From assembly GCF_001879715.1 (NCBI RefSeq), contig NZ_MNBW01000025.1, forward strand, positions 1 through 37,007: DNA of 37,007 nt. The letters are read 5' to 3'. The notes below the pieces were generated by a model. The model was not told the origin of the DNA and searched no databases. It saw nothing but the letters and a program-made list of their open reading frames with translations. This DNA comes from Nioella nitratireducens (lineage in GTDB: Bacteria; Pseudomonadota; Alphaproteobacteria; Rhodobacterales; Rhodobacteraceae). How positions within the stretch are numbered: the first letter of the stretch is position 1; every line of letters starts with the position of its first letter. The translations under genes were made by a program, and so were the position numbers. Positions 1 to 37,007 of the stretch are shown piece after piece.

Positions 1-77
1 TGGAAAAGCCCGGTCGCCTTCGAACGGAAAGTGGCCTAAACGAGCACTTGGGGCGGCACAAAGACGTGACAGGTCCA
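1..77 (+). mobile_element. 3' end of an IS3-family insertion sequence (partial)
   Basis: Bases 1-39 read in frame as WKSPVAFERKVA followed by a stop. This closely resembles the usual C-terminus of IS3-family OrfB transposases, where the final stretch reads like H-S-A-L-G-x-x-S-P-x-x-F-E. About 38 bases later the sequence GTGACAGGTCCA ends at 77 with the terminal CA expected of an IS3 inverted repeat. The left part of the element lies outside the window, so neither the transposase core nor the other inverted repeat can be checked. The insertion appears to interrupt the minus-strand mobilization-like gene at 78-258. A second copy of the 12-bp end at 93-104 leaves the exact junction open. Confidence 0.6.
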
Positions 78-258
78 GCTGGGTGTTGAGATGTGACAGG
101 TCCATCCGAATATGCGAGAGATCTCCCCCAGTCCGGTTGTCATGCATCTCGCGGCGCTTCAGGTCCCGGGGGAACATGGAGGCGAACCTGAGGACGATCG
201 GCGCGGTCTCTAGGCGGGCGACAGGTTTAGGGTTGTCAAAACGGGGATGGACGGACAT
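78..258 (-). pseudogene. Mob/Pre-like plasmid mobilization protein, N-terminal fragment cut by an IS
   Basis: A reading frame starts at ATG 258, with a GGAG ribosome site about 7 bases upstream, and runs leftward. It encodes a segment of the form APIVLRFASMFPRDL, then EMHDNRTGGDLSHI, then SHLNTQL. From memory, the pattern VLRF-x-DL-x-E-x-H-x-R-x-GGDL-x-H-x-SHLN matches the N-terminal part of alphaproteobacterial plasmid mobilization/recombination (Mob/Pre, MobV-like) relaxases, which nick DNA at oriT. Only about 60 codons are native before the sequence runs into the IS end. The frame stays open to base 1, but the residues there are translated IS sequence. The family call rests on this short segment alone. 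If correct, the relaxase is destroyed in this copy. Confidence 0.45.
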
Positions 259-889
259 GCTCGGGCTCCGGTCAGATTTCGCTGATCAAAGCCTCCACGA
301 AGTGCGTGAAAAACCGCAGCGAAAAATCCGTGGGGATTTCCGGTCCTTTACTCACTAATGTTTTTGCGCAGTCGGGGGACCCTCGACACCACAAAAACCG
401 TTCGCGAGGGGGATACCCCCTCGACCCCTTCTCGCGACTCGACCGGCCCGGAGGCCGATCGATCGCTGCGACCAGCAGCCTGCTGGACCCGCTCCGCCCT
501 GTCCTTGATTTGTTTTTCCTGTTATTTTTCGGGCGGGTCCGGTGGCCCTTTTGCTCGCCGCAACGCCTCCTGCTACGCCGCAGCGCACTGGCCGGCCGGT
601 CCGGGCGTGTCGGCTTGCCGACCCAGCCATCCTCCGCACCCAGCCCCATGGCAAGCCCGAGATACCGCCGCGGTATGGCGCCCCCCTTCCACACTACGGC
701 GCCCCGAAGTTCCGACGGGCTGTCCCTCTTTCTGCACCCGAACATCGTCCTCGTCTATTCGCCCAGTCTGTCATTGCACGGCCGGCGTCCGGGCCTAGCA
801 GACACCATACCCAGACCGGACTTCGCGCAGCTCGCCCGGCCGGACCCGACAATGTTCACCGGCCCACCTGACCATGTTCCCGGAAACCC
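259..889. other. Non-coding stretch upstream of the mob-like gene; possible oriT region
   Basis: No convincing gene was found here. The long open frames on both strands have low-complexity Arg/Pro/Gly-rich translations and contradict each other. The notable structure is a perfect hairpin at 405-423 (CGAGGGGG, loop ATA, CCCCCTCG) and repeated CCTCGAC elements near 381, 419 and 435, in the 200 bases directly upstream of the mobilization-like start. That is the usual place for an oriT in MobV-type plasmids. A nic site could not be identified. Bases 450-890 show nothing recognisable. Confidence 0.35.
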
Positions 890-1081
890 TTACCTTGGCG
901 GGGGGCAGTCAGTCGGGTCGTCCTTCGAGCGCGAGGCATCCAGCCCGAGCCCGATGAGCACCCTGATCGCTTCATTCTCCGATGCCAATCGCTTCTCGAA
1001 GCGGAAGTCCGATATCCGCTTTGCCTGATCTTCCGTCAGGTTCACCAGCTTTTTCACGGGGAATACGGTTTCTTTGCTCAT
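890..1081 (-). CDS. Small ribbon-helix-helix-like DNA-binding protein
   Basis: This 63-residue protein has a basic first strand region (PVKKLVNLT) followed by two predicted helices (EDQAKRISDFRFEKRLA and SENEAIRVLIGLGL). That is the layout of CopG/Arc ribbon-helix-helix proteins, which bind DNA as dimers and often repress their own promoter. ATG 1081 was chosen because the longer frame upstream translates the promoter region. The gene is divergent from the 1212-5400 cassette, and the 130-bp intergenic region carries several GCATAT boxes that are natural operator candidates. No toxin partner sits beside it in the same operon, so a free-standing autoregulator is more likely than an antitoxin. 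A predicted -10 at 1088-1093 would give almost no leader. Confidence 0.7.
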   Translation of the reverse strand: MSKETVFPVKKLVNLTEDQAKRISDFRFEKRLASENEAIRVLIGLGLDASRSKDDPTDCPPPR

Positions 1082-1087
1082 GACCCA

Positions 1088-1146
1088 CAAATAAAGCATA
1101 TGCTCCATATTGACAATGGGGCATATATCGCATATGTTCGATATGC
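1088..1146. promoter_or_regulatory. Overlapping divergent promoters with GCATAT operator boxes
   Basis: Rightward promoter: TTGACA at 1110-1115, 17-bp spacer, TATGTT at 1133-1138. Leftward promoter: TTGTCA (1111-1116 on the minus strand), 17-bp spacer, TATTTG (1088-1093). GCATAT-like boxes lie at 1096-1103 (inside the palindrome AGCATATGCT, 1095-1104), 1121-1126, 1130-1135 and, inverted, 1141-1146. The last two form a perfect inverted repeat with a 5-base gap. Boxes fall in both spacers and over the rightward -10, so a bound ribbon-helix-helix protein from 890-1081 would block both genes. Which protein binds is an inference. Confidence 0.6.
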
Positions 1147-1211
1147 GAGCAAGGCAGGTGCTACCAACACCTGCCCGCTCTAACCGCCAGAACCTGTTTG
1201 AGGAGGCTCCG

Positions 1212-2171
1212 ATGGCTAAACGTACGACTATCAACACTTCCCCGTTCACTGAACCCCCGCTGCGCGCAATGTTCGCGCGGTTCACGGCCCTGACCGCGTC
1301 GCTGGTCCAGCTGACCGAGACCGAGCGGGACCTCGGCGGCTATGACGGGCAGGATCCCGCCCTGTCCGCTTTCACCGGCGCAGTGTATGCGGCCCGCGCC
1401 GCCACGCTCACCCATTGCGCGGTGATCCTCGCCGGAGAGACCGCAGATGAGATGACCTACGGACTTCAGATGACGGCGAAGATGGTCAGGACCGTCCTGA
1501 CGACCGACAAGCCGACTGAGGTGGCCATCATCCGGAACCTTCTCGCGATGCGCGATGAGACGGTGCTCTTCCCGCTCTATCGGCCCGACCACCCCCGCTA
1601 CAACAGCCTGCTGGACCGGGCCTTCGACGCGCTCGCGGCGCATATCGCGCTGCCCGGGCCCGCGGGCGCGGCGTGCCCCGCGATGGCGGGCACGGCCTCT
1701 GTGGCGCATACCGAGATGTCGCACGCCTTCACCAGCTTGTTGGGGGCGATGGACCAGTTCGTTCGCGCCGAGCAGCCGCTTCAGCGCCCGGTGGCGGGAG
1801 ACGTCCGGGCCGATCGCTTCGGCGTCGCGATGCAGGAGGCCGAGGCGGCCCTGAAGGACATGACCGCAACGCTCTATCGGGTGATGGCGGCGGATCTGAC
1901 CCGCGAGGAGGACCAGGCGCTGTGGGAGATGGGCTATGCGCTGTATAACCTGATCGCCAAGGATGACGACGAGGCGCGGCTGTTCCTTTTCGAAACGCTC
2001 ATCGACTACCAGTCGTATTTCATGGTGCGGGGCAGCCATGCCGTCGCGCGCCGGACGCGGGCGATGCAGGCCCGGTTCTTCCACTTGGTCACTGAGATGA
2101 TGTCCCTCGAAGACCTCGGAGGCCCCGGCCCCGACGGCGATGGCGCCTGCGGGCCGTCGCTGGCGGCCTGA
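1212..2171 (+). CDS. Unknown mostly helical protein, first gene of the nuclease/protease cassette
   Basis: This is a 319-residue protein that I do not recognise. ATG 1212 is favoured over earlier starts by a perfect AGGAGG five bases upstream (1201-1206); an upstream in-frame ATG at 1110 lies inside the promoter. The sequence has no signal peptide or membrane segment and looks almost entirely alpha-helical, with long amphipathic stretches such as AMQEAEAALKDMTATLYRVM and ARLFLFETLIDYQSYFMV. The tail is Gly/Pro-rich. It is the first gene behind the GCATAT-box promoter and is followed after 76 bases by the PD-(D/E)XK-type nuclease, so co-expression is likely. No catalytic motif was seen. A structural or partner-binding role would be a guess. 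Confidence 0.75.
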   Translation: MAKRTTINTSPFTEPPLRAMFARFTALTASLVQLTETERDLGGYDGQDPALSAFTGAVYAARAATLTHCAVILAGETADEMTYGLQMTAKMVRTVLTTDKPTEVAIIRNLLAMRDETVLFPLYRPDHPRYNSLLDRAFDALAAHIALPGPAGAACPAMAGTASVAHTEMSHAFTSLLGAMDQFVRAEQPLQRPVAGDVRADRFGVAMQEAEAALKDMTATLYRVMAADLTREEDQALWEMGYALYNLIAKDDDEARLFLFETLIDYQSYFMVRGSHAVARRTRAMQARFFHLVTEMMSLEDLGGPGPDGDGACGPSLAA

Positions 2172-2247
2172 TCGAGCCGGACCTGCGCGCCATTCCGAGG
2201 GGGCACGGCCCCCTCGCCTCTTCTTTCATGAATGACGGAGCATCCTG

Positions 2248-2814
2248 ATGCACCAGCCCTATCTTCCTGGCATGCCCATGCCGCCCCGCCCCACCGAGAG
2301 CCGCGACGCGCGGACTGCTCTGGCCACTTATCCCGCGATGTCCACTGAGGACCTTTGTCGGTACGCAAAATTCCTGGGCGCCTCGGCTGAACTCCTCGTT
2401 GACTCGCTGTTCATGCGGCTCGGGGAACGGGCTTTTCCCATGCCCGAACATGAACGGTGTGATCGTGCGTTGATCCTCCCGAATGGCACCCCCATCCGCA
2501 TCCAGGTCAAGACGCGCCACGCAGTCACCGTCAACGGCGACTATGTTTTCAACCTTCGGCAGCGCTCCGAGCGCGGCGCGACAGGGCGTGGTCCGTATGA
2601 GAGCTGCGACTTTGATATTCTTGCCATGGTTGCGTTGAGCGAGGGGGTGATGCGCTTTACGGCGGACTGGCACCTTCGTCAGGTCATCCACGCCTCCGAG
2701 GTCACTGAGCTTCGGCGGAACCCGCGCCGCAGCCTGGACGCGGCGCTGGCCCGGCTGGGCCACACGGATGCCATCCCAGGCGGCTGGGACGGAGATCTCG
2801 ACCTCGCTGCCTGA
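2248..2814 (+). CDS. PD-(D/E)XK-fold nuclease-like protein
   Basis: This 188-residue protein has a central segment fitting the PD-(D/E)XK nuclease core: Glu49 in a helix (GASAELLVDSLFMRLG), Asp72 on the next strand (ERCDRALIL), then after NGTPIR the strand IQVKT with Gln86 and Lys88. The spacing E-x22-D-x13-QxK is typical of the variant with Gln for the second acid, seen in Mrr-like and intron-associated endonucleases. Family members cut DNA using Mg2+. The start at 2248 has GGAG about 8 bases upstream. The second Met of the core (residue 31) could be an alternative start. No methyltransferase or specificity gene lies nearby, so an ordinary restriction system is unlikely. The FtsH-like protease gene follows 99 bases downstream. 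Confidence 0.65.
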   Translation: MHQPYLPGMPMPPRPTESRDARTALATYPAMSTEDLCRYAKFLGASAELLVDSLFMRLGERAFPMPEHERCDRALILPNGTPIRIQVKTRHAVTVNGDYVFNLRQRSERGATGRGPYESCDFDILAMVALSEGVMRFTADWHLRQVIHASEVTELRRNPRRSLDAALARLGHTDAIPGGWDGDLDLAA

Positions 2815-2913
2815 CCGAGCCCGGCGCTCCCCACACTTACTCACCTGTCTCACCTCTCGGCCCGCCGTTGCGGCCGACCTGTACCCTTTTCTCATCCATA
2901 CTGGAGACGTCCC

Positions 2914-5400
2914 ATGACGCAGCCCACCACCTCGACACCTACCTTCACAACGACCAACGGCACGGGCACCCCGGCTGACGGGCACGGATTCGCCTCGGCG
3001 ATCCGCCAGAGCCTGATCGATGCGCATCCCGGCTGGGCAACGATTTCCGGCGTCATCACGACCTGCCCGCCTTACGCAGCGCAGGCCGCTGCGCCGGTTT
3101 CCGCAACCGCATCGCCGCGTCCAGCGAACCCTACCTCGAACCCCGCGCGTGCGGAGGAGACGGCCAATGACAGCCCCCGGACAGATCTGGACGATATCCT
3201 TGATTTCGTCGAAGCTGAAGCGGAGGCCGCTGCCGCCCTTTTGGCCGATGCCCTGCCGCCGGTTCCCAATGGCACGGACGCGACGGTCTATACCTTGCGG
3301 CCTGCGACGGCCCTTGCGGTGGCCCGACTCTGCAAGACTTTCCCCAGCCCTGCGGCGCTCTACGCGGCGCTGAGCGCGCCGGGGTCGCTGACGGTGCTTG
3401 CGGCGAACACATCCGGGCTGGATGAGACAGTCTGCAAGCTCCTCGACCACCTTCTCGCCCGCGCACGCATCTGGCCGGACGATGCGCCCCTGCCCCATGT
3501 GGTGCGTGCAGAAGAGGCGGTTCTGCCCAAGGACAGCCGCAAAAGGGACTCCGGCCTGGTCGGTCAGCTTGTGCCCACAGTCCGCACGGCGCTGGAAACG
3601 CGGCGCCCTGTGGTGGCCCTGGCGGTTGCGGCAGGGTCCCTGCCGTCGGCCCTGCGCGCATTGAAGCCGAATGTCATCACCCTTGCGCCGCTCGATCGGA
3701 CTATGCTGGCGGAGATCCTGACCGACGCTTACCAGGACATGGGCGAACGGAATCCTGGCAACGCAGCAGCGATCGCCCTGCTGCCGAACGATGACCAGTG
3801 CAAGGGGCTCGGGCCGGGGGACCTGATCCTTGCCCTGCGCAGCCCCAAGATGGACGGCGGTGTTGCGGCTCTGGTCGCAGCCACGACACCCGCCGCTAAC
3901 AAGGGGCCGGGGCTTACCGACTTCCCCCTGCCGCGGGAAGTGCGCGGATCCGTTGAGCAAATGATCGCTGACTTGAATGCGTGGAAGGCTGGGGAGATCC
4001 CCTGGCAAGACGTCACGCGCGGAATTCTTCTTTCTGGCCCGCCGGGGAGCGGGAAGACAGAAGTACCGCGTCTGATCGCCAAATCGGCAGGAATCACGGT
4101 AGTTTCCGGATCGATCGCCGACTGGAGCGCCGAGGGTGCCCGTGGGTCCGAAGTGATCAAAGCGATGAGGGAGTGTTTCGCGCGCGCCGCCGCCCGCGCG
4201 CCCGCGGTCCTGTTCATCGACGAGCTTGACGCCGTCGGCGACAGGGACCGCGTGGGGGACAACAACCGCAGCTGGACCGAGTATGTGGTCAGCGGCCTTC
4301 TGGCCGCCATGGACGGCTATGAAGGGCATGAGGGCGTCGCCATCATGGGCGCGACGAATCACGTGGAACGGATCGACAAAGCCGTTCGCAGGCCCGGCAG
4401 ATTCGACAAGGTACTCCATCTCGGCTACCCCACGCATGATCTGATCCCGGCGGCGATCAAGTGGCAAAGCTGGCCGGATCTGGCGGATGCGGACCTGACC
4501 GGTTTTGGCAGCAAGGCCGCCGGGATGAGCGGGGCGGACATCGCGGCCTGGGTGCGGTCAGCCCGAGGGCTGGCTCGGCGCGAGAAGCGCCCGCTTTCGA
4601 TCGAGCATCTGGAGACCGCCCTGAACGACCTGCGCCCGCCGGTATCGTCGGAACTTCAGTGGCAGATCGCAGTGCATGAGGTCGGCCACGCGGTCGTCGG
4701 CGCGGCGACAGGGATCGCCCGCCCGCAATCGCTTGCGATCCATGACGGCGGCGGGATGACCCGGCAATCCCTCCTGCGCCACAGTCAACGCCGCGATGAA
4801 GTGCGCGCCTCGCTCGCCATCGATTTCGGGGGGCGGGCCGCAGAGATCCTCGTGTTCGGCGAGCCGTCTGGCGGGGCTGGTGGGGACAGCACCAGCGATC
4901 TCGCCCGCGCCACGCAGACGGCGGCGGCGATGGAGCTGAGCTGGGGCCTGGGCGACGACCTTCTCTGGCTGGGAGACCCGGAGACCGTTCTTGCCCGGCT
5001 GCGCATCGAGCCGTTGCTGCGGGCGCGGGTCGAGGCGCGGCTCCGGGAAGCGCAGGCGCGGGCCACGCGGATCATTGAGGCCAACCGCGCCGTGCTCGAG
5101 GAGATGGCAGCAGCGCTCGTCCAGACCAGCCTGCTTACGGGACCCGCACTGGAGGCGCTGGTCGCAAAGGTCGTACCGGAGCTTGCGGGACCGGGGCCTG
5201 TGACTGTGGCCCCCTGCGATCAGGACGACGCCGTAAGCCCCTCGGCAGCTCAGGACGGGCGCCGGGATGCCACCCTTCTCACCCTCGCGCCGGAACAGGC
5301 CAATGCGCCGTCTGCGCCCGACCCGCGGACGGGTCAGGACCGGGCCGACAACAGCAACCGGGTACCGGACCCGGACATTAGCCAGCCCTTTGCGGCGTGA
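2914..5400 (+). CDS. Soluble FtsH-like AAA+ ATPase with M41 metalloprotease domain
   Basis: This 828-residue protein would unfold and degrade proteins using ATP. An N-terminal part of about 340 residues is Pro/Ala-rich, then helical, and has no recognisable fold. The AAA+ module follows, with Walker A GPPGSGKT (375-382), Walker B VLFIDE (432-437), and the second-region motif RRPGRFDK that carries the arginine fingers. The M41 peptidase has the zinc motif HEVGH at 588-592 (FtsH usually HEAGH), GGRAAE, and D662 in STSDLARAT as the likely third zinc ligand, 74 residues on as in FtsH. No transmembrane segment or signal peptide is visible, unlike bacterial FtsH, so it should be cytosolic. The last 80 residues look disordered. 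It ends the cassette begun at 1212. Confidence 0.85.
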
Positions 5401-5966
5401 ACCACGCAGCAAGCGGTGCGTCCTGTTCCGTAGGGGCTGGGCGCGCCGTTCAAGAGCCAGGCCCCTCACGCGAGACACATTATATAGACGGAGAGAATTC
5501 ATGCACGAGATCGCCACTCATCAGCCTTCGATCACTCGGGTCTTCCGCGGCCAGCGGCGGTATCGCGATCCGTTCCACCGGCCCAGACCTCAGCGAACAC
5601 CTCCCCCGGCGCAAAAGATCCGGTTTTGCGGTCATCATTCGGCCGCGCCCGGTGCGATCCGTTCGCGCCGCGGGCATGAGCTGGTTCGGGGATCCGGGCC
5701 GGTCCGCATCATAGCGGCCAGATCCGTCTCCCGCCGCATTGTGGGTGAGCGCTGATGTCAGTGCTGATGTCAGCGCCGAGGCTGTTTGGCCGGATGTGGT
5801 CGGGGGTCAATCCACTTTGTAGTGGGTAATCTCCATGTTTCGCTCGCCATAGGCTTCGGCGGCGTAGCGGAACGCCCCTCTATCGACTAAGTTATTCGCC
5901 AGGTGCAGAAGGCACCCTTCAGTCCATCAGCAGAACGCTCGGGGTTTCACCGAAGCGGAGGCCATC
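5401..5966 (+). other. Mostly gene-free stretch with a weak small-ORF candidate
   Basis: No gene is clearly supported. The best candidate is an 84-codon frame at 5501-5755 starting MHEIATHQPS, with GGAGAG about 7 bases upstream and a TATATAG sequence before it. Its translation is very Arg/Pro-rich and a rival frame (GTG 5397 to 5714, overlapping the protease stop) is equally open, so neither is called. An 11-bp direct repeat GCTGATGTCAG occurs at 5751-5761 and 5764-5774. The stretch 5775-5966 holds nothing recognisable apart from the ribosome site of the next gene. Confidence 0.4.
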
Positions 5967-6290
5967 ATGGCCAAGGATAACAGGATCAGAAAGAAGACGA
6001 GCGACCCGAAGCGCAGGAAGAGCGTTGCGGCTTATCGGGCATCCCATCGCAGGCACAGTGCAACGTCAGCGGATCGCAAGCGCGAGGCTGGCATGACCCG
6101 CATTTCGGTTTGGGTGCCGGCCTGGGCCGCAGACATCGTGAAGGGCTTCGCCAAGCGCCTGTGCGAGGGGCGCGTTCAGGCTGAAGGCGGGAGGATGACC
6201 GCAATCGGTGTCACCCCGACCCGGCGGCGCAAGACGCGGAAGAACCAGCCCTGCGATGACCGGCAGATGGATCTCTTCGGGCCTGGTTAA
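5967..6290 (+). CDS. Small basic protein of unknown function
   Basis: This is a 107-residue protein I do not recognise. GGAGG lies 6 bases before ATG 5967, supporting the start. The N-terminus is highly basic (RIRKKTSDPKRRKS), the middle contains a strand-helix segment beginning TRISVWVPAWAADIVKGFAK that recalls ribbon-helix-helix proteins with a single RISVWV strand, and the tail is again basic with a final QMDLFGPG. It could be a DNA-binding accessory or antitoxin-like protein, but no partner toxin is adjacent. It stands alone between the protease cassette and the recombinase operon, all on the same strand. Confidence 0.55.
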   Translation: MAKDNRIRKKTSDPKRRKSVAAYRASHRRHSATSADRKREAGMTRISVWVPAWAADIVKGFAKRLCEGRVQAEGGRMTAIGVTPTRRRKTRKNQPCDDRQMDLFGPG

Positions 6291-6488
6291 GCGGGTTCGG
6301 AGCGGTACCCAGGATTCGAGGTTGTCCACATCCGCGTTTCGGTCGGGCACAATCCGAGCGGGACGCGCGGTATCAGGATGGGGTACAGTTTTCATACGGG
6401 CCAGGTGGCCCGTGGGGCAGAAGCTCCATTCACGCTTGTTCTTGAACGCTCCCCAGAATCGGGGGCCGGAAAGGCAGGATGACTATGG
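6291..6488 (+). promoter_or_regulatory. Intergenic region with an 8-bp-arm palindrome ahead of the recombinase operon
   Basis: This 198-base region holds no gene. A near-continuous palindrome lies at 6396-6413: ACGGGCCA, two bases GG, TGGCCCGT. It sits about 75 bases before the start of the small gene preceding the serine recombinase. Its position suits an operator or a recombinase-binding site. No convincing -35/-10 pair was found. Confidence 0.35.
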
Positions 6489-6764
6489 ATGACCAAGAAA
6501 CGCGCTGCGCGGACGCAGCATGAGTCGGGCTTGGCCCGGACTGGGGAGACGGAAGACCGGGCCGGGCGCAAGGCGCGCCCGGCCCCGAAGAGAGAGGCTC
6601 AATGGCCAGAGGCGACGACGCCCGACCAGGGGTCTGTGACTGAAGCGCCGGGAACGGGAGGCTCCCTGCCCCCGCCGCACCCGGCGCTGGTGGAATTGGT
6701 GCGCTTGCTGGCACGTGCTGACGCGCGCCGCACACGGGCGGAAGAGAAGGAGAGGCGGAGATGA
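6489..6764 (+). CDS. Small protein translationally coupled to the serine recombinase
   Basis: This 91-residue protein has a polar, low-complexity, probably disordered first half (Lys, Arg, Gly, Glu) and a single helix at the C-terminus (PALVELVRLLARADARRTRAEEKER). Its TGA overlaps the recombinase ATG as ATGA, so the two are co-translated. Small charged proteins in this position are common before large serine recombinases and may act as accessory or directionality factors, but nothing in this sequence proves that. I do not recognise the family. The ribosome site is weak (CAGGATGACT region). Confidence 0.6.
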   Translation: MTKKRAARTQHESGLARTGETEDRAGRKARPAPKREAQWPEATTPDQGSVTEAPGTGGSLPPPHPALVELVRLLARADARRTRAEEKERRR

Positions 6765-8503
6765 GAGAGAAGACAGGCCTGCGGGCGGCGATTTATGCGC
6801 GCTATTCGACCGACCTGCAGTCGGCGGCCTCGATCACCGACCGGATCCGGATCTGCCGCAGGCTCTGCAAGGACCAGGGCTGGCAGGTGGTGGAGGTGTT
6901 CGCGGACGAGGCGATCAGTGGCGCAACCCACCTGCGTCCGCAATTCCAGGCGATGCAGCACGCGGCGATGGCGGGCCGGTTCGACGTTGTCGTTGCAGAA
7001 GCGCTGGACCGGCTGAGCCGGGATCAGGAGCATATTGCTGGTCTCCACAAGCGTATGCGGTTTCTCGGGGTGGAGATGTTCACGAAGGGCGAAGGCGCGA
7101 TCAGCGAGATGCACGTCGGCCTCGGCGGGACCATGTCCGCCCTGTTCCTGCGGAATCTGGCGGAGAAGACGCACCGCGGCTTGGAAGGCCGGGTGCGGCA
7201 AGGCAAATCTGGCGGGGGGATCAGCTATGGCTACCGTTTGGACCGCCAGCTGCTTCCGGACGGCACCCACACCACTGGAGACCGGCTGATCGACGAGGCT
7301 GAAGCCGCGGTCGTTCGGCGGATTTTCACGGAATATGACCGGGGGCTGAGCGCGCGGTCGATCGCCATCGGGCTGAACAAGGACGGCATCGCCCCGCCGC
7401 GCTCGGGCGGCAAGGGATCCGGGACGTGGAGCTTCTCGACGATTTCGGGGAACTGGAAGCGCGGGACGGGGATTTTGAACAACGACCTGTACCGGGGTCT
7501 GTTGGTTTGGAACCGGCAGCGGTACATCAAGGATCCGGACACCGGCAAACGCCAGGCCCGGATGAATCCCGAGGCAGACTGGATCACCGAAGAGGTCCCC
7601 CACCTGCGGATCATCGACGACGCCCTCTGGACCCGGGTCAAGCAACGCCAGGGCGCAATCCGGGACGATATCCTGAGCGAACGGGCGGAAGACCCCGGCG
7701 CGCCAAAGATCGAGCGCGGCCAACGCCCGCGCTACCTCTTGTCGGGGCTCCTGAGCTGCGGCTGCTGCGATGCGGGCTACATCATGATCAGCGCCACGCG
7801 CTATGGCTGCTCCGCCGCACGGAACCGGGGGACGTGCTCGAACAAGAAGACGATCGCGCGCAAGGATGTGGAGACCCGAATCCTGAACGGGCTGCAAAGC
7901 CGGCTGATGCACCCGGACCTGATCCGCGAGTACATCACGACCTGGCAGCAGGAGATGCAAAAGGAGCGGCAGGAGACCCTCGCGGCCCGGGGCGAGCAGG
8001 AGCGCCGCCTCGCGAAGGTGGTCAAGGAGATCGACGCCGTGGTGACGGCAATCACCGAAGGCATGTTCCATCCGAGCATGAAGGCGAAGATGGACGCGCT
8101 GGAAGCGGAACGGACGGAGCTGGAGGCAAAGCTGGCTGCCCTGCTCCAGCCGGAACCGGTGGTGGCGATCCACCCCGGTCTGGCCGAGACCTACGCCCGG
8201 AAGGTCGCGGACCTAGCGGAAGCCCTGAACGATCCAGCAGCCCGGCCAGAAGCCGCGGACCTGCTGCGCGGCCTGATCGAAAGCGTGATACTGACGCCGG
8301 ACCCGGACGCGCCGAACAGGCACGTGATCGAACTTCGCGGAGAACTGGGGGCGATTTTGTCGTTGTGCGGCAATGACGTAGCCACAAAAGCCGACGCCCG
8401 CAGGGGTGCTGCGGGCGTTAGGCAAGTGACGATGGTTGCGGGGGCTCGCAACTCACGATTTCTGCGATTGGTGGAAAGCGTGGTCCCGCGGCTTGTGGCG
8501 TAG
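6761..8503 (+). CDS. Large serine recombinase (site-specific integrase/resolvase family)
   Basis: This 580-residue recombinase would catalyse integration or excision of the element by a serine-DNA intermediate. The resolvase catalytic domain occupies about residues 5-150, with the nucleophile Ser16 in YARYSTDLQS, the arginine-bearing LDRLSRDQE segment, and a conserved Glu-rich helix. The recombinase domain follows (about 165-290), beginning near GISYGYRL. Next come a zinc ribbon with Cys pairs (LLSCGCCDAGY and YGCSAARNRGTCSN, about 325-360) and a coiled coil (about 385-460, rich in Glu/Lys/Gln). Length fits the large serine recombinase group. It is coupled to the 6489 gene. The last 30 residues are encoded by sequence with two hairpins, which may mark an attachment site. 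Confidence 0.92.
   Translation: MREKTGLRAAIYARYSTDLQSAASITDRIRICRRLCKDQGWQVVEVFADEAISGATHLRPQFQAMQHAAMAGRFDVVVAEALDRLSRDQEHIAGLHKRMRFLGVEMFTKGEGAISEMHVGLGGTMSALFLRNLAEKTHRGLEGRVRQGKSGGGISYGYRLDRQLLPDGTHTTGDRLIDEAEAAVVRRIFTEYDRGLSARSIAIGLNKDGIAPPRSGGKGSGTWSFSTISGNWKRGTGILNNDLYRGLLVWNRQRYIKDPDTGKRQARMNPEADWITEEVPHLRIIDDALWTRVKQRQGAIRDDILSERAEDPGAPKIERGQRPRYLLSGLLSCGCCDAGYIMISATRYGCSAARNRGTCSNKKTIARKDVETRILNGLQSRLMHPDLIREYITTWQQEMQKERQETLAARGEQERRLAKVVKEIDAVVTAITEGMFHPSMKAKMDALEAERTELEAKLAALLQPEPVVAIHPGLAETYARKVADLAEALNDPAARPEAADLLRGLIESVILTPDPDAPNRHVIELRGELGAILSLCGNDVATKADARRGAAGVRQVTMVAGARNSRFLRLVESVVPRLVA
8394..8452 (+). repeat. Two inverted repeats at the 3' end of the recombinase gene
   Basis: The first is ACGCCCGCA, 7-base loop, TGCGGGCGT (8394-8418), a perfect 9-bp stem. 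The second is GTTGCG, 6-base loop, CGCAAC (8435-8452). Both lie inside the last 37 codons of the recombinase, whose C-terminal tail (MVAGARN and following) looks unlike a domain and more like translated target sequence. They could be part of an attachment site or simply protein-coding GC-rich repeats. Confidence 0.35.
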
Positions 8504-8705
8504 AAGGGGACACCGTGTCGTGCAATTGGGCCAACCATGCAGTTTCAACCCTGGCGACGACAAAAGGGAAAGCCGAGACATCCTGTGCACATGATCCGCA
8601 CATGCAACCTGCCCAACCGCGTTAACTGGCTGCGGGATCGTCCCGATCCTCCAAAAAACCGACGCAATTCGCTGTCTTTTGACGACATTCCCATTGTCGT
8701 CCGCT
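8504..8705. other. Gene-free junction between the recombinase module and the metal island
   Basis: No gene was found in this stretch. An inverted repeat GACGACA, 7-base loop, TGTCGTC lies at 8681-8701, just beyond the probable end of the SpoIIAA-like pseudogene read from the other strand. It could act as a weak terminator for that strand or mark the edge of the recombinase-borne element. No direct repeat typical of paired attachment sites was found within the window. Confidence 0.3.
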
Positions 8706-9056
8706 CGTCCATACTAAAGCTGCGCTTAACTCGCCAGCGTCAAACCACCCCATCTCGGCCGCTGTGGACAGATCAACCAGCTTCGCGCCCCATTACATCC
8801 AGCGGCGCTCTCCGATTGCCGCGACACGCCTGAAGTCGTTTGCATGAGCTTTGTCGATCCTGAAATCCTCAAGCATTGCCGAAGGAGTTTTTTGACCAAC
8901 GAACTGGGTCAGTCCGAGAACGAGTCCCGGACTGCTGTTTAAGGTCACGCGATCATGGATCAGCCGGTGCATCCTTTCGAGGTCATCTTCAGTCAATTCA
9001 TCTATGCAGATGAGCCCAATGACCTCGTCATGTTACGTTAGTGCTTCGTTGAACAT
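8706..9056 (-). pseudogene. SpoIIAA-like (STAS-fold) protein, broken by two ochre codons
   Basis: Read leftward from ATG 9056 the frame gives MFNEALT, TAA, then HDEVIGLICIDELTEDDLE, a middle ending LEDFRID, then AHANDFRRVAAIGERRWM, TAA, and WGAKLVDLSTAAEMGWFDAG. This is the full length (about 115 residues) and order of the SpoIIAA-like/STAS family: GL-x-I-DG-x-LT-x-DLE, DFRID, AHANDFxRxAxxGxRRWMEW, AEMxWFD. The stops at 9033-9035 and 8793-8795 stand where Glu is expected (the usual RRWMEW becomes RRWM-stop-W), so each could be one base change from GAA. Only the piece after TTG 8996 stays open. The gene is on the same strand and in the same frame as the end of the CDF gene. Confidence 0.75.
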
Positions 9057-9992
9057 GCTTTTCCCCTTCTCTCCTGAGCTGCCATGCCCGTAGAGACCGG
9101 CGTTCTCGTGCGCGCGCTTCTCATGCTCGAATTCAAGGCTGGAATGGACGATGCCGAACTCTTCCTTCAACCGGTCCTTGATGACTTGCTTGATGTCTTC
9201 GATCTGCGGCCAAGCCTCGGCCTCCACAACGACATGACAATCGAGCGCAGCTTCATGCTCCTGCATCTGCCAGAGATGGACGTGGTGGACCTCGGCGACG
9301 CCTTCGGTGTTCCGCATCGCTTCGACGACGGCCTCGTTGTCTATGTCCGGCGGGCTGCCGAGCATCAGCGTTCGGATCGGACCACCGATCTCCGTGAAAG
9401 CCAGGTAGAGGATATAGAGAGCAATGCCGATTGTGATGGCCGGATCGACCCACCGCATGTCGTAGAGAATGATCAGCGACCCACCGACGATCACCGCAAC
9501 GGAAGCAAGTGCGTCGGAGAGGTTGTGCAGGAAGAGCGCGCGGATGTTTACGCTGCCTTTCTGCATCGAGTAGGTCAGCAGCGCTGTCAGGGTGTCGACG
9601 GCCAGTGCGACCCCGCCCAAGATCACGACCGTCCAGCCCTGCACTTCGGGCGGGTCGATCATGCGCATGCCGCCCTCGTAGATCAGGTAGAACCCGATCA
9701 GAATCAGCGTCGTGTAGTTGATCAGAGCGGCCACGATTTCGACCCGGCCATAACCGAATGTCATGCGCTCGTCGGCCGGTCGCCGCGCGATCTTGCGCGC
9801 GGCGAAGGCGATGACCAGCGACGCCATGTCCGAGAAATTGTGAAGCGCGTCCGCGATCAGCGCGAGGCTGCCTGAAAGTATGCCGCCAACGATCTGCGCG
9901 ACGGTCAGAAGCCCGTTCGCCCAGATCGCAATTGATACTCGTCGATCGCCAGAGTCGGGGTCGATATGGGCGTGGCCGTGATCATGCGGCAC
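9033..9992 (-). CDS. Cation diffusion facilitator (CzcD/ZitB-like) Zn/Cd efflux transporter
   Basis: This 319-residue inner-membrane antiporter exports divalent metal, probably Zn2+ or Cd2+, in exchange for protons. A His-rich N-terminus (HDHGHAH) precedes six membrane helices. The paired metal site is visible as H51-NFS-D55 in helix 2 and H156-NLS-D160 in helix 5, the HD/HD set linked to Zn/Cd transport. A cytosolic ferredoxin-like domain (about 215-295) follows, with EVHHVHLWQM. The start overlaps the end of the transglutaminase-like gene by 11 bases, so both are read from the MerR-type promoter at 10782-10812. The last residues MFNEALT coincide with the first codons of the SpoIIAA-like pseudogene, so the natural C-terminus may be altered. 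Confidence 0.9.
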   Translation of the reverse strand: MPHDHGHAHIDPDSGDRRVSIAIWANGLLTVAQIVGGILSGSLALIADALHNFSDMASLVIAFAARKIARRPADERMTFGYGRVEIVAALINYTTLILIGFYLIYEGGMRMIDPPEVQGWTVVILGGVALAVDTLTALLTYSMQKGSVNIRALFLHNLSDALASVAVIVGGSLIILYDMRWVDPAITIGIALYILYLAFTEIGGPIRTLMLGSPPDIDNEAVVEAMRNTEGVAEVHHVHLWQMQEHEAALDCHVVVEAEAWPQIEDIKQVIKDRLKEEFGIVHSSLEFEHEKRAHENAGLYGHGSSGEKGKSMFNEALT

Positions 9993-10752
9993 GGTTCGTC
10001 TCCTCGTGACGATGGTTCGGCTGGGCGAAACCGGGAAGCCGAGGCAGGTGTCCTCGCCGGATTACTCGCACCCGCCTGTTCATCCAGTGGCGGATAATGT
10101 TGCGATAGAGCCAGTCGCGCAGAATTCCGAAGTTCTGACGATGCTTCAAGTAGAAGTCGTCGGGTGTATCGAAGGTTCCGAAGTCGCTGGCGATGCCGGT
10201 CTTCTGAATGTAGGTATCGCGCCCGGTCCATTCGACCGGCGGCGCGCTCAGGCAGCTGGTGCCCGCTCCGTATCCGCAAAGGCTCTCGGACTCGCTGAAC
10301 TCGCGTTGTAACGATGCCAGGAATGGCGCGTCCAGTATGAAGCCTTCCAGGTTGACCCATCCGCTCTCGGTTTCGACCTCGACCCAGGAATGAAGGATCT
10401 CTTTCGGGGCGACGGGATAGACGAGCTCCGGCACGACCCCGCGCTGGAGCGCCTTGTGGATGGTGAAACCATGCAGCCGGCAGCGGACCCCGAGCGCGCG
10501 GAGCAACGCCATGAGAAGCGTGCCCTTCGTGTTGCACTGGCCGTATCCGTCAGCCAGCACTTCGGACGCAGGTATGTCGTCAGAGCGATTGTAACCGAAA
10601 GCGATCTCGTTTCGGACGAAATCATAGGCGGCACCGATCCGGTCATGCTCGCCAAGTGCGTGCCAGCAACGGTCCGCGACCAGGTCCGCAATAGGAGCGG
10701 CTTCGAAATCCAGCAGCCGCGTGGCTGTCAGCAAGGGGTCAACGACGGGCAA
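9982..10752 (-). CDS. Transglutaminase-like cysteine protease-fold protein
   Basis: This 256-residue protein has a transglutaminase-like core. The likely nucleophile is Cys73 in GYGQCNTKGTLLMALLRALG, the histidine is His121 in EILHSWVEV, and an acidic partner follows in GWVNLEGFILD (Asp141 or Glu137). Such folds hydrolyse or cross-link peptides. No signal peptide is visible, so it is probably cytosolic. The start is a TTG at 10752 with GAGG about 9 bases upstream, and no ATG exists in frame before it. It is the first gene behind the MerR-type promoter and overlaps the CDF gene, which ties it to the metal response. The substrate is unknown. Confidence 0.8.
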   Translation of the reverse strand: MPVVDPLLTATRLLDFEAAPIADLVADRCWHALGEHDRIGAAYDFVRNEIAFGYNRSDDIPASEVLADGYGQCNTKGTLLMALLRALGVRCRLHGFTIHKALQRGVVPELVYPVAPKEILHSWVEVETESGWVNLEGFILDAPFLASLQREFSESESLCGYGAGTSCLSAPPVEWTGRDTYIQKTGIASDFGTFDTPDDFYLKHRQNFGILRDWLYRNIIRHWMNRRVRVIRRGHLPRLPGFAQPNHRHEETNRAA

Positions 10753-10781
10753 GATGCATATCCTCGAATCTATTGAGGGTC

Positions 10782-10812
10782 TACATAGAGGCTACAGCGA
10801 CTGTAGCTTCAA
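10782..10812 (-). promoter_or_regulatory. MerR-type promoter of the transglutaminase/CDF operon
   Basis: On the minus strand this reads -35 TTGAAG (10807-10812), a 19-bp spacer and -10 TATGTA (10782-10787). The spacer contains the perfect palindrome GCTACAG-TCG-CTGTAGC (10791-10807). A 19-bp spacer with a central dyad is the hallmark of promoters that MerR-family activators untwist when metal binds. The regulator encoded at 11146-11574 is the obvious candidate. Confidence 0.85.
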
Positions 10813-10822
10813 GCCCTGTCTG

Positions 10823-11149
10823 TCAAGAACTGCGGGGAGCGGCGAGAATGACCGTCGCCCCAGCCAGACAGATGACCGCTCCAATAAGATCCCATCTGTC
10901 TGGTCTTTCACCCTCCGCCCACCACATCCACCCAATCGATGCCACGATGTAAATTCCGCCATATGCGGCAAAGACTCTGCCGGCAGCAGGGGCCTCAACC
11001 TGCGAAAGCAACCAGCCGAACACGGCAAGCGAGAAAAGTCCGGGCACCAGCCAGAGTGGCGATGCGCCAAGACGCCACCACGTCCAAAATGCGAAGCAAC
11101 CAGCGATCTCGGCCAACGCTGCGAGCGGAAAGGCAATCGCGGCACTCAT
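10823..11149 (-). CDS. YnfA-family (UPF0060) small membrane protein
   Basis: This 108-residue protein has four membrane helices and matches the UPF0060/YnfA family in length and pattern: an opening [16 protein letters not shown], then [19 protein letters not shown] and a final [16 protein letters not shown]. YnfA proteins are related to small multidrug resistance transporters, and some are reported to export cationic compounds. ATG 11149 is chosen over longer forms because it overlaps the TGA of the MerR regulator as ATGA, showing translational coupling. Its role beside a metal sensor is not clear from the sequence. Confidence 0.88.
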
Positions 11150-11574
11150 GCGCCGATGTCGTCGTGCTCGGTCAGGCATTCCGAATGGTCCCGCAGGACC
11201 TCGAGTACCCTGCAATCCGCGGTCCGTCCGCCGCTGCACTCGTGGACCATGCGCTTCAGCTCGGTGCGAAGCGCTTTCAGGCGTGCCATGCGTTGCTCGA
11301 CCTGGCGGAGTTGCCGGCGGGCGATCGCATCTGCCTCGTCGCAGGACTTTTCCGGATGGTCGCTGAGATCGAGGAGCTCGCGGATCGCGTCGAGCGAGAA
11401 ACCGAGTTGCCGCGAATGACGGATGAACGATAGCCGATCAAGTTCGGCATCCCCGTAGCGGCGTTGCCCGCCCTCCGTCCGGCCCGGTTCAGGCATGAGC
11501 CCGATCTGTTCGTAGTACCGGATGGTCTGCACCTTGGTGCCGGTCTTCTTCGCCAGATTGCCGATTGTCAGCAT
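11146..11574 (-). CDS. MerR-family divalent-metal sensor (PbrR/CadR/ZntR type)
   Basis: This 142-residue activator has a winged helix-turn-helix (residues 1-70: [28 protein letters not shown], shortened here in description), a dimerisation helix and metal ligands Cys78, Cys113 and Cys121, with an extra Cys133. A Cys rather than Ser at position 77-79 marks sensors of +2 metals (Zn, Cd, Pb, Hg) and excludes the CueR copper type. The [11 protein letters not shown] loop resembles PbrR/CadR/ZntR. It is divergent from the Sco operon and coupled to YnfA. Matching operator cores occur near its own start and at four promoters in the island. Which metal it prefers cannot be read from the sequence. Confidence 0.88.
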
Positions 11575-11590
11575 ATGTTTCCCTCAAGAG

Positions 11591-11611
11591 AACCTACAGA
11601 CCTTGTAGGTT
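11591..11611. promoter_or_regulatory. Operator-like palindrome beside the merR-type gene
   Basis: AACCTACA, 5 bases, TGTAGGTT forms a perfect 8-bp inverted repeat 17 bases upstream of the regulator start. Its centre, CTACAG-ACC-TTGTAG, matches the core found in the other MerR-type promoters of the island. No good -35/-10 pair with 19-bp spacing frames it, so it may serve autorepression rather than activation. Confidence 0.6.
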
Positions 11612-11680
11612 TGGTGGGTTGATAGCGCAAGTCCGAGACTCACAGACGCGTGACCTCCCGCCGCAGCCGGACAATCAGGC

Positions 11681-11711
11681 TTGAATCTACAGTAGCTAGA
11701 GGATGTAAACG
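11681..11711 (+). promoter_or_regulatory. MerR-type promoter of the Sco/Dsb/lipoprotein operon
   Basis: TTGAAT (11681-11686), a 19-bp spacer and TAAACG (11706-11711), with the dyad CTACAG-TAG-CTAGAG in the spacer. The arrangement closely resembles the published pbr lead-resistance promoter as I remember it, including the CTAGAGG half. The -10 is poor by itself, as expected for an activator-dependent promoter. It lies 37 bases before the TTG start of the first Sco1 gene. Confidence 0.75.
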
Positions 11712-11747
11712 CCGAAATAATCAAGAATCAATCGCAGGCAGGCCGGA

Positions 11748-12350
11748 TTGTCCCTCGCATCGGTAAGAAAAGTTCTCTGGGTATTGGTGGGCATTGCAGC
11801 CCTCGCGCTCGGGTGGCTTCTGCTCGGGTCCGACTATCGCGCCGACAGCGCGCGATCAGAGGCAGATCCGGCTTTCGTCGCGGAGTTCGAACTGACCGAT
11901 CATCAGGGCATGATACGAACCGAAGACGATTTCGCGGGGCGCTGGATGCTGATCTTCTTCGGCTTCACAAACTGTCCCGACGTCTGCCCCACCACCCTGT
12001 CAGAGGTCGCGGCCGTGATGGAGGGACTGGGCGATGACGCTGCCAAGGTGCAGCCGATTTTCATCACGATCGATCCCGAACGCGACACGCCCACGGCGCT
12101 TGCGGATTACGTTCCCCTGTTCGATGCCGGCATCATCGGACTGACCGGCACACCGGAGCAGATTGCCCAGACGTCGGAAACTTTCCCGATCTTCTTCGAA
12201 CGCATCGAAGAAGCCTCTGCCCCCGACGGCTACACGATGGGGCATACGTCGCATCTGTTCCTCTTCGATCCAGACGCAGGCTTTGCCGAGTCCTGGCCCT
12301 ACGGCACGTCCGCCGAAGAGATCCTTGATAATCTGAGAGAGAGGATCTGA
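11748..12350 (+). CDS. Sco1/SenC-family copper chaperone/thiol-disulfide protein (first copy)
   Basis: This 200-residue protein has an N-terminal membrane anchor (residues 7-27) and a periplasmic thioredoxin-like domain. The copper/redox motif is C76-PDV-C80 in FTNCPDVCPTTL, and the third ligand is His166 in MGHTSHLF. DPERDTP is also typical. Sco proteins deliver copper to the CuA site of cytochrome oxidase or handle periplasmic thiols. The start is a TTG at 11748 with only a weak ribosome site, chosen because it precedes the membrane anchor and no ATG lies upstream in frame. It opens an operon under the MerR-type promoter. Confidence 0.9.
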   Translation: MSLASVRKVLWVLVGIAALALGWLLLGSDYRADSARSEADPAFVAEFELTDHQGMIRTEDDFAGRWMLIFFGFTNCPDVCPTTLSEVAAVMEGLGDDAAKVQPIFITIDPERDTPTALADYVPLFDAGIIGLTGTPEQIAQTSETFPIFFERIEEASAPDGYTMGHTSHLFLFDPDAGFAESWPYGTSAEEILDNLRERI

Positions 12351-12355
12351 CCGAC

Positions 12356-12778
12356 ATGACCCGAATATCCGGAGAAACGGCACTGGGACTGGCATGGGTG
12401 ATTGCTCTCACGGCGTCGCTAGCCGTGCTCTTCATCGGCGAGGTGCTGGGACAGACGCCCTGCCTGCTCTGCTGGTTCCAGCGAGCCTTCATGTTCCCAC
12501 TGGCCGTCATTCTCGGGCTCGGCCTTTGGTGGCGCGACCCGCTCGCGGGCCGTTACGGGATCGCGCTTGCGCTCGGTGGTGGCGCTGTCGCGCTCTGGCA
12601 CATGGGTCTTTACGTTGGCCTGATCCCCGAGCGCATCCAGCCCTGCACGGCCGCTGGTCCCTCCTGCACTGACGACAACCAGTTGATCTTCGGCATTCCG
12701 ATCCCGCTGATGGCGCTTGCCGCTTTCGCCCTGATCGGCGCGCTGTCGGCACTCTCTCTGAAGGAAACACGAACATGA
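12356..12778 (+). CDS. DsbB/BdbC-like disulfide bond formation membrane protein
   Basis: This 140-residue, four-helix inner-membrane protein would reoxidise a DsbA partner and pass electrons to quinone. It carries the two redox pairs expected: C36-LL-C39 in TPCLLCWFQRAFMF and C97/C104 in the second periplasmic loop (IQPCTAAGPSCTD). It starts 5 bases after the first Sco1 gene and overlaps the DsbA-like gene as ATGA, so the oxidase and its substrate oxidant are made together. BdbC-type length (about 140) fits better than E. coli DsbB (176). Confidence 0.9.
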   Translation: MTRISGETALGLAWVIALTASLAVLFIGEVLGQTPCLLCWFQRAFMFPLAVILGLGLWWRDPLAGRYGIALALGGGAVALWHMGLYVGLIPERIQPCTAAGPSCTDDNQLIFGIPIPLMALAAFALIGALSALSLKETRT

Positions 12779-13434
12779 ACAGACGCGGCCTGATCCTCTC
12801 CGTTCTCGCCCTCGGCGTCGCCGGTTTCGGCGGCGCGACGTGGTACGCAACACGCCCCGGTCCGGTGCCGGAGGCCGCGCCTGTCGCCCCGGAGATGGCG
12901 GAGGCTCTGATCCGGTCCTATTCGCCCGTTCTCGGTCCCGAGGATGCGCCCGTAACCATCGTCGAGTTCTTCGACCCGGCCTGTGAGGCTTGCCGCGCCT
13001 TCTATCCGGTGGTCGAAGCCATCATGGCCGAGCATGGCGATGCCGTGCGCGTGGTGATCCGCTATACGCCGTTCCACGGCGCGGCGTCCGAGGAAGCGAT
13101 TCGCGTGCTCGAGGCCGCGCGCATGCAGGGCGTCTTTGAGCCGGTTCTCGAAGCGGTACTACGGGAACAGCCGAGATGGGCGTCGCATGGAGCACCCGAG
13201 CCGGGACTCATCCTGGAGATCGCCGCAACGGCGGGCCTCGATGCGGAGGCCGCGCGCACGCAGATGCTTGCGCCGGACGTGGTGGCGATCCTGAACCAGG
13301 ACCGTGCCGACGTCGAGACTGTGGGCGTCCGCCAGACGCCCACGTTCTTCGTGAACGGCAAGCCGCTCGACCCGTTCGGCGAAGCCGAACTGCGAAGCCT
13401 GGTCGCGGCTGAAGTTACAGCGGCGCGAAGCTGA
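12775..13434 (+). CDS. DsbA-like periplasmic thiol oxidase
   Basis: This 219-residue thioredoxin-fold protein has an N-terminal signal/anchor (residues 4-23) and the active site C70-EA-C73 in FFDPACEACRAFYP. A helical insertion and the cis-proline loop (VRQTPTFFVNGKPL) follow. It would introduce disulfides into exported proteins and be recharged by the DsbB-like product, with which it overlaps by 4 bases. The FxxPxCxxC pattern is the BdbD/Com1-like subtype (DSBA, PF13462-like). Neighbouring Sco and PCu(A)C proteins suggest that it keeps metal-binding cysteines in the periplasm in a controlled redox state. Confidence 0.9.
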   Translation: MNRRGLILSVLALGVAGFGGATWYATRPGPVPEAAPVAPEMAEALIRSYSPVLGPEDAPVTIVEFFDPACEACRAFYPVVEAIMAEHGDAVRVVIRYTPFHGAASEEAIRVLEAARMQGVFEPVLEAVLREQPRWASHGAPEPGLILEIAATAGLDAEAARTQMLAPDVVAILNQDRADVETVGVRQTPTFFVNGKPLDPFGEAELRSLVAAEVTAARS

Positions 13435-13458
13435 ACCAAGAGAATGGGAAGAAGCAGG

Positions 13459-13926
13459 ATGAGGACCTTCTTTACTACCGGCGCTCTGACAGCGCTTTTG
13501 TCGTCCGCGGGGGCTTTGACGCCGGCGCTGGCAGGATCTGAGGACGTGGTCGTCGAAGGCGCTTGGTCCCGCGCGTCCATCGGCATGAACCGCCCCGGCG
13601 CCGCCTACATGACGATCCGCAATACCGGCGATACACCGGTGACGCTGATCGGCCTTACAACACCGCTCGCGATGATGCCCGAAATCCACGAGTCGAAGAC
13701 CAATGCCGATGGCGTGAGTTCCATGGCTCCGGCCGACGAGATCACCATCGCGCCGGGCGAAAGCGTGTCGCTCGAGCCGGGCGGTCTGCACGCGATGCTG
13801 ATGCAGTTGCAAACGCCGATGACGGAAGGAGAATCCTATCCGTTGACGCTGCTCTTTGACGACGGAGGCGAAGTGACGGTCGAGGTGCCGATCCTTGGCA
13901 TCGCTGCGCGAGGTCCGAACGACTGA
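13459..13926 (+). CDS. PCu(A)C-family periplasmic copper chaperone
   Basis: With the start at ATG 13459 this is a 155-residue protein with a clean signal peptide ending ...TPALAG. An in-frame ATG at 13444 would add five residues. The Cu(I) site H-x10/11-M-x21-H-x-M is fully present: His77, Met89, His111 and Met113 (EIHESK, SSMAP, GGLHAML). PCu(A)C proteins bind Cu(I) and pass it to CuA centres, often together with Sco. It lies between the DsbA-like gene and a second Sco1, whose ATG overlaps this stop (TGATG). The next gene pair therefore repeats the Cu-chaperone theme. Confidence 0.93.
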   Translation: MRTFFTTGALTALLSSAGALTPALAGSEDVVVEGAWSRASIGMNRPGAAYMTIRNTGDTPVTLIGLTTPLAMMPEIHESKTNADGVSSMAPADEITIAPGESVSLEPGGLHAMLMQLQTPMTEGESYPLTLLFDDGGEVTVEVPILGIAARGPND

Positions 13927-14552
13927 TGCGGCGACGGACGATCCTTGGATACGGCGCAGCGGGTGCCGGGGCGCTAGTCTTCGCGCTCTTTGTCGGCTGG
14001 TGGCAAGTCGACGGGCCTGGGGCGCCCGAACCGGTGGGCCAGCGGCCGATGGCTCTGTCCGCCATGGACTTCAGCCTGACGGATCACGAGGGAAACGAGG
14101 TCGGGCCGGAAACGCTGATCGGGCGCCCTGCGATGGTGTTCTTCGGCTTTACCTACTGTCCGGACGTCTGCCCGACCACGCTCTCGGACATTTCGGGATG
14201 GCTCGACGATTTGGGGGACGAGGCAAACGAGATGTCCGTGGCTTTCATCACTGTCGATCCCGAGCGCGACACCGTCGATGCGATGTCGGAGTATGTCGGC
14301 TATTTCCATCCGGCGATCCGCGGCTGGACCGGCGAAGATGAGGAAATCGCGAAAGCCGTCCTTGGCTTCCGCGCGAGCTACGAGCGGGTGCCGACCGAGA
14401 GTGGCGGCTACACGATGAACCACACCGCCAGCGTTTTCCTGTTCGACGCTGCGGGGCGGTTCGTCACCATGATCGACTATCACGAGCCAAGGGAATTCGC
14501 GGTGCCGAAGATTCGCCGCGCACTCGAAGAAGAAACCGAGGGGGCAACATGA
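13926..14552 (+). CDS. Sco1/SenC-family copper chaperone (second copy)
   Basis: This 208-residue protein has an N-terminal anchor (residues 8-26) and the Sco motif C78-PDV-C82 in FTYCPDVCPTTL, with His166 in MNHTASVFLF and DPERDT. It shares the fold and ligand spacing with the copy at 11748-12350 but only part of the sequence, so the two are likely diverged paralogues rather than a recent duplication. It overlaps the PCu(A)C stop and its own TGA overlaps the next start (ATGA). One Sco may act as a Cu carrier and the other as a thiol reductase. Confidence 0.92.
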   Translation: MRRRTILGYGAAGAGALVFALFVGWWQVDGPGAPEPVGQRPMALSAMDFSLTDHEGNEVGPETLIGRPAMVFFGFTYCPDVCPTTLSDISGWLDDLGDEANEMSVAFITVDPERDTVDAMSEYVGYFHPAIRGWTGEDEEIAKAVLGFRASYERVPTESGGYTMNHTASVFLFDAAGRFVTMIDYHEPREFAVPKIRRALEEETEGAT

Positions 14553-15922
14553 GAATCAGAGCAATCGCGTCAGGTTTCGCAATGGTGGCAGCTCTGTCGG
14601 CAGGCGGTCTCGTCGTATCGGGCATCTGGTCGAAGGAACCGCCGCCCCCAAGCCTCGCCGAGGCAAGCATCTGGACACCGGACCGGCTCCAAGCTCCCCG
14701 GATCGCCGAAGTAGAATTCCCGCGATCCGTGCAGCCGCGCGCCGAAGACATGCCTGCATTCAGTGCGATGCCACTTCTACAAGTCGATGCCGCCGAGATT
14801 ACATTGCCCACGATCGAACCTCCCCTTTCCACTTGGTCGCGCGAGATAGAAAGTGGTGAGACGCTCGATACAGTTCTCGCGGAGGCCGGTTTTTCGGCGA
14901 CCGACCGTGCGGAAGTCGCCCTCGCTCTTGGCGCGGAATACGATTTGAGGCAGCTCCGGCCAGGTCATTCCGTCACTGTCGTCTCGACGATGGACGGCAG
15001 CCCGCGCAGCGTCGCGCTCGCCGTCGAGGACAGCGTGCGCATCGAGGCGATCTTCGGCGATGAGCTTGCCACGCAGGTCGTCACCCCGGAGTCCGAGACG
15101 GTGACGCTTGCCGGGGAAGCGGTGATCGACAGCTCACTTTTCGCTGCGCTCGACGATGCCGATATCCCCGCCCGGTTCGCGGTGGACCTGGCGCAGATGC
15201 TCGGCGGGACGGTGGATTTCCGCCGTGAGATGGCCGGCGGCGAAACGCTCCGGGTTCTCTGGCGCGAGGCGCGCGTGGGCCAGGATAGGATCGGACAACC
15301 GGAACTGGCCTTTGCTGCGCTCGAGGTCGGCGGCGCGCTCTATGAGGTCGTTTGGCCGGACAATGGCAGCGGTCAGGCCACGGTTTATATCGACGGCGCG
15401 GTTCTCCGCGTTTTCGCGCAGCCCGTGGAAGGCGCGCGACTGAGCTCCGTTTTCGGCCGCCGCACCCATCCAGTCTATGGGAACGTGCGAATGCACACCG
15501 GCGTCGATTTCGCTGCGGCGCGTGGGACCCCGGTTCAGGCCACGGCACCCGGGCGCGTCAGCTTCATCGGTTGGCGGAACGGGTACGGCCGCGTGGTTGA
15601 AATCTCGCATGGCTCGGACACCACGACGCGCTATGCGCATCTCAGCGCCGTGCCGGACGGCCTTGTGCAAGGCCAGCGCGTGGCTGCCGGAGACCTGATC
15701 GGCCGTGTGGGCGCCACCGGCACCGCGACCGGTCCGAACCTGCACTACGAGGTCCTGGTGGACGGTCGGCCGACCGATCCTCTCTCCGACGAGCGGCTCG
15801 CCGAAGCTGCCGAGCGCGAAGCGAATGACTCTGCCGCGCGGTCGATGCTCGCCGAAGCCCGCGCGCTTCTCGCTGAAAGTCTCGACCGCGAGATCGCCCT
15901 GACAGCAACCGAAAGGCTCTGA
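14549..15922 (+). CDS. M23-family murein endopeptidase (LytM type), exported
   Basis: This 457-residue protein has an N-terminal signal/anchor (about 6-25), a LysM/OapA-like segment around 105-150 (SGETLDTVLAEAGF, then RPGHSVTVV) and a C-terminal M23 domain (about 295-405). Zinc ligands are His316 and Asp320 (MHTGVDFAA) and the His in GPNLHYEV. His364 (RYAHLS) is the catalytic histidine. The usual HLH is NLH, so the second catalytic histidine is replaced by Asn. Members cleave peptidoglycan cross-bridges during growth or assembly. Its place inside a copper/thiol operon is unusual. The start overlaps the second Sco1 stop. Confidence 0.88.
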   Translation: MRIRAIASGFAMVAALSAGGLVVSGIWSKEPPPPSLAEASIWTPDRLQAPRIAEVEFPRSVQPRAEDMPAFSAMPLLQVDAAEITLPTIEPPLSTWSREIESGETLDTVLAEAGFSATDRAEVALALGAEYDLRQLRPGHSVTVVSTMDGSPRSVALAVEDSVRIEAIFGDELATQVVTPESETVTLAGEAVIDSSLFAALDDADIPARFAVDLAQMLGGTVDFRREMAGGETLRVLWREARVGQDRIGQPELAFAALEVGGALYEVVWPDNGSGQATVYIDGAVLRVFAQPVEGARLSSVFGRRTHPVYGNVRMHTGVDFAAARGTPVQATAPGRVSFIGWRNGYGRVVEISHGSDTTTRYAHLSAVPDGLVQGQRVAAGDLIGRVGATGTATGPNLHYEVLVDGRPTDPLSDERLAEAAEREANDSAARSMLAEARALLAESLDREIALTATERL

Positions 15923-15925
15923 CCC

Positions 15926-16381
15926 ATGAAACGTCTGACACAAGCCCTGACCTTCGCCATCGCACTGTTTCCGGCAGCGCAGGCCCTCGCGGAGGCAACT
16001 GCCATCGATGTCCGAAAGACCAATGGATGCGGCTGCTGCCTATCCTGGATGAACCATCTCCAGGACAACGGCTTCACACCGACCGGCCAGGACATGTTCG
16101 GCGGCCTTCTCGTGCGCTTCAAGCTCGACAACGGGGTGCCGCAGCGCATGGTCTCTTGCCACACGGCGCTCGTTGACGGCTACGTGATCGAGGGCCACGT
16201 GCCGGCCGCTGACATCCGCCGCCTTCTAGACGAACAGCCCGACGCGGTCGGTCTCGCGGTTCCGGGCATGCCCTACGGTTCGCCCGGCATGGGGCCCGAG
16301 GAGGACCGCGAAGCCTACGACGTCTTTCTGATTCTCAAGGACGGCTCGACCGAAGTCTATTCGAGCTACCCGGAAGGGTAA
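15926..16381 (+). CDS. DUF411-family exported metal-binding protein
   Basis: This 151-residue protein has a signal peptide (residues 1-22, ending ALAEA) and the DUF411 signature: a Cys cluster C35-G-C37-C38 in TNGCGCCLSWMNHL, then RMVSCHTALVDGYVIEGHVPAADI. DUF411 proteins are frequent in copper and mixed-metal resistance clusters and are thought to bind metal in the periplasm. The biochemical role is not settled. It starts 3 bases after the M23 peptidase gene and precedes the ZIP transporter in the same operon. Confidence 0.9.
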   Translation: MKRLTQALTFAIALFPAAQALAEATAIDVRKTNGCGCCLSWMNHLQDNGFTPTGQDMFGGLLVRFKLDNGVPQRMVSCHTALVDGYVIEGHVPAADIRRLLDEQPDAVGLAVPGMPYGSPGMGPEEDREAYDVFLILKDGSTEVYSSYPEG

Positions 16382-16393
16382 GCCACCTGACGA

Positions 16394-17176
16394 ATGGATC
16401 AGTTGTCCCCGATCATGCTCGGCTTTCTCGGAAGTCTGGCCGCCGGCACATTGACAGCCGTCGGAGCAGTCCCCGTGCTGTTCGGGCGGATCCCCTCACG
16501 CGGCACACGCGACCTGTCGCTCGGCTTTGCGGCTGGCGTGATGCTCGCAGCTTCGTTCTTCTCGCTGATCATTCCCGCGCTGGACGCGGCCGAACCGCGG
16601 TTCGACAACGGGGCAGCGCCCGCGGCCATCGTCTGCATCGCAATCCTTCTGGGCATGGCTACCGTTGCCCTGATGAATGAGAAGCTGCCGCACGAACACT
16701 TCAAAACAGGCCGCGAAGGTCCGGACGCCGCGTCGCTCCGGCGGGTCTGGCTCTTCATCATCGCAATCACGATCCACAACTTTCCCGAGGGTCTCGCGGT
16801 CGGGGTCGGGTTCGGTTCCAGTGGCATGGAAGGTGGCCTCCCACTCGCCATCGGTATCGGCTTGCAGAACGCACCCGAGGGTCTGGCGGTGGCGGTGTCG
16901 CTCATGGGTGAAGGATACGCGAAGCTGCGCGCCTGGGGCATTGCGGCCCTCACCGGCATGATCGAACCGATCGGCGGGTTGCTCGGGGCGGGTATCATCA
17001 CGCTGTCGGAGCCGCTGCTGCCCTGGGGGCTGGCGTTCGCCGCCGGCGCGATGCTCTATGTCATCAGCCACGAAATCATCCCCGAGACCCATCGCAGCGG
17101 ACATCAGAACAAGGCGACGCTCGGACTGTCGGTTGGCCTTGTCCTGATGCTGTTTCTCGATGTCTGGCTGGGGTGA
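16394..17176 (+). CDS. ZIP-family divalent metal transporter
   Basis: This 260-residue, roughly eight-helix membrane protein of the ZIP family moves Zn2+, Mn2+ or Fe2+ into the cytosol. The paired metal-binding helices are clear: HNFPEGLAVGVGFG in helix 4 and QNAPEGLAVAVSL in helix 5. A third element, SHEIIPETHR, lies near the C-terminus. The histidine-rich cytosolic loop typical of eukaryotic ZIPs is only a short LPHEHF. An importer inside a resistance island next to exporters is notable, and some ZIPs work in the export direction. The last 17 bases overlap the lspA start. Confidence 0.88.
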   Translation: MDQLSPIMLGFLGSLAAGTLTAVGAVPVLFGRIPSRGTRDLSLGFAAGVMLAASFFSLIIPALDAAEPRFDNGAAPAAIVCIAILLGMATVALMNEKLPHEHFKTGREGPDAASLRRVWLFIIAITIHNFPEGLAVGVGFGSSGMEGGLPLAIGIGLQNAPEGLAVAVSLMGEGYAKLRAWGIAALTGMIEPIGGLLGAGIITLSEPLLPWGLAFAAGAMLYVISHEIIPETHRSGHQNKATLGLSVGLVLMLFLDVWLG

Positions 17177-17663
17177 GGCAGTGTTGTCAGTCGAAAGACC
17201 GCCGGTGATCGGTATGTTGGCCGCCGTCGCGGCTTTCGCGATCGATCAGGTCACAAAGGCAATCGTCGTCATGAATGCGAGCGTCCTGAGCGTTGGTGTT
17301 CCCGTGTTTCCCGGATTCAACCTCACGTTCCATCGGAACGATGGCGTGACCTTCGGACTTTTGGGCGGCGCGCCGTGGTGGAGCCTCGTGGTGCTCGCTC
17401 TTGCCGTCTGCGCCTGGCTCGTGATCATGATGATGCGAACCCGGGACGGGATCGAGGCGCTTGCCTACGGGGCGATCATCGGCGGCGCCTTCGGCAACGT
17501 GATGGACCGTCTCAGATTCCGGACCGTGACTGATTTCCTCGATTTCTACGCCGGCGCCGCGCACTGGCCAGCCTTCAACATGGCTGACGTCTTCGTGGTC
17601 GGCGGCGTCGGATTGCTTCTTGTCGCGCCGATGATCAAGCGACGGCCTAGGTCCGGTCCGTGA
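17160..17663 (+). CDS. lspA: Lipoprotein signal peptidase (signal peptidase II)
   Basis: This 167-residue inner-membrane aspartyl protease cleaves the signal peptide of diacylglyceryl-modified prolipoproteins. Four membrane helices are visible. The catalytic aspartates are D116 in GNVMDR and D143 in FNMADVF, matching E. coli positions 114 and 141, and the FxRNxGVTFG-like stretch (FHRNDGVTFGLL) is present. The start at ATG 17160 overlaps the ZIP gene; GTG 17181 is an alternative. lspA genes are known passengers of lead/cadmium/zinc (pbr-type) operons, where one is named pbrC. Here it sits next to an N-acyltransferase gene, which is less usual. Confidence 0.93.
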   Translation: MSGWGEAVLSVERPPVIGMLAAVAAFAIDQVTKAIVVMNASVLSVGVPVFPGFNLTFHRNDGVTFGLLGGAPWWSLVVLALAVCAWLVIMMMRTRDGIEALAYGAIIGGAFGNVMDRLRFRTVTDFLDFYAGAAHWPAFNMADVFVVGGVGLLLVAPMIKRRPRSGP

Positions 17664-19222
17664 CGCTGTTTTGGACGCTGTCCCGGGAACTGGTGATTTC
17701 CCTGCCGTCGCGCGTGATCGCGGCCATTGCAGCCGGTGGCGTTGCAGTTCTGACCCTCCCTCCGTTCTCGATCCTCCTGCTTGTCCCCCTTGCCTACACC
17801 ACCCTCCTTGTCCTCCTCCGGCATCTCCCGGTCGCCAAGGCAGCACTTGTCGGCTGGGCGTTCGGTCTCGGGCAGTTCGGTTTCGGACTCTCATGGATCG
17901 TGGAGAGTTTCTACGTAGATGCCGAGCGGTTCGGTGCGATGGCGATACCCGCCGTCGCGGGACTGTCCGCCGGACTAGCCATGTTTCCGGCCGCAGCGGC
18001 AGCGCTCTTCGCGGGCGTCGCACGGCGCCGTGCGATCGGAGGCGTAACGGCCTGTCTCGTGTTCGCTACCTGCTGGACGGCGGCAGAGTGGCTACGAGGG
18101 CATGTGCTCACGGGCTTCCCCTGGAACCTCGCCGGCTATGCCCTCGTCGACTACGCGGCCTTGCGGCAACCGGCCGCGTGGGTCGGAAGCTTTGGGTTGA
18201 GCTTTCTCGTAATTCTCGTCGGCTCTCTTCCGGCGCCGGCCCTTTTGGCGGAGGTGCGCCCGCGCTGGAGCATCAGCCTGCTCGGCGTTGGAATCGTTGT
18301 GGCGACCTGGTCCGCAGGCGTGGCGCGGCTCCAGCTCGAGCCGTCAAGCCCGCCGGGGCTCGATTTGAGGATCGTTCAGGGCAACGTTCCCCAGCAGGAA
18401 AAGTGGGCGCTCGAAAGCCGGGAGCCGACGCTCACGCGCTATCTCGACCTCTCGACTCGTCCCGGCTCCGTCGACATCCTGCTCTGGCCGGAAACCGCCT
18501 TCCCGGGCTTTCTCGATGAGAACGCCGAGGCGCGCTCGCGCATCGCTGCCGCCATTCCGGATGAGGGCTTGCTTCTGACCGGAGTGCCGGATCGCGTTTC
18601 GACGGACGAAGGCACGCGCTTCTTCAACACTGTTCAGGCCTATGATCAGACCGGCCGGAGCCTGACCGGCTACGCCAAGCACCACCTTGTCCCCTTCGGC
18701 GAATACGTGCCGTTCAGGGGCTGGCTGCCGGTCGAACGTCTGACTGCGGGCTTAGGGGACTTCACGCCCGGCCCGGGTCCGCGCACGCTGGCACTTCCCG
18801 GTGCCCCACTGGTTGCCGTGGCCATCTGCTACGAGATCATTTTTCCAGGCCATCTCGTTGACGACCTGTTCCGGCCGGACTGGATATTCAACGCGACCAA
18901 CGATGCGTGGTTCGGAACCAGAATCGGGCCGGAGCAGCACCTCGCCTCTGCACGCATGCGCGCCGTCGAAGAAGGGCTTCCCGTCGTCCGGGCCGCAAAC
19001 ACAGGGATCTCCGCGATCATCGACGCAAACGGTGACCTCGTCGCGCGGCTCGACACCGGAGAAACCGGTGTCATCGATGCGGCTCTGCCCTTCGCTCATC
19101 CGCCAACGCTTTATGCGCGCTTCGGCGACTGGATGCTGCTTGTGCTCGTGGTCTCCTGTTGGGCTACAGCAGCGGCTGGACGTCTTCGGAAGGCCACAAG
19201 TTTGAGAAAGCGGGATACCTGA
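17660..19222 (+). CDS. lnt: Apolipoprotein N-acyltransferase
   Basis: This 520-residue inner-membrane enzyme adds the third acyl chain to the N-terminal cysteine of lipoproteins. The first 210 residues form several membrane helices. A nitrilase-type domain follows with the catalytic triad Glu278 (WPETAFPGF), Lys340 (YAKHHLVPFGEY) and Cys390 (VAICYEIIFP), close to E. coli 267/335/387. The start is GTG 17660, overlapping the lspA stop. An essential chromosomal lnt copy is expected in the host, so this would be a second, mobile copy. Together with lspA it covers the last two steps of lipoprotein maturation; no lgt is present. Confidence 0.93.
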   Translation: MTLFWTLSRELVISLPSRVIAAIAAGGVAVLTLPPFSILLLVPLAYTTLLVLLRHLPVAKAALVGWAFGLGQFGFGLSWIVESFYVDAERFGAMAIPAVAGLSAGLAMFPAAAAALFAGVARRRAIGGVTACLVFATCWTAAEWLRGHVLTGFPWNLAGYALVDYAALRQPAAWVGSFGLSFLVILVGSLPAPALLAEVRPRWSISLLGVGIVVATWSAGVARLQLEPSSPPGLDLRIVQGNVPQQEKWALESREPTLTRYLDLSTRPGSVDILLWPETAFPGFLDENAEARSRIAAAIPDEGLLLTGVPDRVSTDEGTRFFNTVQAYDQTGRSLTGYAKHHLVPFGEYVPFRGWLPVERLTAGLGDFTPGPGPRTLALPGAPLVAVAICYEIIFPGHLVDDLFRPDWIFNATNDAWFGTRIGPEQHLASARMRAVEEGLPVVRAANTGISAIIDANGDLVARLDTGETGVIDAALPFAHPPTLYARFGDWMLLVLVVSCWATAAAGRLRKATSLRKRDT

Positions 19223-19389
19223 TGCTGGTGATCATGGGAATTGTCGGGGGAGCGATCTGGGGTGGCTTCTTGGCCAGACGAAGGAAGGGAAACCGACTGG
19301 ACATTCTTCAGTATGCTGCAGCCTCGGCGATTGCCTTCGGCCTGGTCGGGCTACTCGCTACGATCCTGGTCTCGCGTCTTCTAGGCTAA
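19222..19389 (+). CDS. Small two-helix membrane protein after lnt
   Basis: This 55-residue protein starts at ATG 19222, overlapping the lnt stop (TGATG). It has two hydrophobic segments (LVIMGIVGGAIWGGFLA and AAASAIAFGLVGLLATILV) joined by a basic loop (RRRKGNRLD). I do not recognise the family. The coupling to lnt suggests that it is the last gene of the Sco-to-lnt operon. A longer frame starting at 19159 would overlap lnt by 60 bases and is less likely. Confidence 0.65.
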   Translation: MLVIMGIVGGAIWGGFLARRRKGNRLDILQYAAASAIAFGLVGLLATILVSRLLG

Positions 19390-19465
19390 CCGATCCGCTC
19401 GGAACTCAGGTCGCATTGGAAGATTGACACTCGGTGAGAGCGCGTCGGACCTCACGGCAAAACGT

Positions 19466-19924
19466 CTATGTCCGATCGAGCTTTCGTTCGAACGCTTCCA
19501 GTGTCTCATGGCTCACGTGATGCTCGATCCCCTCGGCATCGCGTTCCGCGGTTTCCTCATCGATCCCAAGGCTCAGGAGGAACGCGACCACGATCCTGTG
19601 TCGCCGTCGACACGCCTCGGCCAATGCCTGCCCTTCATCGGTTAGGAACACCGCTCGATAGCGTTCTCGGCGAACGAGGCCCGCGCTCCTTAGCCGTGAA
19701 ATGTTCTTCGTGACCGTCGGTGGCTTCACACCGAGACGCTCGGCGATATCGACCGGTCGGGCCTCTCCGCGGGTCTCGATCAGCTCCGCGATCAATTCCA
19801 CGTAGTCCTCTGCCATCTCGCTTTCATGCGCTTGCCGCACGATCGCAAAGCCTTCCGCCTGCGCCTCCGGCGCGCGTTCCACAGGTTCAAAGGTCTCGCG
19901 TACTTGTGATTGCGGCTTGGTCAT
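19466..19924 (-). CDS. mntR: DtxR/MntR-family manganese-responsive regulator
   Basis: This 152-residue regulator has an N-terminal extension, a winged helix-turn-helix at about 48-95 (VDIAERLGVKPPTVTKNISRL, mostly) and a metal-binding dimerisation domain with EGIEHHVSHETLEAFE. MntR proteins bind Mn2+ and then repress uptake genes or switch on efflux genes. ATG 19924 gives the usual MntR length; a longer frame to 19990 would run into the promoter. The gene is divergent from the di-heme peroxidase/PhnDCE-like operon, whose promoter carries a matching palindrome. The upstream gene cluster ends convergently with it. Confidence 0.85.
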   Translation of the reverse strand: MTKPQSQVRETFEPVERAPEAQAEGFAIVRQAHESEMAEDYVELIAELIETRGEARPVDIAERLGVKPPTVTKNISRLRSAGLVRRERYRAVFLTDEGQALAEACRRRHRIVVAFLLSLGIDEETAERDAEGIEHHVSHETLEAFERKLDRT

Positions 19925-19952
19925 TTCGCAAGTCTGCCCTGAGACACAAGGA

Positions 19953-19996
19953 TTGACAACTTGTTTGCTTCGGGTAGATAAATTAGCCACGGCTAA
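19953..19996 (+). promoter_or_regulatory. Promoter with MntR-type operator for the peroxidase/ABC operon
   Basis: TTGACA (19953-19958), a 17-bp spacer and AGATAA (19976-19981) form a strong promoter. Directly downstream lies the palindrome TTAGCC-AC-GGCTAA (19983-19996), over the expected transcription start. TTAGCC/GGCTAA half-sites are in keeping with DtxR/MntR-family operators, and the mntR gene is the adjacent divergent gene. Binding there would repress the operon when the metal is plentiful. Confidence 0.7.
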
Positions 19997-20016
19997 CTTT
20001 TGTATTGGAGGTCATC

Positions 20017-21897
20017 GTGATCCGGAAGCTGCTTGGGTTCGTGATTTTCTCTCTGGCCGGCGCGATGGTCTCGTTCGGGCCGGCCATCGCGACACCTGCA
20101 AGAGAAGCCCCATGGCTTCCGGACGCGGCAGCCTATCGTCTGACGTTGTTTCTCGGAAATCTGGAGCCGCTACCCTGGGACGACGTCGAAGCCGCCTGGT
20201 CCGAACCTTACCGAAACTCAGAGTTTTCCGCGGACGCGCTGACCTGGTTGGGTGAGAAAAGCGACATCGAAACCGGGCCATTACTGGACGCAATGGCGCG
20301 ACGGGATCGACAGTCCCTCTTCGCCGCCGCGACGAGGTTGATGGCTCTCAGGATCGAGGAAGAGCTGGGCCGCGCACTGGACGTTGACGACCCGGCACGT
20401 GCGCAGCAAGCCGTGAGAACCGCCGGCGAACTCTACCGCGCCTTCGCTGACGGCGTCGCCGCCGCCGATCCTGAGGCATCACGCCGGATCGGCCTTGCCT
20501 GGCTGGAACTTAACAGTAGCACAGGGTCCGCCGGTGTTCTCGGAGCAGGCACCACACCACCAGACCGCGAAACGATGGTCACGGCACGAGCGGTGATCTC
20601 TGATTATCTCGCGGAGAACTATCTTGTGGACAACTTCGCTCCGAGGCAGGAGCTCAGCCCGCTGCCTGAGACGGCTTTGCTCAGCGGACACGACATCGAG
20701 GTGCCACCGAGCCTACCGCCGGGGTCCGACATTTTCGACCAGGATCCCCTGCCTCTGCTCGTCCTCAATTTCGAGGCGCAGGGCATCGATGAAACCGACC
20801 TGCCGCTTGTCGCTTACGGCGACATGCTGTTCGATAGCGCGCAAATCTTCGGCAGCCCGGCGCGCGACCTCGGGATCGCCTGTTCAACCTGTCACAACCG
20901 CTCGGACGTGAACCAGCGTCTGTTCATTCCCGGCGCCAGCCATCAGCCCGGCGCAATCGACGTGGACGGCGCCTTCTTCAACCCGATCTTCAACGACCGG
21001 CGCGACGACCCGCTCGACATCCCGAGCCTGCGCGGCCTGCGCTTCACCGGGCCTTATGGCCGCGATGGTCGGTTTGCTTCACTGCGCGACTTCACCCGCA
21101 ACGTGATCGTCAACGAATTCGGCGGCGACGAACCCACGCCCTTCATGCTCGACGCGCTCCTGGCCTATATGCTGGAGTTCGACTTCCTGCCGAATTCGAT
21201 GCTGACTGCGGATGGCAGGCTGACCGATGCGGCATCGGGCGCCGCGCGGCGCGGCGAAGAGATATTCAATCGGCCATTCGTAGGGCTAGGCGACCGCTCC
21301 TGCGCCAGCTGTCACGTGCCGGACGGCAACTTCCTCGACCGTCAGGCGCATGACATCTGGTCCGCCAGTCCGGCCTACGAGGGTGCGCGCGCAGGCGCCT
21401 TCGACACGCCGACCTTGCTTGGGACGGCCTACACCGCGCCATACTTCCATGACGGATCGCTGCCGACCCTCGCCGCTGTCGTGGACTGGTTCGACGAGAC
21501 GAAATCGCTCGATCTCACTGATGCCGAGCGCTCAGACCTTACCGCATACCTCGAAGCGGTGGGCTCGGCTGATGAGCCTTATGAGACTTTCGATGCAGAG
21601 AACACGTCCTTCCGCCTCGCCTTCTCTGAATTGACGACCTTCGCTTCGACAATCGATACGCTGCTGCCCCGGCGGGACGCAGAGCACATCCTGCTCCTGA
21701 CCGATACGGTCGCGGCGGACCTCTCGGCCGATGCCAGCACGATGTCCAACCTTGCCGGTCGGCCAGAGGTCTATGCACTTGCCGAGCGATTGGCCCAGGT
21801 CGGTGCCGCCGTGCGCGCCGGAGACTGGGAGACGGCAGAGGCACACTGGACCGCGTTCAGGGATGCGGCCGACACAATCGAAGAAAGGGCGTTCTGA
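20017..21897 (+). CDS. Large di-heme c-type peroxidase (MauG/CcpA-like)
   Basis: This 626-residue exported protein has a signal peptide (residues 1-26, ending AIATPA). GTG 20017 is chosen for the perfect GGAGG six bases upstream; TTG 20005 is too close. An N-terminal domain of about 230 residues is not recognised. The di-heme region has haem sites C289-ST-C292-H293 and C429-AS-C432-H433, plus IPSLRGLRFTGPYGRDG and its homologue TPTLLGTAYTAPYFHDG, typical of bacterial di-heme peroxidases. About 75 helical residues end the chain. Such enzymes reduce H2O2 or oxidise substrates in the periplasm. It is nearly twice the usual size (about 340). It is the first gene behind the MntR box. Confidence 0.85.
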   Translation: MIRKLLGFVIFSLAGAMVSFGPAIATPAREAPWLPDAAAYRLTLFLGNLEPLPWDDVEAAWSEPYRNSEFSADALTWLGEKSDIETGPLLDAMARRDRQSLFAAATRLMALRIEEELGRALDVDDPARAQQAVRTAGELYRAFADGVAAADPEASRRIGLAWLELNSSTGSAGVLGAGTTPPDRETMVTARAVISDYLAENYLVDNFAPRQELSPLPETALLSGHDIEVPPSLPPGSDIFDQDPLPLLVLNFEAQGIDETDLPLVAYGDMLFDSAQIFGSPARDLGIACSTCHNRSDVNQRLFIPGASHQPGAIDVDGAFFNPIFNDRRDDPLDIPSLRGLRFTGPYGRDGRFASLRDFTRNVIVNEFGGDEPTPFMLDALLAYMLEFDFLPNSMLTADGRLTDAASGAARRGEEIFNRPFVGLGDRSCASCHVPDGNFLDRQAHDIWSASPAYEGARAGAFDTPTLLGTAYTAPYFHDGSLPTLAAVVDWFDETKSLDLTDAERSDLTAYLEAVGSADEPYETFDAENTSFRLAFSELTTFASTIDTLLPRRDAEHILLLTDTVAADLSADASTMSNLAGRPEVYALAERLAQVGAAVRAGDWETAEAHWTAFRDAADTIEERAF

Positions 21898-22772
21898 TGT
21901 GGATCCGTCTGAGCCGCAGAAAGACGCTGATCCTGTCCGTCGCGGGCGCCGTGTCCCTGGGAACACGGCTTGCAGCACAGGAAGAAGGCTTGCGCCTCGC
22001 CTTCATTCCCCAGGAAAACCCCGAAAAACTGCTCGGCGACATCGCGGCCATCACCGGGTGGCTGGCGGATCAGATCGGCGTACCGGTCGAGGGTTTCGTC
22101 ACCATCGACCATGCCGCGGCCGTCGAGGCGCTGCGGAACGGTGACGCCGACATCTCGTTCATGGGCGCGCTCCCCTTCGTGCTGGCCGAGGCCGAGATTG
22201 GCGCAGTGCCTCTGCTGTCCGAAGTCTATCGCGGCGCGCCCAATTACACCGCGCGGATCTTCGTGCGCCGCGACAGCGGGATCGAAACACTTGCTGATCT
22301 CGGGGGCAAGGATATCGCTTTTGCGGACCCGATCTCGGAATCGGGCTATCTCTATCCTCTGGCCGAGTTCGTCGAGGCCGGATTGGTTGCCGGGCCCGGC
22401 GACGCGGACGCCTTTTTCGGTCGCATCTTCTTCGCGGGCGGATATCAGCAGGCGATGCAGGCGATGGCCGAGGGCCTTGTCGATGCCGCCGGCGCGAGCC
22501 AGTACGCCGACCTCCTTCTCACCCCGCAGCAGCAGGCCGAGGTCATCTGGATCGCCGAGAGCGAACCAATCCCCAGCCACGTGGTGATCGCGCAACCGGG
22601 ACTGGACGCAGACCTCCGGTCGCGGTTCGTCGATGCGATGATGCGCCTCAACGAAGCCGGCAACCGCGACCTGCTGCGCTACCTCTACGGACCCGATGGC
22701 TATGTCCAAGCAGACCCCGCTGCCTATGACGGGGTGCGCGACATGGCCCGCCGCTACGGGCTCCTCGAGTGA
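21897..22772 (+). CDS. PhnD-like periplasmic substrate-binding protein
   Basis: This 291-residue protein has an exported N-terminus (residues 1-27, RLSRRKTLILSVAGAV) followed by a PhnD/phosphonate-type binding fold: LRLAFIPQENPEKLLGDI at the start, IDHAAAVEALRNGDADISFMG, then ADPISESGYLYP and the late AQPGLDADLRS. PhnD proteins bind phosphonates, phosphite or other small oxyanions, and several family members bind unrelated ligands. No phosphonate lyase (phnG-M) or phosphite oxidase is present. The start overlaps the peroxidase stop (TGATG). With an MntR box upstream, a metal or metal-chelate ligand is a possibility but not shown. Confidence 0.85.
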   Translation: MWIRLSRRKTLILSVAGAVSLGTRLAAQEEGLRLAFIPQENPEKLLGDIAAITGWLADQIGVPVEGFVTIDHAAAVEALRNGDADISFMGALPFVLAEAEIGAVPLLSEVYRGAPNYTARIFVRRDSGIETLADLGGKDIAFADPISESGYLYPLAEFVEAGLVAGPGDADAFFGRIFFAGGYQQAMQAMAEGLVDAAGASQYADLLLTPQQQAEVIWIAESEPIPSHVVIAQPGLDADLRSRFVDAMMRLNEAGNRDLLRYLYGPDGYVQADPAAYDGVRDMARRYGLLE

Positions 22773-23551
22773 GCGCCGCGGCGCAAATAGGCGATCTGAG
22801 CTTCGTCCATCAGGGCGCCGGACTACCGGCATTGGACCATGTGTCGCTCATGGTGCCTGCAGGCGAAAGCACCGCGCTGCTCGGACCCTCGGGCGCAGGG
22901 AAAACGACGCTACTGGCCTTGCTCGACGGGCGGCTTCGTGGCTGGCGCGGTCGGGTCTCGGTCCTCGGTGCGCCGCTCGATCCCGATCATCCACCGCCGC
23001 GCGCTGGCCGGCCTGAAGTCGGCTTTATCTTTCAGGAATTCGCGCTGGTCGAACGCTCTTCGGTACTGCGAAACGTTCTGAACGGACGCCTTGGCCGCAT
23101 GTCGCCCGTGCGCGCGGCCCTCGGGTCTCCCTTGCCACGCGACCTGGAGGTGGCGCGCGCCGCACTCGCTGATTGCGGCATCGCCGATCTGGCCGAGCGT
23201 AGGGTCGACAGCCTCAGCGGTGGGCAGCGGCAGCGTGTGGCCATCGCCCGATGCCTCGCCCAGGAGCCGCGCCTGATCCTTGCCGACGAGCCCGTTAGCA
23301 ATCTCGATCCCGCCCGCGCCGCAGAAATCCTGACGCTGCTGACCGGTGCTGCGCGCGCGCGTGGCGCGACCGTGCTGTTCTCCTCGCACCAGCCCGACCT
23401 CGCGCGGCGTTTCGCCGATCGCATCGTGGGCATGCGCGATGGCCGGATCGCCTTCGACGTGGCTGTCGGAGACTTGAGCGATGTCGCGACCGCGGACCTC
23501 TATCGCGAAACGACGGCCCTGCCGGCCATCGGTTTGCGGGCGGTGACCTGA
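22769..23551 (+). CDS. PhnC-like ABC transporter ATPase
   Basis: This 260-residue ATP-binding subunit has Walker A GPSGAGKT (39-46), the signature LSGGQRQRVAIARCL, Walker B LILADEP followed by VSNLDP, and the switch histidine in FSSHQPDL. It would drive import by the PhnE-like permease. The start is GTG 22769, overlapping the PhnD-like stop, and the stop overlaps the permease ATG. Sequence and gene order are of the phosphonate (PhnC) type, but the true substrate depends on the binding protein. Confidence 0.9.
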   Translation: MSAAAQIGDLSFVHQGAGLPALDHVSLMVPAGESTALLGPSGAGKTTLLALLDGRLRGWRGRVSVLGAPLDPDHPPPRAGRPEVGFIFQEFALVERSSVLRNVLNGRLGRMSPVRAALGSPLPRDLEVARAALADCGIADLAERRVDSLSGGQRQRVAIARCLAQEPRLILADEPVSNLDPARAAEILTLLTGAARARGATVLFSSHQPDLARRFADRIVGMRDGRIAFDVAVGDLSDVATADLYRETTALPAIGLRAVT

Positions 23552-24309
23552 TGCGGTCGCGCGGGTTTGGCGGTTTCGCGGCCGGGGCTTTGGTCGCGGG
23601 TGCAGTTCTCTGGTCGTTCGCCACGACCGATGTCGACCTGTCGCGCCTCCTGTCCGCCGGGCCCCGGATCGCGGATTTCCTCGGCCGGATGGTCCCGCCC
23701 GATCCGACCGTTATGAACGAGATTTTGAAGGGCAGCGCGGAAACGCTGCGCATCGCGATCCTGGGGTCTCTGGGCGCGGTCCTCCTGTCGGTGCCACTGG
23801 GGATACTTGCATCCGAGACGATGGTTTCGCCAGTGCTCTACCGACCCGTCCGGACGCTCCTCGCTTTTATCCGGGCCATCCCGCTGATTCTGGTGGCGAT
23901 GCTCATGGTGGGCGCGGTGGGCCTGGGTCCCCTCCCCGGCATCATCGCGGTCGCCTTCCATGCCACCGGCATGCTCGCGAAGTTCTACGCCGAAGCGATC
24001 GACGGCGTCTCCCGCGCGCCGATCGCCGCGCTGGAAAGCGCCGGTGCCGGGCCGCTGGCGCGGCTCCGCTACGCGATCTGGCCGCAGATGGCGCCGGTCG
24101 TCGCCCGCGACACCATCTTCCGGTTCGAACTGAACCTGCGCGAGTCGCTGATCCTGGGCATCGTCGGCGCGGGCGGTATCGGGTTCTACATCCAGACCTA
24201 TGTGCGCTCGTTCCAGTACGACAAGGCAGCAAGCATGACACTGGCCGTGATCGCGATGGTGATCGCCATCGAAGCCATCAACGTGGCTCTTCGCCGCCGG
24301 TTTGCCTGA
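23551..24309 (+). CDS. PhnE-like ABC transporter permease
   Basis: This 252-residue inner-membrane permease has about six helices and the cytosolic EAA-type loop that docks the ATPase (AALESAGAGPLARLRYAIWPQMAP). The pattern RAIPLILVAMLMVGAVGLGPLPG near the middle is typical of PhnE. It completes the transporter with the two preceding genes and is last in the operon, facing the L,D-transpeptidase gene convergently across 35 bases. No terminator hairpin with a T-run was seen there. Confidence 0.88.
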   Translation: MRSRGFGGFAAGALVAGAVLWSFATTDVDLSRLLSAGPRIADFLGRMVPPDPTVMNEILKGSAETLRIAILGSLGAVLLSVPLGILASETMVSPVLYRPVRTLLAFIRAIPLILVAMLMVGAVGLGPLPGIIAVAFHATGMLAKFYAEAIDGVSRAPIAALESAGAGPLARLRYAIWPQMAPVVARDTIFRFELNLRESLILGIVGAGGIGFYIQTYVRSFQYDKAASMTLAVIAMVIAIEAINVALRRRFA

Positions 24310-24344
24310 AGCGATCGACCGACGCGCAGACGCCTCTCGGCCCA

Positions 24345-24857
24345 TCAGGCGTAGATGTCTATCGGTGTCCCGTCCCGAACCATGGCGTAGATTTCCTCGA
24401 TCTCCGGATCCGAGACCGAGATGCAGCCCGCCGTCCAGTCGCGGACATTCGTGGGGTCGATCCCCCGCCGCGGTCCACCGTGAATGAAGATGTCCTTGCC
24501 GGGGGAACGCCCTTGGGACTCAGCGAAAGCGATGTCGGCCTCGTTCGGGTAGGAGATGCCGACGGACAGATGGAAGAGGCTGTCGGGGTTCCGCCGGTCG
24601 ATCACGTAGGAGCCTTCCGGTGTGCGGCCGTCGCCCTCAAACTGTTTGTGACCGACAGGCACGAAGCCCAGCCCGATCGGATATGTCCGTAAGACGCGAT
24701 CGGCGCCGTCGAGAACCAGCAGGCGCTGCGCCTTGTAGAGGCGCAGCCGGGTGACCTCGGGTCCGTTGTAGGTTCGGAACTTGCTGGCGCAACCGGATAG
24801 AAAAGCGACAAGCCCACCGAACAAGACGACGCGGCGCGGAATATGGATCTTCATCAC
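24345..24857 (-). CDS. L,D-transpeptidase (YkuD) lipoprotein
   Basis: This 170-residue protein has a lipoprotein signal with lipobox L20-S-G-C23 and a YkuD domain (about 40-168). Active-site residues are the His in FIHGGP and the Cys in DWTAGCISV, where the usual S/T-H-G-C is T-A-G-C. These enzymes make 3-3 cross-links in peptidoglycan or attach proteins to it. It begins 63 bases after the end of the P-type ATPase gene on the same strand with no obvious promoter between, so it is probably read from the same MerR-controlled promoter. Its lipoprotein nature makes it a possible client of the lspA/lnt copies in the island. Confidence 0.85.
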   Translation of the reverse strand: MMKIHIPRRVVLFGGLVAFLSGCASKFRTYNGPEVTRLRLYKAQRLLVLDGADRVLRTYPIGLGFVPVGHKQFEGDGRTPEGSYVIDRRNPDSLFHLSVGISYPNEADIAFAESQGRSPGKDIFIHGGPRRGIDPTNVRDWTAGCISVSDPEIEEIYAMVRDGTPIDIYA

Positions 24858-24920
24858 TGCTCTATGCCTCGTGAGCGAGGTCTCGTATGGGGCAAACGCT
24901 ACCCTGCGGCTCGTCGCGGT

Positions 24921-27266
24921 TCAATGCCCGTGTGCAAGCGCGCCGCTTGCCATCTGCGCACCAATATGTTCACCGCCGGACGGCGGCGCATCTGCCTTGT
25001 GGCCGTTGAGCAGGCGCAACGCATTGGCGACAACGAGAAGCGAGACGCCGACATCCGCCGCGATCGCGCCCCACATCGACGCCATCCCGAATGCCGTCGC
25101 GACGACGAATACGGCTTTTGTCGCCAGAGAAACGCCGATGTTCTGGCGGATGATCGACATGGCGCGGCGTGAATGTCCGATGAGCCAAGGCACCCGGCCG
25201 ATGTCGTCCGTCATAAGGGCGATGTCCGCTGTCTCGATGGCCGCGTCGGACCCGACGGCGCCCATGGCGATGGCGTAGTGCGCGCGCGCCATGGCCGGGG
25301 CATCATTCACCCCGTCGCCAATCATCGCGACCATGTCGTGGCTTTCGACCAGTTCCTCGATGGCCGTCACCTTGTCCTCGGGCAAGAGTTCGGCGCGCAC
25401 CTCGTCGATGCCGACCTCCGCCGCAACGGCGCGCGCGGTACGTTCATTGTCGCCGGTCAGCATGACGATGGTCTTCACGCCCTGCGCATGTAGTCGCGCG
25501 ACGACACCCTTGGCGTCCGGGCGGATCCGGTCGCGCAGTTCCAGAATCCCGGTCACGCCGGTCTCGTCACCGACGGCCACAAGCGTGCTGCCGGCCCCCT
25601 CGATCCGGTCACGGAGGTCCACCGGAATGGCGCTGCCGAACCCTTTCTCCTCGGCGAACCGGTCGGAGCCAAGCCAGACCTCTCGGCCCCCTGCCCTTCC
25701 TTCCAGCCCCCGTCCCGGCACGGTGCGTGTATCCTCGGCCGCTGAGACCGCGATGCCGTCTGCCTCGGCCCGCGCAAGTATGGCACGCGCCAGCGGATGC
25801 GATGACCGCGCTTCGAGTGCGCCCGCCAGCGTCATAAGATCGCGCGCCGAGGCCACGCCAAGCGGATGCACGGCGGCCACCTCAGGCTCACCCATGGTGA
25901 TTGTACCGGTCTTGTCCATCGCCAGTGCCGTCGTCCGGCCCGGGGCTTCGACATAGGCTCCGCCCTTGATGAGAACCCCCGCCCGCGCCGAGGCCGTAAG
26001 CGCAGCCACGATGGAGACCGGGGTTGAGATGACCAGAGCACAGGGACAGGCGATCACGAGAAGAACCAGCGCGTTGTAGACCCAGTAGTCCCAGGCTCCA
26101 CCGAGGACGAGCGGCGGCACCAGCGCAATGGCGATCGCCAGCGCCATGACGATGGGCGTATAGATGCGCGCGAACTTCGCGACCCACTGCTCAACGGGCG
26201 CCCGGCGGGCGTGAGCGTCCCCCACCATGCGGATGATCTTGGCGAGCACCGTGTCTGAGGCCGCCCTGGTCGCGCGCACCGTCAGCGTCCCTTCGCCGTT
26301 GATCGTTCCCGCGTAGACTTCGTCGCCTGGCTCCTTTGGCACCAGCGCGCTTTCGCCGGTGATTGGCGCCTGATCGACGGCCCCTGCCCCATCTACAACT
26401 TCACCATCCAGCGGGATGCGGTCGCCGCCGCGCACCACGAACCGTGCATTGATGGCAACAGCGGAAGCCGGCACGTCTGCTTCAGAACCATCATCATAGA
26501 GAACCCTTGCCGTCGGCGGCGCCAGGTCAAGCAACGCTGAAACCGCGTTCCGCGCGCGCCCGACGCTCCAGCTTTCGAGGTAGAGCGACAGCGAGAAGAA
26601 GAAGGCCACCGTCGCCGCCTCGAAGAACTCGCCGAGGCCGATGGCCCCCGCCACCGCGACCACCATGAGAAGGTTCATGTCGGGCGACAGACGCCGCGCG
26701 GAGGACCAAGCCTTCGGGGCCACGAGCCAGACACCGAACAGGATCGCGACGGCGAAGAGCATCGCCTCCGCCAGCGGCATCGGCGCTTCGCCGTGACCCG
26801 CAAACAGCCCGAGGGCACCGCCCATGCCGGTCTCGACGATGTGCCAGAGAAAGCCGGCCGCCCAGAAGCCGCCGCTCAGCGCCGTGAACAGCCGCTGCCG
26901 GGCGAGATGGGCCGCCTGATCTTCCGATGCGGTTCCTGCATCCCAGGGCTTCGCACTCATGCCGGTGGTCGCAACCAGTTGCGCCACCTCGTCGTCAGTT
27001 AAACGGTCCGCGCTGTCCAGAATGGTCATCCGCCCGTTGATGACGTCGAAAGCCAGATGCTCTGCTCCGCCGACCTTCGTTCCGACGACTTTATTCAGGA
27101 TCGCCACTTCTTCGGCGCAGTCGAGACCGGAAACCTGAAAGCTTCGCCCGACCGATGGCGCAGGCGTCGCTGGAGCGATGTCGGCGCAGTTTCCAGTGCC
27201 TCCGCAGCAGCTATCGTTGCGACCTTCATCGTGATCGTGATCGTGGGCATGGGCGGAAGAAGACAT
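24921..27266 (-). CDS. Heavy-metal P-type ATPase (CadA/ZntA type) exporting Zn/Cd/Pb
   Basis: This 781-residue P1B-ATPase pumps divalent metal out of the cytosol. The N-terminus is His/Cys-rich (HAHDHDHDEGR, SCCGG), followed by a heavy-metal-associated domain with G-LDCAEE rather than the canonical GMTCxxC. The membrane CPC motif is at 407-409, the phosphorylated Asp451 lies in DKTGTIT, and GDGVNDAPAMA is present. Regulation by a Cys78-type MerR promoter and the His-rich head favour Zn/Cd/Pb over copper. The promoter at 27299-27329 lies just upstream of ATG 27266. An L,D-transpeptidase gene follows on the same strand. Confidence 0.93.
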   Translation of the reverse strand: MSSSAHAHDHDHDEGRNDSCCGGTGNCADIAPATPAPSVGRSFQVSGLDCAEEVAILNKVVGTKVGGAEHLAFDVINGRMTILDSADRLTDDEVAQLVATTGMSAKPWDAGTASEDQAAHLARQRLFTALSGGFWAAGFLWHIVETGMGGALGLFAGHGEAPMPLAEAMLFAVAILFGVWLVAPKAWSSARRLSPDMNLLMVVAVAGAIGLGEFFEAATVAFFFSLSLYLESWSVGRARNAVSALLDLAPPTARVLYDDGSEADVPASAVAINARFVVRGGDRIPLDGEVVDGAGAVDQAPITGESALVPKEPGDEVYAGTINGEGTLTVRATRAASDTVLAKIIRMVGDAHARRAPVEQWVAKFARIYTPIVMALAIAIALVPPLVLGGAWDYWVYNALVLLVIACPCALVISTPVSIVAALTASARAGVLIKGGAYVEAPGRTTALAMDKTGTITMGEPEVAAVHPLGVASARDLMTLAGALEARSSHPLARAILARAEADGIAVSAAEDTRTVPGRGLEGRAGGREVWLGSDRFAEEKGFGSAIPVDLRDRIEGAGSTLVAVGDETGVTGILELRDRIRPDAKGVVARLHAQGVKTIVMLTGDNERTARAVAAEVGIDEVRAELLPEDKVTAIEELVESHDMVAMIGDGVNDAPAMARAHYAIAMGAVGSDAAIETADIALMTDDIGRVPWLIGHSRRAMSIIRQNIGVSLATKAVFVVATAFGMASMWGAIAADVGVSLLVVANALRLLNGHKADAPPSGGEHIGAQMASGALAHGH

Positions 27267-27298
27267 TGGCGCACCTTGTGATTCGGGCCGACGGTATT

Positions 27299-27329
27299 GA
27301 CATAGTCCCTACAGCGACTAGAGCTTCAA
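27299..27329 (-). promoter_or_regulatory. MerR-type promoter of the P-type ATPase
   Basis: On the minus strand: -35 TTGAAG (27324-27329), a 19-bp spacer and -10 TATGTC (27299-27304), with the dyad CTCTAG-TCG-CTGTAG (27309-27323) in the spacer. The -35 and the TCG-CTGTAG half are identical to the transglutaminase/CDF promoter at 10782-10812, so the same regulator is expected to act on both. Confidence 0.85.
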
Positions 27330-27446
27330 GAAGTTAGATGTCCTTGACATGGGGTGGCCGGATAAGCGATCCGGGCTGGAACGGAATCCTTCGTAGTCCC
27401 TTCGAGACAGCAGGCTGTCCGATCGCGAATGGCAAATGAGGCAGAT

Positions 27447-27713
27447 ATGCGCAAGACAACAGTTTTTACTTTGTTTACAACAATTTCCCTTGCCGGATGC
27501 GCGATGCCAGTTGCCGATCGCGACAGGTACGAGGTCGGAAATGTGCCCGATCAGGTGGTGGCGATGGCAGCGCCAGGCCAGGACCTGTCTTCGGCCCGTT
27601 TGGTGCCCGAGGATGGATGCTATTGGTATACGCACAGTGGTCCGGTCGAGACGACTTTGGTTCCGCTTCGCGCCGTCGGCGGCAGACCTATCTGCACTGC
27701 GCGGGAGTCTTGA
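27447..27713 (+). CDS. Small lipoprotein of unknown function
   Basis: This 88-residue protein has a lipoprotein signal peptide with lipobox L15-A-G-C18. The mature part is short and polar, with GCYWYTHSGPVETTLVPLR in the middle and Cys residues at the GCYW and PICTA positions that could form a disulfide. ATG 27447 is chosen for the GAGG six bases before it; the in-frame ATG 27429 adds a poor signal start. It is divergent from the P-type ATPase. No family function is known to me. A palindrome GACAGC-AG-GCTGTC lies upstream at 27406-27419. Confidence 0.7.
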   Translation: MRKTTVFTLFTTISLAGCAMPVADRDRYEVGNVPDQVVAMAAPGQDLSSARLVPEDGCYWYTHSGPVETTLVPLRAVGGRPICTARES

Positions 27714-27761
27714 AAACCGCATAGGGCGTGAGACGCTCGTGTCTGTCGAAGGTCTCCCAAG

Positions 27762-28424
27762 TCACCCTTGCGCGACTACGCTCTCCTCAGCCGAATACAG
27801 GTACGCCGTCGCTCCGATCCTCACCCTCGGGTAAAGGTCGTTGATATGAGCCATGACCATCCTGACGCACCCTGAACTTGCCCGGCCCCCGATGCTCCTC
27901 GGGTATGGTGTTCCATGGATACGCAGGTAAGTGTCCCGCTCACCGACAAAGAGATAGAGCGCTCGCGATCCGAGCGCGTTGGTCGGACCAGGCTCCATGC
28001 CATTGGCGAACTCGGCATACTCCGGGTTCCGCTCAATCATGTTCTGCGTCGGCGTCCAGTGCGGCCACTCGACCTTGCGCCGAATCGTATAAGTCCCTGG
28101 CTCATAGAGGTCGCCCTGCGCGATTGCCACGCCGTAGCGCATCGCTGTACCGCCTTCCTCGATGTGGTACAGGTACCGCGCAACCGCATCGACATGGATG
28201 TCTCCCGGAATCAATCCCGCGTTTGCGGCAACGCGTTGCGGAAGAAAGCGCGGACGCAGATCCCACGGGTTCGTTGTCGCCGGGTCGTAGCCTGCCGGAG
28301 TGACTTCTGCGTCCCAAGTGGCTTTTTGCGCCTCTGTCGGCCATGTGTCGGCAAAAGCCAAGCTTGGAAGCGACATAGACATGAGCCCCGAGGTTGCTTG
28401 AATGAAGTGTCGTCTTGTCAGCAT
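27762..28424 (-). CDS. Exported L,D-transpeptidase (YkuD) with Tat-like signal
   Basis: Starting at ATG 28424 this is a 220-residue protein. The signal peptide opens LTRRHFIQATSG, a twin-arginine-like motif, and ends near SLAFAD. The YkuD domain spans about 80-215. The active-site block is HGTPYPRSIGGRASSGCVRM, with the usual His, Ser, Gly and Cys. An upstream TTG at 28481 is in frame but lies on the -10 of the promoter, so it is rejected. The protein would form 3-3 cross-links in the periplasm. It has its own MerR-type promoter, which ties peptidoglycan modification to the metal response, and faces the small lipoprotein gene convergently. Confidence 0.88.
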   Translation of the reverse strand: MLTRRHFIQATSGLMSMSLPSLAFADTWPTEAQKATWDAEVTPAGYDPATTNPWDLRPRFLPQRVAANAGLIPGDIHVDAVARYLYHIEEGGTAMRYGVAIAQGDLYEPGTYTIRRKVEWPHWTPTQNMIERNPEYAEFANGMEPGPTNALGSRALYLFVGERDTYLRIHGTPYPRSIGGRASSGCVRMVMAHINDLYPRVRIGATAYLYSAEESVVAQG

Positions 28425-28472
28425 CGATGGACTGTATCTCTCTGCACCAGATCTTATCTTTTCGCAGCATTG

Positions 28473-28503
28473 TGTATGCAACCTCTAGCGGCTGGAGGGT
28501 CAA
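28473..28503 (-). promoter_or_regulatory. MerR-type promoter of the second L,D-transpeptidase
   Basis: On the minus strand: -35 TTGACC (28498-28503), a 19-bp spacer and -10 CATACA (28473-28478). The spacer carries CTCCAG-CCG-CTAGAG (28483-28497), the same dyad layout as the other MerR-type sites, though with a diverged left half. Transcription would start about 40 bases before ATG 28424. Confidence 0.65.
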
Positions 28504-28693
28504 GAGAAGTTTTTTTGAAGCCGAAGATCGTTAGAAACAGTACTCTATCGTAAGATCGATTATTGAACATGTGCTGCACACGATGCCGCGCAAGTATCTG
28601 AAATCGAGCCTGAATCGCTACCATCCATCACCAGACCGACGATCACACTATCCGATTGGCCGGCTCTGTTCTTAAGGGAAACGGAGCCATGGA
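28504..28693. terminator. Gene-free stretch with a stem-loop after the trb operon
   Basis: No gene is supported. A 30-codon frame from ATG 28583 is open but unrecognised. A stem-loop lies at 28662-28688 (GGCTCTGTT, 9-base loop, AACGGAGCC, one wobble pair), directly downstream of the last trb-operon gene on the minus strand. It has no T-run, so termination is only a possibility. This region is the junction between the metal island and the conjugation module. Confidence 0.35.
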
Positions 28694-28942
28694 TCATGGT
28701 CCTGGCTTCGCCGCCTTACGGCTCGTAAGCGACCGCCGCGCCTTGGCAAACCCACGATCCGTCGCGATGAACCGCTCAAGCATGGGAACAATCAGTTTCT
28801 TCGGTTCGATTGGTCCCTGGCCTGCTTCCCGGCCGAGGATGTCACCATAGGCGATTAGGTCTTGATGGAGTTCCGTTGGCACTTCCACGGTGAGCTTCAC
28901 CGGCTTGTCGTCCGGAATGGGTCCAAGTTTCAGCTTGGTCAT
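28694..28942 (-). CDS. DUF2274-family protein at the end of the trb operon
   Basis: This 82-residue protein matches the DUF2274 family: a basic MTKLKLGPIPDDKPVKLTVE start, then VPTELHQDLIAYGDILGREAG and EPKKLIVPMLERFIATDRGF. Members are found almost only directly after trbI in conjugation operons of Tn4371-like elements. The fold looks like a ribbon-helix-helix DNA-binding protein (strand plus two helices), which would fit a regulator, but its function is not established. It starts one base after the trbI stop. Confidence 0.88.
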   Translation of the reverse strand: MTKLKLGPIPDDKPVKLTVEVPTELHQDLIAYGDILGREAGQGPIEPKKLIVPMLERFIATDRGFAKARRSLTSRKAAKPGP

Positions 28943-28943
28943 G

Positions 28944-30080
28944 TCAGCCTCCGGACGGCGCGAAGACGAGATCGCGCGTGACGATCACGCGGACCGGGAA
29001 ACCCGGCCGGATGGTGAGGGTCGGCGGGACCTCCAGCTGGCGTTGAACGATGCGCTGGCCAGCCTCATTGATCGTGTCGAGGGCCCCGTCGCGGAGAGCG
29101 CGGGCGAGGCGGTCTTCCTCGTCGAGGGAAAGCTCCGCCCCGACGGCGAGCAAGGTCGAAAGCCCAGCCGCGCGCAGGATGCTGGCCCAGTGATTGTCGA
29201 CGCGGTCTTCGAGACCGGCATAGCCTGCAGCATCCGCCCCGGGCTGGCGTTCGAGCACGAGGGATCGCCCATCGGGAAAGACCAGCCGGGTCCAGACCAG
29301 GAGCACGCGGCGCTGGCCGACGGTCACGCTGTCGTCGTAGGCGCCGATCAGACGGGTGCCCTGGGGTATCAGAAGCAGGCTTCCCGTCGGACTGTCATAG
29401 ACGTTCTGGGTGACCTGCGCGGTGATCTGACCTGGCAGGTCGGAGCGAATGCCGGTGATCAGCGCGGCCGGGATGACGGAGCCGGCCTGCAGGAGGTACG
29501 GAGACGCTGGTGGCTGCACGCGGTCGGACGCGACCGTGCGGCGGTCGATCGGCCCGGTCAGGAAGGCTTGGCGTGGATCGGTCTCCGGGGTAGCGGCCAA
29601 ACCGCTCTCCGGTGCCGCAGATGGCATCTGGAACCCGGTGGACGCGGGCGCCCCGGGGCGCGTCTGGAAGAAGAGGTCACTGACCCGGGCGGCCTCCAGT
29701 TCCGCGAGGCGCTGCTGCTCCGCCGGGTCCATTGTGGGCGGCGTGAGGCTCGGAGCCGCGATAGGCTGGCCGCGTTGCTGCGCGTCGAGGATGCCGCCAC
29801 CAAGATCGCCCGGTAGGGGCGGTCCAAGGCGCGGGATCGCGTCATAGCTGCCCGGCAGATCGCGGAGGCCATCGGCGGGTTGGCGGCGATCGGTGGTGAT
29901 CAGTTCGTCCGGGGGCGTAGTTCGTTCCGGGCGTTGCAGGCCGTAGATCAATGCAGCACCGATGCCGAGGCCCGCGACGACGCCGAGCCCGATAATCAGC
30001 TTGCGGGATATCCGTGTGACCCGCGGCGGATCGGCGCGCAGGCGCATGGCGGCAGCGGTGTCGGTCGGTGTCTCGCTCAT
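28944..30080 (-). CDS. trbI: Conjugal transfer protein TrbI (VirB10-like)
   Basis: This 378-residue protein spans the envelope and links the inner- and outer-membrane parts of the type IV secretion system. It has a short cytosolic head, one membrane helix (about 28-47, IIGLGVVAGLGIGAALIYGL), a Pro-rich linker with a helix (to about 190) and the C-terminal VirB10/TrbI domain containing LLIPQGTRLIGAYD and the conserved PPTLTIRPGFPVRVIVTRDL block (shortened here) near the end. Its ATG overlaps the trbG stop by 4 bases. Confidence 0.95.
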   Translation of the reverse strand: MSETPTDTAAAMRLRADPPRVTRISRKLIIGLGVVAGLGIGAALIYGLQRPERTTPPDELITTDRRQPADGLRDLPGSYDAIPRLGPPLPGDLGGGILDAQQRGQPIAAPSLTPPTMDPAEQQRLAELEAARVSDLFFQTRPGAPASTGFQMPSAAPESGLAATPETDPRQAFLTGPIDRRTVASDRVQPPASPYLLQAGSVIPAALITGIRSDLPGQITAQVTQNVYDSPTGSLLLIPQGTRLIGAYDDSVTVGQRRVLLVWTRLVFPDGRSLVLERQPGADAAGYAGLEDRVDNHWASILRAAGLSTLLAVGAELSLDEEDRLARALRDGALDTINEAGQRIVQRQLEVPPTLTIRPGFPVRVIVTRDLVFAPSGG

Positions 30081-31051
30081 GTCCCCTGCTCCATATCGTT
30101 CCGCGTCACCGTCGCCTCGGTCTGGGGCTCGATCCGCAGAATGCGGACCACCTCCTGTCTTGGACTGCGCCCTAGGCGCAGCTCGGCCGCACCGAAGAGC
30201 CGGTCGACGATCAGCACATTGCCGTGGATGCGGGAGTTGACGATCTCCAGCTCGCCATCGGCGCCAAGCACGAAAAGCGGTGGCATCTCGCCTTGGGCGA
30301 TGCCGGGCGGGAAGACAACATAGACCCGGCGCCCGTCGTCGAAGACTGAGACCGGCCGCCAGGGCGGGTTATCGCCCTGCAATCCGTACCGATGATTGCG
30401 CGCGTGAACCGGCGGGATGCGCGGCATGGCTGGAGCGGCGCGCGGGCTCTCGGGCGCACGCGGATAGGCCCAGGAGATGGCCGGCATCCAAGTTTCTTCG
30501 CTGGCGTTGAGCTCGATCAGGTAGGTGCGCCGGTCGGTCGAGATCACGAGGTTCGTGCTGATATCGGGCCTTGTGGGTTTCACGAGGACAAGGACGCGCA
30601 TCTCCCGGCCTGAGCCGCTCTCGGTGTCGCCGATGATCCAGCGCGCGGTGTCGCCCGCCGCAATTGGACCTGTGCCGGTCAGTCGTTCACCGGGCTCGAG
30701 CGCGATGGTCGTGATCTGGCCTGGCGCGGCGTAGACCTGATAGAGCGCGCCCTCCGACCAGGGGTAGATCTGGATCGCGTTGAAATACCCGGCCTGGCGC
30801 GGTTCGACGCGGGCGGCCGCATTGGCATTGCCGACCTGGGCGACGGGTGTGGCGGCCGCCGCCCCGCCCCGGCTCGGGGTCCAGGCGGGTGGGACATGGA
30901 GCGGACGCGGGCGGTCATCGGGTGCCGTGGCAGGCGGCGATGGCAAGGGCGGCACCGCGTCGTCATAGGCGAAGTCGGGCGGGCGGTCGCTGGCGCAGCC
31001 GGCCAGTAGTGTGGTTGCCAGGAGAACGGTGGGCAGGATCGGTCGGGTCAT
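30077..31051 (-). CDS. trbG: Conjugal transfer protein TrbG (VirB9-like)
   Basis: This 324-residue outer-membrane-complex protein of the type IV secretion system has a lipoprotein-like signal (LLATTLLAGCAS, Cys19) where RP4-type systems often carry the lipoprotein function in another subunit. The VirB9/CagX domain shows YPWSEGALYQVYAAPGQITTI, VKPTRPDISTNLVISTDRR and VFDDGRRVYVVFPPG. It binds the C-terminal domain of TrbI. Both ends overlap the neighbours by 4 bases (ATGA). Confidence 0.95.
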   Translation of the reverse strand: MTRPILPTVLLATTLLAGCASDRPPDFAYDDAVPPLPSPPATAPDDRPRPLHVPPAWTPSRGGAAAATPVAQVGNANAAARVEPRQAGYFNAIQIYPWSEGALYQVYAAPGQITTIALEPGERLTGTGPIAAGDTARWIIGDTESGSGREMRVLVLVKPTRPDISTNLVISTDRRTYLIELNASEETWMPAISWAYPRAPESPRAAPAMPRIPPVHARNHRYGLQGDNPPWRPVSVFDDGRRVYVVFPPGIAQGEMPPLFVLGADGELEIVNSRIHGNVLIVDRLFGAAELRLGRSPRQEVVRILRIEPQTEATVTRNDMEQGT

Positions 31052-31737
31052 TGGCTCATCTCCCGCGACCAGTTGATCGCGTTCACGTAAATTCCGAGGG
31101 GGTTGGCGCGCAGGCGCTCGGCCGTGCGCGGCGGATCGATCACGATGGTCAGGATCGCGGTCCAGCGCTCGGTGCGCGCGAGTTGGCCGTTCTCATAATG
31201 CCGCTCGGACCAGGCCACCCGGAAACTGTCAGGCGAGGCACGGATGACGCTCGAGACCTCGACCGAGACCTGGTCCTCGCCCACCCGCGTGAAGGGATCG
31301 TTGGCGCGGGCATGGTCGTTCAGCGCCAACGCGCCGCGATCGGTGGTGAACTCATAGGCGCGAAGCCAGTTCTGCCGGACGACGATGGGATCGGCGGGCA
31401 GGCCCCGGACCTCCTCGATGAAGCGTGCGAGATGCCAGGCGATCTGCGGATCGCTCGGGCGATACCCGGCACTGGCGGCCTCGACGGCGCGGGCCTCGCC
31501 ATGGCGGTCGATCTCGACGACGTAAGGAACCACGGTGCCGCGCGCCGATTGCCAGACCAGCGCCGTGGCGAAACCGCCCGCGAGGATCAGGCAGCCGAAA
31601 GCCATGAGGCGCCAGTTCTTCGCCTGCACCCGGGCGGAACCGATGCGATCGTCCCAGACCTGGGCGGCCTTCTGGTAAGGGGTCTCGGGGTCCGGGGTCT
31701 TGCCGTAATGCGCGGCGGCGCGTTTGAAGAGGCTCAT
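31048..31737 (-). CDS. trbF: Conjugal transfer protein TrbF (VirB8-like)
   Basis: This 229-residue inner-membrane assembly factor of the type IV secretion system has a cytosolic start containing ETPYQKAAQVWDDRIGSAR, one membrane helix (about 44-63, LMAFGCLILAGGFATALVW) and a periplasmic VirB8/TrbF domain with VPYVVEIDRHGEA, RPSDPQIAWHLARFIEEVR and NPLGIYVNAINWSREM at the end. The sequence order and length match TrbF. It overlaps trbG and trbL by 4 bases each. Confidence 0.95.
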   Translation of the reverse strand: MSLFKRAAAHYGKTPDPETPYQKAAQVWDDRIGSARVQAKNWRLMAFGCLILAGGFATALVWQSARGTVVPYVVEIDRHGEARAVEAASAGYRPSDPQIAWHLARFIEEVRGLPADPIVVRQNWLRAYEFTTDRGALALNDHARANDPFTRVGEDQVSVEVSSVIRASPDSFRVAWSERHYENGQLARTERWTAILTIVIDPPRTAERLRANPLGIYVNAINWSREMSQ

Positions 31738-33083
31738 GGGCGGTCACTTTCGGACAGGGAAACGGAGGCGCCGGAGCCGGGGCTGTCCCCGGCGCGCAGC
31801 GCATGGGTTGCGGCGGAAACGCCATGGCTCATGGCCTGGCTGCGGCGCATGGAGCGCGCCCAGGCCGGTGGACTGCCCGCGGCGTCGGACGCGGAGTTGG
31901 AGGCGCCTGTCCCGCTGCCGAGCGACGAGACGCCGCCGGTGGCGGCGAAGCCCGCGCGGGCACCCTCGGCATGACTTGACTTGACCGCTTCGGAGGCCGA
32001 GGCGGCGGCCCGGCGCAGGGGCGATGCAGCGGCGGATCCCGCGGCTCGGGCCACACCGCCGAGACCGGAAGCGACGCTTGCGGCCCCGGCCTGGCCCATC
32101 GATCCGAGGCTGTAGGCGGTGGACGCGGCCCCGGTGGCGGCAGCAGCGCCGCGCGTGGCGGAGGCCACGCCCGAGGCGAGTGCGCCTATACCGCGGGCGC
32201 CGAGCAGGGCCCCGCCGCCCGCCGCGACGGCCGCGCCGCCCACGGCGAGCCCGGTGCCGACGGCCGCGCCTGCGCCCAGTTGCGGCCCGCCGGAGACAAG
32301 TCCCGTGGCGATGCCGGGGCCGAAGATGCCGAGACCGAGCAGCGAGAGCGCGGCCAGGACGATCGCCATGGCCTCGTCGATGGTGGGCGTCACGCCGCCG
32401 AACCCGGCGGTGAACTGGCCGAAGAGCGTCGAGCCGATGCCGATGATCACCGCCAGAACCAGCACCTTGATGCCGGAGGAGACGACATTGCCCAGGACCC
32501 GCTCGGCCATGAAGGCGGTCTTGCCGAAGAGGCCGAAGGGGATCAGCACGAAACCCGCGAGGGTCGTCAGCTTGAACTCGATGAGCGTCACGAAAAGCTG
32601 CACGGCGAGGAGGAAGAAGGCCAGGAGCACGAGCGCCCAGGCGAAGAGCAGGCAGGCGATCTGGATGAAGTTCTCGAAGAAGGCGACGAAGCCCATGAGA
32701 TCGGCGGTCGATTCCAGAAGCGGCCGCCCGGCATCGAGACCGGTCTGTGCCACGCGTCCGGGACGCAGGAGGTCGGCGGGTGAGAAGCCGGTGCCGGAAG
32801 CCAGCAGTCCCATCCCCGCGAAACTGTCGAAAACGATCGCCGCAAGGCTGTTCCAGTTGGAGATGAGCCAGGCGAAGACGCCCACGAAGAGGGTCTTTTT
32901 CACGAGGCGGGCGATGATGTCGTCATCGGCACCCCAGGCCCAGAAGAGCGCCGCCAGCGTCACATCGATCACGATCAGCGTGCTGGCGATGAAGGCGACC
33001 TCGCCGCCCAGCAGCCCGAAACCGCTGTCGATATAGGAGGTGAAGACCCCGAGGAAGGTGTCGATGACGCCGGTGCCGCCCAT
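31734..33083 (-). CDS. trbL: Conjugal transfer protein TrbL (VirB6-like)
   Basis: This 449-residue polytopic inner-membrane protein of the mating apparatus has about six membrane helices in the first 270 residues, including LITLIEFKLTTLAGF-like TrbL signatures (LFVTLIEFKLTTLAGFVLIP), followed by a long Ala/Gly/Ser-rich tail that is probably disordered. The tail is common in TrbL. It starts 3 bases after the trbK stop and overlaps trbF. Confidence 0.94.
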   Translation of the reverse strand: MGGTGVIDTFLGVFTSYIDSGFGLLGGEVAFIASTLIVIDVTLAALFWAWGADDDIIARLVKKTLFVGVFAWLISNWNSLAAIVFDSFAGMGLLASGTGFSPADLLRPGRVAQTGLDAGRPLLESTADLMGFVAFFENFIQIACLLFAWALVLLAFFLLAVQLFVTLIEFKLTTLAGFVLIPFGLFGKTAFMAERVLGNVVSSGIKVLVLAVIIGIGSTLFGQFTAGFGGVTPTIDEAMAIVLAALSLLGLGIFGPGIATGLVSGGPQLGAGAAVGTGLAVGGAAVAAGGGALLGARGIGALASGVASATRGAAAATGAASTAYSLGSMGQAGAASVASGLGGVARAAGSAAASPLRRAAASASEAVKSSHAEGARAGFAATGGVSSLGSGTGASNSASDAAGSPPAWARSMRRSQAMSHGVSAATHALRAGDSPGSGASVSLSESDRP

Positions 33084-33086
33084 GGC

Positions 33087-33359
33087 TCACTCGCCCCCGG
33101 TCCGGTCGCGTTCCCGTCCGAGGAACCGGTCGCGGGTTTCGGCCCAGACGGCGAGGCAGCCGGGATCGGAAGCCGCGGCCTCTCCCAATTCCTGGCAGCG
33201 CCGTTGTTCGGTCCGCAGGGGATCGGCCCCCGGCATAAGCGGAGCGGCCGGACGCGCCGCCTGCCCCGCCTCGTCCCGGCCCATCTCCACCATCGCCGCG
33301 GTGATCGCAATGGCGACGAAGACGATGGCGGCGATGCGGGCGAGGACCGATCCCTCCAT
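33087..33359 (-). CDS. trbK: Putative entry exclusion protein TrbK (alternative type)
   Basis: This 90-residue protein has a hydrophobic N-terminal helix (LARIAAIVFVAIAITAAMVE) and a mature part with two cysteines in RRCQELGEAAASDPGCLAVW, a pattern of the TrbK-alt family found between trbJ and trbL. Such proteins block redundant mating into cells that already hold the element. ATG 33359 is supported by AGGGGG upstream; the longer frame runs into trbJ coding sequence. No lipobox is present, unlike RP4 TrbK. Confidence 0.8.
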   Translation of the reverse strand: MEGSVLARIAAIVFVAIAITAAMVEMGRDEAGQAARPAAPLMPGADPLRTEQRRCQELGEAAASDPGCLAVWAETRDRFLGRERDRTGGE

Positions 33360-33372
33360 GGGCCTTTCCCCC

Positions 33373-34161
33373 TCAGTTGTTGAACATTTGGGCATTGCCG
33401 GGCTGGTAGCCCGCGCCCGGGGTGAGGAAGCGTTCGCGCTGGACCCGGCCCTGTTCGGCGGCCGCGGACCGCTCAGCCTCGACCAGCGCGCTCGCGCGGC
33501 CATTGGCGGCGACGACGGCGATCAGGTCGGCGATCTGCTGGGACTGCAGCGCGAGGAGCTGGTTGCCAGCTTGCGTGGCCTGCAAGGCGCCGACGGCGGA
33601 TTGGCTTTCGCCGACAAGGGCGGAGAGCTCGGTGCGCTGGCCGTCGAGATTGCCGACGACGCCCGCCTGCACGCGCAGCGCGTCCTGCAGCCCGCCCACG
33701 GTGTTTTCCCAGCGGGAGCGCGCATCGGCCAGAAGCTGCGCCTCGGGTGCGGCCATGGGGATATTGGCATAGTCCTGCTGAAAGACCTGGTCGATCTGGG
33801 CGACATCGAAGGCGATGTTCTGCGCCTGGGACAGAAGCTGCCGCGTCCGGTCGACATTCTGCTGCAGCGCCTGCAGCGAGGAATAGGGCAGGCTCGCGAG
33901 GTTGCGGGCCTGGTTCATCAGCATCTGCGCCTCGTTCTGCAGCTGGGTGATCTGGTTGTTGATCTGCTCCAGCGCCCGGGCCGCGGAGAGGATGTTCTCG
34001 GCGTGATTGCGCGGATCGTAGACGATGCGCCCGCCCCCGCCGAAGAGGAAGGCCTGGGCGGGCGTCGCGAAGATCGGCGACAGGCCGAGGGGGGCGGCGA
34101 GCGCCAAGGCCAAGGCGGAGGCGCTGGCGAGACGGGACAGGCGATGGGCGGTGTGGGTCAT
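33373..34161 (-). CDS. trbJ: Conjugal transfer protein TrbJ (VirB5-like)
   Basis: This 262-residue exported pilus-tip/assembly protein has a signal peptide ending ATPAQAF, the typical GGGGRIVYDPRNHAENILSA start of the mature protein, and then long helices rich in Gln and Leu (EQINNQITQLQNEAQMLMNQ) that form coiled coils. The late part contains GVVGNLDGQRTELSALV and ends GYQPGNAQMFNN. Its start overlaps the trbE stop by 4 bases. Confidence 0.94.
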   Translation of the reverse strand: MTHTAHRLSRLASASALALALAAPLGLSPIFATPAQAFLFGGGGRIVYDPRNHAENILSAARALEQINNQITQLQNEAQMLMNQARNLASLPYSSLQALQQNVDRTRQLLSQAQNIAFDVAQIDQVFQQDYANIPMAAPEAQLLADARSRWENTVGGLQDALRVQAGVVGNLDGQRTELSALVGESQSAVGALQATQAGNQLLALQSQQIADLIAVVAANGRASALVEAERSAAAEQGRVQRERFLTPGAGYQPGNAQMFNN

Positions 34162-36653
34162 GGGGTGGTCTCCACTGCGGGTTCGGGGGCTTGGAGGATC
34201 GGGGCGTCCGAGGCCGCGGGCTCCGGCGCGAGATTGGTGAGCTCGGGGATCAGCTCGACGGCCCAGCCGACCCCGCGGGCCTCGAGCCAGGCCGCGAGAA
34301 AGCCGTCGCGACCGTGCTCGGCGAGGATGTCCGAGATCAGCTTTTGGTCGGACTTGGACGAGGCCGCGCAGAGGGCGAGGCCGACCTCGGAGAGGCCCAG
34401 CTCGAAAAGCCGGTTGCCGCGCCGCGACTGGCAGTAGTAGTCCCGCTTGGGCGTTGCCCGAGCGAGGATCTCGATCTGGCGGTCATTGAGGCCGAAACGG
34501 CGGTAGATCGCGGTGATCTGGGGTTCGATGGCCCGTTCGTTGGGGAGAAGCAGCCGGGTCGGGCAGCTTTCGATGATGGCGGGCGCGATGGCGGAGGCGT
34601 CGATGTCCGAGAGCGACTGGGTCGCGAAGATCACCGAGGCGTTCTTCTTGCGCAGCGTCTTCAACCATTCGCGCAGCTGGCCCGCGAAGCCGTCATCATC
34701 GAGCGCGAGCCACCCCTCGTCGATGATCAGGAGCGTCGGCCGCCCGTCGAGCCGGTCGCCGATGCGATGGAAGAGATAGGAGAGGACCGCGGGCGCCGCG
34801 GCGGTGCCGACCAGCCCCTCGATCTCGAAGGCCTGGACCGAGGCCGCGCCAAGCTCTTCCGTCTCGGCATCGAGCAATCGGCCATGGGCACCGCCGAGGC
34901 AATAGGGGCGCAAGGCCTGTTTCAGGTCGGAGGATTGCAGCAGGACCGCGAGACCGGTGATCGTGCGTTCGCCGACCGGGGCGGAGGCCAGCGAGGTCAG
35001 CGCGGACCAGAGATGCTCCTTTACCTCGGGCGTGATCGTGATGCCTTCGCGGGCGAGGATCGCACCGATCCAACTCGTAGCCCAGCTGCGCTCGGCGGGA
35101 TCGTAAATGCGGGCGAGCGGCTGGAGAGAGACCGTCGCCTCCGCGCCTTCGGTCAATTCGCCTCCCAGATCATGCCAGTCCCCGCCCATGGCGAGCGTGG
35201 CAGCTCGGATCGATCCCCCGAAATCGAAGGCGAAGACCTGTGCGCCCGGGTAGCGGCGGAACTGCAGAGCCATGAGGGCGAGAAGCACGGATTTGCCCGC
35301 CCCGGTGGGACCCACGACCAGCGTGTGGCCGACGTCGCCCACGTGGAGCGAGAGGCGGAAGGGCGTCGCGCCCTCGGTCTTGCCGTAAAGCAGCGGCGGG
35401 CCGTCGAAATGCGCATCCCGCTCCTCCCCGGCCCAGACGGCGGAGAGCGGGATCATATGGGCCAGGTTCAGGGTGGAGATCGGCGGCTGGCGGACGTTGG
35501 CATAGGCGTGCCCCGGCAGCGAGCCAAGCCAGGCGTCGACGGCGTTGACCGTCTCGACCATGGCTGTGAAGTCCCGACCCTGCACGACCTTCTCGACCAG
35601 GCGCAGCTTCTCGTCGGCGCGGCGCGGGTCCTCGTCCCAGACGATTAAAGTCGCCGTTACATAGGCCTCGCCCGCGATATCGGCGCCGAGCTCCTGCAGG
35701 GCCATGTCGGCATCCGCGGCCTTGTTTGCGGCGTCCGTGTCGACCAGGGCCGATTGCTCGTTGGTCATCACCTCCTTCAGGATCGCGGCGATGGATTTGC
35801 GCTTGGCGAACCATTGGCGGCGAATGCGGGCGACCATCCGCGCGGCCTCCGTCTTGTCCATCAGGATCGCGCGGGTCGCCCAGCGATAGGGAAACGCCAG
35901 CCGGTTGAGGTCGTCGAGGATGCCAGGCGTGGTGGCGGTCGGGAAGCCCGAGAGGGTCAGGACACGCAGATGGGCGTCTCCCAGCCGCGGCTCGAGCCCA
36001 CCGGTCAGCGGCTGATCGGCCAGAAGCGCATCGAGATAGGCCGGGGTTTCCGGCACGCGGACGCGGTGGGCCTGCGTCGAGATCGTCGAATGCAGGTAGG
36101 TCAGTGTCTCGCCGTCACCCATCCAGCGGCACTCGGGCATGATGCCGTCCAAAAGTGCCAGCACCCGGTCGGTGCGGTCGATGAAACCGCGCAGCACCTC
36201 GCCCGCATCGATGCCGGTCTTGTCGCGTCCTTCGTAGAGCCAGGTCTCGGCCCGCGCGGCCTCCTCGGCGGGCGGCAGGTAGAGGAAGGTCAGAAGATAG
36301 TCCGACTGGAAATGCGCCCCCTGCTCGGCGAACCCCGCGCGACGCTCGGCATCGAGAAGCGCCGAGGCCGGATCGGGAAAACGGCTGTCGGGATAGTCGG
36401 CTGCTGCAACGCGCTGCGCCTCGACGAAGATCGCCCAGCCTGAGCCGAGGCGGCGGAAGGCGTTGTTGATGCGGCCCGCCACGGCAACGAGTTCGGCGGC
36501 GACCGCGCTGTCGAGATCGGGGCCCCGGAACCGGGCCGAGCGCTGCAGGCTGCCATCCTTGTTCAGCACCACGCCGGGCGCCACCAGCGCCGCCCAGGGC
36601 AGGTAATCCGCCAGCCGCGTCCCTTTCCGGCGATATTCCGCGAGGTTCATCAT
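34158..36653 (-). CDS. trbE: Conjugal transfer ATPase TrbE (VirB4-like)
   Basis: This 831-residue cytosolic-face ATPase powers pilus biogenesis and transfer. The CagE/TrbE N-terminal domain spans about 1-400 (LADYLPWAALVAPGVVLNKDGS near the start, in shortened form). The RecA-like domain has Walker A GPTGAGKS (448-455) and Walker B LLIIDEGWLAL, followed by LRKKNASVIFATQSLSDI. It is the signature protein of the mating-pair-formation system. The gene starts 9 bases after trbD and overlaps trbJ. It is intact, so the transfer machinery seems complete in this part. Confidence 0.96.
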   Translation of the reverse strand: MMNLAEYRRKGTRLADYLPWAALVAPGVVLNKDGSLQRSARFRGPDLDSAVAAELVAVAGRINNAFRRLGSGWAIFVEAQRVAAADYPDSRFPDPASALLDAERRAGFAEQGAHFQSDYLLTFLYLPPAEEAARAETWLYEGRDKTGIDAGEVLRGFIDRTDRVLALLDGIMPECRWMGDGETLTYLHSTISTQAHRVRVPETPAYLDALLADQPLTGGLEPRLGDAHLRVLTLSGFPTATTPGILDDLNRLAFPYRWATRAILMDKTEAARMVARIRRQWFAKRKSIAAILKEVMTNEQSALVDTDAANKAADADMALQELGADIAGEAYVTATLIVWDEDPRRADEKLRLVEKVVQGRDFTAMVETVNAVDAWLGSLPGHAYANVRQPPISTLNLAHMIPLSAVWAGEERDAHFDGPPLLYGKTEGATPFRLSLHVGDVGHTLVVGPTGAGKSVLLALMALQFRRYPGAQVFAFDFGGSIRAATLAMGGDWHDLGGELTEGAEATVSLQPLARIYDPAERSWATSWIGAILAREGITITPEVKEHLWSALTSLASAPVGERTITGLAVLLQSSDLKQALRPYCLGGAHGRLLDAETEELGAASVQAFEIEGLVGTAAAPAVLSYLFHRIGDRLDGRPTLLIIDEGWLALDDDGFAGQLREWLKTLRKKNASVIFATQSLSDIDASAIAPAIIESCPTRLLLPNERAIEPQITAIYRRFGLNDRQIEILARATPKRDYYCQSRRGNRLFELGLSEVGLALCAASSKSDQKLISDILAEHGRDGFLAAWLEARGVGWAVELIPELTNLAPEPAASDAPILQAPEPAVETTP

Positions 36654-36662
36654 GGTGCAGCC

Positions 36663-36956
36663 TCAGACCTCGAGATGACCGGGAAGCCGCAAATGCCGGC
36701 GCCCGACCTCGACGAAGAGCGGATCGCGCCGCGCGGCCCAGACCGCGACCAGGTGGCCCAGAAGGCCGATGGCGATCCCGGCGACCCAGAGCTGCAGCCC
36801 GAGCCCGATGGCCCCGGCCAGCGTTCCGTTCAGGATCGCGAAAGCCCGCGGCGCACCGGCCAGCAGGATCGGCTCGGTCAACGCCCTGTGGACCGGGACG
36901 GTGAAGCCCGGCACGTCCGCCAACTGCTCGAAGGCTGGCCATTCGCTACCGCTCAT
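36663..36956 (-). CDS. trbD: Conjugal transfer protein TrbD (VirB3-like)
   Basis: This 97-residue small inner-membrane protein has two membrane helices (about 38-72), the opening VPGFTVPVHRALTEPILLAGAPRAFAILNG that marks TrbD/VirB3 (shortened), and a final DPLFVEVGRRHLR. It works with TrbE in pilus assembly. It follows the end of trbC with a probable ATGA overlap. Confidence 0.93.
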   Translation of the reverse strand: MSGSEWPAFEQLADVPGFTVPVHRALTEPILLAGAPRAFAILNGTLAGAIGLGLQLWVAGIAIGLLGHLVAVWAARRDPLFVEVGRRHLRLPGHLEV

Positions 36957-37007
36957 GGCGTTCCTCCCTCGCGGCTTTCCACTGGAAAGCCGCGTTCCCC
37001 TGCGGTG
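36953..37007 (-). CDS. trbC: Probable C-terminus of TrbC (partial)
   Basis: On the minus strand, one frame runs from the window edge to a TGA that overlaps the trbD ATG (ATGA). It reads about 17 residues ending ERGFPVESREGGTP. The position fits trbC, the VirB2-like pilin gene, which precedes trbD in this operon type. The visible residues have no diagnostic feature, so identity is inferred from gene order and coupling only. Confidence 0.5.
   Translation of the reverse strand, partial: TAGERGFPVESREGGTP
36971..36993. repeat. Perfect hairpin at the trbC-trbD junction
   Basis: GCGGCTTTCC, loop ACT, GGAAAGCCGC is a perfect 10-bp stem with a 3-base loop, 15 bases upstream of the trbD start and inside the presumed trbC end. 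It has no T-run. It could slow transcription or modulate translation of trbD, or reduce pilin-to-apparatus read-through. Confidence 0.5.

Follow-up and report, generated by a model that had tools for sequence, protein, structure and literature searches.

Gene content and promoter sites of the island

The window, by which we mean the whole 37,007-nucleotide stretch of Nioella nitratireducens DNA that was analyzed, contained an island of genes for metal efflux and envelope machinery with a merR gene (11146–11574, minus strand). On the same strand, merR was directly followed by a gene for a YnfA-family membrane protein (10823–11143; PF02694), and then came genes for a transglutaminase-like protein (9982–10752; PF01841), whose Cys73 was present in 39/39 orthologs, and a CDF cation efflux transporter (9033–9992; PF01545 and PF16916). 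The plus strand carried a row of ten genes encoding SCO-family protein a (11748–12350; PF02630; both CxxxC cysteines in 50/50), a DsbB-like protein (12356–12778; PF02600; four cysteines in 41/41), a DsbA-like thioredoxin-fold protein (12775–13434; PF13462 and PF01323; CxxC in 49/49), the copper chaperone PCu(A)C (13444–13926; PF04314), SCO-family protein b (13926–14552; PF02630; both cysteines in 47/47), an M23 metallopeptidase (14549–15922; PF01551), a DUF411 protein with four conserved cysteines (15926–16381; PF04214; 43/43), a ZIP-family metal transporter (16394–17176; PF02535), LspA (17160–17663; TIGR00077 above the cut-off), and Lnt (17660–19222; TIGR00546 above the cut-off; Cys390 in 49/49). 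LspA, PCu(A)C, and the M23 protein are not thiol enzymes. Further along, on the minus strand, were genes for a CadA/ZntA-like P-type ATPase (24921–27266), L,D-transpeptidase a (24345–24857; PF03734; lipobox-like Cys23 and Cys145, both in 30/30), and L,D-transpeptidase b (27762–28424; PF03734; the cysteine of SSGCVRM in 15/15). The ATPase belonged to the Zn/Cd/Pb type, with 502.1 bits against a cut-off of 313.5 for TIGR01512, a TIGR01525 score above its cut-off, and a CPC motif kept in 19/19. LspA had a second copy in the genome, and so did Lnt, with both Lnt copies above the cut-off; the host also had another SCO gene and eight other YkuD genes. A CCP-PhnDCE module (20005–24309), which adjoined an MntR-like gene, was rejected as a member of the same gene set: no site within two mismatches lay upstream in 7 (CCP), 4 (PhnD), 4 (PhnC), and 6 (PhnE) distinct upstream regions.

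A first-pass annotation had placed four promoters with a TTGAxx −35 element, a 19-bp spacer, and a dyad in this island, and all of these elements were present. Site 1 (10782–10812, minus strand), an activator-type promoter of the putative transglutaminase–CDF operon, had TTGAAG, a 19-bp spacer with CTACAGTCGCTGTAG, and the −10 element TATGTA. Site 2 (11681–11711, plus strand; TTGAAT, CTACAGTAGCTAGAG, −10 TAAACG) preceded the predicted ten-gene SCO-to-Lnt operon, and site 3 (27299–27329, minus strand; TTGAAG, CTCTAGTCGCTGTAG, −10 TATGTC) preceded cadA and L,D-transpeptidase a. Site 4 (28473–28503, minus strand), before L,D-transpeptidase b, was promoter-like, with TTGACC, CTCCAGCCGCTAGAG, and a weak −10, CATACA. 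The four sites shared TTGA, a CTNNAG-N3-CTNNAG dyad, and the 19-bp spacer; a dyad within a 19- or 20-bp spacer between −35 and −10 is the mark of promoters activated by MerR-type regulators.

With at most one mismatch, the shared pattern TTGANNCTNNAGNNNCTNNAG matched five times in the window, where 0.06 matches were expected, and none of 100 shuffles reached five. These five include the palindromic partner of site 1. A scan of the host genome (4.01 Mb), which the annotation had proposed as a check, found five exact matches, four of them in the window, and none for the reversed control. The bare pattern with one mismatch allowed gave 12 matches versus 21 for the control; since it stood at or below the reversed control in this genome and in those of eight relatives, single weaker matches carry little meaning. 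When the pattern was extended by the TA of the −10 element, again with at most one mismatch, it was found at five places in the genome versus one for the control, namely sites 1–4 and a place on a different contig, next to a second merR.

The fifth copy of the dyad that the annotation had noted beside the regulator gene was real (AACCTACAGACCTTGTAGGTT, 11591–11611) but differed from the others, having neither TTGA nor a 19-bp spacer. This near-palindrome covered the −10 element of the predicted merR promoter (11602–11630, minus strand; TTGCGC, 17-bp spacer, TACAAG), which suggests an operator for self-repression of merR and not for activation; a fifth activating promoter was thereby ruled out. 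Of 39 distinct regions upstream of merR, 38 kept the TTG-N20-TACA geometry.

The regulator and its metal

The merR product (142 aa) scored above the cut-offs of PF13411, PF00376, and PF09278, in agreement with a MerR superfamily protein with an N-terminal helix-turn-helix. Its scores lay below the NCBIfam cut-offs of the CadR-PbrR equivalog (TIGR02047; 114.2 bits versus 151.45), the ZntR equivalogs (121.3 and 108.2 versus 143 and 167.95), the CueR equivalog (TIGR02044; 119.9 versus 147.4), and MerR itself, so family assignment cannot tell its metal. The Cys78/113/121 set was positioned exactly as annotated, together with an additional Cys133, and all four cysteines were kept in 32/32 distinct orthologs. 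Cys78 aligned with a cysteine of the solved CadR and of 5gpe, so that the protein had the sequence signature of divalent-metal-sensing MerR proteins, a cysteine at the C79 position of ZntR/PbrR and two C-terminal cysteines. C79, the counterpart of Cys78, has reportedly proved essential in every divalent-metal MerR protein tested (PMC3431237). The cysteine set and the likeness to CadR and 5gpe support the annotated class, a sensor of divalent metals.

This gene was, as annotated, the only merR of the window but not of the genome. A paralog on a second contig showed 80% identity, with the same four cysteines and the same recognition-helix and wing residues, and stood in a merR–site–CDF arrangement with its own site of the same pattern. 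The second MerR probably recognizes the same operator, so control is possibly shared: the paralog may control or co-control the island promoters, and the island MerR would then not be their sole or main switch. On relatives' plasmids and contigs it is the island MerR that accompanies the sites, an observation against this alternative though compatible with cross-talk, and we regard shared control as a real possibility that falls somewhat short of even. The genome had six further merR genes, two of them adjoining P-type ATPases that look copper-type.

The main signal could also be copper instead of zinc, cadmium, or lead. The largest operon includes SCO, PCu(A)C, and DUF411, the last of which we take to be linked to copper, and this content suggests copper stress; copper genes also lay close by in several relatives. 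However, Cys78 occupies the divalent position, and no operator of the HmrR/CueR, Hg-MerR, or E. coli ZntR type was found in the window within three or four mismatches, except for an HmrR-type match with four mismatches that overlapped site 4. Moreover, Roseobacter litoralis, which has the island, reportedly shows a higher zinc tolerance and a lower copper tolerance than R. denitrificans, a species without those plasmid genes, the link to tolerance being a correlation only (PMC3141670). A copper signal is therefore unlikely.

Conservation of the sites in relatives

The arrangement was found again across Rhodobacterales. The exact site stood upstream of cadA in 18/18 distinct upstream regions, of SCO in 45/51 (51/51 with at most one mismatch), and of the transglutaminase gene in 34/36, versus 1/538 before 19 control genes; the single control match preceded a CDF gene in one locus (L154). 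Upstream of L,D-transpeptidase b it was exact in 4/13 and within one mismatch in 9/13, and four of the 13 had none within one mismatch. Although the search pattern did not require it, TA lay exactly 19 bp past the −35 element in 82/82 distinct relatives' sites, whereas any other offset from 21 to 33 had TA in at most 12 of the 82. Site 4, with CA in this place, is the weakest link of the four; its CATACA was also found in Palleronia.

Among 18 distinct sequences upstream of cadA, the flanks (−70 to −7) showed 27–30% identity, the free columns of the motif 77%, and the −10 TA 100%; the flanks have diverged to near-random while the site persists. Flank identity was 46–47% for SCO and 38–40% for the transglutaminase gene. 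The number of sites tracked the regulator: 14 genomes with a MerR of at least 80% identity had 52 sites (mean 3.7) versus 6 control matches, and 48 of the 52 lay within 25 kb of a MerR homolog, whereas 87 genomes without it had 23 sites, below the 37 control matches. In the genomes of Pseudooceanicola, Vannielia, Maritimibacter, and Palleronia, a single contig held four exact sites, with order and orientation unchanged. A tally that includes redundant loci put the exact sites at 224 across 105 sequences. Of these, 203 stood before the four target families, 6 before other island-type genes, and 15 before other genes or no clear frame. In one relative (L038), the pattern also matched the operator before a gene that looks like a mercury-transport gene. 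MerR matches with E up to 1e-55 occurred in 221 of 72,556 plasmid records, 94 at 90–95% identity, many being near-identical Phaeobacter and Pseudosulfitobacter plasmids. As the loci were mostly picked by MerR similarity, they have a common ancestry and do not count as independent trials.

The sites might have been inherited with the promoters of separately gathered resistance cassettes, each operon once having its own MerR, so that the shared operator would be historical. MerR proteins of the family with 43–66% identity often had a single site with this pattern immediately next to their gene, which indicates that the operator is part of a wider class. Yet the SCO, transglutaminase, and CadA promoters retain the site despite decay of their flanks, and a shared operator would in any case mean shared control; we consider this history quite improbable. 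A chance or compositional artefact has nothing in its favor for sites 1–3, with only site 4 weak by itself, and is practically out of the question given the shuffles, the genome scan, the target versus control upstream regions, the flank decay, and the tracking of MerR.

The predicted regulon and known systems

Because the same four transcription units keep the site across many genera while the flanks diverged, and because site number tracks MerR, the island very probably forms one CadR/ZntR-like regulon of about 15 genes that combines efflux with envelope machinery, much of it thiol-dependent. The joint control of four operons proposed in the annotation thus gained comparative support. We propose that MerR is expressed from the 17-bp-spaced promoter of its gene, with self-repression at the fifth dyad limiting its amount, and would occupy the dyads of the four promoters, whose 19-bp spacing should be too long for RNA polymerase. 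Once Cys78/113/121 bind a divalent metal, of which Zn, Cd, and Pb are the likeliest, MerR would be expected to distort the DNA and turn on all four units: transglutaminase–CDF, SCO–DsbB–DsbA–PCuAC–SCO–M23–DUF411–ZIP–LspA–Lnt, CadA–L,D-transpeptidase a, and L,D-transpeptidase b. CadA and CDF would export metal from the cytoplasm, and the remaining genes may protect or re-supply envelope processes damaged by periplasmic metal.

One tentative reading, to which we give rather less than even weight, is an envelope thiol-rescue programme, in which the Zn/Cd/Pb sensor induces, along with the pumps, spare or metal-tolerant copies of thiol-dependent envelope enzymes. The cytoplasmic sensor would respond to metal that its own pumps will send into the periplasm, and the enzymes would be the L,D-transpeptidases, Lnt with LspA, DsbA/DsbB, SCO, and transglutaminase. 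This reading was drawn from the invariance of the motif cysteines in the orthologs examined, the spare lnt, lspA, SCO, and YkuD copies of the host, a further type of L,D-transpeptidase that, in other islands, is preceded by a site of its own, and the reported poisoning by copper of L,D-transpeptidases, the lipoprotein +1 cysteine, and disulphide formation (PMC6593411). Metal resistance of the island enzymes is conjecture. The regulon as such, if borne out, would have a one-component metal sensor of the CadR/ZntR kind governing envelope upkeep besides efflux, in a mobile form that is frequent on plasmids of marine Roseobacter. It would tie metal resistance to peptidoglycan L,D-transpeptidation and lipoprotein maturation, and it predicts a role for additional lspA/lnt copies located close to metal genes.

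Among the titles and abstracts that searches of open-access papers brought up, none described this regulon. R. litoralis plasmid pRLO149_83 carried the same island, with MerR, transglutaminase–CDF, SCO-to-Lnt, the ATPase, the L,D-transpeptidases, and five sites; the 2011 R. litoralis paper gave the transporters and a zinc phenotype, and the word MerR is absent from its main text. A Dinoroseobacter paper, checked for a metal transcriptome of the island, deals with a 102-kb plasmid. The switch class is a known one, and the predicted breadth of control, which would couple metal pumps with spare envelope-enzyme copies, is unusual. The annotation had called this breadth unusual for MerR regulators, which holds for the CadR/ZntR class but not for MerR proteins overall, as Hg-MerR regulons are reported to reach 9 genes and CueR to control several operons (PMC1526738; PMC7763554). 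Those regulons likewise use long-spacer activation with several genes or operons per regulator, but they differ in operators and metals and chiefly comprise copper or mercury handling proteins. The pbr system of Cupriavidus metallidurans likewise joins a MerR regulator (PbrR) and an efflux ATPase with PbrC, which is predicted to be a prolipoprotein signal peptidase and is fused to the undecaprenyl-pyrophosphate phosphatase PbrB (PMC3431237; PMC1526738). It has one divergent promoter region, SCO, Dsb, Lnt, and L,D-transpeptidases are absent from the operon as described there, and PbrR requires C134, reportedly absent from other characterized MerR regulators (PMC3431237). The invariant Cys133 of the island MerR is a candidate counterpart of C134. 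Pseudomonas CadR shares with the island the CTNNAG-N3-CTNNAG operator between −35 and −10, the divalent-metal cysteines, and a P-type ATPase target, and the operator core agreed by eye with the measured sites of P. aeruginosa CadR (PMC12301328). In that report, the validated sites of P. aeruginosa CadR are those of cadA and zrd, two in total (PMC12301328), whereas in the island, whose MerR lies below the TIGR02047 cut-off, about 15 genes, the majority with envelope functions, follow four promoters.

Operator sites in the window and host genome

The first-pass annotation had proposed four MerR-operated promoters, and all four were confirmed at their coordinates with a shared MerR-type operator (a TTGA -35 and a CTNNAG-N3-CTNNAG dyad). 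In the direction of transcription, they read TTGAAG-CTACAGTCGCTGTAGCCTC-TATGTA (site 1, 10782–10812, minus strand), TTGAAT-CTACAGTAGCTAGAGGATG-TAAACG (site 2, 11681–11711, plus), TTGAAG-CTCTAGTCGCTGTAGGGAC-TATGTC (site 3, 27299–27329, minus), and TTGACC-CTCCAGCCGCTAGAGGTTG-CATACA (site 4, 28473–28503, minus). Scanning the window, which makes up all of contig C18, with up to one mismatch gave 5 matches against 0.06 expected; the 5 include the palindromic partner of site 1. The suggested scan of the host genome bore out the motif, with 5 exact matches and 0 for the reversed control pattern. At up to one mismatch, the bare pattern was not above the control (12 versus 21 matches); with the TA of the -10 added, matches at up to one mismatch were confined to five places, sites 1–4 and one on another host contig, C3 (control, 1), site 4 being counted only through its one mismatch. 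The case for sites 1–3 as regulon promoters is very strong; that for site 4, whose -10 is weak in the window, is moderate.

Conservation of the sites and co-occurrence with the regulator

A locus scan for MerR gave 516 loci, of which the best 80, each with a MerR at least 90% identical, were combined with 20 further stretches and three annotated plasmids into a set of 103 sequences. We counted exact coding-strand sites between positions -250 and +20 relative to each gene, taking every distinct upstream sequence once; orthologs below 60% identity or 60% length, and genes with less than 250 bases of DNA in front of them, were excluded beforehand. An exact site preceded the transglutaminase gene in 34 of 36 regions, the first SCO gene (SCO a) in 45/51, cadA in 18/18, and the L,D-transpeptidase gene ldtB in 4/13; with one mismatch allowed and N-bearing rows left out, the counts were 35/35, 51/51, 18/18, and 9/13. 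For 19 control genes from these islands, the corresponding counts were 1/538 and 2/538, the sole exact match lying directly 5' of a CDF gene (L154). At two mismatches the controls gave 50/538, 44 of the 50 upstream of merR, where the neighboring SCO site lay on the opposite strand in 44/54. TA was present at offset 25 in all 82 distinct sites with at most one mismatch, though the pattern did not demand it. Among the 18 distinct exact-site regions of cadA, in which the fixed motif columns are identical by selection, pairwise identity was 0.27–0.30 from -70 to -7 and 0.77 in the free motif columns, reaching 1.0 at the TA; flank identity was 0.46–0.47 for SCO a (34 distinct regions) and 0.38–0.40 for the transglutaminase (28).

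We then binned 149 genomes of the family by identity of the best MerR. Sites (control) numbered 52 (6) in 14 genomes at 80% or more, 44 (8) in 20 genomes at 60–79%, 28 (17) in 28 genomes below 60%, and 23 (37) in 87 genomes with no MerR match at E 1e-30. In the highest bin, 48 of the 52 sites had a MerR homolog no more than 25 kb away. Family MerRs at 43–66% identity often had a single site adjoining the regulator gene, so the operator belongs to a wider CadR-like class and its use was extended by the island. In at least four of the eight genomes searched (those behind L027, L028, L029, and L030), a single contig carried four exact sites, arranged and oriented as in the window; G154 and G156 had three together, with a one-mismatch match where the fourth was expected. 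Oricola (L031, genome G153) had 11 exact matches, of which contigs C8 and C20 hold four and three, respectively; some may have arisen by chance, and the set may mark a larger regulon. The proposal of an envelope-wide metal regulon held up as a prediction from sequence: the site is conserved before the transglutaminase, SCO a, and cadA genes, less so before ldtB, and site numbers track MerR.

The regulator and its own promoter

The island MerR (11146–11574, minus; 142 residues) has the proposed divalent-metal set of Cys78, Cys113, and Cys121, and a further Cys133; all four were retained in 32 of 32 distinct orthologs. It matched 18 NCBIfam models, each below its cut-off, and its nearest solved relatives were the MerR-family regulator 5gpe and CadR. 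The host genome had 8 MerR-domain matches in all. One, on C3, is a second MerR, 80% identical to that of the island and sharing its Cys positions and recognition helix; the same operator there precedes a CDF gene whose product is 72% identical to the island CDF, and this arrangement (C3 14566–16044, L021) is a minimal version of the regulon.

Of the fifth site claimed beside merR, the dyad was present (AACCTACAGACCTTGTAGGTT, 11591–11611) but a TTGA box at the right distance was not. A promoter, TTGCGC-N17-TACAAG, is predicted on the merR strand, and the dyad overlies its -10 (TACAAG). Of 39 distinct regions upstream of merR, 38 had TTG-N20-TACA, the dyad there being mostly CTACA-N4-CTGTA.

Regulon cargo and comparison with known systems

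Site 1 precedes overlapping transglutaminase and CDF genes; site 2, ten genes with overlaps or gaps of at most 12 bases; site 3, cadA, whose product exceeded the Cd-type ATPase model cut-off, then ldtA; and site 4, ldtB. Lnt and LspA each have one other copy elsewhere in the host, which also encodes one more SCO and eight more YkuD proteins, so these island envelope genes are extra copies. At ten loci, an exact site preceded a second, different L,D-transpeptidase-like protein (31–39% identity to LdtB), and on pRLO149_83 two annotated L,D-transpeptidases each have an exact site in front; this enzyme class was apparently recruited to the regulon on more than one occasion. Exact sites in L039 (2829) and L040 (2830) preceded a long protein that by eye resembles a CcmF-like cytochrome c biogenesis protein, another envelope function, and the pattern in L038 (3919) preceded an apparent mercury-transport gene; the pattern may also pick up Hg-MerR operators in these bacteria.

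Also within the island, 19466–24309 encodes an MntR-like regulator, a MauG/cytochrome-peroxidase-like protein, and a phosphonate-type ABC transporter; this module had no MerR site and recurred on a Roseovarius plasmid (L160). The gene of a small predicted lipoprotein (27429–27713, lipobox LAGC) without a Pfam match runs divergently from cadA, and some relatives have homologs in the corresponding position. The metal genes are flanked by a large serine recombinase (6761–8503) and trb conjugation-type genes (28944–36653), as read by eye from the proteins.

Motif cysteines were invariant in the transglutaminase (Cys73, 39/39), Lnt (Cys390, 49/49), LdtA (30/30), LdtB (15/15), SCO a (50/50), SCO b (47/47), DsbB (41/41), DsbA (49/49), and DUF411 (43/43), and presumably have the catalytic roles general to these families. 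PCuAC and M23 were without Cys, and other Cys of Lnt, transglutaminase, and CadA were variable. According to a commentary (PMC6593411), L,D-transpeptidases are inhibited by copper, which also modifies the +1 Cys of lipoproteins and interferes with disulfide formation; these three functions are encoded on the island. The regulon may couple metal pumps with re-supply of thiol enzymes, the commentary concerning copper rather than zinc, cadmium, or lead. R. litoralis, with the island on pRLO149_83, was unimpaired by zinc up to 0.08 mM and R. denitrificans did not grow at 0.02 mM; for copper the order of tolerance was inverted (PMC3141670), and there are many other differences between the strains. 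In Dinoroseobacter shibae, another metal-gene plasmid, of 102 kb, left zinc, copper, and cobalt tolerance unchanged (PMC9426580).

The invariant Cys133 of MerR (region 11279–11574 and C-terminus) may be set beside C134 of PbrR, a C-terminal residue required for the lead response (PMC3431237). On an Actibacterium plasmid (L158), cadA and the L,D-transpeptidase gene are separated by a zf-TFIIB (zinc ribbon) gene (18706–18972); in the window, cadA and ldtA are only 63 bases apart. Since control by P. aeruginosa CadR extends to a zinc-ribbon protein (PMC12301328), a parallel between the two is possible. The predicted regulon is real and conserved; its regulator class is already known, and its breadth is unusual.
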